From Hexactinellida sp. DTS-2022 (Eukaryota > Porifera > Hexactinellida), in assembly GCA_028753945.1 (NCBI GenBank), contig JAPNXP010000011.1:3472001-3536000 (forward strand): 64,000 nucleotides of DNA, in the 5' to 3' direction. Under the pieces are notes generated by a model. That model saw only the letters and a list, made by a program, of their open reading frames with translations. It ran no database searches and was not told where the DNA came from. Numbering within the stretch: the first letter of the stretch is position 1; each line of letters starts with the position of its first letter. This document shows, piece after piece, positions 1-64,000 of this stretch. The translations under genes and the position numbers were made by a program.

Positions 1-2130
1 TAACATAATAAGAAGAAACACATACGTAATTACGTTTCAGTGGGCATAGTTGTATTCAAATTTGAGCCAAATATGGTTCGGTATTAGGGCAACCCACTAC
101 ATTATTTGCTTGAATATATTTTAGAGTTGGGGACCTAATAATGAAGGTAGCACAATGTTTAACTCCTTATTGTGAATAGATAGCCTAATCAGTTAGGCTA
201 GAACTATCAACTCCTAATTTTGCGTTTCTCACTGTTACATGGATGGGAGATATCATATAGTACTGTATTGTGTGTAATTGATTTGAAACATTTGGTGTTT
301 CTTTCAAATTATATTGTATGTTTGAATTGTCTCAAATGTAGATTTCTGAAGATTCTCTTTACCTAACTAAGGGCTCTTGATATCTGTAATCTCTATTCAT
401 CCAAAAGCGAACTTGAATCTATTATCGAAGCAGAGCCTGCAGAGGGTCAGTGTTTAGGCTACTTGAAACGAATGAGGCTGTCGAAGCTGTCTTATAAGTT
501 ATATCCCTTGTTACTAATAATTATACTATTTCGTATTGAAGAAGTAAGTTCCTTATTCGTTTGTAGTTTATACATCGCACATCTATTATTTATTCCAAGG
601 TTGTATTTTGATCAGTCTTTATTTTTTGCTCTTTTGTATATGACATTCAATGCAAGGAGAAAGGTAAGATTTTGGGTGCAAAATTGCATACAAATTTCAA
701 AAAGCTTTAGATTTCTAATTTCTAGTCCTGTGTTTTACTTCCGAATTTGAGTAAATTCTAGCTTTTAATGTGATTGGCTTTATGCATAGCAATTATGACA
801 AATGCAATATAGGCAATACAACATTTCCTTTTAAGGCCGATGGACATGTTTTACCAATTTTCCCTCCCAGCTTCATTAGTTTGAATTGCTCACAAGATTC
901 ACGCATGGTTGACAAGTTATTGATCAGTGGCTTTGGATACGGCATACTTTCTCTCTTATGTTGACCAGATCTCGACTATATTATTTCTCAATTTCAGTAT
1001 TTACCGTATGCAGTGCAATGTGAAGTCAGAGAACGACAAACCTGGCAGCAATTATTTTTGAGGATGATGGGCAATTGGGCATATATAATTGCCCATCTAC
1101 ATGACACAATCTACTCCTCTACTCGCTAACGTGTAATAACATATATTTTCGGTTGTCACTGATTATCCCATCCATAATCAGAGCTCAAATACTAACTTTC
1201 TATTACCGTACTTGAAAATTTAGGAATCTTTTAATTGTGTTGTTTCTTATTCGAAACTCAAGGAAATCTTAGCTATCCCTGAAGCCCCTGACAACTATCT
1301 TCTAGGGCACTTAATTTTTAAAAAAGAAAGTTAACTTGTTCACTGCTGACGCCGTCATAGTAATAACAACCAAATTCAGCATTTCATTCGCCACTTGTCT
1401 GATAGCTGACCACTTTTGTTTTTGGGCAGGGCACGGGTGTACCAGGGCAGTAACTTAACCAATGGTGTTATCTCTGCAGCCAAGGAGAAGCGATTGCATG
1501 AAATGCAGAAATATAATACGATTCCACAAGGTTGCAAGGAGTGGAAATGTTCATATTGTACATACAGTTTATGAGAACTATGTATATCTGATGAAAAATA
1601 CGAGATTTGAGACACAAAACTGCTCCATTATTCAACTGACGCTTTAGAAGATAATTTAAAATGCTAATTGCAGTTTTTTAACATAAAACATGAATAAGCA
1701 TTAGAAATTTAATGTGAATTACTGAAAGGAGGGCTGAGAGGATGCTTTCATAGAACCAAAATTTTCTGCAAGTCTAGATACAGTTTGAGCTCGTCCACAT
1801 ACGCCTAAATATATAAATAGTCAATTTGTATTACGTCGCATCTCTCGATTTTCGCGCCTAGAATGTTTCCTTTAAAATTACGCGCCTGGAGACGCGCCGC
1901 ACCAGCCTGGTTGAAACCCTGGTTGAGAGTGTCCACTTGGGATTCCACTTATATTAATTATTAACATGGCTATCAGTTTAATGAAGAACTTCATCGCCCC
2001 AAAATACATGTCGAGTCTATATAATAATTTCATTTGGAGATCTTTTACACTGTACAGGTTGGAAGGCGATATGTACTCTTGTTAAATTTCATACTAAATG
2101 GCAAGTCAATCACAGTAGTGATCTGGAGCA
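1..2130. other. Gene-free AT-rich DNA
   Basis: I see no convincing coding exon, RNA gene or intact transposon here. The open frames are short, AT-biased and without domain signatures or plausible splice partners. Around 1850-1930 there is a short GC-richer patch of no recognised family. Confidence 0.5.
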
Positions 2131-2517
2131 CAGGGTTGCCGTGGGAATGGAATTTCCGTTCCCATTCCCATCCCATTCCCATAGGAATCCTGTGGGAATC
2201 CCCATGGGAATCCCCATAAGGAATCCTCATGGGTTATTCAAACTGAATAGGGGAGTATAATATATACATAAGAACGAATTTAATTACTAGAGGAGATTCG
2301 TATCAATAGTAATGCCTATATTAATTAAGGATGACCTAATGAAACCATATTCGAATATCCCATGGGGATTCCCACAAGATTCCTATGGGGATTCCCACAG
2401 GATTCCTATGGGGATCCCCATGGGGATCCCCACAGGAGAAAATCTGATTCCCATTCCCATCCCATTCCCATGGGTATGGGGATCCCCATGGGGATTCCCA
2501 TACCCACGGCAACTCTG
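2131..2517. mobile_element. hAT-type MITE with 8-bp TSD
   Basis: A 387-bp non-autonomous element. It opens with CAGGGTTGCCGTGGGA and closes with the inverted end CCCACGGCAACTCTG. It is flanked by a perfect 8-bp direct duplication CTGGAGCA (2123-2130 and 2518-2525), the hallmark of hAT transposases. Both sub-terminal regions are full of GGGAATCCCC and CCCATTCCCAT motifs, which look like repeated transposase-binding sites. It has no coding capacity. Relatives lie at 2908-3040, 9330-9370 and 12344-12463. Confidence 0.85.
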
Positions 2518-2907
2518 CTGGAGCAACGATGTGTTCTCTTCAACCGGGAAAGAACTTCAAGAACATATATTATCTATTATAGAAGTGTCGTTGTATTAAC
2601 TGAATAAATGTTTTTCTCGTGAAATCCGTGAATATAAACTTGACTTTATATGGAGTTGTGAGAAAGTTCTTAACTAAGTGACCATAGATAGTTAATAGGC
2701 AGTTATTAACTTATTACTGCTTATACCTTATTTATGACTTCCTATTCACCAAAAGTAGATTCAAACCGATTACGAATTTACGATATATTGAAGCTAATAC
2801 CATATACGGGGGGGTGTGAAACAGCAACATAACATAAACACTAGTACAAATATTTACCTAAGTCCCTCGGAGGAAATATTGACTATAGAATCGGGCTGGT
2901 TAAAATA

Positions 2908-3040
2908 CAGGGTTACCGTGGGAAGGGAATTTTCATTTTCATTCCCATCCCATTCCCATAGGCTTCCCATTGGCTAAAAATTTCCCATTCCAAACCCATA
3001 TGGGAATTCCCATGGGATTCCCATACCCACGGCAACCCTG
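2908..3040. mobile_element. hAT-type MITE, related to the 2131 element
   Basis: A 133-bp shorter relative of the 2131-2517 element. It begins CAGGGTTACCGTGGGA and ends CCCACGGCAACCCTG, with the same CCCATTCCCAT sub-terminal repeats. No clear 8-bp duplication is visible, so it is probably an older or rearranged copy. Confidence 0.7.
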
Positions 3041-3064
3041 CAGTGGTTATCGACAGTTAAGATT

Positions 3065-3365
3065 CCATATTTACTCGAATAGTAGCCTACCCTGAACAAT
3101 CACCCCCTTAAGAGATTGAAATTAATAATCGCGAATATTTGCTAAATATACCTACATCTAAGTTAGGAACTAGGAAAAATCCTGGAATGAATATTATACA
3201 ACACCATACGTATAAGCACTTGAGGGGAGTTGGTTAACAGGTTAATTAATGGTATTTAACTTGTTTCCTTGAATAGCAATATTAGCTTAACTGAAATAAT
3301 AGCCGCTCTGCATGCAGATGGATAAAAATCAATAGTCGCCTAGGCTACTATTCGAGTAAATACGG
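3065..3365. repeat. TIR element of the CGAATAGTAGCCT family
   Basis: Inverted ends read CCATATTTACTCGAATAGT at the left and ACTATTCGAGTAAATACGG at the right, about 300 bp apart. The inner sequence has no coding potential. The same end motif recurs inside the foldback at 12688-13280 (about 13014-13095), so this is a dispersed non-autonomous family. Confidence 0.6.
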
Positions 3366-3649
3366 TACAGCAAGTAATAACATACGTAGTTTAATTAAAT
3401 TTGGTACAACATATCGTGCATCCAATTTTCTACCACCAGAATGAAGTTTCATGATCGCTTATTGCTGTTTATAACCAAGGCTGTTTTCAGGATCAGGGTA
3501 TTACCACACACCTATAACTTAAGTACTATTTGTTTCCATTTGCAATTAATGTACTTCTAAACTTATTATTATTTTTATTACATCTATGTGGACGCCTCAA
3601 ATCTTAAAACTGTTCACTTCGAAAATTGATATTTAGAGATATATTTATA

Positions 3650-4149
3650 GTCGACTCAGGGGTTTATCTAGAATTTTCGTGGCTGGCACTTTATTATGGA
3701 GGTATAATTTTCCGGCACCCTAGAGGTATTAGCCATAATACATAATCAGTACAATTCAATGATGCGGCATTATTTTAAGGAGCTAAATTGCTACGGTGCA
3801 CAAACAGTTGTTTATCCATGCATTTCTCGACCAGAAAATCTGCCAATACACCCGGCACCTAATTAAGTGCCAACCCGGCACATAAATTGATTCGAAAATC
3901 ACGCACTTTTTGACCACAACTGATGCCTGTCCGCCGGCCAGGCACCTAGATAAACCCCTGAGTCGAATCCACTTAATAGAGTCACCTCGGGACCAGGTTA
4001 CTTTGACCCGATTAAGCGGTGAAATCTATTAACCGAAATATTTCAAGCCAAACTGTCATCCCGCCCGCGCCCTATAAATCCTGCGAAATTTTGACCCCAT
4101 TAAGCGGGAAAATATATTAACCGGTGGCTCTATTAAGCGGAGTCGACTG
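3650..4149. mobile_element. pogo/Tc-type MITE, split by a hAT MITE
   Basis: The ends contain GTCGACT...AGTCGACTG with TA at both outer edges (3648-3649 and 4150-4151). Mirror motifs CTTAATAGAGTCACC and GGTGGCTCTATTAAG lie just inside. The left TIR is interrupted by the hAT MITE 3657-3960, so this element is the older of the two. The lost first bases on the left may be decay. Confidence 0.6.
3657..3960. mobile_element. hAT-type MITE nested in a TA-family MITE
   Basis: A 304-bp element with ends CAGGGGTTTATCTAGA and CTAGATAAACCCCTG. It is flanked by AGTCGACT (3649-3656) and AGTCGAAT (3961-3968), a 7-of-8 match consistent with an ageing 8-bp hAT duplication. It sits inside the left terminal repeat of the 3650-4149 element. 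Confidence 0.75.
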
Positions 4150-4167
4150 TATTTAAGTTGTTACGTG

Positions 4168-4275
4168 CAGTGTAAGTCTGACTATTTGAACTCGTTGGGA
4201 CCGGTCAAACAAGTTCGGAACTATTTATGCAACAACATTGGGACCAGCTTGAATTGTTCCGATAATCAAAGAGTT
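4168..4275. repeat. Fragment of a pogo-like MITE
   Basis: Starts CAGTGTAAGTCTGACTATT and contains GGGACCGGTCAAACAAGTTCGG and a degraded inverted end near TTCCGATAATCAA. These match the CAGTGYAACCTCGATTATCC family that is intact at 57017-57191 and fragmentary at 19555-19672 and 32098-32243. It ends about 215 bp before the CCDC148-like start codon. Confidence 0.45.
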
Positions 4276-4488
4276 CAGTTAATGGATGTAGCACTGTATT
4301 TAGTATATTTGTTAAAAAATTTAATATTTTCCACTAAATATGCTTTTCGATGCTATAATAGAATCTTGTTAATTAATAATCACAATGCCTGTCAAAACTT
4401 TGTGATTTTAGTTTATAAAGGTCCCCTATGGATTCTCAGTAGTTTAGCATTCTGTATAATTAAAGCCAGCTGAGTTGGTTGACTACGG

Positions 4489-6348
4489 ATGTCTGGGGGA
4501 TCAATTGAAGAGCTTTTACGTAAAAATATACTTACAAGCACTGTGGGAATTGGTTGCAGGCCTAACACAGAAAAATATATTTCTTTAGCAAAAGGAAGAC
4601 AAGTAGATTATTCAGCGATAAAACAAGGGATAAGTAATGCAAGGAAAGAAGGGGCTCATTCATTGGGTAAAATAAAAGGAATTAGGAGAATAAATAGTGC
4701 ATTAAAAGAGAAGAGATTGGACAGTCAACATTTTGAGATTTGGGAGAATCAAGCGAAACTGTTGTTAAAAGAATTTACGAAGTTTGAAATTGATTTAGAA
4801 CAATTTTATTTCTTGCTTTTGGAGAGAGACTTAGAGGTTTACAAGCCGTTTGTACAGAATATAAAGTCAAACGAAGAGGTGTTAAAGGGAGAATACAATG
4901 CGTTTATGGATGGCATAATAGATCCAGTGAAACAATTAAGCAAAGATATAAAATTATCAGTTAGTGAACATGCCAAGTGTCAAAAAGCATTTAACAACGA
5001 TCATTCTTCTGCCATGAAGGAAGAGATTTCACGAGTAAACACTCAAAGTACTCAGATATTGAATCTACTAAATGAAGAGTTTGAAAAGGATATGGAATTT
5101 GTTGAAGATATTTGCGATAAATACCATTTGATTGGTGACTATTCCAGTTGTATTTCTCTTAATGAACTGCAAACTATTCCCAGAGAGATTATAATTTTAG
5201 ATTGGCCGAGTGAGTTTTCCATGCTTGAGATAACACAAGAATATCAAGACATCCTAAATAGCTACCTTAATAAATTCCAACATTTGGAGAATAAATATGG
5301 CTCACAAAAAAATAAAGATTTCCCACTTTCCTATTACGATATGGAAAAGGCTAAATTTGTCATGAACCAATATGTTGATCGTTCAATCGCTAACAGGAGG
5401 AGGCTACTTTTGGACAGACTGGAAAAGGAATTCGCATCAACCTGCAAATTTGAATTGGGGAATTTATCGACTTGGCATTTCAGTCTAGAAGCTTATGAGC
5501 ACCAGAAAAAACTATTAATTAAATCGTTTTTCAACAGCAAAACTCAGTTTATTGCTAAAACTATATTACACAATCAAGAAGCATGGACATCCTATCAAGA
5601 AGGCCAAGAAGAGAACTTAGCAAAAGAAAAACGCAAAAAAGAACATCTTGAGTTCTTAACAAAGCTCCGAGATTGGAAAGTGAAGAGATTGGATATCCTA
5701 AGGATGGAGAATGAGCTGGCCCTGAAAGATTCTGAGGAGATGGAGACGAGACGGAGGGAAGAGGAGACAGAAAAGTTAAAGGAAACGAAAGAAAAGAAGG
5801 AAAGAGTGCTGTTATTTCAGAAAGAAAGGAGAATTCGTGAGGAACAGGAGAGAGCAGAAATTCTAATTCAGCTAGAACGTACTAAGAAAGAAGTGGCCAA
5901 TCAAATTCAAAGAGACAGAGAAAAAGTTGACAAAAGACGATCATGTTTGGAAAATAAAATGGAAGCTCGCAAAATGAAAGAATTTGAGTATACAGAATTT
6001 AATTTACGAAAACAAGAATTACAGCAACTAATAACGCAAAAAATTTCTGATCAAGTAGCATGCGATCCCAAGCGTATTTATATTCACACAAAAGCTTACA
6101 ACGCGAAAATTGATTACTCCAAACAAAATCAGGATTTAGAAACACCTCTATTTAAAGTAGACACATTCACCTCTGATGTGGTGACTTCTGACCCGAGAAT
6201 TCGTCTGGAAATGGCGCTAAGAACCGCGGGTCTACACAATACGTTATACGCGAAAGAAGCAATGAAGCGTGTTTCACCAATGAAGCAGCCTAGACCTGAT
6301 CTACAGTCCAGTATATTCCCTATTGAAGAGCGTAACAGTTTGTACTAA
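4489..6348 (+). CDS. CCDC148: Coiled-coil protein, CCDC148-like
   Basis: A single uninterrupted 619-codon frame. The ATG at 4489 is the first after an in-frame TGA at 4480, so this start is reasonable unless an upstream exon is spliced in. Residues 1-130 contain the VDYSAIK block and an LW/IW-type helix. Residues 380-520 are a long charged coiled coil rich in E, K and R. The C-terminus has a DP[KR]RIY block (about residue 534) and a SDPRIRLEMALRTAGLHNT block (about 575). This arrangement and the length (human about 590) recall CCDC148, a poorly understood protein found mainly in animals with cilia; the related CCDC112 shares parts but is shorter. No signal peptide or membrane segment is visible. 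The lack of introns beside multi-exon neighbours could mean an old retrogene or a naturally intronless locus. A hairpin lies 109 bp beyond the stop. Confidence 0.65.
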   Translation: MSGGSIEELLRKNILTSTVGIGCRPNTEKYISLAKGRQVDYSAIKQGISNARKEGAHSLGKIKGIRRINSALKEKRLDSQHFEIWENQAKLLLKEFTKFEIDLEQFYFLLLERDLEVYKPFVQNIKSNEEVLKGEYNAFMDGIIDPVKQLSKDIKLSVSEHAKCQKAFNNDHSSAMKEEISRVNTQSTQILNLLNEEFEKDMEFVEDICDKYHLIGDYSSCISLNELQTIPREIIILDWPSEFSMLEITQEYQDILNSYLNKFQHLENKYGSQKNKDFPLSYYDMEKAKFVMNQYVDRSIANRRRLLLDRLEKEFASTCKFELGNLSTWHFSLEAYEHQKKLLIKSFFNSKTQFIAKTILHNQEAWTSYQEGQEENLAKEKRKKEHLEFLTKLRDWKVKRLDILRMENELALKDSEEMETRRREEETEKLKETKEKKERVLLFQKERRIREEQERAEILIQLERTKKEVANQIQRDREKVDKRRSCLENKMEARKMKEFEYTEFNLRKQELQQLITQKISDQVACDPKRIYIHTKAYNAKIDYSKQNQDLETPLFKVDTFTSDVVTSDPRIRLEMALRTAGLHNTLYAKEAMKRVSPMKQPRPDLQSSIFPIEERNSLY

Positions 6349-6456
6349 TTACCTGTCGATATGGGATAATCGGAATTCTCTCACTTGAATTATTGTACTA
6401 TAACTATTTATACGTAGAACGTGCTGTGCTATTGAACCCCTAAAAAAATACAACCA

Positions 6457-6503
6457 CACAACAAAGGAAATATTGAAAATTTCAACATTCCTCCTTTGTT
6501 GTG
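6457..6503. repeat. Near-perfect 47-bp hairpin
   Basis: The left arm CACAACAAAGGA...TTGAAA pairs with the right arm TTTCAA...TCCTTTGTTGTG, with one mismatch, a 2-nt bulge and almost no loop. It starts 109 bp past the CCDC148-like stop codon, so it may lie in the 3' UTR. It could equally be a relic of a small palindromic transposon. Confidence 0.6.
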
Positions 6504-6783
6504 ATTTTATAATAGATCGAACTGGGTTAAGAGAATTATTTCAAATAGACTAGCTACAGTAGACTCTCGTTAATACGAAGGGTTTAATTCCCCCAGCTTA
6601 TACAAATGCATGCATGTGACTCCAGATAATATGAACACATTTCTACGGTCCCATATGAACGAAAATTTATTGTACGTAATTATATACAACTACTCAAATT
6701 TACATTTGGTATTTTTCTGAGATTTACATTCGGAATTGATATAATCGTAGCTAACAAGAAATATTATTCGCATTCTGTATAGG

Positions 6784-6925
6784 ATGTCACAAGTTAAGAA
6801 TTGGGTCACAGAACCAGACGAAGAAAGAGAAGTAAAGGTAATCCAAAGGATTGAGACTTAATTATTATTCAGTTTTATTTTTCTATAAATTCAAATATTT
6901 CCTTCAGATCGGAAAAGGGGGTTAA
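6784..6925 (+). CDS. Possible two-exon micro-ORF or isolated exon
   Basis: ATG at 6784 opens an 18-codon frame (M-S-Q-V-K-N-W-V...) ending at 6837 directly before GTAATC. A 70-bp AT-rich stretch with TTTTTCT and CCTTCAG follows, and the frame continues from 6908 for five codons to TAA at 6923-6925, giving 23 residues. The first piece is also preceded by TCTGTATAG, so it could be an internal exon of an unseen gene. I recognise no family. Chance is a serious alternative. Confidence 0.18.
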
Positions 6926-8293
6926 GTGCTCTCCCTCTTCGCCCCGTCCCTAACCTGTTCAAAGAGAGTTGTTCCAAATTCGGGTGTAACAAAATACTAA
7001 ATGTGAACGAGATGTCAAATGGGAGTCACTTAGCTTTATAGAATTGTATGAACAGTATGCGTGTAGCCAAGTCTCTTGTCACTATTGGTGTATAGAAGTT
7101 CGAGGGAGTTGGATACAGGCGAGCAGATTGTACAATTTGTTGCAATAAAAATGGAATTCTAAGGATTTTCAATAATTATCATTCTACTATTTTATCATTA
7201 TTTGTTTTCATCATTTGTATTGATGTTCATTCACATTATTGTATTCCTTATTGTTTAATTAAATCCAATGTTATGTGTAGGAGAAATTCCAAAAATTGAT
7301 ATGTAGGACAACGTCAGATACATTTATAGCACAAAATCCATCTACCCTTCTATAATCTCAATTCTTGTATCTCAGTATCTGTAATATTTTGTATATCCAA
7401 TTGAAAGTTAAGACAGAAGAAGGCTATAATTTAGGTCTCTGCAGAGACCTGGACAATGCTGTAATCTTGTAAACGCCTCAGGGACTACTGACATGCCAAA
7501 GGTACTGATTTGTATCGAGAGTCGAGACAAATATCTGCTAAAGAACCCCGATTAAATATTAATCACCTATTATTTTTAGTATTCATTTGTTTAAATTTGA
7601 AGAAAGAATCTTTCTGTCGACCTCCTGATTTTTGTTCAGTCATTATGATAATGTGCGTAATATGTCGCACTCTGAAACGCCTATGTGATTTGTGTTAATT
7701 AATTAATACGTCGTAACCATTGATTCAAAATCCTATTTATGCATTTATTCAACCTTTCTTAAATGATAAAATCCTACGCATTAGTTATAAAAATATCGAA
7801 TTTCTGAAGGCAAGATATATATTTTCAAACCAGATAAGCTATACGGCTCCAGTTAGATATAATTGCTTCACCGGTTCTAATGTCGTCATCTTAACAAATA
7901 ATTCTATCTTTTGACTTAACTTTTTATAAATTGTTGAGACAAAACGTTAAAACTATTGCTAATATCCTACTTTTAATTATACTATAGTCTAGTGAGTCCT
8001 GTTGCGCCAAAATTGTTCCGAGTCAACTGGTCCGGGACCAAATTTGGCCGGCCAAAACTGGTCTGACCGAATACTTTTCTCGCCAAAATTGGTTCGGAAC
8101 AAATTTTTCATGACAGTCCCAGTATTAATACCACGGTCCTTCTTCAACTGTACTACTTCGCAGACAAATTAACTGCAAACACTTTTTGTTATTGTTAGTA
8201 AAGGTGATCTCCCCTCTTATTCGTTTTAAGCATGTTTGAGTTTCATTAAAATTTGACCCCCCTGCATTTTTTTATTCACCTATACTTATGATT
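6926..8293. other. Gene-free intergenic DNA
   Basis: Nothing convincing is coded here. At about 8008-8100 a short degenerate cluster of GCCAAAA and TTGGTCCG-like motifs in both orientations suggests an eroded inverted-repeat element. The rest is AT-rich unique sequence. Confidence 0.4.
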
Positions 8294-8427
8294 CAGGGCC
8301 GTAGCCACCAAAATCAAAGTGGTTAGGTTAATCTGACCAACCTGACCGAGTGGTACCATATTGGGAAAATTCATCAACCAAGGTGGTCAGGTTAATCTGA
8401 CCAACCTGACCAGTGGCTACGGCCCTG
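8294..8427. mobile_element. CAGGGCCGTAGCCAC MITE, 5-bp flanking duplication
   Basis: A 134-bp element with perfect ends CAGGGCCGTAGCCAC and GTGGCTACGGCCCTG. It has two internal copies of GGTTAATCTGACCAACCTGA, one near each end. TGATT flanks it on both sides, which is 5 bp rather than the 8 bp seen for other CAG-ended elements here. Confidence 0.75.
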
Positions 8428-8736
8428 TGATTGGATTAATTTTTAAGTGAATTGTCCTGACAGAGGATGATGAAATCCACCCTTCATTTTGAATCCAATT
8501 AATATAAAACAGCACATAAAATACAAATGTGCAATAAATATTTCAAGTTTCTTGCCGAATAACTCTGGCCAAATTTGATTATAGATTAAATTATTAGAAT
8601 GGGTATCTGATGACTCATTATTGCTCATTTAACCCCCAATTTTTACTGAAATATTTACATTTGGCTATTTAAGGTGTGATACAAATCACCCTTTAATCGT
8701 ATTACTTTAAGATTGGAGTGCATTTCTGCATTTATA

Positions 8737-9070
8737 ACGAGCCCTTTGGTCTCGGTCGCTTCGCGACGGATAACTCAACTGCTACTCAGCATACGTCTTG
8801 TTTACCTTTTCTAACATTTGGAAGTTCGTCTCTATGTTCATTTTGGAATTTCCATTAATTTGTTCACCTATTTTTGGTAAACAACAACAATAAATATTCA
8901 CATTATAAATTTGTAGATGCGAAATTCGAATTCAACATACTTGTTTACCTATTATAAACATTTGGAAGTAGTCTTTACTCAATTATAAATGTTGTTTCCT
9001 TTCCCCCCATATCTTTAATGCAATCCGGACAAATAAACAAACAAACAAACAAACACACAACAATCGAGTT
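8737..9070 (+). repeat. GC-hairpin head / AAAC-tail repeat family, copy 1
   Basis: Begins with a GC-rich module containing GAGCCC..GGTCTCGG and TCGCTTCGCGACGGAT. A diverged AT-rich unit with CAGCATAC..CTTGTTTACC and TAAACAACAACAATAAATATTCA follows, and then repeats. It ends with AATCCGGACAAA, an (AAAC)n run and ACAACAATCGAG. Copies with the same layout are at 23818-24500 (+) and 43240-43860 (-). The simple tail suggests spread by retroposition, but no coding region is present. Confidence 0.65.
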
Positions 9071-9774
9071 TTAATAATAGTTTAGATATATTTCAGTTTG
9101 ACTAGTACTGATAATATCTTTTGCTATCTTCAATCATATAAAACCCAACTAAGATACAGATATAGTGAAGAAGTTGTGTATTCTGCAAATAAAGGACTAT
9201 CACATAAACATTAAGTTTATATTTTTATTGATATTATTTTAGTTTGTTTTAAAAGAGTTCTGGTTGAAGATGTTGCCAAGTTGTCAGGGTTCAGCAGGGA
9301 AGTTGTGTTGGTAAGTATAGTGTAGATAATAAGGTTGTCGTGGGAAGGGAATTTTCATTCCCATTCGTATATACGGTATATTTGTTTCACCTCTAGTGAA
9401 GTGTTACGGCGGGAATATCTACTTACAACCTGTCTACAATGTGTACAGTTTTATGGGTATATAAATCATTAATTATCAATAAATTGTATAATTTCGAACA
9501 GATAGAGGTGGTACAGCTAAGCTGGCCATCCTGAAAGTGGTACGGCGACGCCGGACCGGCCGGACCAGCCGTACCGGGTAGGCCGCCCCTGCCCACAACA
9601 ATCGAGTTTTAATATTATTGATTTATCAGCATTTCCCAATACTATATATTATAGAAATTGATGAAACATTACATACCCAAGATAATAAATCGTAATCCGA
9701 TGATAATACTATTCACTACAATAGACTTAAGGAGGTGATCAAGGAAGTGATCAGCGCATCCATTAACTATTGAT

Positions 9775-10957
9775 CATCATCATCTTGAATCTCTATCGCA
9801 GTGCCATCAAGTACATCCATACTGGTAACCAAAATGGCTCTTTCTGGTGAGTTACTACTAGAGCAAATTGAAGTGTAGAGTTCAATATATTTCGATGCAT
9901 ACTTTATGTAAACCAGGGCGGTTAACTTTCCTGGGTCTAAACGTCGACGTAGCTTGGTTAAAATAAGTCCAGATCACTAAATATACGCTCAATAGTTGCA
10001 AAAGATGCAGGAACACTTAACAAAATTATTTCCGCACGCCGTAATAGAATAAAATCAGTAGCTTTCCAGAATTATTGTAAATCTAGTGTGGGACGCAGGG
10101 GCGTCCTGGCCGGGGGGGCCCATCGGGGAACTTTCCGTGCTTTTGTACTAATAGAATAGCTTGATAAGGGCCCCCAAGGGGGCCCTTATCAAACTAGGAG
10201 CCCAAATTGGAATCACCAAGGGGGGCCCAGCGGGGATTCCCCGCTGGCTTGTATGGCCAGGACGACGCTGAAGTTCAAACCGTTTAAATTCTGCACACAA
10301 TAGGACACCCGTATCGCTCCCATTTTCATTTGTATTAGGAGGGTAATCATTTGAATCAAATAGGTGTCGAATGAATCTACAGATTGGGGTTTTCCCAATT
10401 TTATTGAATTTATTGTTTTTGATTTGACATCAGGTATTTCGGATAGACAACTTATTATAATTTATATCTCATTCCTGACTACTGAATCAAAATCGCTAGC
10501 CTCTTTCAGACAGCTTTGCTTAAATGAAGTTATGTTTTCTCTTGAAAGTTTGCATCCTTTCTATAGAATCAATTAAACCTCTAATCTTACATCGAAAATT
10601 TATACCAGTGAGAAAAGCAGCTGCCTTTGAGAACGCGCTTCCACAATAAGCCCACAATTTATTCTCCATTATATATCTCAAATGCGCTGCGGTTTTCTTA
10701 GAAAGACTAAGCGTGTTATCGAAACCCATTTCTTTTCTGAACAAAAATGATAGATGTGCAGTTGGGTCGTTAACCTTCAATTTATGCAGAATTTTTTTCA
10801 CATCAGCCATAATCTCCAATGCTGCTTTGCATAAATGCACCGGAGGCAAATTTTCCAAAATATCTAGTTGATCACTAAGTTGATAATGAGTATAGTTTTT
10901 CACAGCAGCATTAATTGCAGCCTGTGCAGATTGCATTTTCTTTGGAGGCACTATCAA
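9775..10957 (-). pseudogene. Decayed hAT transposase
   Basis: Two separated pieces read on the minus strand. At 10520-10957 an open frame of up to 145 codons carries helical sequence of the kind found in the middle of hAT transposases. At 9775-10100 is the hAT C-terminal dimerisation signature: a leucine-rich block with VPASFATIERIFSDLDL, then in a shifted frame LTKLRRRLDPGKLTALVYIK. A frameshift separates the two parts of the signature, and a TAA interrupts the first frame. An unrelated MITE (10096-10270) lies between the pieces. It is dead as an autonomous transposase, though a relative could have mobilised the hAT MITEs here. The tail match is the stronger part; the 10520-10957 piece is less sure. 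Confidence 0.55.
10096..10270. mobile_element. CAGGGGCGTCCTGGCC MITE in the hAT relic
   Basis: The left end CAGGGGCGTCCTGGCC mirrors the right end GGCCAGGACGACGCTG. The interior carries a strong palindrome of GATAAGGGCCCCC and GGGGGCCCTTATC plus GGGGATTCCCCG. No duplication of the target is clear. A related fragment with GGCCAGCACGCCCCTG lies near 55680-55800. Confidence 0.6.
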
Positions 10958-11077
10958 TTACCCAACCAGTAGGCAGTAACAAAAGATAGTGCCACCAAAG
11001 GGAAATACGTCGGCACAGGCTGCAATTTTGGATTTTATATACTTGTCTACATAGTTAACACTATGCTTTATTGTAGT

Positions 11078-11290
11078 ACTAGCGCGCTTCGCTTGCTAGG
11101 TCGCTTCGCGGCAAAACACAACCACACACCACCCGCATCGCGGTTGGTGTGTGGTTTAAAGCAAAATAGTCAAATTTAACAATGTGAAATTTTAAAGACT
11201 ACGTCATCCTGCGATAATGGGTAAGCTTATTGGCAATCTGGTGTGACCAACGTATCCGCATTATAAATGTGCATGTTCTATTAAATTTTC
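11078..11290. repeat. GC-hairpin dispersed repeat, copy A
   Basis: Contains GCGCTTCGCTTGCTA, TCGCTTCGCGGC and a hairpin made from CACACACCA and TGGTGTGTG. These are followed by TTTAACAATGTGAAATTTTA and TGGTGTGACCAACGT. The same order recurs at 23360-23610, so this is a dispersed family rather than a local oddity. No open frame is present. Confidence 0.6.
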
Positions 11291-11440
11291 AGATTTTTTC
11301 TCTAAGTGGGCGCGAATTATGTGCGATTAAGTGAATTTTCATGCTTCTAGAAATGTAACAATGACATCATAACTTTTCGAGGTGTGAGAAATTTCGGGTG
11401 GAAACCTCAACTTGTTGTCGGGTGGCAAAATTTTCCCATA

Positions 11441-11885
11441 CAGAGCTGCAAATGGGTCACGAGCAGTGACCCATGACCCATGTGACCCATCGAAGGTGTG
11501 ACCCACTGACCCATGGGTCAATGACCCATTCATGTATTATCTGACCAATTATATATCCAATATTTGAACTTAGAAGTGACTATAATGTAAATATAATTTA
11601 GTCTCACACAATCATGATATCAAGTTGTTTATATAACCTTCTAGCACTACAGATACGGCTTCGATGGTCTCTGGTAACATTGAATTACGTTGAGACGTTA
11701 CTATAAAGGCATTAGAATGCCTCTCGCTCTCTGATGATCTCTATTAGCTCTATTACGTCTAGATAATTAATATTAATTAATCAAAGTATTGATGGGTCAT
11801 GACCCATGGCGCGGCGTGTGATCCATGACCCATTGACCCATCCCAAAAACGTGACCCATGGGTCACTGACCCATTTGCAGCTCTG
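11441..11885. mobile_element. hAT-type MITE rich in GGGTCA motifs, 8-bp TSD
   Basis: A 445-bp element with ends CAGAGCTGCAAATGGGTCA and TGACCCATTTGCAGCTCTG. It is flanked by identical 8-bp copies TTCCCATA (11433-11440 and 11886-11893). Each sub-terminal region has multiple TGACCCAT repeats in both orientations, presumably transposase sites. A fragment of the family lies at about 54575-54635, upstream of the actin-like gene. Confidence 0.88.
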
Positions 11886-11949
11886 TTCCCATATATGCCA
11901 AAAATCAGATTTGCACTATCCAAGAATTTTGATATCAACTATATAATTA

Positions 11950-12099
11950 CAGGTAAACCTCCCAAAGCGGCACCTCCGAGAAGCGGCACAAAATCATTCT
12001 CCCGATGGGTGCCGCTATGGGAGTTTTACCTTACGAGCAACCTCCCAAAGCGGCACAAAATCATTCTCCCGATGGGTGCCGCTTTGGGAGGTTTACCTG
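11950..12099. mobile_element. 150-bp TA-flanked MITE
   Basis: The ends CAGGTAAACCTCCCAAAGCG and CGCTTTGGGAGGTTTACCTG are exact inverted copies with TA on each outer side. The internal block AAAATCATTCTCCCGATGGG occurs twice in direct orientation. This is the pattern of a pogo/Tc1-mariner-dependent MITE. Confidence 0.8.
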
Positions 12100-12343
12100 T
12101 ATAACATTTTAAGAGTATCAAAAGCTCTCGGATTGGATGTGCTGATTTCCGGGAGACTGTCTGATTCTGGGAGGGTCGGCAACCCTATTTGATGGCCATT
12201 CCAGTCGCAACATTGGTACGCCATTTGCAACTATTCACACATACAAATAGGCTGCGATAACAATTCAGAAAAGTTGTAGTGAAAATGCCGTAACTGGTGT
12301 AATGGCCTTGTATCTGTTGTATTGATATCCATAAAGGTCTCCT

Positions 12344-12463
12344 ATGGGGATCCAGGAAGTCCCATATGGAGATCCATCGGAAGTCCCATATGGAAATCCC
12401 CACAGGGGGTATCTGATTCCCATTTCCATGGGTATGGGAATTTCCATACCCACGGCAACCCTG
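12344..12463. mobile_element. Truncated hAT MITE of the 2131 family
   Basis: Carries the right end TACCCACGGCAACCCTG and the GGGATCC/CCCATATGG sub-terminal motifs of the 2131-2517 element. The left terminus was not found. Confidence 0.5.
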
Positions 12464-12687
12464 GAATTAACGCTATATCTCCTGAAAGGAAGTACAGTAC
12501 ATGGATAGGGGATCCATTCTAGCTTCTATGACTGACTTCAATAAAATATGTATTTCTAAAGCTGAATACGATGATTTTGGGCCAAGTTTGTGCATAGGAA
12601 ATGTATTTTGCAACCAGTGAGTATGAATTTATTGTATAAATATGTTATGGAAAGATATGAGACATATTAAAATTCTTTTTTTGGTGG

Positions 12688-13280
12688 ATGTTGCAGCGTA
12701 TATGCAAGATTAGCGTGCATGCATGTACGCTAGTGTATATGCACGAAAATTATAATATTCACTGTCGTGCATATATACTAGTGTATACGCACGACAAAGT
12801 TGATTTTTTAATAGTGGTTGTTCATTAATTCATTGTACACTTAATTTGTCATCCAGTTCTAAATTAAGCCATCTACGTGCGAACTTTTAATTGTTCACTA
12901 AGACTATTTCGGGTGGAACCTGATAATTCTAAAATAGGGAAAACCAGGTGTTTTTCGTACTTGTTCATTAGTAAATCTTTCAATCTTTAATTATAGTAGC
13001 ATACCGTATGTATTCCAATAGTAGCCCCTATTCAAATAATCGCCCTCCCCGAAATTTAATAATCGCCTAGGTTACTATTCGAATTAATACGGTATTTTAG
13101 ACAAAATGTGTTATGCCTGAAAACATTGGGGTGTACAATGAATTAATGAACAACCACTATAAAAAATCAACTTTGTCGTGCGTATACACTGTATATGCGC
13201 GACAGTGAATATTATCATTTTCGTGCATATACACTAGCGTGCATGCATGCACGCTAATCTTGTATATACGCTGCAACATC
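12688..13280. mobile_element. Foldback element with about 150-bp terminal repeats
   Basis: The left arm 12688-12840 starts GATGTTGCAGCGTATATGCA and the right arm 13131-13280 ends with its inverse. The arms match closely, including TGCATGCATG and TCATTAATTCATTGTACAC. Many CGTGC/GCACG steps make each arm itself partly palindromic. The 290-bp centre contains end motifs of the CGAATAGTAGCC family. No target duplication is evident. It ends about 190 bp past the BiP stop codon. Confidence 0.8.
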
Positions 13281-13472
13281 TATTCAGAATGCCGCCCATT
13301 ATAATGTTGCACCAATTAATTGATGTATTTCTAGATAAGCTCAACAATGAATATAATTAAGTAAGCAAGTAATTAGTCTAATCAAAGCAATGAGAAAATT
13401 GTTTCTAGAAATATTACAAGGATTATCAGAAACTACAGAGTGAATCCCTAGGGACAGGAAATGTTTCAACAG

Positions 13473-16400
13473 CTAAAACTCATCACGGGGTTCTTCATAA
13501 TCAGGAGGTGGTTGTTGGCCTCCTTCTTGTTGGTAGAGCTTAGAAATAATTGGATTTGTAATATCTTCCAATTCTTTCTTTTGTTGTTTCAGTTCCACAG
13601 TCTCGGCTTTTGGATTATCGTCCAAAAACTTTATCTTTTCCTCGACTACATTCAGAATAGTTTCTTTCTCCTCTTCAGTTAGTTTGCTACCCAGTTTCTC
13701 GTTATCGTTAACTTGGTTCTTCATAGAATAAGTTATACTTTCCAATTCATTCCTCGCTTCCACGCGCTCTTTAACCTATATAAGTGTAGCCCAGATAAAG
13801 AGAGAAGTTGAAATGAACTTAATTAAGTATTAAATACAAATAGTATTCAAATAATCCGCTTAGATCTATGTCAAGTGTATTCTGAGATAATTAAGTATTA
13901 ATTAATTGGCATTTGATTTGAATTAATTAAAAATTGACTACTAAGTTAAACTTCACGTTGTTAACTCTAGTTTCCTATAATCTCGTATAACATAAAACCT
14001 GAAGATAAATGACAGTGGATACAGGTCGCACAATACGCTTATACGAATTGTTAAAGCTATGCTTAGGTATAGGATACTGCATTGACTGCGTAATATGTAT
14101 AGTAGTGTTCGCGTAATAACAAGTATCATTTTGCATGAAATTTGTTTATTAATAGGAAAACTTCCTATTAGGCGAAAAGACTAACATTAGATGCTCGCTT
14201 GTGTGTTGAAAATAACTTGCTAGTAGAAAATAATATAATATTGCAATTAAAGCAATTCTAATAGGCGAACACCACTGTAATACAAAAACATTGTTTTAAA
14301 GGAAACCTATTTCATGACTATAATTCTAACCATGGATAAATTAAGCTACTATATTAATAGCACATGGTTGATGGTACTAGGTTAGTTACCTTCTTGTCTT
14401 CTTCAGCAAATACTTCAGAGTCCATTATCATCTTCTCAATGTCCTCTGGAGTGAGTCTGTCCTGGTCATTCGTTATAGTAATTGTTTCTTTGCTGTGAGA
14501 TCCTTTGTCCTCAGCTGTCACTTTCATTATTCCATTTGTATCGATTTCAAACGTAACCTCCACCTGGGGAACACCTCTTGGGGCAGGAGGGATGCCATTC
14601 AAGTCAAACTTTCCTAACAAATGGTTGTCCTTAGTCATTGGCCTCTCTCCCTCAAACACCTATAAATATGTTCAATCAATAGCTATTGTAACATTTGCTA
14701 TTGAAACAAGTTATTGCAGCAAATAACTGCGTACACTCACCTGGATAGTCACCGTAGGCTGGTTGTCTGCAGCGGTAGAGAATATTTGGGATTTCTTAGT
14801 GGGAATAACAGAGTTTCTCTCAATCAACTTAGTCATCACTCCACCCACAGTCTCAATACCGAGAGTTAGCGGATTGACATCGAGCAGAACGACTTCCTGC
14901 TTATCGACTGCTCCGGAGAGAATTCCAGCCTGCACCGCGGCTCCGTAGGCCACGGCTTCGTCAGGGTTGATACCTCTCGATGGTTCCTGGAATATGGATA
15001 ATTATAGATTGATGCAAGGCAATTGTTTCTAATGAGTAATTAGTTATTAATTAATTTATACGTGTTCAATCCTAATTAACTGTACAAGTTTGAGTAAATA
15101 TATTACCAGGGGCAGATTCAATGCTATATTCTATATATGCAAGTATGTTATTACAGTCTACATATCGCAATTAACTCACCTTTCCATTGAAGAAGTCCTT
15201 GACCAGCTGTTGTATCTTAGGAATGCGCGTGGAGCCCCCCACAAGCACGACCTCGTGTACATCTTTCAGTTCGATATCCGAGTCGTCCAGAACTTGCTGC
15301 ACTGGCTTCATAGTGGAACGGAACAGATCGGCATTCAGTTCTTCAAATCGAGCTCTAGTCAGCGTTTCGGAGAAATCTTCTCCATCAAAAAGAGACTCAA
15401 TCTCAATTCTAGCTTGGTGCTGAGTTGAAAGGGCACGTTTTGCTTTTTCAACCTTAAAAAGAAAAGGAACTCAATTAAAGCATATTAATTATTAAATAAA
15501 GAGATTACTTATATAGAGCTCAGCTCTAGTAGAGTTCAGTTTTTCACTATGTGTATTTAGGCACTGAGAAAGGTCAGTTTTTTCCAGAGTTTGAAATTGA
15601 CCTTTAGAAAGTAAGCCTGGGCTTTTAGTATGGGAAAAAATCTGAACTCTACAAAGCTCAGCTCTATATAAGGATTCCCTTAAATAAATACATACATTTG
15701 TTTGATCAATAATTTCATTCAGAGTGAGGACAATATATAGATATACATTTGAGTAACCGGTTAACAGGAACGTATTTTAGATTAGTAATTTCCAGCGCCC
15801 CTTAGGGAGGGGCTATACCTAGAGAGAATACTTTTATGGAACTGAACTTAAAGGTAACCAAGGACAATTTTATTTCTCAGCTTTTCCTTTAAAATCAAAA
15901 TTTTTCTTTTAAAACTTGCCTTTATATTATAGAGAGGCTATTATGGGGTTTGATCTCTCACAAATGATAAAACCAATAAGACATACAAAATAAGTTAGAT
16001 TACAACTTATTTTAGAGCAATTATTCGCGGAAATTGAGTATTTTTAATGTAATTACCTGTTAACCGTGGATTAAGATCAGACATGCAATAATGAATTTCC
16101 CATTAGCTATAATCTGATATAACACGTATATTAACCAGTAAACTAGTTTAGCTATTAAGTTAAGTACCTCTCTCCGTAGCTTTTGTGTGGCTCTGTTATT
16201 TCCCCTGATGTCTCTGTTAGTATTTTTCTTAAAAAGTTTAATGAAATGATCCATAACTCTTTGGTCGAAGTCCTCTCCTCCCAAGTGAGTGTCTCCATTA
16301 GTAGCGATCACTTCAAAGACTCCCACGTCAATGGTTAGGAGACTCACGTCGAATGTGCCACCGCCCAAGTCAAACACAAGAATGTTCTTCTCAGCTTCTC

Positions 16401-18943
16401 TTTTCTCGAGTCCATAAGCTATTGCAGCAGCGGTAGGTTCGTTTATAATTCGAATTACGTTAAGACCAGCGATCACACCTGGAAAGTACATATATAAATT
16501 GATATTAACCAAAATGATACAAAAATAAATGAAAAATCATTAATATCAGTACATGAAACAAGTGAATAGATTCTAAATCGAGTGTCTGTACAATAAACTC
16601 CCGTTATAACGAAGTTGGATATAACGAAATAACCGCTTATAACGAAATTGAGATTTTCCCCCAGAGCACTAAATGCATTTTAATGATTATCCGCGTATAA
16701 CGAATATCCGGATATAACGAAGGAATTTACAGGTCCCAAGCACTTCGTTATAAAGAGAGTTGACTGTATATATATATAATATATTGCCCAGATGGATAAA
16801 GTACGATTATATCGATATAAACCAAGGGTCCCTTAGACTTCAGTATAACATGAGTTCACTTTATGTCACTTTAACAAAAAGTCATGTAAATATTAAACAA
16901 TAGTCGATTTTCGTTATCAGGTGCATTATATAATATCATAGGAGCAACCAGGGGCGTAGCTAGAGTTTTTGAACTGGGGGCGCACAACCGGCGCACAACA
17001 TTAACTGATGGCGCATTTCTTATATTTTTTAACATACTATATTTTACATCCCGGGGCTCGTTCTTTAGGCTCTGATGGATTTATCACATTTTATTATTTC
17101 ACAGAATAATAATGGTTATTCTTTGATTGCAAACATTGTTCCACATATCACAGAATTTATCAGAGCTTCACACCAATAGGCAATGGAGACAATAATTATG
17201 AAATTATATCACTTATATTTGATACGTTAATTGTAACTTGCAAAGTTTCCAATAAATTTATGGTTACAAGTTCAAATTGTAAATGTGTGATATAATCAGC
17301 TCCCATTATAACGAAGTGCTCGGGACGTTAGTTTCATTTCGTTAGAAGCGGAGTTTGTTATAACCGGAGTTCGATCTAAAAAGAGTTCATTACAAGTTTA
17401 ATTTAGTTGTAACCGGAGTATATTTTAAACGAATTTCGTTATAACCGAAGTTCGTTATAAGCAGAATTCGTTATACCCGGAGTTCGTTATAACCGGTGTA
17501 AATTCAATAGCTTAGAGGCAATATGGGATTTAAATGACTTCGTTATAAGCGGAATTTCGATATATCCATTTCGTTGTAACCGAAGTTTTAATATTGTAAT
17601 AAGATAAATCGATTTCCGGACCATTGGATCACTTCGTTATAAGCAGGTGCTTCGTTATATCCGACTTGGTTAAAACGGGAGTTGACTGCTATACTATACT
17701 ATATACAGGTATATATCAGAAACATATATATTGAATCTATCGATCTATCCCAATTCCAAGTGGGGGCGCATGGGAACAAAGTGGGGCGCATTGGCGCCCC
17801 CAGGCGCCCCCCTGGCTACGCCCTTGGGAGCAACTAGGGCCGAACTGGGTGGGCAGTGACTGGGCATCTGCGCACCGGGAATACAACTAGGTGGGCTATA
17901 GCTTATTAAAGAAGTTAATATAACTTGTAATGCGAAATTAAACGAGGTATTCATTTAATAATACAAATGTGCCAAATCAAAAATTAAACTTTAAATCCAT
18001 ATACGTATACCGTTTTATTTAGAATAAGCGCCGGGTCAATAAAAATTGTATGGCACGTATATGATAAATTTAAAACACAATAGTTGAAGACTGGAGTATA
18101 GTTACATTGATTTTTCACATTTTTCAAAAGATTTCAGGGTAAATTTGACCAATTAAAACAATAAGCGCCGGGGCGCTTATTCGAAGCAACACGGTAGTCA
18201 GTATTGGTATGGGATGGGAAATAGTATTAATCCTACTCATCAAAACGAACGAATATTCGAATATACGTTCGTTTGTTACATTTCGAATATTCGTTTCCGC
18301 CTTAAAATGAACATAAGTTCTCACCAGCATCCTTAGTGGCTTGTCGCTGAGCATCGTTGAAATAGGCCGGTACTGTAACCACAGCGTGAGTGACCTTATG
18401 TCCGAGATAAGCCTCGGCCGTTTCCTTCATCTTCACCAGCACCATAGCGCTAATTTCCTCCGCAGCAAATACTTTCTTTTGATCTTTGATATTGACTTGA
18501 ATGTGTGGCTTGTTATTCCTTTCTATCAGCTCAAAAGGGAAGTATTTCTTGTCGTGTTGGACTGAGGGATCGTCCCAACTCCTCCCAATAAGTCGCTTGG
18601 CATCAAATATTGTGTTATCCGGATTCGCAGTCAGTTGATTCTTCGCTGCATCTCCAATTAGCCGCTCCCCTTCTGGTGTAAAAGCGACGTAGGACGGAGT
18701 GATACGATTACCTAAAAGGAATAATTTCTAATATAATATAGAGAAAATTCAATAAAATTGAATCTTACCTTGGTCATTTGCGATAATTTCAACTCTTCCA
18801 TTTTTATAAACTCCAACACACGAGTATGTGGTACCTAGGTCGATGCCGATGACTGTACCTAAGCTTTCCTTATCAGTTTGTGCGTAGGTACAAATGGCAG
18901 CTAGAAGGCAGAAGCCCAGGATTCGTAGAGGAACAGAAAACAT
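13473..18943 (-). CDS. HSPA5: ER chaperone BiP/GRP78 (HSP70 family), seven exons
   Basis: Exons on the minus strand are 18769-18943, 18325-18711, 16168-16478, 15180-15452, 14741-14986, 14390-14659 and 13473-13775. All introns are GT-AG and phases match, giving 654 codons, the length of human BiP. Residues 1-22 are a signal peptide ending near YAQ. The HSP70 ATPase domain shows [12 protein letters not shown], the [13 protein letters not shown] phosphate loop and [10 protein letters not shown]. The linker/substrate-domain entry is [11 protein letters not shown]. The C-terminus is RDEF instead of KDEL or HDEL, where retrieval normally needs a final Leu. BiP folds secreted proteins in the ER lumen and holds unfolded-protein sensors inactive. 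A TATA-like box and an ERSE-like motif lie upstream. Intron 2 (1.85 kb) is swollen by several MITEs. Confidence 0.97.
16591..16766. mobile_element. TA-flanked TTATAACGAA MITE in BiP intron 2
   Basis: A 176-bp element flanked by TA. The right end reads AACTGACAG-type GAGAGTTGACTG and the left end CAATAAACTCCCGTTATAA, an imperfect inverted pair. Multiple TATAACGAA steps fill both ends. This resembles pogo/Tigger-type termini. A second, more diverged copy is at 39458-39620. Confidence 0.65.
16949..17826. mobile_element. hAT-type element, 878 bp, in BiP intron 2
   Basis: The ends are CAGGGGCGTAGCTAG and CTGGCTACGCCCTTG. A perfect 8-bp duplication GGAGCAAC flanks it (16941-16948 and 17827-17834). 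It has no transposase frame. A TA-family element (about 17295-17688) is inserted inside, so this hAT copy is older. A 150-bp relative is at 55439-55588. Confidence 0.85.
17295..17688. mobile_element. TTATAAC-rich TA-family element nested in hAT
   Basis: The left end ATCAGCTCCCATTATAACG mirrors CGGGAGTTGACTG at the right, about 395 bp apart. The interior is a run of degenerate CGTTATAACCGGAGTT units, with roughly ten in alternating orientation. It lies wholly within the 16949-17826 hAT element. Confidence 0.6.
18010..18194. mobile_element. AATAAGCGCC-family MITE in BiP intron 2
   Basis: The ends are CCGTTTTATTTAGAATAAGC and GCTTATTCGAAGCAACACGG with TA just outside both. The right side has the tight palindrome AAGCGCCGGGGCGCTT. 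Diverged partial relatives occur at about 32289-32310 and 32454-32490. Confidence 0.6.
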
Positions 18944-19018
18944 TTATTTCTTCAATCAAGAGTAGAAAATAAGAAAAGCAAACTTCCAAATTGTTTATTA
19001 TTTTTTACTACATTACTG

Positions 19019-19031
19019 TATTTATATATTT
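19019..19031 (-). promoter_or_regulatory. TATA-like box of the BiP gene
   Basis: Read on the minus strand the sequence is ATATATAAATA, about 80 bp upstream of the BiP ATG. The position suits a core promoter with a short 5' UTR. The region is AT-rich, so chance occurrence is possible. Confidence 0.35.
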
Positions 19032-19192
19032 CATCACCTAATTCTTCCGAAGATCAATCTAATTCATAACTGAAGAGTATTCCACACTCAATTCGAACAG
19101 CCAATAGGATTCTGCCATTTGGTCTACTTACTATATTACAATACAGCTCTTTTGAGATTCTTTATTCAATAGAAAGCACTAATCAGTACACA

Positions 19193-19211
19193 CGTACTGG
19201 AATATTATTGG
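19193..19211 (-). promoter_or_regulatory. ERSE-like element upstream of BiP
   Basis: On the minus strand the sequence is CCAAT, nine bases, then GTACG. The ER stress response element is CCAAT-N9-CCACG, so the CCAAT half and the spacing are exact and the second half matches three of five bases. It lies about 250 bp before the start codon. NF-Y with ATF6 would be the expected binders if it is real. Confidence 0.3.
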
Positions 19212-20259
19212 CTTGAGATAAATGAATTTGTCTTGTGAATTTAGAAATATTTCCTGCACATTTTGAATTCAGCCGTTGTCACAGGGAACAACTTAATGAA
19301 TTGAATTTATTACGATAAACAATGTTTAATGATAACAATTATACTACATTGTTTGCCCCAGAATTCCTGTCTAGGGTAGGCCTAGGCCAGTAGCACGGGG
19401 AACTCAGGGGTGGGATGAGCCCATTGGATTGATTGGCCCACCTAGCATGCCTTTCTGGCTACTGCCCTGGCCTGCGCAGAGGATGAACAGTGGTTGCTAA
19501 ATAAGAGGCAGACTTTCATATTCTTGATTGTAAAATTGTTGCGCAAACTAGCAATGGCTGATTTCCAGTTCGGATAATTTAATGCTGGACCACTTTTGGA
19601 ACAACATTGGGACCAGCCTGGGGTGTCCGCCGTCCGGTAATCGAATAGTTCGGATAATCAAGGTTGTACATGTGTAACATGCCCAAGCGATCCTAATCCG
19701 TTTTGCTACATATGTGGGGAAATACACAATGCTAAACAAACAAAGGAAAAACATCACATAGTTGTTAAAACTGTGACGGAAAGGTCGACACACTTTTTGG
19801 GTCCAGGGCACATAGAGAGGTGTCATTTGGAATATATCAATACCAGCCTAGGAGGTTTCTGTCATTTTAATTTCATCTCAATCTAACACCTGTGGCACAG
19901 GGTGACATTGCAAACATTTGAAAATGTTGACAATTAATTCACAATCTCTAAAATCGAGCACACTTTCAGAGAGATGTCATTTGGATTATAACAATACGTA
20001 CCAGCCTAGGAGGTTTCTGTCATTTTAATTTCATCTCAATCTAACACCTCAGTGGCATAGGGTGACATTGCAAAAATAAACCAGACAGTAATCGGTTAAA
20101 TTATACAAAATAGGAGGTATTAAAAAAGTCTAGGCGCTAGCGCCTAAGCTCCAAGGCGCTAGCGCCTAACCTGACTGTATTATATTATGAACATAATCGT
20201 GCAAAATATTAACTAAAGTACACCTAATGTATCAATTTTTAAAAGTTTGGTATTATTAG
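19212..20259. repeat. Intergenic repeats, including tandem 105-bp copies
   Basis: At 19812-19917 and 19970-20075 the same roughly 105-bp block occurs twice in direct orientation. It starts GAGAGRTGTCATTTGGA and ends GGGTGACATTGCAAA, with only small differences. At 19375-19465 there is a CCAGTAGCAC/CTACTGCCCTGG inverted-end fragment, and at 19555-19672 a fragment of the CGATTATCC pogo-like MITE. Two copies of the palindrome AGGCGCTAGCGCCT are at 20132-20169. No gene is visible. Confidence 0.55.
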
Positions 20260-20708
20260 TAGGGCTGAAACGAAAATACCAAATATTCATTCGAATCGAT
20301 TGAAAGAATATTAGATTGAAACAGATAATATTTTGTTTTTATTGAAGAGATCGTATATGTACATTCCTACCCAAACTAGCTGAGTAATAACTAACTTGTG
20401 TCGAGTACATAACCATATAAATAATGAGTTTACTTATCCACCGATCATCGGCGTTTGTATTAAAAAACCTCGCTACTTTCTACCGATTGTTTTTTTATGT
20501 TTATAAAAATCGCCATCGGTAGAAAGTAGCCAGGGTTATTTATTACAAGCGCCGATGATCGGTGGATAAGTAAATTCAAAATAATTAACAAGAAACTATT
20601 TATACTATAATTTGAGTCTTGAAATTGATTTAATAATGCTTAGTCATCAAAACGAAGCGGCTATTCGAATATTCGTTCCTTACATTTCGAATATTCGTTT
20701 CATCCCTA
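20260..20708. mobile_element. TAGGGCTGAAACG MITE with nested palindrome
   Basis: The left end is TAGGGCTGAAACGAA and the right end TTCGTTTCATCCCTA, with CGAATATTCG motifs inside. A separate foldback at 20431-20573 (arms TACTTATCCACCGATCATCG and its inverse) lies within. A better-preserved relative is at 51506-51876, and a fragment at 18238-18300. Confidence 0.6.
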
Positions 20709-21554
20709 TATTTCAGAGCATTTAAAAAATTATTTAATGATTCATTGTCATATAATTTTATAAATAAATTAAGGATATATCTATATTTATTGTTTGGCTT
20801 AGGATAAATGTTATTATAATATTAAAAATGGAAATAACAAATACAAATAAAATCTCGTTCGCCGTCGGTGTTTTCGTAAAAAGATTGGATAATTTATTTC
20901 ACCTAGCTCAAGTAGTTTAGTGAATAACTTCCCTGATGGTTATGATGGTTATAGAAATCTCGTAAGGATGGATCGTCTATCCAGTGTTAATTAATTAATT
21001 AATTAATAATTACCATTTTTGGTATTCTTAGTTAGAACTGGATATCTATATACGTATTCATCCAAACCTCATTTATTCGGGCACTGTCGTCCGGAGGAAG
21101 CCCATAACTAGAATTTACCCGGATCTTAGAAATATAGTGGTTAGTACATATGCAATCCCAAAGTGTCTAATCCATATTTTCTAGATTCAATCAAAATCAA
21201 AAAGTCGTTCACGGATCCTGGATAATTTAGATGTGTAGTATTTCTAGGAAAAGAATATGCAGCAATACGATCAGTGTTTTTAAAACCGTGCTCAAATTTC
21301 TGATATATACATTTGTGTTCGCATCATAGGTGACTTGATTAAGGGTAGTGAGAGTAAGTAGTAAATTAAATAGGTACACTAGAAAGAACATTTGAATTTT
21401 TCAATTGTTTTGAGTAGGTGAAAAAATGCAAACGAAAATAATCTGAAAATATGTCTGAATTTCCATATTTTCGTGCAACAATGTTGCAAGAAAATTGAAC
21501 ATGTCCAATTTCCATGCAACAATATTGCGTGCAACAGTCAACGAAAAATTTTAA

Positions 21555-21606
21555 CATACACGATGCAACAAAGTTGCATGCAACAGTTGCATCGTGTATG
21601 GTGGGC
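21555..21606. repeat. GTTGCATGCAAC palindromic repeat, copy 1
   Basis: CATACACGATGCAAC, then TTGCATGCAA, then GTTGCATCGTGTATG forms a nearly perfect palindrome followed by GTGGGCTT. The same module occurs in the opposite orientation at 63701-63830. More TGCAACAATRTTGC palindromes precede it (21475-21540). Confidence 0.6.
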
Positions 21607-22032
21607 TTTATAGATTGTTATTTCTTAATTACTATGTAATAATACGTACATATATACTATAAATAATTGTTATATTATGCATATTTAATGAATGTCATAA
21701 TCTCGAAACTTGTTCAAGATAGAAACAAACAGGTAGTCACAAAAAGATAGTACCACCAAAGGGAAACGCGTCGGCACAGCTGCAATTTTGTTTTGAATGT
21801 CAGTGTTTATTGCTAAAATTCCTAATTTAATTCATTGTTTTGTCCACAAAGTATTCAGTCCAATGGAATAATGTAGATAAATTAATTTAAGAAAGGAAAT
21901 AAAACATTTAACTCAAATTAGGCTTAAAAATATTCAAAAATGTTAAATACACAAAAGCTATAAAAATTAATAATTAAGTTATATACTACACCGTACAATG
22001 CTATTTTACTCTATACGCTAGAAGTAGGACAT

Positions 22033-23215
22033 TTACAGCATAGAGTCAGCCAGTAGAGGAACAGCATATTCAGAGCTTAACGGCTGTAGCGGTGATATCC
22101 ACACCTCTTCTACTTCGAACTCTTCTCCTTCCAGAGTTAGCTTCGTCATAGCTTTCCATCTATTGGAAAGAGAATATTTAATTATAATATTTTCAATAGA
22201 ACTCAGTTATAACCTACCTTGAGTTATAACGTACTTCGGCTTAATAGGTTATAATTGTCTTAAACAATTTTAAAAAGCAGTCTCTGTATTTCTATGTAGA
22301 GTAAACTCGGCTAGTACACACATCGGAAATATAGATTTTCCATTCTCGAGGGTGTAGTTATAACCGAGTTCTACTCTATTGTTATAGCAACAGTAGACAG
22401 ATAAATATTCCAGTTATTTCAAATTCTAGAGACAATTGTCAACACAAAATATGCACTCACTCTAATTCAGTAGTATATACTTTATTCCTCTTCATCTTTA
22501 GTAGGCAGATACAAATTACAAGCAGTATGCCCACCACTATAAATACAGCTATGATAACTGCTATGGCAATAGCTGCTATTTCCGCTGGGGTTAGAGACTG
22601 ACTGCTGAAATGTGAACACGGCCAGTCCGGCTCACAGATACACTCGAACTTCCCGTCTTCCTTGATGTGGCAGCTGGCATTATATCTGCATGGCTGTGAT
22701 ATGCACGTGTTGGGCGCGCTGCATCTTCTCAGTGCCCATTCTTCAGTACACTCGCAGGTGTACTCATCTGTGAAGTCACTCTCTGTCTGAATGCCATAGC
22801 ATTCAGGATCATCAGCTGGTCCCTATTGGAAATAGGTGCTATTGACAGCTATTCAATCAATAATTAGTACAGTTGGTCTCATTTAATTAATTTATAGATA
22901 TTAAATTAAATTATTTCGCAAACAGTAATAATTCACAATTATAATTTCTCGCGGATCTCAACACGTACCTTACAAGTAGAATTATGAAGACAAGGTCTGA
23001 ACCTTATAGATATCGAGAATACGTGAGCTAGTGAGTAAGCGCCTGAACTGTCTTGAGCAACTATTCCAAGTTGGTCTTCTCCATAGTAATCTGCATATGC
23101 GGTGTATTGGAGATACAGCCCGATACCTGAGGCTCGGTACTTGGCTGGAATAAGTGATTTCTCTGAAGAAGTTAGGTTTCTCAGTACCAGCTCACAGTGT
23201 GAACAGTTCAGGTAT
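22033..23215 (-). CDS. Giant gene 3' exons: EGF, membrane helix, cytoplasmic tail
   Basis: Exons 22969-23215, 22461-22822 and 22033-22159. The first finishes the beta domain (YLNCSHC...PCLHNSTCK). The second has EGF-type cysteine spacing (YTCECTEEW, then CISQPCRYNASC and FECICEPDWPC). A hydrophobic helix of about 25 residues follows (AAIAIAVIIAVFIVVGILL), then the stop-transfer KMKRNK. The tail of about 50 residues is acidic and has no recognised signalling motif. The stop TAA is at 22033-22035; an AATAAA on the minus strand at 21806-21811 is a possible poly(A) signal. Confidence 0.85.
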
Positions 23216-26200
23216 CTGGGAAATAAATTGTAAGACACGTTACACTACCGTAAACTGGTGCGACATAGGGTTGAGTTTGGCCCAAAGGTTACTAAATCCA
23301 GAAAATTATTGAAATCTTCAGTCATATGCCAAGTAGATAGGTCGAAAATGAATTGATAACTAGAGCGCTTCGCTTGCTACGTCGCTTCGCGACAGAACAC
23401 AACGACACACCAAGCGCTTCGCGGTTGGTGTGTACTTCTATTCTAACATTGATAATACGTAGTCGAATTTAACAATGTGAAATTTTAGTAATGATGTCAT
23501 CATGTGATAATGAGTAGGTAAATTTGTGATTTGGTGTGACCAACGTGTCCGCATCATTAATGTACATGGTCAATTAAATTTTCAGATTTTATTTCGTAGA
23601 GGGCGCTGTTTTGACGAAAATGGTCCTCCTACAAAATTGGTCCTAGGGGACCATTTTCGTCAAATTTAACGGAAATGGTACCCCCCTAATGCTTTTAAAC
23701 CATTTATTGTGGAATATATTTATGTTATATCATTGTATATATAGTATGAAATCCTACAAGTTCATAATTCTTTTAATCTCATATAAGTAATACACGTTTG
23801 AGTTTCATTTTATTCAATAACGAGCCCTTCGGTCTCGGTCGCTTTGCGACAGATCGGTGCTACGCACCTCAAGTTAACGGCCGCTACGCGGCCTTACTCC
23901 TCACCAAACAATTGATTCGTGTTCAGCATACTTATTTACCTATAATATCCGTTGAAAGGAAACTTCTAGGTTGATTTAATTTTCATTAATTTGTTTACAT
24001 ATTTTTGTAAACAACAACAATAAATATTCATATTATAAATTTGTAAATGCGAAATTCGTGTTCAGCATACTTGTTTACCAATAATACCCGTTGAGAGCTA
24101 ACTTCTGGGTTGATTTTGAATTTCATAAATTTGTTTACCTATTTTGTGTAAACAACAATAAATATCAGGGGCGGTGGAAGCGGTCAGGCCGGTCAGGCCA
24201 TGGCCTGACCACTTTTATAAAGTGACCAGGCCAATAGCTTTACCACTCTTACGTCCTAGTTAGGCCGGTCTAGCATGGCCTGACCACTTTATAACTGCTT
24301 CCGCCTGCCCTGAATATTCATATTATAAATTTGTAAATGCGAAATTCGTGTTTAGCATACTTGTTCACCTATCAAAATATTTGTTTACCAATTATAACAT
24401 TTGAAAGTTAGTTTATATCTCATAGATAAATGCGGGTTCTATTCCCCCATCACTTTAATATAATCCGGACAAACAAACAAACAACAATCGAGATTTAATA
24501 ATACGAGCCCTTCGATCTCGGTCGCTTCGCGACGGATCACCCTCTCACAAAAGTCGCGAAGCGACTTTTGTTCGTTCGTATTAGACACTACGCAACACAA
24601 TTAATTAACGGCCGCTTCGCGGCCTTACTCCCTCAAATATTACTCATATTAATAAGTTAAACCTGTGACTTGTAAATTACACATACTCATTTAGTATGCT
24701 GCTATAATTAATTAATTAATATATGTTATTTACTAATCCATTTACTGCATAGTGAATTGTTTAATTATTATTAATTCGCTCATCATCAATGTCTTTTATT
24801 ATGCAGAAGAAATAGGTATAGTAAGCAAATAGTTGAATTTATTTGATAGTAATATTATGCATGCTTATGTGATGTAAGCTAAATACATCACGAATAGAAA
24901 TAAACTGATGGAAGCCAATCTGGATAATCAATCAAGTATGCAATTTCGGAATTAATGTAGGTGAAGATTAAATCATCAAACCTCAATATGTGCAATGATG
25001 CAACAATTCGAGTTTACATTTTTGTTATTACCTGGCTCAGATTAAATGTGAAAATTAAAAAAAATTCTAGAGACATGCAATACATTCTGTTTTATAATGT
25101 GACAAAATTATTTGTCGATTGAACCAAAAGTGTAAGAGCTGAATCCAAATTAGTTCCTAAGTGACGTCACATTCCCATAAATCGGAATACGTGTGTCTCA
25201 TTGTACGTTGTGTTATCATCTAAAATTGTGGGCGAATCGAATAAAAACTGAAAGAGTTATTCCCAAATATGTGCGTTTATGACGTCATAATTCCGTTATT
25301 TCGCTTAGAAAGCCAATAAATCGTTGTCAGCGTGTAAAATTACCCCTATATGCCAATTTTCAGCTTTCTAGGACTCGTAGTCTTTCCTATTAATTCTGGA
25401 CAAACACACCGCACACACACGCACACACACACCCAGTGATTGTCCTTTTATCATGGTTTTAGTGTACGTCTAATGCTTTGAATTTTCCACAAATCGGAGC
25501 AAAATTGGGAAGCTAGTACAAAATATCTGTTTTTCGCAACTGTGACGTCATAATTCTGTTATTTTGTTTAAAAACCAATAGATTGTTGTCGCAGTACAAA
25601 ATTATCCCTGTAAACAAATTTTTAGCTTTCTGGGACTGTTTTGTCAGAAATGGACCCCCCTGCAGATTTGGACCGGGGGTCCATTTCTGACAAATCTTAC
25701 TTTGCTTGGCAGAAATGGACCCCCCTGCAGAAATGGACCCCCCTTTCTATAACATTTATGGACCCCCCTTTCTATAACATTTATGTACATTTCTTTGATT
25801 TCTTTTCTCACTCTACTTTCACATATATTCTAATAGGTTATCTCTATATTTCATACAACAAAAGATTACATTTTGAATGTACCACCATAGCATTAGAATG
25901 CTATGGTACAAATTATTTTTTAGTGAGTAACCAATACTTCATTGTGATTTACGCAGGAAAGTTGCTTATACAGTGTAACCTCGATTATCCAGACTCTTTG
26001 GGACCACTCAAACAAGTTCGGATAATCTACAGTCCGGATAACTGAGGTTATTTATGTTTTGACATAACAGTTGTACTGTACATACGAAAAAACTTACATT
26101 AATCAAACTATGACATTTCTATTTCCTTCTGACAGATTTAATTCCAGAAAGTTCATGAAATTCATTTGTAATACAAATGAGTTGCGTACAAGTTACAACA

Positions 26201-29200
26201 TTCCACTAATAGCACAAATAAAGTGTTGGTTCAACAGTTATATTAACATTTGAAGTTTGAACATTGCAAATTAGTACCAAACTTACGTAATAATTGATGC
26301 AATAATTTGTCACCTCAAAAAAAATGAAGTAATCAAAATAAAATAAAGTTTTTGATTACCATTTGTTACATAATGTATCTAGTCACAAATTCAAATTCAC
26401 TATAAAATGTTGAAACTAAATGCAAGAAAATCTATACACTTTACATTGACATTCTCATCTACCTTCAAAACAATGGACCCCTCCGAATATGAACTCATAT
26501 TGTCATACTTGATGACCGACTCGTACCCCCATGGATTTACGAAAGATCAGAAGAGGAATTTACGAAAGAGAGCCTCCAAATATCTTGCTATAAATGACAA
26601 GCTTGTTAAGCTCTCTGAAGGCAAGCAACTTCTTGTAATCAAAACTGATGATATTCCCAGTATGCTGAGAGAAATCCACGATAATGTTGGACACCAATGT
26701 GCACGTTACTCATATAATATCGCGAAAGCCCGGTATTTTTGGCCTGGGATGCTAAAGCAAATTCGTTTTTACGTGGACAATTGTATTCGCTGTCAAAAGA
26801 ATCAGCCTACACTGAAAGCTACCAGTATACCACTACAACCTCTCCCAGTTATTACTAAGGTGTGGTTTCGTGTAGGAATGGACCTTACTGGCCCACTTGT
26901 CAATTCCGAAGGGTACAAATATATATTAACTATGATGGACCACTTTACTAAGTGGATAGAAACTCGCCCACTTAGATCTAAGGAAGCGAAAGAGGTAGCA
27001 AAAGGAATATTCTCCATTTACTGTCGACAGGGAGCACCTGTACAAATTATTTGTGATAATGGGACTGAGTTTACAAACAAAATTTCCAAAGCCCTGCATG
27101 ATGCTTATGATTGTAAGCTAATCTTCTCAGCCCCATACCACCCTCAAACCAATGGGTTAGTTGAATCTGCCCACAAAGCAGTCAAAAGATGCCTAGTGAA
27201 ATCGTTGGATGAAAAGAATGAAAATTGGGCTCATTATCTTGACGAAATCACCTTTTCTCTTAACATAAGACCCCGAGATACTACAGGATTCTCAGCATTT
27301 GAATTGATGCATGGGTCACGTAAACCTCGCTTACCAACAGAGGCAGAAAATCTTGCAATGCTATATCCTGATGTGGCTATTGAAGAATCACAGTCTCTGG
27401 GGAATGACACACGTGAAGATACAACAACGGAACTAATTCAGTCCATGCAAGCTGCACAAGCTAACGATCATGTTGTAGCTGGCGAACTTCTAACGCGCTC
27501 AAAGGAGTTGATGAAGAGACGCCATGACAAGAAACTTAACCCGATCACCTTCAATAATCTGGATAAAACAGACGAAGTCCTCATTGAAAATGTCTACCAA
27601 AAGAAGAAAGGAGGGAAATTTCATGATAAATGGCTTGGTCCTTATAGAATTGCTAAATTAAATCGTAATACAGTCAAAATATATCGTAACAAATCCATCC
27701 AACGCGTGAAAAGATCCAAAGTTAAACTCCTGAAAAGATTGACTCCCATAAATTCTGCCGACCAACAAGCCACAAGATCTCAGAGCTTATCAACTGAAAT
27801 AGAAACCTCTACTATCGAATATTTACAAGCTGAAGATACACCATCCATTGGCGCCGAAGAAACGGTATTTGCGACGATATCACCTCCTAGGCATACCCGC
27901 CAAGACACGATTGATAAACTCAATTCAATGAAAAGTTTAATTATCAACTCAATCAAAACGAATATTCCTCTGTCTGATCTCCATCGGGAACTTCACATAC
28001 GACGCGATATGAAATTTAAAGATTTATTCAATTGGAGAACTGACCGTTACCCATCCTATTATGCAGAGTATGCTCAAGAAGATCAATTGGAAACCACCTA
28101 TGAAATGTCTAACTTGTTGGCTCAATGGTATTTAGATAGTTTTGAGATAAAAATACCTGAGTACCAATACACAGGTGAGGACTTCGATTTTTCAACTCGC
28201 TGGACAGGAGAGAGCATGGACTATTCTACGAATGTTCTTCTACCTGTTGTTCAACAGTTGCTAGCAACTTCTAAAGCATCGGCAAACAGTGATAATACTC
28301 TAGCCACACCTGCATCACTTCGTCTGGAAGATTCATGTGTTACTTGGGGTGGTCAATTCGAAGGAATTGAATTAGTCAATACTTGTCCAGTTGACAATTT
28401 CATAACTCTACTAAATTTGCATTCGCATAAAGTCTCTTCGGCTCTTCGGTTAGCAAATGTTTCTCCATCTCAGCGTCTGCAAACCATGTTATCACATATA
28501 ACTTCCCGTGAATTCGATGAATTGAGGAACTGGCTAGCTCCTCAACTAGGAGTGCGACTTATCAACTTTCGGTTTGACTTTCTTGGTTACGAAGGGGCAA
28601 TGGTGCAGTTGTTAATTAATCTATCTATCTGTTCCGATCGTTACGAAGTCATCTTCCAGTGCTGGAGTTGCAGTTATCAATCAGAGAAGAAATTAAACTT
28701 GCTTTCTGTGCTAACATTCAAAGAAAATTGCCAAAAGACCATTGATTTCCAAATCAAAACAGCTTTTTCATGCTTAAAGTGTCGAGATCCAAATGCCAAA
28801 TTAGAATCTCTTAGCCAGAAATTTGTTCAAGTTCCCCCTCTCATCATTCTTGAGGTCGGTCATGTTAACAATGTCTCACTAATTCGTGAAACTGACATCG
28901 AAAATCAAATCAACATTACACACGACCAAGATGAACTACATTACTCCTTACTCGGATATACTGTACATAGTGGCCTTCATTTCACAATGAGAACCAAACT
29001 GAAAGATGAATGGTATACATATGATGGCATAGAACGTCCGAAGGTTAAGCAAGTTGATTCTAGTCCCAATATGCCTTCATTAGGACAGATTAATTGCATC
29101 GTTTATGTGTTATCTTATGGTACTACTCCTAATGAACAATTTTCGATTTAATTATCGCATTGTAGTAACTCATTTATTAAAAATCAATACTAGAAATGAA

Positions 29201-32200
29201 GCTTTATAGTCGGCCGAAATAAAGCATGTTCAGAGTAGACCTCTGCGCGGGGGGTTAAAGAACGCGGGTTTCGGGACCCGCGGATTCTTGCAGGTCAAAG
29301 GATCTAAATATTTTTGCGGGGCGGGTGGGTGGGGGTCCGAGATTCTACTTGCGGGTCAGTGCCGGTTGGTGCAAGTGTTCTTGCTAAGTCTCTTGGAGGG
29401 GAAGTCCCCCCTATTGTAACAATGTACCCTCTTCAGTGCCTAAACAAACTTAATGATCAATATTACCTCAAGATGGCAGTAGTGTTGCGATCGAAAGAGT
29501 TTTATCGTATAATTATTCCGTAATCTCATATAATTAACTGAGAAATCGCTGTTTTAATATAGCCCAAAAACGGACTGTTCTTGCGGGGCGGGTGCGGGAC
29601 CCGCATACGACCCGCGCAGAGGTCCAAATCTGCAGGGGGGTCCATTTCTGACAAAACAACCCTCGCAGAGGTCTGATAAAGAAACATCAAAGAAATGTAC
29701 ATAAATGTTATAGAAAGGGGGGTCCATTTCTGCAGGGGGGTCCATTTCTGCCAAGCAAAGTAAGATTTGTCAGAAATGGACCCCCCGGTCCAAATCTGCA
29801 GGGGGGTCCATTTCTGACAAAACAGGACTCGTAGTCTTTCCAATCAATTATGGACAAACATCCAAACACACAACAATTCCGCTACGTAGATAGATAGATA
29901 GATATATTTGCGATACTATAATTGTACTCTATGGGTATTATGTGCGTATTAAGCCGCTGGCGGTGGGGTAAAGGTATAAATAGAAATTAATTTCACTTTC
30001 AATTGAAAATCAATTAACTTTAACTTTCAATTTCACATTCCTACCCAGCCGAGGGTGTTAAACAACGAAATTTCTAAGCAAAAGGTTATTTTGTGATATT
30101 CTTTTGACCATTGAGCGAAATGCATTCGCAATATTAAATATTTTCCATTTATAAATGGGAAATTAAATTCCCATGTTCAGAAGAGGAACAAAACTGTGTT
30201 TCTCAAACGATCACAATCTGATCAATCAGTCGGTATAAGTTTAACATACATTAGCTTATTTTGGGCCAAGCCAACCTTGTGGGCCTAAGTCGCCCCAGTT
30301 CACGCTATGTACCTTGGAGTAAAAACAATTACAATTTCTTCACTGTAAACTCAATTGAATGAAATATAAACAAATCAGGAATGATGTTTCTAAAATGTTG
30401 AGTATCGTAATTGCTATTACAAGTAATAACACAATACCCTCAGTTCTATTTTAATTTGACTGGGCATGGCCTACTTAATATACGGCTAGATATGTCACCG
30501 AGAAGGCCATAAAACGAGAAGGCCAGTTTCTAATTTTCATTTTAGGATAAACTATGCCTCCTATTGTTGTTATTTGGGTTGTATATGGGGTAATCAACCA
30601 TTGCGAGTCCATTAGAACCACTTTTGAGAATCTCAGATTTGTGGTTAAGCTGCTTAGGCGCAATTTAATGATGACGGTAACAATTTATGGTAAAATGAAA
30701 AAAAATTCAAATATCATAAATTTCAGTTTCTTCCTATTTTCTAATAATTTTATAATAGGAATACTAATATAGGGATATATTTCATACCCCAAAGACTACT
30801 AAATCACAAAATGGCGACATTTAAAAAAAATTTAAAATTATTAAGCAACCACATGCTAAAATACAAGTAGTATCCGAATTAAAACTTACTATTTTTGTAC
30901 ATAAAACGTTTATAATTGCTGGTTTATATATATTCATTCTCATTATATATTCGGAAAATGTATTCTAAGTATATTAGCAAATTATTTTCATTTTCTCGCA
31001 GTTCTTTAGACTCGAATTTTACATTTTTTGTATATTTGTGGTGTCATCATTAAATGGCGCCTAAACAGCTTAACCACAAATCTGAGATTCTCAAAAGTGG
31101 TTCTAATGAACTCGCAATGGTTGATTACCCCATATACAACCCAAATAACAACAATAGGAGGCATAGTTTATCCTAAAATGAAAATTTGAAACTGGCCTTC
31201 TCGTTTTATGGCCTTCTCGGTGACATATCTAGCCGTATATTAAGTAGGCCATGGACTGGGTTAATTAAGTAGCTCACAATGCATGACATACCTGATATGA
31301 ACCTGATCTCCGCTATCCACGTCATAACTGTAGAAACTGAATTCGAAACTAGCAACTGAAGTATTATAGTCTCTGTAGAGTGTGAATGAGGTTTCACTCC
31401 CTCTACCCAAGAGTAGAACTGGACTATCGTTAACTGCTAGAATCTCTATTCTGAACTCATTAGTTGCATTCAATGGACTGCCGAGCAATGCAGGTGTTCC
31501 TAAAGAGATTTATAAGAATGTTAAGGGTTTATATTTATCATCCAAATGGTGGTTCCAAATACAACAAAGTTGTTTTTAATTCCAATGCAATATCACCTGT
31601 TTCTGTAAGTCTGTATTTAACTGTAACATTGCCAAAGCATTCCGTGCAAGGAGTGAAATAGAATATATTATCGGTAATCCCAGTAACCAGAGGCTGTGTA
31701 AATAGAACAGAAGTGAGATAGGACTCTACAGAGTCATCTTGAGCGTCTGAGTAGAATAACGGGTGCTGAATAGTGCCTGAGCCCTCAGTAACACTGATAC
31801 AGGGAATTCTGTCCGGGACAGGAGCTGTGTCTATGAATTGTGTATTCGCTAAGACTAAGATAAATTGCCAGGGTTTGTTGCAGCGCTGTAAGAAACACAG
31901 GAATTAATTATCATACACATACACATAGCAAAATTAAAATTTCAAATTAGTATAGTACAAAAGGTGTATTCAAAGTTCTGGGATTTAAGACTCTTTTATT
32001 GTGTTTGGCAAAAATCCCTTTCTTCGGCAAAGTGTATTGGGGAAAGGCAGGTGCTTTGACTAGGCAAGTGTTTTAAAAGCTCTGAACTTAAGAACAATTT
32101 TTATATCTGTGCACCTTGATTACCCGAACTGTCCAATCATCCGAACACCCTTAGTCAGTCCCAATGTTGTTGCATAAAGCAGTTCACTTAAATTAGATTA

Positions 32201-35200
32201 TACGAACTTGTTTGACTGGTCCCAAGTCCAAACAAATTCGGATCAAACTGTAATTTTCAAGATCGGAAAATAATTTGATTAAATTTAAGATACCGTATTG
32301 CTTCGAAATAAGCACCCATGCACTTTTTAATTTCGTAGACCAAATTTATCCTAAACTTTTTTGAAAAATCATTAATAATAATACGTTGTCATGTTTCTTA
32401 TTTTTTAAATCGAATTTAGTCTTTTGTTTTTCAACTGAAAACGAGCTAAATGTACCGTATTTCCCCATATAAGCGCCGGATGAATAAAAATGGCATTGAA
32501 ATTAGAAAATTAAAACACATTAGTTGATAAGTAAAGTGTAATTCCATTGATTTTGGCAACTTCGGTATGTATACTGTCTGTGAGAATCATTAGAATCGAC
32601 CTAAATTTAATATTTTGAAAATTGATTACTTACTTCATTTGTCTGTGCACAAGGACAGAAATAAGTGGTGAGTGCGTTGTCATCAATAGTATCCTCCATA
32701 GTGAAATTACAGCTGCTCCGAGTTGCGATCCATGTCTGTTGATTTGGGTTCCAAGCAGTTAGAATTGGTTTTGTGCCTTCTTCGATCTTAGAAGGATTGA
32801 AATTTATTTCCACTTTTATCCAAGATGGAAAGTCTGCACCTCCAATGGGACTTATGAAGAAGGCGGGACCAAGGAAATACTGAACTCGCGAAAACAAGAA
32901 GCGATCAACACTCTGAAGAGTACTGCTAGGATCTACAATGAAAGGCGTGTATGGGGATGTGGAAGGAGCCGTAATGATGTCATATTTTATCTTCATATCG
33001 GCAAGAGAGAGGTCTCCAATAACAAATCCAGAGCTAGCCTTAATGTCTTCAGAAAAATATACCTTGCAGTTAGTTGGGTAGAGTTGTAGAGGTATAAAAC
33101 TATCCGTAGATTGAGAGGAGTACTCTCGATTACCTTTTTCAATAGACAGTGAGAAAGCCTGGTTAGTTAAGTATATCGAATACTGATCGCTCTCTCTGTA
33201 AAAAGTGACTGAGTGAGTGCCTGCAGATTTACATTTTGGTTGAATAGCACAGAGAGTCAAAGTCTGAAAGAATATCCTTCCTGGCTCTATTTGCAGTATT
33301 ATATCACCCTTAACGTATCTGTAATTAGTTCTGTTAGCTAATTTAGCCAATTCAGTTATATTAGAGACAAAGAAAGAAGTGTTACCAATCATATCCGTCT
33401 CATTAATGCGAATAGAGAAACTGCTGTTGAAATTAATCTCGAACAGTGGAATGATGTCCTCTTTGTTTGGCTCAGTGCCTACACTCCAGAAAAGAGTTTG
33501 ATTCATGACAGTGTAGTTCTCTTCATAACGAGTTTGGTAGAATCCTGTCCAACTCAGACCGAGTGAAGTTAGCTGAGAAGAAACAGATGTATTCTGCAGT
33601 CGTGTGCTGAGTGTTGTTGAGAACATAGGCTGTAATTCTGCCCTAGAGACATCAGGCTCTTTGTTAAGTATTCTAACTCCATCGCTCTTCAGTATTGTAT
33701 TCAGACCAGCTCCATTGGTAGCCCTGACTACAACATAATACTTGAGGAATGGATTGAGTGAGAGATTTGTAATATTAACAGTTGTATCAGTCCCAACTGA
33801 GTTAAATTGGAGAGAGGTGATGTCATCAATATTAAAAGAGTATGCGATTTCATAGCCAAATATATCACTCCTGGTATCTACACACAAGTATCTAACTGCT
33901 AGGGAACTTGTACTGTATTGAACAGTGGTGTTAACCAACTCATTGCTCCTGAGGTCTCTCTGTATGTGTTCAATGAGAGTGCAGTTGGGAGGAGTTGGGT
34001 CCAGCTGGATACCCTCGGAGTACCCATACGCTATGTGACCAGCAGCTGTGTAGCCCCTCACCTTCATGTAGTAGACATAAGGAACGAAAGTGAGATTGTG
34101 TAGGTATAGCTGATCCTCGGGTATGCCAGAGGTATTGTAGTTGTATGGAGTACATGTAGCGTTTGTCTCGTTAAAAGGATGAGTGCAGCCAGACAGAAGA
34201 TCGAGATCTGTAGCCTCAAAGCTAATGTAATAAACAGAAGAACTGCAAGAGGAGTTACAAGTTGTAGTTTCTGATCTACAGTATTCTTTACAAGGAATGC
34301 AAGGAAACGAAATTGGTTGATACTCCCGTCCAGCTGCGTGTGTAACATCTGTAGAGCCAAAGCTCAAACCTACGCCAACTTCAAAATAAAAAAACGGAGC
34401 TTTCTCGCTATAGAATGGACTGCCGTATTTACAAACGCGACTACTGTCTACTGGAAGGATTACATCAGTGTAGAATGCTGAGGTCGTGGGAGGGAAGAAA
34501 GGATCCGAGAAAGGCTCTACTCTTCCGTTATAATTACGGACATGAAGAACGAAGTATAGATTGGATCCGAATTGCGGTAAGCCCACAAGATTCCCTAGGA
34601 ATTGATCATCTACCTTCAGTAGAAGAGACCAAATATACTCAACAACTGTTTTAGGAGTGAAAGTGGATTTCTTTTCTAACTTAAAGTGGTAGGTATGATA
34701 GTCCGTAGTTGGATTGAACTCTAATGTTACCCACACATGCGCCATTTCTCCTGACTCCTTGCCTCTATACCAGAGCAAGGCTCTTGCTGGCGTAGAGTTT
34801 GTGGGAGGGTGAAGTTGGAAACCAAATGCTTTGTAACGTTTGGGGTTAGGATTAAGAGGAGGGAAATATACACATGTGCTGTGCATGGTTGTTGAAGGAT
34901 CTAAGTTAGTTTGATTAGTATTGCTTGTGTTACCTGACGTGTAGAGTATTTCATAGTCTTGTACCATAGAAGCAGGCCCATCCCATATCAGTATAGATGT
35001 AACAGCCTTGAAGTTAGGAGCAGCTTTGATGCGTACACTGATTTCGTTGAAGCTAACAACTGAGAATTCAGTGACTGCTGCGCCAGATAGCATCCTATTA
35101 TGCTGAATGTCTCTAGCCATTGAGATCTCAAGGAAAGCGTGCTCAGTGTTGAACCGAGCTTGCTTGGGGGAATAAGCTAGCGTTCTGCCGGTAGGATTGT

Positions 35201-38200
35201 CAGGTCCTACTGGTATTGTGGGAGTGGTCGATTGAGTTACTGTCTGCCAATCCTGTTTTGATGAACTCTCGTTATACATTCGATCCATACAAACTGCTTC
35301 ATGTTCATCCGTAACTAATGCTAGGATCCCTATAATAGAGGTTGCATTCCCTTGGAATGGAGGAGAAGATCTCCAATTCGCGCCATTCTTTATAACAGCG
35401 GGATTAGGCGTCATTCTATCTAGTATAATTGGTTGTGACACTTTACAAGCTATGAGGCCTGCTCTGTTGATAGCGCGTAATGCTACAAAGTAGAACTTAT
35501 CTTGTAGGATATTGAGGACAGAGAAAGTATGTTTGGTAACATTATTTATCGTCGTGAATGCAGAGAGTCCGTCGCAGTTAAGTAGATTGCAATCATTTTC
35601 TGAAACTAACTTTATTTGGTAGTTCGCAACCGAGCTCTCTGGATCATAAAATCCAACCCATGAAACTGTTAATGTATTGTTTGTGGTTATATACGAGATC
35701 TGAGGTTCTGTTAAATCAGGACGCAAACTAGTAACATTAAATCCAATATTGAATTTTCCTAGAATCGGCGGAGTAGTATCAATCTCAATTGGATTGGATA
35801 CAGCCGCTGCGCATTGGAATGAATCGTCGATGGCACGCACATAGGCGTAGTACTGAGTTGCCCCTCTTAGATGTAGGCCAGATACAACTACTGATGAATG
35901 TGACTTTGATTTAGTAAAAGGTGTAAGTGAGAAATAGCTTCCAAGGGGGTTGGCGGCATTTTCAAAACTCTCACAAGAGAAATTTGCTAGCCCAGCATTT
36001 GTACTTATTGCATATTCAAAAAATACTATCGGAAGTAGAGAAGTGAAACTTTTCCAAGTAATGGCAAGGTATGCAGTTGCTGGTTGGAATTGTGGGATAC
36101 TCACAACCCCAGCCTGTACTATATTATTAAACCTTATAGGTTGAATGCCATTGGATGTTACTACTGCTATTTGGTGTGTTCCACTAGTGGCTTTCACTGT
36201 TACATAGTATGTGTTGTTAATATGTAACTTCTGGTTAAATAGCGTCATGGATGTATTTAAATAAACATTGTGATATGCTAAGACATTAAATCTGCTTTTT
36301 CCTCTCGGTTCTGTTCCTACTCCTAATTCGTAATTAATTACAGTCTCAGATATCCTCCTTGGGTTGACACCTCCGAATGAATTCCAATTGGCCATTAATG
36401 TCGTTAGAGAAGCTTGATGGTTGAAATCAACTCCTGGGAATGGACCATCATAAACTACACCGGGGATAAGAGGCTCCACCTGAACTGCGATGCCGTCTGA
36501 CCGAGCGGATCGTACATAGCCAAGACTGCTGTTCAGGTTTACAATGACGTATACTCTCGTATCTTCGTCAATATCAAGATTATCGTTGGAAGACTCGTTT
36601 GTTTTAACACTAGTTAAATTCTGTACTATTGTCTGGTTCATATATAATATCGCCCAATCATACCCCACTTTAAGACAAGGGTCATAAAAATTCCAAAATG
36701 ACTCAAGGAAACTAGTTCCAGTCTGAGCTTGCAAGTCATGAGTTCTGGAACCATCGAATACATAAGCAGATGGAGGGTTGTGCAACGATATGTAGATAGG
36801 ATTTGAGTTAGCTACTTGGTAGAGACCGACTTTATTGAATCCTCTGATAATTACGTAGATAACAGGGTGGAGCGTTAAGTCAATTCCTTCTAGAAAATAG
36901 TCATTGATCAGTCCAACGTTATAGAAATTCATAACGTTAATCTGACCAATCTCTGCACCTAAACCGATTTCATAGTAATCCATCGGAGTTTCATCGTCAA
37001 CAAATGTCTCCCATTTGATTCTGATGTTCATAACTATAGTTATGCACTGAGTAGATGATGAGGTGTTTTTGTAACTGAAAGAAGAGTTTACCTTCCCTGT
37101 AGGAAAGAATCCTACTCTTGTTTGGTCAACTAATATGCTCACGGCACGAGGGAGAGGGTCAGTATCATCTATTATAAGAGATGCAAATTTGTGATTGATA
37201 AGTCCGACACTGTTTATAATATTCAATGTGTACACCTGTTCTCCTGGTTGGAGGTTAGTTGAAAAGTTTGTCATTGTCACCATTAGAGTGCCACTATTTA
37301 AATACTCATAATAATATGTGGCGTCAACTTCCGCTTCTCCGAGCATTATCTCATAGCCAACAATTTCGCTATACTGGTCATAAGCTCCATGCCAGTGACA
37401 AGTCAATGAACTTGTGTTAGCTGTTGCATATTTTGTACAGTTAAATTGAACCTGTTGAATATTCGGTATATTTGTATCTATGGTGATACCTGGAGCAATA
37501 AGGAATGTGGACACCCCTGCTTTGTTGAACGCTGTAATGTGAAGGAGATTTGGCTTCCCATTTTGTTCAGGATCAACATCATTAGAATTTAGGCTGCTTT
37601 TGAGAGTAATCTTTGGAGTTGTGACTCCGTCGCTATATGGGTGTGTGCCTACTTGATACCAGAAGTTTTCTATACCGCTCTGAGGGTCTGTGGCATTCCA
37701 ACTAGCCACAAGTGTTGAGGGATTATACTGATAAATCTTTGAATCTGGCTGAAGATCTTTGAAAGCAGACCCGTTCTTTCTCTGTCCTAATTCAGTCAGC
37801 TGAATATAAGGCGCAGTCCAGTCCACAATTATGTCTAGAGTCAGAAACTATGTATTAATGTCATAAATTATTATACACGTAGACTTATTAATACGAAAAC
37901 GGAAAAAGATTTCTCAATTTGTATGTTGCGAGGTAAGCGCGTTTGGCGGGTTCAAATGCGCCTAACGGATTTCATCACTATTCCTAATGAAGTTATTATC
38001 AAATTATAGAATCCCAAGATTTTCCGTGAAAAAGTTCAATATTTCTATACAATAATTCAGAATCTAACCTTAATTAATAAATAATAGACGATAGACTATA
38101 AAGTGAAACCCCCACAGATGCTGTAGATTCAATACAATACAAGTAATGTATGAATCTACAGCTACTACAAATATATATACAGTAAAGACAACCTGATAAT

Positions 38201-41200
38201 TCCACAATTGTGTTTTCCCAAATACTGAATTACTCCCTATTAATACTCTAGATTATCTAAACTTTTTGTTAAAAGTACTTAATCTTGTTAATAATTGGAC
38301 TTTTGAAGGTACCCTATTCCATAAATATACGAAATTATTCTTAGTTAAGTAGTTTAAAACATTAAATACGGTTAGATTAATATTATCTTACCTTTTCCAA
38401 AACTGTTTATAGTTGCTTTCTGGTCGTCAGTAGAACAAGCAGTAATCGCTCTCACCTCCGTATATATATTATCTCCTAACTCCAAAGGTAAAAGCGCTTG
38501 TGCGACCCCAGACCCATCAGCTCCAACCACAACCCCAGCAGTAGTGAACTCCTGAATCTGATCCTCTGCAAAGCTAGTCCCCAAAGACCACTCGTAGTAC
38601 TGTATGCCACACAGTTCACTCGAGAACCCATCGAACTTGAGAGTCACTGTATCTCTCTCAGTCTGGAACTCCCCATTGCTTCTAACCCCTGAGTGTCCCA
38701 CCGTTACTACTCCCGCTACGTTAGCGCGTAGAACCTTAATCTTAGTTGATACCTTAGGAGCAGAAAACAGCCCAGCTCCATTCTTTGCTTTAACCGTTAC
38801 AAAGTAAAACTCCTTTGCAATCTCGTAGAGCTGCAACTGAACTGGTATAACCACATTGTTGGAAGCTGAGTACTCTTTGAAGTCAGATATGTCCGTGCCG
38901 CCTGGAGATGTGCCTACTGCTGCTGCGAATCCTGCTATATCGCTCTCAGAATCAATGGCTAACCACTGCACTGGTATTCCCCCAGTGTTACCGATCTCCA
39001 CCTACATATTAATTATAATAAGAGCAATGTTAAATAAACGAGATAACTTACGTTAGTTATTAATTATGTTATAGTTTTGTTCATACGTTTGAAGTAGAAA
39101 ACAAAATTTACAATAATTGGCGACACAAATTCGAAGCAGTGCGTTATTTCCTGTATACTAAATTGATTTAATTTAAATTTTTGGGGAAGTGGTATTCCAG
39201 ACAGGCCATGAAATGATCAAATATAGTGTATTATTGCACAGTATTACTATTACAGTAGAAATTTGGCAATCCGGCATTTTTCCCTATCCAAACGGTTGAC
39301 GGATTAGACAGGTTATACTGTGATACATAGTGCGACTAAGCATAAAAGTACGCCTAAGTTACAACAAAACTAAAATACTAGTTAATAAATAGACAAAAGG
39401 AGAAATAATATATGTTTGAAATATTTTGTGTCTATTTCAAAGCTCACAACGACAATAGAGTGAACTCCCGTTTTAGTCGGATAGAACGAAATAACTGTTT
39501 ATAACGAAATGGATATTTTCCCCCATAGCACTAAATGCAGTTATTATCCGTTAATAACAATATCCTGATATAACGAAGGAATTTACAGGTCCCAAGAACT
39601 TCGTTATAACGAGATTTAACTATATTTGCAATTAACATTTAAGAAATTATCGTGAGTCATAACCTACCGCATCCTCCGGTGTCTTTTCCTCAGACTCATC
39701 TCCATAAGTATCAATATGCACAAATATAATGTGAGGAGGTGTATTGTCTGGAATGATCCCACTGCTCGTGAACACAATAGACAGATTGGCTCTGTTAACA
39801 GGCGTAACACTAACTGTGTACAGAGTTCCGATGCTCAGTTTAGTACTGAGACTCCAGCAGGTGAGCACGCCAGACTCGCCTATCTCTTGAGGCCGAATAG
39901 ACTTGTACGGAGCATTTTCTGGGTAGAACTGGGAAGTTGAGCCCAGATGCCTGGCGAATACTGTGAGTCTGTATTCTAAGATACCAGATTCCGTGTCTAT
40001 CATTATCCAAGAGGCTGATAGGGTCTTGATCGATACTTGGTATGATTCGTCTATTCGGGGTGACGGGCCATCGTAAAGCTGAACTACTTTCGGAGGCGTT
40101 AGGTCAACCAAAAATCCTACAAAAAGAAAACAAAAATTAAACTAAACAAGGTGGTAAGACAACTTTTTATTTGTAAATTATTTTTTAATTTGCAAACACT
40201 ACATGTAATGTCATATTTGACTATGAAATGTTTCTCCCAAAACAGTGTATTCAAATCTTACTTTTTTATTAAATAATTGTCCTAGTTTAGCTACAAGTAT
40301 ACGTATACTATATTATATTTATCACATGCAGTTAATTTATACATGTGATGCTAATAAGTTGACATTATCATTATTCTATCGAAGATAATAACCAACTAAA
40401 ATAAAGAAAAATAATTTTTTTTAAGATAAGCATACCTTGACTGGTAACGTCGGTTGTTCTAGTCGCTCCATCCTGTCCTGTCACTGTTGTTCTCACATAG
40501 TCTCCGTGAGAGAATTCGAAATGTTTCCAGTTTATTCTTGTTTTTAAACCCACTGAAACTGAATCTTGTGTTATTCCAAATTTAACCTAATCGAAGACAA
40601 CTGTAGGTTTACGGAATAATATAGATAGTCACTGTATATAAGTTATATTATAAATGCATAGACCATCGCTAATAAGTCCTGTTACATATACTACCAAAAA
40701 ATTTAAAATTTTGAGTTAAAAGAAAGATAATAATAACACGTAAAACCTCGCTAGTGCAAACACCAGGAGACTGTCAAATGCGTTCGCGCTTATCCGGAAT
40801 TCGTATTAACCGATGCCATTTGTATTAAAATGCTTTTAAGGGCACTGAAATAGTGTTTGCATTAACCGAAATTTCCTATTAACAGTGTTCATACTAACGA
40901 GTTTCTACTGTATGTACGTACACCTATGACACATTTCAAATGGGATAAAGAGCGACACGCTGTTAGGATTAACAAGGGTGTACTGCAATTCAATTATTAA
41001 TAGAAGAGTTCGTACTTAATAATAACTTGTCACTCTTAACTAAGCAATTAAGACATATCATACTGCTTACGTTATCTGGTGGTATGTAGGGTGGCTTTAT
41101 TGGAATGACAGTGCTGTTAGATGGGACTGGACAAGTCTGCTCGAGGTTTGGGAAGCTACTAGTGGGTAAGTATTTCGAGACCTGTGCCGTGTATATGGTA

Positions 41201-44200
41201 ACATTGTATTGCGCTATGCCAGATTCCGGGTCCGAGAAGTTACCCCACACAGCCTGCACTGACTTGGGATTGGAAGTGTAGTTTAGATTCTTATCAACGG
41301 ATAACCCGTCCTTAACAAACCCGCCAATTGGGTTCGTGAGATCCACGAGAACGCCGTTAGAAGAGACAGACGTGTTCCTGGGATTATCAGTGTCAGAGTT
41401 GAATGCTATTACAGTGGAGTAGTACAAGGTATCGTGTTTGAGCTGGAGACCTCCTCGACAGATGGAATGTTGATCAGGAGGGAGGTTGGCTGTGAAAGCG
41501 ACAGTATTGGATAGCCCCGGTGCTGTCCCTGCGCCCCATCTGTAGGCGGATATTCCCGACTGAGGGTCGTAGAAGTTCCGCCACTTTGCACACAGGACAG
41601 AGTCTGAAGCTTGGTATTCCCAGTTAGAATTCCCCGGCCCGTCTCCGTCCATCACAATGCCAGGCGCAGGCGGACTCCTGTCTACAACTATGGGGCGAGG
41701 AGCATAGGACGTGCTCGTCAGATTAACTAAGAAGATAAATACAGTAAAACCTCCAAAAGTGAACACCTCCAAGAAATGAACAACTCCAAAATATGAACAC
41801 TTTTTCTCGGGCCCAAATTTCCCCATTACTTTATACCAGTGGTTCCCAATGGACCACTTAGGGGTCCACGGATGACTGTAGGAGGTCCACGGTTGAAAAA
41901 GGTTGGGAATCGCTGCTTTAGACACACAATATGAAAAATCATGAAAGTGAACACCTCTCAAAAGTGAACGTTTTGGCTGGTCCCCAGGGTGTTCACTTTC
42001 TGAATGTTTTACTGTACGTAGTTATAAATAGTACATACTGGTATTTAGTAGGATTTTAAAAAATAGGTTTGAATAAATGTGTAAGTTCATATTTTGACAA
42101 TGCTTATCTTAGATTCTTAGTTAGATAAATAATATAATAAATTATAGAATACTATTACTAGTTGTACTATTATAATATTACCATTGTTAGTTACTTTAAT
42201 ACGAATAAACGCTCTCGTTCCATCTGGTACATTTAACTGGTAATTGATTGTAGCAGTTCTGTTCTTGAATATAGGAGTCCATACGAGAATAGAAATATCA
42301 CTACTGGTTAGACCAGCTCCCAACTCAACACTCTGCAATCCTGATAGGTTGTCCCTATCAAGTACAACACCAGTTAATAAGGAACTATTAATCAGTTCAA
42401 TAATTATTACGTTGTTGCCTTAGTACTCCATCAAGCGCGTCCTACTCCTGGAAAATGTAGGACCTCAATAGCGCCTCTTTTAATATTGTTTTTGAGAAAA
42501 TCAAGGATTCAGGTAAATTTCCGATGGACATTTGCACATAAATTTTTGAAACAAAGGGATAGAAGTTATCACGAAGAGATATGAAAAGTGCATCATTGTA
42601 CAAGTTATACTCAAAGCTAGTTAGTACGCTCCGTTGTACACGTTCCAAATTCCACATCCTTAATTTATTATTAGAGTAATAGCTTGCAATTTAAAAAACG
42701 TAGACAAGACAATGAGGCAGTAAATTAATGATTATTTTGTTTCTAAAAAGCACCAGAGATACATTAATAATTTGATAGATGTATATCTGAGAGAAAATTT
42801 AAAGACTAAAATCAATCAATAAATTTTATACTATATCAATTACCAAGCTTCGTAGTAGAATGTAGATATATTTGTATTCTCGTTATAAGCAATTAGTGTA
42901 ACATTATAGATGATGGGAGGTGTCGTATCAATAATATAAGGCGTGGAGTGACACAGAGTGATAACTCCAGAACTTCCAAAGATAACTTGATTCAGTCCCT
43001 GTACAGTCATATAGTATATTCCGTCTTCAAAATGCTGCAAAACTCTCCCTTGATTGATGTCAGGGAGTCGGGATGTGGAGTCTGCATTCGGATCTCTCGG
43101 GGAGAGAGCCCCCTCTTTACAAGCCTCATATCCCATATACCAAGCATAAGCGTACATTCCTAGTGATATATCAGTATTAACCAACTGAAATATACAAATA
43201 GAACTAAACGTCTATTGATATTGTAAATCTATATTATTAAATCTCGATTGTTGTGTGTTTGTCCGGATTGTATTAAAGTGATGGGGGACTAGAAACCGCA
43301 TTTATAATTGAGATAGAGACTAAGTTTCAAATGTTATAATAGGTAAACTAATGTTATAATTGGTAAAGAAGTATGCTGATTTCGAATTTCGCGTTTATAA
43401 ATTTATAATATGAATATTTATTGTTGTTGTTTACAAAATAGGTAACAAATTAATGAAATTCTAAATCAACCTAGAAGTTAGCTTTCAACGGGTATTATAG
43501 GTAAACATGTATGCTGAACACGAATTTCGCGTTTATAAATTTATAATATGAATATTTGTTGTTGTTGTTTACACAAAATAAGTAAACAAATTAATGAAAC
43601 TCAAAATCAACCTAGAAGTTAGCTTTCAACGGGTATTATAGGTATACAAGTATGCTGAACACGAATTTCGCGTTTATAAATGTATAATATGAAAAACAAG
43701 TTAAACATGGAAATCTTATAAAGGGATATTATAACGTCCCTTTCCACCATTTTCAAAGGTGGAAAGGGTGAAGAGTAAGGCCGCACAGCGATCGTTAACT
43801 TGAGTTGCGTAGCACCGATCCGTCGCAAAGCGACCGAGACCGAAGGGTTCGTTGAATAAATGGGGAAATTTAGGAAAGCAGATTCATATTTTTGATAATA
43901 TTGTTAATTTACACAATAATAATAATTATAGGCTATTAATAAATTATTGCTGCTTAAAATCTTTGTTTCATTATTTGAATTTTTTGCCGTAAGTACCAGT
44001 ATTATAATAATTTTAATTTAACTCACCACTTTGGAAATCATGGAACCCTTGGAATGTGACACTCACAAACGAGCTCAGTCTGCTATACTTAATATCTTGA
44101 TTTACTGAAGGGCCATTGTACACGCACTCAGACCCAGGGCCGTCCTGAATTATTCTATGATATGCCAGTGGAGTCACGTACTCAGGAGGTCCGCATCTCT

Positions 44201-47200
44201 GATTGAATGCAGCAGTGCATCTGTCGTATCTTGTTTCATTCAGAGAAGCATTCACAACCAACCCTGGCTCTGGCGGTGTAAAGTCTATTAGCATTCCTGG
44301 AGAGCTGAGATAGCTCTCATAGAGGAGCTCATTGACAATATACAGGTTCAGAAAGTAGAGTCTATTGTGCACCAATGGAAGATCTTGGTACTTGAAACTC
44401 GCATGATTGCCAACACCTCGTTTCTCATAGTAACTGTACTGGAGGTCATATTCGAATTCTATATCAGAATCAGCACCAATAGCATTAAGCAGTTCACAAA
44501 CACGATGAACGTCTGCATAGTTGAATGAAAAACATTTGGTTGGGAAGGAAAGGCACTCTGATGCACACTCTTGTAGATTCGTTAAAACGGATTCCTTGAA
44601 TGGGGTAACACCAAGCCGCTTGTTTGAAATGGTAATGAAATTCTGTAGTGCATTAGTTTCAGTACTTTCAAGTTCCAACTGTGCAAAGTCGAAAGCAGTG
44701 AAAGCTACCGTCTGGTCTCCATATCGACCCGGTCCATAACCGATTGCTTGAAATTGAATTTTAAGATTTGTATCGTCAATAATAGTAGCTTCTCCTATCA
44801 GCTTAGATGGGTGGCTGGAGTATATATAGGTGACGAAGTCCACCCTGCCATTCGGTGGCGTCATGTCGTACGTACTGAGACTGCACTCTGTGGAAGAAGA
44901 AACTCCCTGAGAGTTAGAGCCAGAAGCTGTCCAATATAGAGGAATATTGGATGTTAAATTCCGCGCAATCAGCACAGTATTGCCATTCATCCTGTCATTA
45001 CTCACGAGATCTTCGCCTCCCTTATATGTACCAACTGAGTAGGTTAGTTTAACTTGACTCTTGTCATCAGCTACATTGATCTGTAGGATGAATGCGGGAT
45101 TTGTGTAGTCTCTGCCTGCTACCTGTGTCACGGTGCATGGAGTAGCTACGGCACGTCGAGTCACGTAATGATCTTCTGAATACGAGAGTGCACGTATACT
45201 TCTCGACTGTTCAGTAACAGGAGAGAACAGGGGAGGAGAATTGTCTTTTTTCTCGTTTGATTTGTCCAGAAGGTTTCTTACAATCGCTGGTGAATTCCAA
45301 TGAAAAATTGTTATGCTAATTATTGTTTTTGAGAAGTGTGTAAACCATAAATTGATTGTGATCTTAAGATATACGTGTAGAGAAATGCCTAAAGGTATAA
45401 TCCTCAAGTCAACTCGGATTCTTAATGCTAGTGGAAACTTTTTGAACCCAACAGAAGGCTGTATTGGTAGATGTGTATTCAGGATTGTTCCTGTCAGGCT
45501 CACTCCAGCTTCTGCGATGAAAATAGAAATTGCTGCACTCCCACTCAATACTAATCCCACATTTGGAGTTGCCTCAACACTGGCGGCCATAGATATAAAA
45601 CATAATTTAGCGCCTAGACTGAAACCATATAGTCCATCAAGACTGAGTGTGAAATGTAACGGGACCCAGCCTATAATGATGTATTTATCTATTCTGAAGA
45701 AATTTCGATGAAATTGTATTCCATAAGATCCCGATATACAAACATCAAATTTTGTTGGGAAATCGGTATCACCAGTGAGTATAAGACTCTTTCCACTGAT
45801 TATTACATTGAGTAATTCATTTAGGAACACATTCCTGAGGTCTTGCATTAGTTGATTGAGTCTGTTGGTAGAATTACTGGCTGAGCCTGTATCTCCAAAA
45901 TCCTTAATATAAGTCACAAACTCACCTATGGTCATATTTAGGAAATCAGGTATTTTGATACCACAGGGTGTAACGTCGCTTGAAACGGTTAATTCTCTCC
46001 TTCTCCTCTTTGCAGTACAGTTAAAGGGACTCGGAATCTGGAGACCTGCTCCAGCAAGTAATTCTAAACTGAAGAAACATTGCGAATAGTCTTCTGAAGA
46101 TCCATCTATGGGACACAGGTATGCTTTAATGTATAGATATATATTCAGATCTTTCCGGGTTACTTTAACATCCAAATTAACAGTGGCAATTCCTAATAAC
46201 TCAGCTGATTCATGAACGATGTTTAACACTGATCCTCCGTAAATATTCGGTAATTCAATTACCTTCTCTAAATTTTGGAATTTAAGAGTAATGGAAGGAG
46301 CACATGGATCTAATGTGATAGAAAATGTAACTGAGTATTTGAAGAAGTCTAACTTAAGAGCAGCAGCACATCGCAAGGATAGGCAGTCCTCTGAAATAAC
46401 ACACCAACGGTTCTCTGGAATGGCATGCTGGAGATTGGGACATAAATCCTTAGGTAATGCAATAAGCTGAGCAATGAGCTGTTCTCTCTCGCCCTGGAAA
46501 GGCATTCCTCTTATTTTCAGAGCATTTTGAATTGACTCAAGATCAAGGAGCGATGGATCCATCAACTTCTCATTGGAGCAATCTAGCGCATTCTGAAGAT
46601 ACTCAATTGTATTTTCTACAGAGTTTATTACCTCCCTAACCTCATTACTGGATAATTTCTTCAGTACTTCCAATATAAAACCAACTTTAATTGTATTGAC
46701 TGAAAAGTTAAATTCATTCCCACCTTCAGTAACTACAATATGAAATCCTCCTTTCTCTGTAGATTCGCTTGAATACTTTTTCTCCTGATCTTTCGTAAAG
46801 TATCGCCCAAGATTAGTACCGATTGGACGGTTTGTAGGCCCTCTGGGTCCATTTGATGAAGCTTTAGGTAATAGATCATTCCTTACACCAGGATCTTCTG
46901 AAATAGCATGTTTGTACTTAGGTTTATATGCAGAATTATTGGGAGGCTCATTATTATTATCTGGAAAGTTTGGATCTTTGCAATAATCCGCGTTTCCACA
47001 TTCCCCACGGCCCTTATCCTTCATTGTATCGGGCTTCCCTATAATAGTCCCCGACTTAATCACTTTACCTTTCACGACTAAACCGTAGTCATTGCAATCT
47101 TGAATCCATTTCGGAATTTCCAATAACCGTGGTTGCAGGAATGGGAACGGGTTCGTTGTGTAACCGCTTGACTTGCTCATCATCGTAAAGTGTATAAAGT

Positions 47201-50200
47201 TAGGTTGGCATTCGAATTCATTTCCTGTCACTGTTCCAATCATATCTCCTCCCTGTACATTTACACCTGAACTTGTAATGTTATCCAATAGCTGAACATT
47301 GTGTATCATAATTACATATTTACTGAAAGAACCAGACGGGTAGATTAGCACTTGGTTATCTGGAACTCTCAAATAAAGCCCGCTTGTTGGAGCTACCAAG
47401 CCATCTCCTTCCTCCATTTCCAGTTGAATGCCATTCTTATAAATATTGGGGTCGCCAGATGCTGTGGGATAATATCCACACTCACATTTCGTTTCTTTAC
47501 AGCTGTCTCCTCCCCGAATCTGTCGCGGAAAATTGCGGTTAAATTTAGGCCCGAAAAGTCTTTCAATTAAATTTTTCACCTCTTCATATTTCTCCCTTAA
47601 AATTTCGTATGCTTTTATTGCAGTCTTGATAACGTTAACAGCAGAAGTGTATGCTTTAATAAAAGGTTCCACTATCTTTAATAGTGGAGCAAGTGGTTCA
47701 ATAAACTTTTCCAGTGCTTTTTTTAAATCACCATAAGCTTTTAACCTTAGTATGGTCAAATTTAGGCCAGTAGCATGTTCAAAGGAAGATATATTTCGTA
47801 TTTCTGAGAACTCCTTAGCTTCTTTGATAATGAGATCTTTCGCTTCAATAGTTGTGTTGTAAATCTCTTTCAATCTATTCACTAAGTCCATCCACCCCCT
47901 AATGTGAGCTCCCTGGAACTTCGTAGCATTTAATAAGACATCCTTACAGTCAATGACTGCGTCAAATGCAGACCTTAATTGGAATATTGAAACTATCACA
48001 TCTCTAATAGAGATTAGTGGATTCCTGAAAAAGTGCACAATTGACTTAGCAATTGTTTGAATAGCAGTTTTGATGGTCTCCCCAACCCAAGGTAGTGTGA
48101 CAGTAACACAGTCGGATATTTCCTGATAGAACATTAACACATCACTTCTCACATCATTATACAGTGATTTCACTTCATCGATTAACGTGATACCTTTCTG
48201 AATAAAAGGTAGTTCCTTGAGTTGTTCGAGTATTCTACGCAGCGTTGGTGATACGACGAGATTCTCAATTATAAACGGGAGCTCCGAAACAGCTTCTACA
48301 AGAGTATGGAAGATATACCTTATATTAATGTGTTCACCCAATACTTCTCTGAAACTTGTAATTGCATCCTTAATCGCTTTCACAACAGCACCAATCGTCT
48401 TATCATAAATGTGTGTTAGATCACTAAACGAATTTATCCCCAACTCCTGGAGAATGTTCAAGTTATATGAAATATGTCCCTTAAGGCATACCCTAGCGCG
48501 AAACACTTCAAAATGAGTATCAACATAACCAAGGTTGACAACAAAGTATGCTTCATCATGAATATCAATCAAGAACCTTCCACTGAGAGGTTTGATATTC
48601 AGATCAATTATGTTTTCTACTATGAGTCCCATTGAAGCTCCAAAATTATTAGTTCCTATATCTTTCTTCCACATTAAACTTGGAGTTTGTAAATGGAATG
48701 AAAGTGCAGCAAAGATGTTAAATCTTCTAATTCTACGTTTACTCGCTCCAGCCGGAGACTGCTCAGAATTAGTATAGTTATAAAATTCGTGCAAAACCTG
48801 GGACATTTCATCTGCCCTCGGATGTAACTGGTATTGAACAGTAGCTTCATATCTAACTACCTCTGCTTCGTCAATCAGTGCCGCTGATAGTATTGTTTCC
48901 GCTGCCTATGGGAGTACACCTGTTTTAAGGTTTGTAGTTATATATTGAGTAGTGTGGAAACACAACTCTGTAAATTACTCATACGTATATTCTGTCTATT
49001 AATTAAGACGTGGTTTGCGAGAATCATAAATGCATTATTAGGAGTAATTTTCAAACCATTTAATTAACAAGATAACTTAAAGATTCAATATTTACATGAA
49101 TCGAAAATAACGAACATTCAATACTTAAATTATTACTACACAATTTTGGTTGATAATTTGATTGGTTACTAAATCTTGGAGGCTATGGAGGCTATAGCTA
49201 TTTGAAAACGCAGATAAGCAATAAGAGGAGACATAATACAAGTATGAATATCTACGTTACTGGTTACTCCAAGCCATAATTATAATAATTAATTACATAT
49301 TTCTTATAGAAGAACTATTTACTAATCAATTTTTTAATTTTGAAAATGAATGATTATACCTCATAAGTGTGATACGCTCTCAATGAATGAACAGCTGATC
49401 TTCTCAGTAGAGTAGGAGCGTGTTTGGACTCTATGAAACCTTTGAGAAGATCAAAACTCTTCTCATGCCCCGCATTTCCCAAAGAGTTAATCAGATTAGA
49501 TTGTCTCATCATTATTACATCATCAGAGGTGAGTTTAGGTGAATCGTCTCGCTTGTATCTGTAACAATTTACTTAATTATGAAGGCTCAGATTTTATTAG
49601 GAATGTAAGAAAATATATGAATTAATATATTAAACTCAAGACAAATTTCGAATTAACGTTAATTGATATGAAATATTATTAATTAAGTGTATCCGTGACC
49701 TTCGATATATAAGGCCTGAGTGCTAAGCGAAAATTTGTGTACCATGGATTACTTAAAGTGCATTGAAAAATGGAGAATTGTTCTTTATCCCAATAATTAG
49801 CAATGATAGAGCTGAAAAGTGTATTATAACTATATAGGAATATGGTACCCAGGTATACATAGCACTCTCCAGAATTGTGATATGTCATCATCTGATGACG
49901 TAATGGTAATTTTGGTTGCGAATTTTCTTGTTTTTCTAGCATACTTTTAACATAGTTAAACGCGTTATAAATGTTCAAAATTGGAACATGGTTATACCCA
50001 TAACTAGTTGAAAAAATATATCGAAATTATAAATGGAATGTTGACACATTCCTCGGTTGCCATGGAAATGTATATTTCCTAAAATGTGTCATAACTCAAA
50101 AACTATGAATGTTATGTAAACTAGGCTGGTACTGATCTGTCCGGAATAGGTAACTTCCTATTCATTGATAATACATTTTATATGCCTAACTTCAATCATC

Positions 50201-52224
50201 TTTGAGATAGTGAGTCATTACCTAATAATGAATTAAGTGTTAATTATGTCATGATCTCAAAAGTTATTGAAGTTAGGCATATAAAATGTATTATCAATGA
50301 ATAGGAAGTTACCTATTCCGGACAGATCAGTACCAGCCTAGTTTACATAACATTCATAGTTTTTGAGTTATGACACATTTTAGGAAATATACATTTCCAT
50401 GGCAACCGAGGAATGTGTCAACATTCCATTTATAATTTCGATATATTTTTTTCAACTAGTTATGGGTATAACCATGTTCCAATTTTGAACATTTATAACG
50501 CGTTTAACTATGTTAAAAGTATGCTAGAAAAACAAGATAATTCGCAACCAAAATTACCATTACGTCATCAGATGATGACATATCACAATTCTGGAGAGTG
50601 CTATGTATACCTGGGTACCATATTCCTATATAGTTATAATACACTTTTCAGCTCTATCATTGCTAATTATTGGGATAAAGAACAATTCTCCATTTTTCAA
50701 TGCACTTTAAGTAATCCATGGTTCAAACCAGCACTCAGGCCTTATATATCGAAGGTCACGGTGTATCATAATATTAGAATGTAACTGACCTATTATGATC
50801 GTGCGGTAGAGTCATTCTGTGCAGTTTAGATATAATCCTATCAGACAGCAGAGGGTCTGAGTCTCTCAGAGAAGCGGTCATTGAGCCCAGAGCTAGGACT
50901 GCCATGTCGGAGAGAGTATGGTTACGGAGCTGCTTTGGCAATAGTTCGGGATTAAATGCTAACTTATCCATCGTATCAACTGCGAAAAGAGATGGTCTCT
51001 TCGTAGCGGAGAAGTGTGGTAATATAAAGTATGCCATTTCTCTTTCAATACAACTTGCATTTATGAATGTCACCAGCACAAACTGACAAGAGGCTCTGCT
51101 ACACATACCCAGTGTATCTATCATAGTTAGTATATTGGAGTGTTTGTGAATTAATGGACAAGACAGGTACTCGGCTGATAGCTGAACAATATCTTGCTCT
51201 CTCATCATTTCAACGATGTTAACTATCTTCCGTATTGTCTTAACACATTCTGTGTTTGTGTTGGGGTAGCAATTCTCAGTCAGAGATAGGTTAGACTGGA
51301 CCTGTGTAGAGCGTGGTATAATCAATGCTAGTACCAATTAATAATAATAGTAATTATTATTTTCGGAATTTAAAGTAGTTCAAAATGTAACCACAAATAG
51401 GATAGATCTATGGGATTAATATTTTATAACTATCCAAATTATCAAACAAAAATATCATTTTCTTGAAAGTTGGTAGTCACTGGTTAGGTTAGCCACTAGA
51501 ATATGTAGGGCTGAAAGGAATATACCGAATATTCGAATATTCGTTCGAAATGAATGAACGAATATTCGTTTGAATGAATATTAGATTGAAACGGATATTC
51601 GTTGACTACTTTCGGACAACAACACAACTTTTGTTTAGATTGGAGAGATCCTAAATATAGATTCCTACCTAAACTAGCCTTTATAATAACTAACTTGTGT
51701 TTATACGCTTTGTAACTATGATTAAACTATTGTAACATTAACAAATAAATATTCCACTGTATTTAGAGTTTTGAATTGATTTAATGCTTCTAGTCATCAA
51801 AACGAACGAATATTCGAATATTCGTTCGTTTAGAAAAGGTTCGTTTGTTACATTTCAAATATTCGTATCAGCCCTAAAAATATGTACTTTGAATTCGTTA
51901 ATCCAAATACTTTAATTAGATCAGATTTCCAACATGCTTTCTTTGTATCACATGGTGGTACCAGTTGGTTATCTCACTGAATTACCTGTGATAAAGCAGT
52001 TTTGTATTTAATTGGGTCTCTAACAGTTCGCTGTGCTATAATGCTATCCAGAATAAGACCAGATGGCTCTACAATCGAAGAAGGATCGAAAGTATACTTT
52101 TCCAATAACATAATGTTGGACAGCCCAGTAGCCTTTATAGGAGGAGGTTCTTCCACTGGGTTTGATTCAGGAGTTGAATGGGAGATCTCAGCTATGTCCT
52201 CAACACGGACGAATTTTATGTGAC
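22033..52224 (-). CDS. Giant LLTP-FN3-EGF type I membrane protein (5' incomplete)
   Basis: Sixteen exons: 51986-52224, 50790-51301, 49360-49558, 44027-48905, 42844-43159, 42182-42384, 41071-41726, 40436-40586, 39668-40116, 38392-39001, 32634-37834, 31597-31885, 31292-31499, 22969-23215, 22461-22822 and 22033-22159. Every junction is GT-AG and every phase agrees, giving about 4,882 residues from the first secure exon. Order (residue numbers from that exon): LLTP helical module (about 80-350), furin-type sites, M23/LECT2-like fold, SAP-like motif, beta-rich region, PAN domain, about sixteen FN3-like repeats, a cadherin-like part, EGF modules, one membrane helix and a 50-residue tail. LLTPs such as MTP and vitellogenin bind lipid; the rest looks like an adhesion or uptake receptor. 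Its role is unknown to me. The true N-terminus and signal peptide were not found. Confidence 0.85.
23360..23610. repeat. GC-hairpin dispersed repeat, copy B
   Basis: Matches copy A (11078-11290): GCGCTTCGCTTGCTA, TCGCTTCGCGAC, a CACACACCA/TGGTGTGT hairpin, TTTAACAATGTGAAATTTTA and TGGTGTGACCAACGTGTCCG. It lies in the 8-kb intron of the giant gene. Directly after it, at 23605-23690, are short inverted motifs GACGAAAATGGTCC and GGACCATTTTCGTC. Confidence 0.6.
23818..24500 (+). repeat. GC-hairpin head / AAAC-tail repeat family, copy 2
   Basis: The longest copy. The head has GAGCCCTTCGGTCTCGG and GGCCGCTACGCGGCC. Three AT-rich units of about 135 bp each carry a GTGTTCAGCATACTT-like start and AACAACAATAAATATTCATA. 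The end is TAATCCGGACAAAC, an AAAC run and AACAATCGAG. A 147-bp MITE (24166-24312) interrupts the third unit. A further GC-hairpin head begins straight after the tail (24505-24630), so heads and tails are sometimes arranged in tandem. Confidence 0.7.
24166..24312. mobile_element. CAGGGGCGGTGGAAG MITE, 5-bp TSD
   Basis: The ends are CAGGGGCGGTGGAAGC and GCTTCCGCCTGCCCTG (imperfect). It is flanked by AATAT on both sides (24161-24165 and 24313-24317). Internal GGCCTGACCACTTT motifs occur in both halves. It is inserted in copy 2 of the AAAC-tail family, so it is younger than that copy. Confidence 0.75.
24631..25636. repeat. Intronic DNA with duplicated GACGTCA block
   Basis: Intron of the giant gene. 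Two diverged direct copies of a block are present: about 25215-25425, and 25490-25636 continuing at 29825. The shared order is TGACGTCATAATTC, CAATARATYGTTGTC, TTTCAGCTTTCTRGGACTCG and TCTGGACAAACA. The second copy is the site into which the Ginger-type element inserted. A CACACACGCACACAC microsatellite is at about 25410-25432. Confidence 0.55.
25971..26050. repeat. Pogo-like MITE remnant inside Ginger
   Basis: Begins CAGTGTAACCTCGATTATCC after a TA and ends near GTCCGGATAACTGAGGTTA, lacking the last bases of the right terminus. It belongs to the family intact at 57017-57191. Confidence 0.55.
26407..29151 (+). CDS. Ginger-type transposase with C-terminal USP-like peptidase domain
   Basis: Single 914-codon frame; the alternative start at 26473 (M-D-P-S-E-Y) would drop 22 residues and may be the real one. 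Residues 90-135 are an H-H-C-C zinc module. The DDE core has D159 (GMDLTGP), D217 (CDNGTEF) and E253 (GLVESAHK), with the D-35-E spacing of retroviral-type integrases. The GPY/F module (KWLGPYRIAK) is at about residue 415. A linker of about 230 residues follows. Residues about 645-914 look like a USP/USPL1-type cysteine peptidase: C660 in NTCPVDNF, two CxxC zinc pairs (CWSC, CLKC), H858 in SGLHF and D873 in YTYDG, which forms a plausible triad. It would act in the nucleus on its own TIRs. The frame is intact, so recent activity is possible. The peptidase call is inference. Confidence 0.8.
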   Translation: MLKLNARKSIHFTLTFSSTFKTMDPSEYELILSYLMTDSYPHGFTKDQKRNLRKRASKYLAINDKLVKLSEGKQLLVIKTDDIPSMLREIHDNVGHQCARYSYNIAKARYFWPGMLKQIRFYVDNCIRCQKNQPTLKATSIPLQPLPVITKVWFRVGMDLTGPLVNSEGYKYILTMMDHFTKWIETRPLRSKEAKEVAKGIFSIYCRQGAPVQIICDNGTEFTNKISKALHDAYDCKLIFSAPYHPQTNGLVESAHKAVKRCLVKSLDEKNENWAHYLDEITFSLNIRPRDTTGFSAFELMHGSRKPRLPTEAENLAMLYPDVAIEESQSLGNDTREDTTTELIQSMQAAQANDHVVAGELLTRSKELMKRRHDKKLNPITFNNLDKTDEVLIENVYQKKKGGKFHDKWLGPYRIAKLNRNTVKIYRNKSIQRVKRSKVKLLKRLTPINSADQQATRSQSLSTEIETSTIEYLQAEDTPSIGAEETVFATISPPRHTRQDTIDKLNSMKSLIINSIKTNIPLSDLHRELHIRRDMKFKDLFNWRTDRYPSYYAEYAQEDQLETTYEMSNLLAQWYLDSFEIKIPEYQYTGEDFDFSTRWTGESMDYSTNVLLPVVQQLLATSKASANSDNTLATPASLRLEDSCVTWGGQFEGIELVNTCPVDNFITLLNLHSHKVSSALRLANVSPSQRLQTMLSHITSREFDELRNWLAPQLGVRLINFRFDFLGYEGAMVQLLINLSICSDRYEVIFQCWSCSYQSEKKLNLLSVLTFKENCQKTIDFQIKTAFSCLKCRDPNAKLESLSQKFVQVPPLIILEVGHVNNVSLIRETDIENQINITHDQDELHYSLLGYTVHSGLHFTMRTKLKDEWYTYDGIERPKVKQVDSSPNMPSLGQINCIVYVLSYGTTPNEQFSI
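29239..29623. mobile_element. GC-rich TIR element nested in Ginger 3' end
   Basis: The ends are ACCTCTGCGCGGG and CCCGCGCAGAGGT, with GGGACCCGC and GCGGGTCCCG motifs inside. It resembles non-autonomous hAT elements with CGCGGGTC-rich ends, but no target duplication is clear. Immediately right (29621-29657) is an extra copy of the outermost bases of the Ginger terminus. Confidence 0.5.
30465..31253. mobile_element. Long-TIR foldback element with 7-bp TSD (copy Z)
   Basis: A 789-bp element with ends CATGGCCTACTTAATATACG and its exact inverse, flanked by GACTGGG on both sides (30458-30464 and 31254-31260). The inverted arms are about 230 bp and include AACCATTGCGAGTCC and TTAACCACAAATC. The centre has an AAATCACAAAATGGCGAC block. 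Copy X (56232-57010) shares the arms and the centre; copy Y (57193-62633) shares only the outer end. Confidence 0.85.
31292..31885 (-). CDS. Giant gene, cadherin/CSPG-like exons
   Basis: Exons 31597-31885 (starts RCNKPWQF) and 31292-31499. The sequence VLANTQFIDTAPVPD...VTEGSG and later LAVNDSPVLLLG recalls the NDxPV and A-strand signatures of cadherin-like or CSPG4/FRAS-type repeats. The second exon ends ...GDQVHI with a split Arg codon completed 8 kb away at 23215. A foldback transposon begins about 40 bp inside that intron. Confidence 0.7.
31886..32633. other. Intron of giant gene with MITE fragments
   Basis: At 32098-32243 is a degenerate CGATTATCC-type pogo-like MITE (GATTACCCGAACTG ... 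TTCGGATCAAACTG). At 32289 and 32454 are left ends of the CCGTATT...AAGC family (see 18010-18194). No further coding sequence is seen. Confidence 0.5.
32634..37834 (-). CDS. Giant gene, 5.2-kb FN3-array exon
   Basis: A single 1,733-codon exon, entered from 38392 through an AC-starting split Asp codon and left at a GAA|GTAAGT donor. It carries about ten FN3-like beta-sandwich units marked by linkers such as IEIDTTPPILG, VEPLIPGVVYDG and IQLDPTPPN. A cysteine cluster IPCKEYCRSETTTCNSSCSS lies at about 34230-34300. Potential N-glycosylation sites (N-x-S/T) are very frequent, in keeping with an extracellular location. Near the C-terminal end is NFTMEDTIDDNALTTYFCPC. The uninterrupted repeat array in one large exon suggests expansion by internal duplication or intron loss. 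Confidence 0.8.
38392..43159 (-). CDS. Giant gene, six FN3-repeat exons
   Basis: Exons 42844-43159, 42182-42384, 41071-41726, 40436-40586, 39668-40116 and 38392-39001. Each FN3-like unit has a D-x-[ST]-P-P-x-x-G-x-V-x-DG entry, a D-x-E-SG[IL] turn and an N-x-A-G-L exit. Examples are VVDRSPPAPGIVMDG and LVDLTPPKVVQLYDG. The 42844 exon begins at the AG in ATCACTAG, which restores the SG-G turn across the intron. The 42182-42384 exon begins after TTAATAG, which keeps phase and places Cys where most repeats have Trp. TA-family MITEs occupy the introns at 39458-39620, 40737-40910 and 41752-42014. Confidence 0.75.
39458..39620. mobile_element. TTATAACGAA MITE, second copy
   Basis: TA-flanked and diverged from 16591-16766. 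It shares AACTCCCGTT at the left, GATATTTTCCCCCA, GCACTAAATGCA and GGAATTTACAGGTCCCAAG inside, and ACTTCGTTATAACGAG at the right. It lies in an intron of the giant gene. Confidence 0.65.
40737..40910. mobile_element. TA-family MITE in intron
   Basis: The right end AACGAGTTTCTACTG is followed by TA and mirrors a degraded left end GTAAAACCTCGCTAGTG. The interior contains GTTTGCATTAACCGAAATTTC. It resembles the CAGTARAAACYCG class of pogo/mariner-type MITEs. Confidence 0.5.
41752..42014. mobile_element. CAGTAAAACCTCC MITE containing a hAT MITE
   Basis: The ends are CAGTAAAACCTCCAAAAGTG and CACTTTCTGAATGTTTTACTG with TA on both sides. Repeated GTGAACACC motifs lie inside. A tiny hAT element (41837-41916) sits in the middle, so this element is older. 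It is 25 bp upstream of an FN3 exon acceptor. Confidence 0.75.
41837..41916. mobile_element. 80-bp hAT MITE, nested
   Basis: The ends CAGTGGTTCCCAA and TTGGGAATCGCTG are flanked by CTTTATAC and CTTTAGAC (7 of 8 identical). At 80 bp it is among the smallest recognisable copies in the window. Confidence 0.75.
43240..43860 (-). repeat. GC-hairpin head / AAAC-tail repeat family, copy 3
   Basis: Reverse orientation of copies 1 and 2. The tail side has CTCGATTGTTGTGTGTTTGTCCGG near 43245; three AT-rich units carry GTTTATAAATTTATAATATGAATATT; the head has CGTCGCAAAGCGACCGAGACCGAAGGG near 43850. It sits in the intron between the 4.9-kb exon and the first small FN3 exon. Confidence 0.7.
44027..48905 (-). 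CDS. Giant gene exon: LLTP end, M23-like, SAP-like, PAN, FN3
   Basis: A 4.9-kb exon. It opens with the end of the LLTP helices (AAETILSAALIDEAEVVRYE). A furin-type site SKRRIRR lies at about 48725. Long amphipathic helices follow, then a cysteine-rich M23/LECT2-like fold at about 47170-47490 (EGDGLVAPTSG...VQGGDMIGTV...IHF). The catalytic HxxxD and first His of HxH are replaced, so it is probably not a peptidase. A SAP-like motif with LKIRGMPFQGEREQLI is near 46450-46560. A second basic site AKRRRREL is at about 46000. A glycine/alanine-rich beta region follows, then a PAN/apple-like domain with four Cys (LQECASECLSFPTKCFSF) at about 44480-44620, and the first FN3 linkers (DMTPPNG, DFTPPEPG). 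No intron interrupts it. Confidence 0.8.
49360..52224 (-). CDS. LLTP (vitellogenin/MTP-type) helical exons of the giant gene
   Basis: Exons 51986-52224, 50790-51301 and 49360-49558. The decisive signatures are helical-repeat blocks seen in large lipid transfer proteins: NSLGNAGHEKSFDLLKGF followed by LLRRSAVHSLRAY, and earlier SDMAVLALGSM. Cysteine pairs occur at NCYPNTNTEC and GMCSRASC. The acceptor for the middle exon is CTACACAG at 51302-51309, chosen because it alone keeps phase 0 with the upstream donor. The intron between exons two and three is swollen by the 49694-50760 foldback. The LLTP beta-barrel that should precede this is not seen in the secure exons. Confidence 0.75.
49694..50760. 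mobile_element. Large foldback element, about 510-bp arms, 7-bp TSD
   Basis: The arms 49694-50205 and about 50265-50760 are near-identical inverted copies around a loop of about 60 bp. It is flanked by GTGTATC on both sides (49687-49693 and 50761-50767). Outer ends read CGTGACCTTCGATATATAAG. Only scattered differences separate the arms (for example at 49724-49740 versus 50721-50735), so it is young or kept similar by gene conversion. It has no coding gene; open frames in the arms are mirror copies. It occupies most of an intron of the giant gene that would otherwise be about 160 bp. Confidence 0.88.
51506..51876. mobile_element. TAGGGCTGAAA hAT-like MITE
   Basis: A 371-bp element with ends TAGGGCTGAAAGGAATA and TATCAGCCCTA. 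It is flanked by AGAATATG and AAAATATG (7 of 8). Internal CGAATATTCG palindromes and GTTCGTTT steps are shared with 20260-20708. It lies in an intron of the giant gene. Confidence 0.75.
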
Positions 52225-52375
52225 CTAAATTAATGGTGAATAATACACATAGTAAGTTACATTTGATGTTTCATCCAGGATATAACTAGCCAAATTATTT
52301 TTTAAATCTCTATCGACCACCCTAATGTATGAAATCTCTAACCCAAAGTTTTAATTGTGACTTATATTAAGACTA

Positions 52376-52550
52376 CAGGGGAGTTGCTTTATTAGCAACT
52401 CCCCTATTAGCAATAATGTTGCTTTATTAGCAACCGCTTTTCAGATCCCAACGTGACAATACAGTTAATTTCATTCTCCTATTAGCAACATTCGCCTATT
52501 ATCAACGAGATTTAGTGGCAAACACGGGTTCTATCAAGCGAACTCCACTG
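52376..52550. mobile_element. TA-flanked CAGGGGAGTTGC MITE
   Basis: The left end CAGGGGAGTTGCTTTATTAG and the right end CAAGCGAACTCCACTG are flanked by TA. The interior repeats TATTAGCAACT motifs. Directly downstream (52575-52645) is a separate double palindrome of AGGCGAAATTGAGT and GAGATTGAGACTCAATCTC. Confidence 0.65.
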
Positions 52551-52824
52551 TACGTATATGCATTATATATGTTGTAGGCGAAATTGAGTTTCAGGCGAGA
52601 TTGAGACTCAATCTCGCCTGGTACTCAATTTCGCCTGCGACATATACAGTCAAAAATTCTACATAATTTGTACAAAAGTTAAATAGATTTCTCCGGTGCT
52701 TGTCATGCAATTCTTCCAATTTAGCCTCAATTAGAGGTTCAATGCTGATAATCAAACACTTGTAACATCACAAAGATCTCGGTCTCTGTCAACCCCAGAC
52801 GAAGTCCAGAACGATGAACAGCAC

Positions 52825-52902
52825 CCTTGAGAATCGCTGAAAGATCGGATATTTGAAAAACATGTTCTAGACTATTTATAATAGTATAGAACATTCTTTC
52901 CT
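52825..52902 (-). CDS. Possible 5' exon of the giant gene
   Basis: A 78-nt open stretch behind a CTAG acceptor (52903-52904), ending at AAGG|GTGCTG. It reads E-E-R-M-F-Y-T-I-I-N-S-L and then FQISDLSAIL. Its out-phase matches the entry phase of the 51986-52224 exon, and its in-phase matches the out-phase of the 63202-63308 candidate. The donor is weak and the agreement could be chance (about one in nine). Confidence 0.3.
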
Positions 52903-53301
52903 CTAGCCTACCTAGCCTATAACATGGCCATACTACACGGTACGGCAAGTACTGCTATGTTTTATAGAAACAGCTATAACTTATAAGGTTGATTGGACGA
53001 CTGTGCCACAACGCTGTTCACTACCATACCGACAATGACAATACCACTGTTCAGGAGAATCCTTAACTTTATTGTGAATTATTTCTTGTTCAAAACGAAT
53101 AGTTGAAGGTTTCAACAAATGCTATTGGGTATTGAATCAAATATCTGAAACTTACTATTTTATAATAATATAAATAATCAAAACTCATCTTTCAAACGAC
53201 TACATCTCCAACCAAATAAAATAATATAAATAATATCAAATTAATACTTGACTTCTAACCAGTCGAATACTGCACCAAATTCACACTCAGAAATTCGAAG
53301 G

Positions 53302-54163
53302 TTATAAGCATTTTCTGTGAACGATGCTTGGGCCAGACTCGTCATATTCCTGTTTCGTGATCCAGATCTGTTGGAATGTACTCAGGGAGGCTAGAATGGA
53401 TCCTCCGATCCATACGGAGTACTTCCTCTCGGGAGGCGCGATAATGTTGATTTTCATGGTGGGGGGAGCGAGGGCGGTGATCTCCTTTTGCATTCGGTCA
53501 GCGATACCCGGGTACTTGGTGCTGCCTCCAGAGAGGATAGTGTTAGCGTAGAGATACTTTCGGATATCGACGTCACATTGCATGATCGAGTTGTAGGTAG
53601 TCACGTGGATGCCTGCAGATTTAATCCCAAGGAAATACGGCTGAAAGAGAGCCTCGGGGCAGCGGAAGCGCTCGTTACCGATGGTAATCGCTCCTCCGTC
53701 TGGGCGCACGTAGTCCTTCTCCAGAGAGGAGCTGGAGTCGGCAGTGCCCATCTCCTGTTCAAAGTCAAGAGCAACGTAGGCTAGCTTCTCTTTGATGTCT
53801 CGCACGATCTCCCGATCTGCTGTGGTAGTGAATGAGTAGCCGCGCTCATTAAGGATCTTCATGATGTAGTCGGTCAGGTCGCGACCGGCCACATCGAGAC
53901 GGAGGGTGGCATGGTGGAGGGCGCAGCCTTTATATATGGGAACAGTGTGTGACACGCCGTAACCAGAGTCGATCACGATTCCAGTGGTACGACCGGAGGC
54001 ATACAGGGAGAGCACGGCCTGGTTGGCTACATATATGGCGGGGGTGTCGAAGGTTTCGAACATGATCTGGGTCATCTTCTCACGATTTGCCATCGGGTTC
54101 AATGGAGCCTCAGTGAGCAGGACGTTGTGCTCCTCCGGAGCCACACGCAGCTCATTGTAGAAG

Positions 54164-54199
<36 letters not shown>

Positions 54200-54432
54200 G
54201 TGACAATGCCGTGCTCAATGGGATATTTAATGGTGAGAATACCACGCCTGCACTGAGCCTCGTCTCCCACATACGAGTCCTTCTGACCCATGCCTATCAT
54301 GACTCCTGAATGGCGGGGACGACCTACTGTGCTAGGAAACACTGCATGGGGGGCATCATCGCAAGCAAAACCGGCTTTGCACGTGCCAGAACCGTTATCT
54401 ATGACTAAAGCTGCAACATCATAGTCTCCCAT
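53302..54432 (-). CDS. Divergent actin-like protein, 376 aa
   Basis: A single coding exon of actin length with no frame break. The start is the ATG at 54432 ([10 protein letters not shown]); an upstream in-frame ATG at 54543 lies before a good GTATGT donor at 54519-54520, and splicing to the AG at 54438-54439 would remove it as an 83-bp 5'-UTR intron. The actin fold signatures are present: DNGSG, the second phosphate-binding loop region, [18 protein letters not shown] and [14 protein letters not shown]. Many normally invariant positions are changed: Cys24 for Gly, His29 for Arg, Tyr158 for the nucleotide-site Asp, Lys168 for Glu, Cys170 for Tyr and Leu376 for the final Phe. This points to a specialised paralogue or a copy under relaxed selection. 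A conventional actin must exist elsewhere. It may be nested in an intron of the giant gene. Confidence 0.9.
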
Positions 54433-54437
54433 TGTGG

Positions 54438-54520
54438 CTAGGTTAGTATGTAGAGTCGGTTTAGTGATTAGTAAATGTTGTTGAGAAACATAAATTAAGA
54501 TTGATTTTCTAATTACATAC
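54438..54520 (-). other. 5'-UTR intron of the actin-like gene
   Basis: On the minus strand a GAG|GTATGT donor is followed by TACTAAC and CTAG directly before CCACAATGG. The intron would be 83 bp. Actin genes often carry an intron in the 5' leader. Its presence argues that this copy arose by DNA duplication rather than by reverse transcription. Confidence 0.55.
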
Positions 54521-55438
54521 CTCGGTAGATAGAATTCATCCATCTTGTAAAATTAGATTACTGCAGAGTGGACCATGGGACAGATGGGTCATGGGTCTGT
54601 GACCCATGAACGATGACCCATTTGGAATTTCGATGTTTGTCCAGTTATAGTCCGAATCACTTATCATCGTCGTCGTCATTATGCGCATAGAAATATTAAA
54701 TTGATGCAAGGAACATAATCATGCCAATGAGCAAGTGTGTGCTGGGGTTGGGTGGCCATGCAGGATTCCATTCATAAGGAGCCTTTGTGCACCGATCGGT
54801 TACGCGGTTTCGGGGTACTACAAAAAATCACCCCCTTTTTACTGTACCCAAAGCAGCTTGGCAATATAATCGATTTGCCAGTAAGAATATGTCGCATAAA
54901 ATCATGTAGGCTGCAATCAGGCATCGTTCATACAAAGACCTAGCTCACATAGTACGCAATTTAACAGTAAAGTTAGGCATTCACTTACAAATATACTAAT
55001 ACGTACACAATATGCAATCGGATGCATTTAAATAGAATATTCTGACACTAATTATTGTTCCTTTTGTGAGATTGAATAGGTGTAAAGTGTCCAAAAAATG
55101 TAATCAAAAATCATGACCCCAGCTGTACATCTGTAACCCATGTAAGGATTTATCCAGGAGCGCGAGACGCTCCTTTTGGAGCATAATTTTGGAAGATTTG
55201 AATTTAGGAGCGCGAAAATTTGGAATCCTCTCCTATGCCGTAACATTAATTGATGATTCAAATTGGATCAGACCAGAATTAGGAGCGCATTTATAAATGG
55301 CTATATAATACACTGAACCCATGAGACACCTGTCCTGAAAATTTCAGTTCTTAGTTCATAGAAGTCTGTACTGTAGATGGGATACGGAAGAAAAATAATT
55401 ATAACTAACAAGTCAGTCATCTAAATACTGGGCAGCAA

Positions 55439-55588
55439 CATGGGCGTAGGGAGGGGGGGTCAGGGGGGGGCAGTTGCCCCCCCCTAGCTCAGCCATTTTC
55501 ACTCCCAGACCCCCTTTAAGTCGCACGCTACGCTCGCTGGTTGTACATTTGCCCCCCCCCCCTAGATTTTGGCCTGGCTACGCCCTTG
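55439..55588. mobile_element. 150-bp hAT MITE with 8-bp TSD
   Basis: The ends are CATGGGCGTAGGGAG and CTGGCTACGCCCTTG. It is flanked by GGCAGCAA on both sides (55431-55438 and 55589-55596). The interior has runs of G and C (GGGGGGG, CCCCCCCCCC). It is a short relative of the 16949-17826 element. Confidence 0.8.
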
Positions 55589-55679
55589 GGCAGCAATACT
55601 ATTATATAGTAGATAGTCGGCACAGTGATAACTTATATAACTATCATAATGGTTGACAATAAAAAGACAATTTGTGTAC

Positions 55680-55800
55680 TAAGGGCCCCTTAGAGTGACC
55701 TAACATGCCTGGAGGTCCCATTAATCGCAGTGGGGCCAGCGGTCACAAAAGGGGGCCCTAGCGGGAATCCCACATTGATTGTATGGCCAGCACGCCCCTG
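55680..55800. repeat. Fragment related to the CAGGGGCGTCCTGGCC MITE
   Basis: Contains GGGGCCAGC, AAAGGGGGCCCTAGCGGG and the right end GTATGGCCAGCACGCCCCTG, matching parts of 10096-10270. The left end is eroded. Confidence 0.45.
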
Positions 55801-55836
55801 CCAATGAGAAACCAAATGTACCCAGAAACAGTACAG

Positions 55837-56072
55837 CAGAGATGGAACCGGTCGGGTCGGGTCGGGTCGGGTCGGGTACCGGTCGGAACCCTGACCGGCC
55901 GGTCGAGATCTCTATATGATCTATTCGATATCATAATATCATAATTTTTTTCTATTATTTATAAATTATTGCTAGCTATTATTGACCGGTCGACCGGCCG
56001 GTCGGGTCGGGTCAAATTTCCAACTGCCCCGGTTGGGTCGGGTCATGAAAATCCCGACCGGTTCTATCTCTG
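55837..56072. mobile_element. hAT MITE with GGGTC tandem ends
   Basis: The ends are CAGAGATGGAACCGGTCGGG and CCCGACCGGTTCTATCTCTG, flanked by CAGTACAG and CAATACAG (7 of 8). Sub-terminal GGTCGGGTC tandem units lie on the left and GACCGGCCGGTC palindromes on both sides, around an AT-rich core. Confidence 0.8.
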
Positions 56073-56231
56073 CAATACAGGCTCTTTCTTTGGTATTAGA
56101 ACTCTTTCTCATGCACGAAAACAATAAACATAGGAACGCTATTCAGGAATTTACGGTAGTCGCACATGATTTGCACCCTCTACGTCTACGAGATATTAAA
56201 ATCTGAAAAATTAATTTAATATACAGTACAT

Positions 56232-57010
56232 CATGGCCTACTATATAATACGGCTATACATGCTGCCGAATCATAGTAGAAAATAAGAATCCAGTTTTGT
56301 AATTTATTCTAAGCTAAACTATACTTCCTATTGGCATAATTTGCATTGTGTATGGTGTAGTCAACCATTGCGAGTCCAATGGAACCACTTTTGAGAGTCC
56401 GAGATTTGTGGTTAAGCTGTTTAGGCGCCATTTAACGATGACATGACAAATATACAAATATACAATTCGAGTCTAAAGAACTATGAGAGAATGAAAATAA
56501 TTTGCTAATATACTTAGTATGCATTTTCCGAATATATAATGAGAATGAATATATATTAAACCAGCAATAATATACGTTTTATGGACGAAAATAGTAAGTT
56601 GAACTCGGATAATACTTGTATTTTAGCATGTGGTTGCTTTAAATTTTTAAAAAAATTTAGAATGTCGCCATTTTGTGATTTAGTAGCCTTTGGTTTATGA
56701 AATAAATTTCAATTTTAATATTCCCCTAATAAAATTATTAGAAATTAAGAAGAAAATGGAATTTATGATATTTTTAATTTGTTTCATTTTGCCATAAATT
56801 GTTACCGTCATCGTTAAATGGCGCCTAAACAGCTTAACCACAAATCTCGGACTCTCAAAAGTGGTTCCATTGGACTCGCAATGGTTGACAATGACTACCC
56901 CATACACAATGCAAATTATGCCAATAGGAAGTAAAGTTTAGCTTAGAATAAAATTACTAAACTGGACTCTTATTTTCTACTATGATTCGGCAGCATGTAT
57001 AGTTCATAGC
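56232..57010. mobile_element. Long-TIR foldback element, copy X
   Basis: Inverted arms of about 230 bp start near CATGGCCTACTATATAATAC and include GCTGCCGAATCATAGTAG, AACCATTGCGAGTCC and TTAACCACAAATC. The arms and the centre match copy Z (30465-31253). The right terminus abuts a pogo-like MITE and copy Y, so the outermost bases are unclear. Confidence 0.7.
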
Positions 57011-57016
57011 CTACTA

Positions 57017-57191
57017 CAGTGCAACCTCGATTATCCGGACTTTGATTATCCGGACTCTTCGATTATCCGGACATGGGTCCAAATCCCAATCCTATACTAT
57101 TATATATAAAATGACCTCGATTATCCGGACTTTAGCTTATACGGACATTTTCGTTCGGTCCCAATGGGTCCGGATAATCGAGGTTGCACTG
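57017..57191. mobile_element. Pogo-like MITE, intact, TA-flanked
   Basis: A 175-bp element. The ends CAGTGCAACCTCGATTATCC and GGATAATCGAGGTTGCACTG are exact inverses, with TA on each side. There are additional internal CGATTATCCGGAC copies. It is the best-preserved member of the family that is fragmentary at 4168, 19555, 25971 and 32098. It inserted at the junction of foldback copies X and Y. Confidence 0.85.
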
Positions 57192-57730
57192 TATATTATA
57201 CGGCTAGATAAGTCAAGTATTTGCACATTTCATTTCCAGGCCAGTGTTTACTTTCTGATTGCTCGTAAATATAATCACCTAGGCTACAGTCATGGAATCA
57301 ATTAGACTTAAATTTTCAAATAGACTGGAAACATCTAGAACACTTTTGGTAATAATTTCTCGCGGGATTTAACCACAATGACGTAATCAATTATACCCAT
57401 TTATGGTAATTATTACTCTATACTTATTAAACTAAATCAAAAAATTAGAAAAGAGCATTTTATTCTTTTCTATTTGGAACAAGAAATACAAGGATTATAA
57501 GTAATGGGAGAAGGTACACAATTAGGTTATCTGGCGTTTGTTGGATTTAAATGCGGAAACCTGATCTTTACGGCGGGTTTCACTGATCTGCTTCCTTCCT
57601 CATGTACTATTAAATAATTTAACACAAGATATTTGGACTGATCACAAATTGCTATGGACAATTGACAAAATGCCAAATGGTTACTGAATTTAATAAAGTA
57701 CTCATTTTCAAATTTTTTGATTAATTTTAA

Positions 57731-57896
57731 TGTGACGAACGAACTCTTACAACTGTATAAGAAGTAAACTTTAATTTCGGTAGAAGTACAATTGAGAATA
57801 CTAACTAACTACATAATATTAACACACGTTTATTAGGGAGTGACTATTGCTATTGTGGTTGCATGGAAATGCCTACAAGTTATATAATCCATGACA
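57731..57896 (-). repeat. 3' LTR of the Ty3/gypsy element
   Basis: 166 bp, identical base for base to the 5' LTR at 62217-62382. The AATAAA at about 57829-57834 (minus strand) is the likely poly(A) signal. Confidence 0.92.
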
Positions 57897-57919
57897 TCAC
57901 CTCCCTCCTAACAAAACTA

Positions 57920-60900
57920 CTACGACCAGTAGGCAGGAGCACCAAATCTCTCGGGTTCTTTGCGAATCCTAGACGAACGCCTCAATCCGCTTAATGACGG
58001 ATTTTCCGGTTCCTCTATCGATATATGTTCTACTACTTCGTCCTCGGTTATATCCGCTTGTGAAGATATGCTACCATCCAACTGTGCCGATTGCGCCACG
58101 TCTGTCTCTGGGGGAATAGGTTCACTCATCGCCTCCTCGGGATGTAGTATTTCGGGAGACAGCTCAGGAACTATCTTACAATTGTTGAGGTGAACCCACG
58201 AGTACTTGTTTCCCCTTTTAATCTTTAGGTTAGGGTACTTGGTATCGCATACTAAGTAAGGGCCTATATACTTTGGAGCTAACCCATCTTCTCGCGTAAA
58301 GTTCCTTAGTAAAATGCTCTGACCCACCAGGACACACGTCGGTTTTTCTACTGTATTCCTGTCATAGTACTTTTTAGCCTGGGATTTAGCACTGGCTATA
58401 TTTTCAGCAGCCTCCTTCACGCATTCCTCCTGTTCCCTGGATCTCATCTCTTTGCCACCCGTTTTCTGACAATCCCCCACGACCTGATCGATCGCCGACC
58501 TTATACTTGCTCCGAACATCAGTTCTTGAGGTGTGAACTTTGTACTGCTACTCATCAATGAGTTCACATTAAATGCTACCTCCTGGAGCACACTTGGCCA
58601 ACTTGTCTTATCCAAGTTACGGTCTACAAGAAAACAGCGCAATGCTTGTTTGACACTCTCTACCGCTCGTTCCGCCTGCCCATCGCCCTGAGGGTGATAA
58701 GCCGATGAATGTTTTTTCTTTATCCCGAAACCTGCGCACATTTCTCGTACTGCTTCTCCATCGACGTTCCTTCCCTGATCCGTCAAGAGCATGTCCGGAA
58801 CTCCATACCGATAAATCCACCCATTTAGTAGCGCATTGCATACGGACTCAGCTGTTTGGTCTCGCATAGCGACGATTTCAACGAACTTCGAGAACAGATC
58901 AATGATTATCAATATATATCGGTATCCTTCCGCGCCCCAAGGTAGGACAGCAATATCTGCTGCAATAGCTCTTCTCGGTTCTGGGTTATCCAATACGATC
59001 GGCTTCAACGGTTCTCTTTTCTTCATCACTCTCTTGTTCTCCAAACACACTATACACACCCTACAGCACTGTTCCACGTCTTTCCTCATCCCTATCCAAT
59101 AAAATCGGTCTCGTAAATACGCACGCGTTTTCTCTACCCCCGAATGTGTGACTCTGTGTGCTAATTCGGTAACTTCTGCTCTTTGATTCCGAGAAATTAC
59201 TAACGCCCTTTTCCGAAAGAGTCTACCTAATTCGTCTATTCGCATACCTTCCTGTTTTTTGAAAGGACCCGACATAATCTCTCCTTGTTCTCGTAGTTGC
59301 TTGATGGCATTCACGATACTCTGGTCCTTCAGCTGCCCCACCGTTAAGTCTTCACGTAGTAAGCTAACCTCCCGATTTAACCAATACACATTTCGCTCAA
59401 AACTATCTTCGTCAGCCATGACGTCATCTACGTCCCCAGGCACCCGACTCAAATAGTCTGCCGCTCCGTTTTCGTAACCCTTCCGATACTGGATTTCGTA
59501 ATGAATGGGCTCGAATTCAAGAATCCACCTTGCGTACTTGTTCCTCGGGTCTCTTTGTCGCCTCAGCCACTCCAGAGGATGGTGGTCGGTGATTATGACG
59601 ACCCTACTAGCCGCTTGCAAGTAGACCTTCCATTTCCTTAATGCAGCCACCACTGCGTAGGTCTCCAACTCTCCCGCTGAGTATTTCCGTTGAGCGTCGT
59701 TCAGCTTACTCGAGCAGAACTCTAATATTCTCCTCCTGCCGGTTACATCATCTTGAGAGAGTACTGCCCCCACCGCTATACCTGATGCATCGGTTTCTAC
59801 GTAGAAAGGAACCTTCCAATCCGGGAAAGCCAACTGCTGTGGCTCATTAATTAACTGTGTCCTCAACTTCTGGTAACTACACTGACACTCCTTTGTCCAA
59901 AGCCACTCCGTCCCCTTGTTTGTCAGCGCGAGTAATGGATCTGCCGTATCTGACACGCTTGGAATATAATCGCGATACCAATTCACCAGCCCCATGAACT
60001 GGCGCACCTCCTTCTTACTCCGCGGGCGGGGAAATTTTGAAATTTTGGATAAAGTTGTGGGGAGTGGACGTCTACCCTTACTAGAGACTCGGTGACCCAG
60101 GAACTCGACCTCCTCATATCCGAAAGAGCATTTATCAACTCGCAGTTGAATCCCGGCTCGGTTAAACCTACCTAACGTTTGGTCCAAATGAGCCTCGAAA
60201 TCGTGCGAGTGCACACATGTATCGTCCACGAAAGCCTGGGCGTTTGGGCATCCTCGGAGTGCTTGATCCACTGCTCTCTGATAAGTCGCCTGCGAATTTG
60301 ATAAACCGAATGGCATTCGGTTGAATTCAAACTGTCCTCGTGTAGAAACGAACGCAGTGAACTCCTTATGCTCTTCTCTCATTGGGATACACCAATAAGC
60401 CGATGCGCCGTCCAGTTTCGAGAATATTGTGCAACCTCCCATTCTATCAAACAAGTCGCGCGCGTCAGGCATCGGATAAGCATCCTTCTTGGATATATCG
60501 TTCAAATCCCGATAGTCGACGGCGAATCGCCGCGATCCATCCTTCTTTTTGACCAAAATTACCCGACTGGCCCAAGGTGAGGACGAGGGACGTATTATCC
60601 CATTACATAGCATTTCGTCTATTTGTTTAGAAACTTCTGCTTCCATCTCAGGAGATACACGGAGCGGCCGGTGACGGATCGGTCGCTCATCTAATAAAGT
60701 AATGATATGCTCAGCCGTTCTGATTTCCTGAGGCTTCTTCGGGTTCTCTGCGAAAACCCCTCTCCACTTCTCTAACACCCGATAAATCGCTTGACGTTGC
60801 TTGGAAGACAGTTGCTGGTTTATATCGAATCCAGTCGTGATAGTTGAACTGACGCCCTCGGCCTCTATTCGCACTACCTCAGCCCTTGTAACCGCCTGAC

Positions 60901-61429
60901 CTCCGTAGACAGCAGCTAGAGAAGGAACCCAATGCTCCCCCAACTTCACTCGCCAATTCTCCCAATCGAAAGTAGTATCTTTATACAGCGATAGAAACTT
61001 CCTACCAAATATTGCGGTCCTTGCGTCTGTGTCGAGTACTTCAATCTCATGGTCTACTAGATGGGAATCTCCGATGTCTATAGAAACCCGGGCCACACCA
61101 CATACCACTAGTGGCGTTCGACCAAGCCCGTATACCCGATCCTCCTTCGTTTCGTAGGGAATTTGCATTGCTTGGATGGTACGCTTATCCACGACGGAGG
61201 GGTCAGCTCCTGTATCGATCATCACATCTATTGGTTGATCGTTCCATTTCATGGCCACTACGACTGCGGTGTCTCTTATTCCATCTTGCCTGGAAACTGC
61301 TTGAAACACACCCCTATAGGCTTTCGTGTTGGGCAATTCCGGGTTCCGTGTCCTTTTTCTCCGCACTTTGGGCAGTACCGCTCCGAACATTGAGACATGA
61401 AATGCTGGTTTGACCCGCAGATAAAACAA
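57920..61429 (-). CDS. pol: Pol polyprotein of the Ty3/gypsy element
   Basis: An 1169-codon open frame overlapping gag by 154 nt in the -1 frame, so it is expected to be made as Gag-Pol by -1 frameshifting rather than from its own ATG. Order: aspartic protease with MIDTGAD (Asp at 61214-61216); reverse transcriptase with VDYRDLN, SKLDGASAYW, MPFGL and FVDD (60221-60226); RNase H with ETDASG and ITDHHPLEWL; integrase with the H-H-C-C module (HRVTHSG...CRVC..C) and D-D-E core (AADIAV, LTDQGRN, GQAERAVES). The C-terminus after the integrase contains a LAPKYIGPYLV block, the GPY/F module. The order PR-RT-RH-IN defines Ty3/gypsy. No internal stop was seen. Confidence 0.93.
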   Translation of the reverse strand: MFYLRVKPAFHVSMFGAVLPKVRRKRTRNPELPNTKAYRGVFQAVSRQDGIRDTAVVVAMKWNDQPIDVMIDTGADPSVVDKRTIQAMQIPYETKEDRVYGLGRTPLVVCGVARVSIDIGDSHLVDHEIEVLDTDARTAIFGRKFLSLYKDTTFDWENWRVKLGEHWVPSLAAVYGGQAVTRAEVVRIEAEGVSSTITTGFDINQQLSSKQRQAIYRVLEKWRGVFAENPKKPQEIRTAEHIITLLDERPIRHRPLRVSPEMEAEVSKQIDEMLCNGIIRPSSSPWASRVILVKKKDGSRRFAVDYRDLNDISKKDAYPMPDARDLFDRMGGCTIFSKLDGASAYWCIPMREEHKEFTAFVSTRGQFEFNRMPFGLSNSQATYQRAVDQALRGCPNAQAFVDDTCVHSHDFEAHLDQTLGRFNRAGIQLRVDKCSFGYEEVEFLGHRVSSKGRRPLPTTLSKISKFPRPRSKKEVRQFMGLVNWYRDYIPSVSDTADPLLALTNKGTEWLWTKECQCSYQKLRTQLINEPQQLAFPDWKVPFYVETDASGIAVGAVLSQDDVTGRRRILEFCSSKLNDAQRKYSAGELETYAVVAALRKWKVYLQAASRVVIITDHHPLEWLRRQRDPRNKYARWILEFEPIHYEIQYRKGYENGAADYLSRVPGDVDDVMADEDSFERNVYWLNREVSLLREDLTVGQLKDQSIVNAIKQLREQGEIMSGPFKKQEGMRIDELGRLFRKRALVISRNQRAEVTELAHRVTHSGVEKTRAYLRDRFYWIGMRKDVEQCCRVCIVCLENKRVMKKREPLKPIVLDNPEPRRAIAADIAVLPWGAEGYRYILIIIDLFSKFVEIVAMRDQTAESVCNALLNGWIYRYGVPDMLLTDQGRNVDGEAVREMCAGFGIKKKHSSAYHPQGDGQAERAVESVKQALRCFLVDRNLDKTSWPSVLQEVAFNVNSLMSSSTKFTPQELMFGASIRSAIDQVVGDCQKTGGKEMRSREQEECVKEAAENIASAKSQAKKYYDRNTVEKPTCVLVGQSILLRNFTREDGLAPKYIGPYLVCDTKYPNLKIKRGNKYSWVHLNNCKIVPELSPEILHPEEAMSEPIPPETDVAQSAQLDGSISSQADITEDEVVEHISIEEPENPSLSGLRRSSRIRKEPERFGAPAYWS

Positions 61430-62193
61430 CGTCCTCTCTGTTGGTACTGGCCACTGGTACGTCTTTCGAAAGGTCTCGATCTGCCCTGCCCATAAGCCTG
61501 ACCACGTGACGCGCCTCTAGGCCTACCGCTAGTCGTAATGTATACTGACGGGCATTCACCCTCGTCCTGTGGTATCTCTCGTTCCGGGGCGGGCTCCACC
61601 CTTACTTTCGGCGCTTCATCCCGTTGAAGGACCGCGATCTTTCCTAACTCTCTATACCCGTAGTCCAAAGGTATATTCTTCTCTACTAATGCTGTTTTCA
61701 CTTTGACTATCAGCTCTCGAGCTTCCTTGGTACCTACTTCTTCTCGGACATCCAGCCACTCTCGCAACGAAGGTTGTATACTCAGGGGGAGCTGAGATAC
61801 GAAAATGTTGCACGCCATTGACGTGGAGGTCCTTGCTTCACGGGCTAGATCTTGCATGCGGTAGAAAAAGTCATCTACACTCTCACCCGCCTGCCAATCC
61901 GTTTTTCTTAACTCTCGTAAAGCACGATGGGGGTCTTTGGGAGGGTCGATTTGCTTGATCAAAGTGGCGAATGCTACGTCCAGGCTCTCCTCTTCCCTGT
62001 TTTCCTCAATCACCTCAACTACCAACCTGCGCTCTGCGTAAGTACGGTTTACGTAATTGGGTAACATCTGTAGCGCCTTTAGAACTCCGCCCTCTGTCGT
62101 TCTCAAACCCGCGGTCGCTGCCTGAAACAAGGGCTTCCAATCTTCAATACGCTCATCCTTCTTTAGAATAGGTGCATGGATCGATTCTGCCAT
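61276..62193 (-). CDS. gag: Gag protein of the Ty3/gypsy element
   Basis: A 305-codon frame starting 23 nt after the 5' LTR. The N-terminal two thirds are helical and capsid-like (DWQAGESVDDFFYRMQDLA). Near the C-terminus are two CCHC zinc knuckles, CFICGSNQHFMSQC and CPKCGEKGHGTRNC, which bind the element RNA. The heptamer CCCAAAG lies within the second knuckle at 61366-61372 in the frame required for -1 slippage into pol. Confidence 0.9.
   Translation of the reverse strand: MAESIHAPILKKDERIEDWKPLFQAATAGLRTTEGGVLKALQMLPNYVNRTYAERRLVVEVIEENREEESLDVAFATLIKQIDPPKDPHRALRELRKTDWQAGESVDDFFYRMQDLAREARTSTSMACNIFVSQLPLSIQPSLREWLDVREEVGTKEARELIVKVKTALVEKNIPLDYGYRELGKIAVLQRDEAPKVRVEPAPEREIPQDEGECPSVYITTSGRPRGASRGQAYGQGRSRPFERRTSGQYQQRGRCFICGSNQHFMSQCSERYCPKCGEKGHGTRNCPTRKPIGVCFKQFPGKME
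61366..61372 (-). promoter_or_regulatory. Candidate -1 frameshift heptamer
   Basis: C-CCA-AAG in the gag frame fits X-XXY-YYZ and slips into the pol frame as CCC-AAA. It lies inside the 154-nt gag/pol overlap. A downstream stem or pseudoknot was not worked out by eye. Confidence 0.55.
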
Positions 62194-62216
62194 CCGAGAG
62201 AAATCAATTGTACTTA

Positions 62217-62382
62217 TGTGACGAACGAACTCTTACAACTGTATAAGAAGTAAACTTTAATTTCGGTAGAAGTACAATTGAGAATACTAACTAACTACAT
62301 AATATTAACACACGTTTATTAGGGAGTGACTATTGCTATTGTGGTTGCATGGAAATGCCTACAAGTTATATAATCCATGACA
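62217..62382 (-). repeat. 5' LTR of the Ty3/gypsy element
   Basis: 166 bp, TG...CA ends. It is followed on the minus strand by a 23-nt leader and the gag ATG at 62193. Confidence 0.92.
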
Positions 62383-62946
62383 TTAATAGTATAGAGTAAT
62401 AATTTCCATATATGGGTATGTATATTTGATTACGTCATTGTGGTTAAATCCGATGTGAAATCATTCTCAAAGTATTTTAGATGTTTCTAGCGTATTTGAA
62501 AACCTAAGTTTAGTATATTCCATGACAATAGGTAATTCATTTTACGCGCAATTAGAAAGTAAACACTGGCCTGGAAAGAAATGAGCAAATACTTGACTTA
62601 TCTAGCCGTATGATTTAGTAGGCCATGTATAACCGTATTATAGTAGGCCATGTCTCAGCACAGCTGTAATTTTACATTTTCAATACTTAAACGTATCTGA
62701 GCTTCCTACATTTATCCTACATTTATGCAATACATGGATTTAAGTAATTTAACCACGATTATGTAGCTTATGTAAATGGTTAACTTAACATAATGATGAT
62801 AATAAGGTTGAGAATTAAAGCATCCTGAAGTTAATAAACAACTTAATTATATAATATACTACCTAATAGTATACTGAATTTAGACGTATTGTATAATTTA
62901 CTTGCCACAGGTTTAAGTAGCTCATAATATTTTCTAGAAGAAGGTA

Positions 62947-63062
62947 AGGCCGCGAAGCGGCCGTGATTTGTGTTCCTGACACGAACCAACAAAGTTCACG
63001 AAGCGACCTTTGTTAGAGTGTAATCCCTCGCGAAACAACCGAGACCGAAGGGCTCGTAATTT
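62947..63062 (-). repeat. GC-hairpin head fragment
   Basis: Contains GGCCGCGAAGCGGCC and, reading the minus strand, GAGCCCTTCGGTCTCGG, the head module of the family at 8737, 23818 and 43240. No tail is attached. Confidence 0.6.
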
Positions 63063-63201
63063 TTAAATATAATAATTCTATTTTTCTGATGAAGTAACTT
63101 GGTTAATACTAAAATATTGAGAATAATATATTATATGTACGTGTACGTACGTATATTTGCCCAAACTGACAAAAATGGAATAAATAAAAATTTGTATTTA
63201 C

Positions 63202-63308
63202 CAGTTTCTCTCCATATTTGGATTTCTTTGCTGTGTACATGGTCATTTTCCAGATCTCTTCGTATCTTCTTGTATGTAGACACTTTGTTATTATCTTTTA
63301 CTTCATAA
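63202..63308 (-). CDS. Possible upstream exon, perhaps of the giant gene
   Basis: 107 nt behind a good acceptor (TTTTCTATTAG) and before G|GTAAATA. It reads 35 codons beginning Y-E-V-K-D-N-N-K and containing KKIRRDLENDHVHSKE. The composition looks coding. The phase fits the 52825-52902 candidate. I cannot assign a domain, and it may belong to a different gene. Confidence 0.35.
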
Positions 63309-64000
63309 CTAATAGAAAACGTGAGTCAATTGAAATATTATTAATTACAGTCGACTCCTTTATTGGATCATGATTTAGTCCGGATTACCTGATGTTATAA
63401 TTAAGCTGATATAATGACTTGTTTCCTAGCTAATTAATTTAGGAATCAAAATGTAAATTATGTAATACAATAACATATATTCGTAGAAGTTGGGAGGTTC
63501 CACAAATTAACAATCAGTAATTAAATTGAAATCAATAATAAGTTTCCCTTTCGAACAATGCAATAAAAATTAAATGATTCAATATAATATCTATCAGCCT
63601 ACCAAATACAAGTGTTAAAACATATAGTCGGGTATTATGAAGTCGCTTGTATTTAATAAATATATATTTGATTTCCTGGATTAGTTTGTTACTTTGTATT
63701 AAGCCCACCATACACGATGCAACTTTGTTGCATGCAACTGTTGCATTCAATAAGGTAACATACACGGTGCAACAATGTTGCATGCAACATTTATTTTCGT
63801 GCAACATTGTTGAATGAAAATTACTGTTTTACACATGGCAAAATATTATATTAAATCAGTCCTATACGTATAATTCCAATGGAATTGTTATTTTCCAATT
63901 CAATATTGTGGATAAAAAACACGTTGTCGTTTCCGCATTCCAAATAATTGTACTTCACCGGAGGAAATTGCATTTGATCCGTCAACGAAAATTGAGAATC
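63309..64000. other. Gene-free DNA with palindromic repeat
   Basis: At 63348 a CAGTCGACTCCTTTATT fragment of a TA-family MITE is present. At 63701-63830 is the inverted relative of the 21555-21606 module (AAGCCCACCATACACGATGC, then TTGCATGCAA palindromes). Nothing else is recognisable. Confidence 0.5.

Follow-up and report, generated by a model that had tools for sequence, protein, structure and literature searches.

A single minus-strand gene of the glass sponge Hexactinellida sp. DTS-2022 (genome of 112.4 Mb) encodes, we are almost certain, one protein that combines an LLTP (lipid-transfer) head, an FN3 stalk, and a membrane anchor. The gene has 20 exons and 5,096 codons with no internal stop, and exons 4–20 lie in the window, that is, the whole 64,000-nucleotide stretch of DNA analyzed here (table 1). 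The parts of this protein point to a receptor at the surface that carries an LLTP at its tip, and the explanation that we favor, at slightly better than even chances, is an LLTP anchored at the cell surface whose head would handle lipid.

The exon junctions were chosen by a script that took two Oopsacas minuta proteins as guides. Candidate GT-AG and GC-AG sites up to 90 bases from exon ends were considered, junctions were kept if the frame stayed open, and the best were picked by their match to the guides and by splice-site form. All 19 chosen introns have GT-AG borders, and the acceptor of exon 13 was set manually, both Oopsacas models having a gap there. The two proteins of O. minuta, itself a glass sponge, are colinear with the model exon by exon at ~46–75% identity (67% over exon 8), and 12 bilaterian proteins can be aligned along nearly the whole sponge protein. 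An earlier, sequence-only reading had proposed sixteen exons joined in matching phase that encode at least 4,880 residues. Exons 5–20 (minus strand, from 52224-51986 to 22159-22033) match that count of sixteen: they join in phase across GT-AG introns, show homology to the Oopsacas and bilaterian proteins, and supply ~4,872 of the 5,096 residues. That reading erred in starting the gene at 52224: exon 4 lies farther upstream and exons 1–3 fall outside the window. Exons 1–4 supply a signal-like start and a putative N-terminal beta-sheet that the earlier span lacked; exon 1 starts hydrophobic, and residues 1–20 look like a signal peptide.

Table 1. Exons and protein features of the giant gene, in window coordinates unless stated.
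Feature	Position	Strand	Basis or remark
Exons 1–3	67180-67058, 65467-65202, 65143-64967 (extended window coordinates)	minus	1–3.2 kb past the right end of the window
Exon 4, N-sheet region of LLTP module	63202..63308	minus	tblastn with Oopsacas P0006; junctions
Exon 5, end of N-sheet region; start of the span in the sequence-only reading	51986..52224	minus	tblastn, junctions
Exon 6, LLTP helical domain	50790..51301	minus	Vitellogenin_N
Exon 7, LLTP helical domain (HEAT-like)	49360..49558	minus	Junctions; Vitellogenin_N in spliced head
Exon 8, 4,879 bases, end of helical domain through PAN	44027..48905	minus	Pfam, homology, junctions
Furin-type site R-x-[K/R]-R, residues 599–602, between helical domain and next beta region	48723..48734	minus	Motif in alignment
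C-sheet-like beta region, residues 606–700	48429..48713	minus	Model strands, low confidence
Long-helix bundle, residues 700–990	47559..48431	minus	Structure model
M23/LECT2-like domain, residues 994–1131	47136..47549	minus	Structure comparison
Long-strand beta region, residues 1588–1780, possible MTP-type lipid-binding sheet	45189..45767	minus	Model strands; MTP_lip_bd in relatives
PAN domain, residues 1964–2036	44421..44639	minus	PAN_1 E 6.6e-7, above cut-off
FN3-type stalk, residues 2018–4451, exons 8–15	33339..44477	minus	Family repeat profile; Pfam fn3 E 2.1e-12
Exon 15, 5,201 bases	32634..37834	minus	Homology, junctions
Exons 16–17, pre-membrane region	31885-31597, 31499-31292	minus	Homology, junctions
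Exon 18	22969..23215	minus	Homology, junctions
Exon 19, EGF-like pair and membrane helix	22461..22822	minus	Pfam, homology, hydropathy
Membrane helix, residues 5021–5039	22564-22508	minus	Hydropathy
Exon 20, most of cytoplasmic tail and stop codon	22033..22159	minus	Junctions

Other features share the window with this gene. The 11-kb intron 4 contains an intronless actin frame on the same strand (53305-54552, minus; Pfam Actin 4.2e-136), either a nested gene or a retrocopy, and a retroelement polyprotein with protease, RT, RNase H, and integrase (57923-61516, minus) that we label Gypsy-type. An integrase-bearing frame runs antisense in intron 17 (26383-29148, plus), HSP70 exons lie downstream of the giant gene (16063-16536 and 18305-18727, minus), and a 621-codon open frame at 4483-6345 (plus) has no Pfam match at E 0.001. 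The genome paper on the glass sponge A. vastus counts 2,432 nested genes in that species (PMC10282587).

The head is homologous, by its sequence, to the LLTPs. The spliced head of the window protein (697 residues) matches profile positions 299–555 of Vitellogenin_N with E 1.7e-11 and 43.8 bits against a cut-off of 24, and the same family is matched in all five members of the head alignment; the open frame of exon 6 alone reaches E 1.8e-4 and 20.7 bits, under that cut-off. Segments of the N-sheet drawn from the family, among which the window's copy is not singled out, match Vitellogenin_N on their own in 7 of 10 cases (best 1.4e-5; in one member the match starts at profile position 1), and no other family appears in more than one of the ten. 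An N-sheet profile searched against PDB sequences reached lipovitellin at a nonsignificant E of 0.75. The sequence-only reading had named vitellogenin/MTP-type helices and had let the claim depend on whether profile searches put 49360-51301 in the LLTP family; the match of the spliced head, above cut-off, leaves that claim standing.

Between the head and the stalk lie modules of several kinds. C-sheet segments searched alone match a Pfam family in none of five cases. For the helix bundle at residues 700–990, rows of ClyA in a VIA structure comparison raised a toxin-like label, which we reject given that long helices find many partners at such a Z. The domain that follows has the M23 fold by structure comparison, and its zinc ligands are mostly lost in the sponge: N-G-I-Q and F-I-H stand where H-x3-D and H-x-H would be expected. 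Unlike LECT2 and the M23 peptidases, the sponge domain keeps just the final histidine of the zinc motif, and so it is probably not a peptidase. When the segment at 1588–1780 was tested alone, the sole family found was MTP_lip_bd, seen in two of seven members at no better than E 0.0031, short of the cut-off; the copy in the window lacks this match, and a PDB sequence search with this sheet returned nothing at E up to 10. As a weak lead, this region might be the second half of an MTP-type lipid sheet, displaced ~900 residues downstream by inserts. We reject a firm SAP domain label, since SAP passes its cut-off in Mytilus P0017 (4.4e-6), reaches E 0.031 in Oopsacas, and is not found in the window exon at E 0.1. 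In Mytilus P0017, about six cysteine-rich beta-domain repeats, as counted by eye, follow the SAP-like motif; apparently just one such domain is present in the window protein.

With a repeat profile built up from family members, the sponge protein shows 20 FN3-type units, of which 17 reach E<1e-3. Among the 17, the unit at 1796–1884 precedes PAN and that at 2018–2081 is partial, and repeats are weak or not detected near residues 3760–4230. Relatives have similar numbers (19 units in hemichordate P0094 and in abalone P0058, 18 in lancelet P0083). A single hydrophobic helix of 19 residues (mean hydropathy 3.61) lies near the C-terminus and is followed by a cytoplasmic tail of ~55 residues; the protein has the FN3 repeats and the single C-terminal-proximal helix of an FN3-stalked type I membrane protein. 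A general PDZ-binding tail was considered and rejected: endings such as [I/V]-D-V are seen in the tails of several bivalve proteins and not in those of other groups. The M23-like fold, the PAN domain, the approximately sixteen FN3 repeats, and the membrane helix of the sequence-only reading are all recovered here. Its EGF modules are the weakest label. Exon 19 does contain a cysteine-rich EGF-like stretch, in a region where ten cysteines are invariant across nine bilaterian relatives, but EGF_MSP1_1 (1e-4, 22.6 bits) stays below its cut-off of 27, and Pfam at E 0.01 lists none of the EGF families for eight full-length relatives.

The same protein is found well beyond sponges. A search with residues 1–1000 of a Mya protein gave 184 proteins at E<=1e-10 among 7,992 candidates scored, with 120 of the 184 listed, and the set of proteins that we compared numbers 155, of which 82 are at least 3,000 residues long. 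At least 21 of the 155, from bivalves, gastropods, the brachiopod Lingula, hemichordates, and lancelets, carry all ten modules in order together with a hydrophobic stretch in their last 500 residues; nine of these 21 were outside the set from which the module profiles were built. At least 10 further proteins run from the helical domain to the membrane helix with some modules absent, and at least 13 have the helical domain and FN3 without the EGF-plus-helix end, among them P0138, which we regard as a chance match. In Pfam searches of eight relatives, Big_9 was found in all eight, Vitellogenin_N, PAN, and fn3 in six each, and M23 in two. Complete proteins in other phyla that span the join are the decisive evidence that head and stalk belong to one gene, and they support the view of the earlier reading that all modules form one chain. 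P0148, P0143, and P0149 (Oscarella and two corals or anemones), found by the stalk in a search not designed to detect heads in these groups, show no head module. A 4,285-residue FN3 protein labeled as from a Schekmanbacteria genome (P0089) is 28% identical to the Mya stalk over 89% of the query part.

In a tree of residues ~541–1800 (27 rows, no outgroup, midpoint root for drawing only), the six sponge rows all fall to the same side of a branch with full support, and hemichordates and lancelets group together (100/98). This arrangement fits descent of the family from the common ancestor of sponges and bilaterians. The molluscs occupy two places, with short Mytilus and Haliotis proteins apart from the others, which suggests an old duplication.

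We propose that an LLTP-type head would sit at a distance from the cell on a stalk of ~17 FN3-type units, an estimated ~60 nm, and that one membrane helix would anchor the protein. A furin-type protease would probably cut the precursor where the helical domain gives way to the putative lipid sheets, as happens in insect apolipophorin, with the pieces staying bound, and the most likely use of the head would be to bind or exchange lipid or lipoprotein at the cell surface. We put this lipid role itself at somewhat short of even chances. Lipid or lipoprotein capture would be the simplest use of an LLTP tip, with adhesion free of lipid nearly as likely.

Under that second use, the protein would be an adhesion or recognition receptor whose LLTP fold would be retained for binding other proteins, cells, or microbes, with no lipid as cargo. 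Binding is a task of all the other modules, be they PAN, LECT2-like, FN3, or EGF-like, and some parts of the stalk show higher conservation than the head, the identity to the sponge protein per 50-residue block often being 4–5.7 of 12 at residues 1800–2900 and 1–3.1 over the first 500. On the ascidian egg coat, vitellogenin fragments are reported to act as binding proteins (PMC9265791). However, residues 601–700, which follow the helical domain, are also well conserved (identity to the sponge protein over 4 of 12), and the putative second sheet resembles the MTP lipid-binding domain through the sub-cut-off matches in relatives. We consider a purely adhesive role possible, if on the unlikely side.

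One feature that the sequence-only reading did not contain bears on both the preferred explanation and a further alternative. In all 14 aligned sequences the helical domain is immediately followed by the motif R-x-[K/R]-R, although whole proteins carry just three to six such motifs each. Weaker clusters occur in the helical domain (10/14), before the stalk (8/14; window residues ~1740–1775), and near 4650–4680 (8/14). Insect apolipophorin precursors undergo a furin-type cut after their N-terminal module. The conserved site, together with this precedent, suggests probable cleavage of the precursor by a furin-type protease after the helical domain and a mature protein that probably consists of two or more chains. 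It could then be argued that the precursor stays tethered through stalk and anchor only for as long as furin-type cleavage has not yet released its head, which would then act as a soluble particle like an apolipoprotein, and the clusters before the stalk and near 4650–4680 would be in keeping with this. So would five full-size relatives that lack a C-terminal hydrophobic helix (Haliotis P0064, P0067, and P0068; lancelet P0095 and P0102) and may be secreted. The two lancelet proteins bear PF00059 and PF00084 labels, which we take to be C-type lectin and sushi, and are possible secreted variants. Yet in the window protein the three motifs are at residues 475, 599, and 1508; neither the pre-stalk position nor the region near 4650 has one, although Oopsacas does carry the pre-stalk motif. 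Moreover, cut LLTP pieces, as in apolipophorin, usually remain bound together, and the helix-less proteins may be faulty gene models. We regard a released carrier as improbable.

Still less probable, to the point of being very doubtful, is that the head is a HEAT-repeat solenoid that merely resembles the LLTPs. HEAT_2 does match the spliced head, at 23.6 bits, but Vitellogenin_N exceeds it with 43.8 bits, and N-sheet segments of the family, in front of the helical domain, match Vitellogenin_N as well. Structure comparisons bring up both kinds of protein. With the model of window residues 542–1741, Foldseek ranks MTP (6I7S) first of 350,542 chains (E 6.2e-4) and bee vitellogenin, lipovitellin, and apoB100 at 6, 22, and 27; with the model of the Mya relative P0020, apoB100 is first, alphaRep HEAT proteins are second to fourth at nearly equal E, and bee vitellogenin is fifth. 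In VIA, the P0020 model aligns with MTP over 268 residues, the longest alignment among the matches listed, with alphaRep proteins at the top and 21 rows above MTP at similar Z, and the window model has no LLTP in its best 50 rows, which the M23 domain and helix bundles fill. Plain HEAT proteins reach Z similar to or above that of LLTPs, TM-scores to LLTPs are low (0.08–0.17 by query for the best ones), and the models are of poor quality (mean pLDDT 59.6 for the window and 50.0 for P0020). Searched against PDB sequences, a head profile matched alphaReps, with no LLTP among the hits out to E 1.

That a secreted LLTP gene and a neighboring FN3 receptor gene were wrongly joined is scarcely credible: Oopsacas is indeed annotated with two genes, LOD99_10427 and LOD99_10426, both on a contig of 67,165 (equal size taken as the same contig), but the break lies inside one FN3 repeat, the end of the first model resembles a frame slip (judged from protein letters only), and bilaterian proteins cross the join, two of the 21 on contigs that barely exceed the coding sequence in length (5,016 aa on 15,340 bp; 5,194 aa on 16,595 bp), which would fit a cDNA origin. 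Among 14 close relatives of the head half (P0001–P0014, 52–92% identical), six share a contig with a stalk-half protein, again taking equal size as the same contig.

The LLTPs known so far are either soluble carriers or a transfer protein of the ER lumen. The MTP large subunit, the closest by Foldseek, likewise has a Vitellogenin_N module followed by beta sheets. However, MTP is a soluble protein of the ER lumen with a chain of 863 residues, whereas the sponge protein has ~890 residues between its putative sheets alone, plus stalk and membrane helix. Apolipophorin II/I, vitellogenin, and apoB share the Vitellogenin_N region, and apolipophorin also the furin-type site after the N-terminal module, but these proteins are secreted and have neither anchor nor FN3 stalk. 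Given the hydrophobic helix at 5021–5039, we do not file the sponge protein under the classical secreted subfamilies (vitellogenin, apoB, and apolipophorin). VWD is absent from the 13 families listed for eight full-length relatives (E 0.01) and from the window's two longest exons (E 0.1). Family relatives by sequence include JAG1 (lancelet P0083) and CRB-like (Mya P0037), both with all ten modules, as well as Delta-like protein 1 (scallop) and DNER-like (Mya; P0036, a model without the LLTP head). These database names ignore the LLTP head, and JAG1, Delta-like, and CRB-like are misleading. No description of an LLTP-FN3-membrane architecture was found in the open-licence papers searched, and by word search, vitellogenin, fibronectin, and lipid transfer occur zero times in PMC10282587 and PMC10280926. 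The architecture is, as far as searched, new to print, and its sequences are already public under other names. The novelty claimed by the sequence-only reading stands as regards that literature, but the architecture is not confined to this genome, being shared with at least 21 bilaterian proteins.

We tentatively suggest, in a proposal rather more apt to be wrong than right, an undescribed family of membrane-tethered, furin-processed LLTP receptors from the ancestor of sponges and bilaterians, in which two half-sheets flanking a LECT2-like insert would form the cavity and the FN3 stalk of ~60 nm would make it a fixed lipid-capture station beside circulating lipoproteins. Recognition of the family corrects the misleading public names. 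The protein offers a direct test of lipoprotein handling in sponges, animals without a circulation. If a membrane-anchored LLTP holds, retained whole in molluscs, a brachiopod, hemichordates, and lancelets as well as in glass sponges, early animals would also have had a fixed LLTP at the cell surface.
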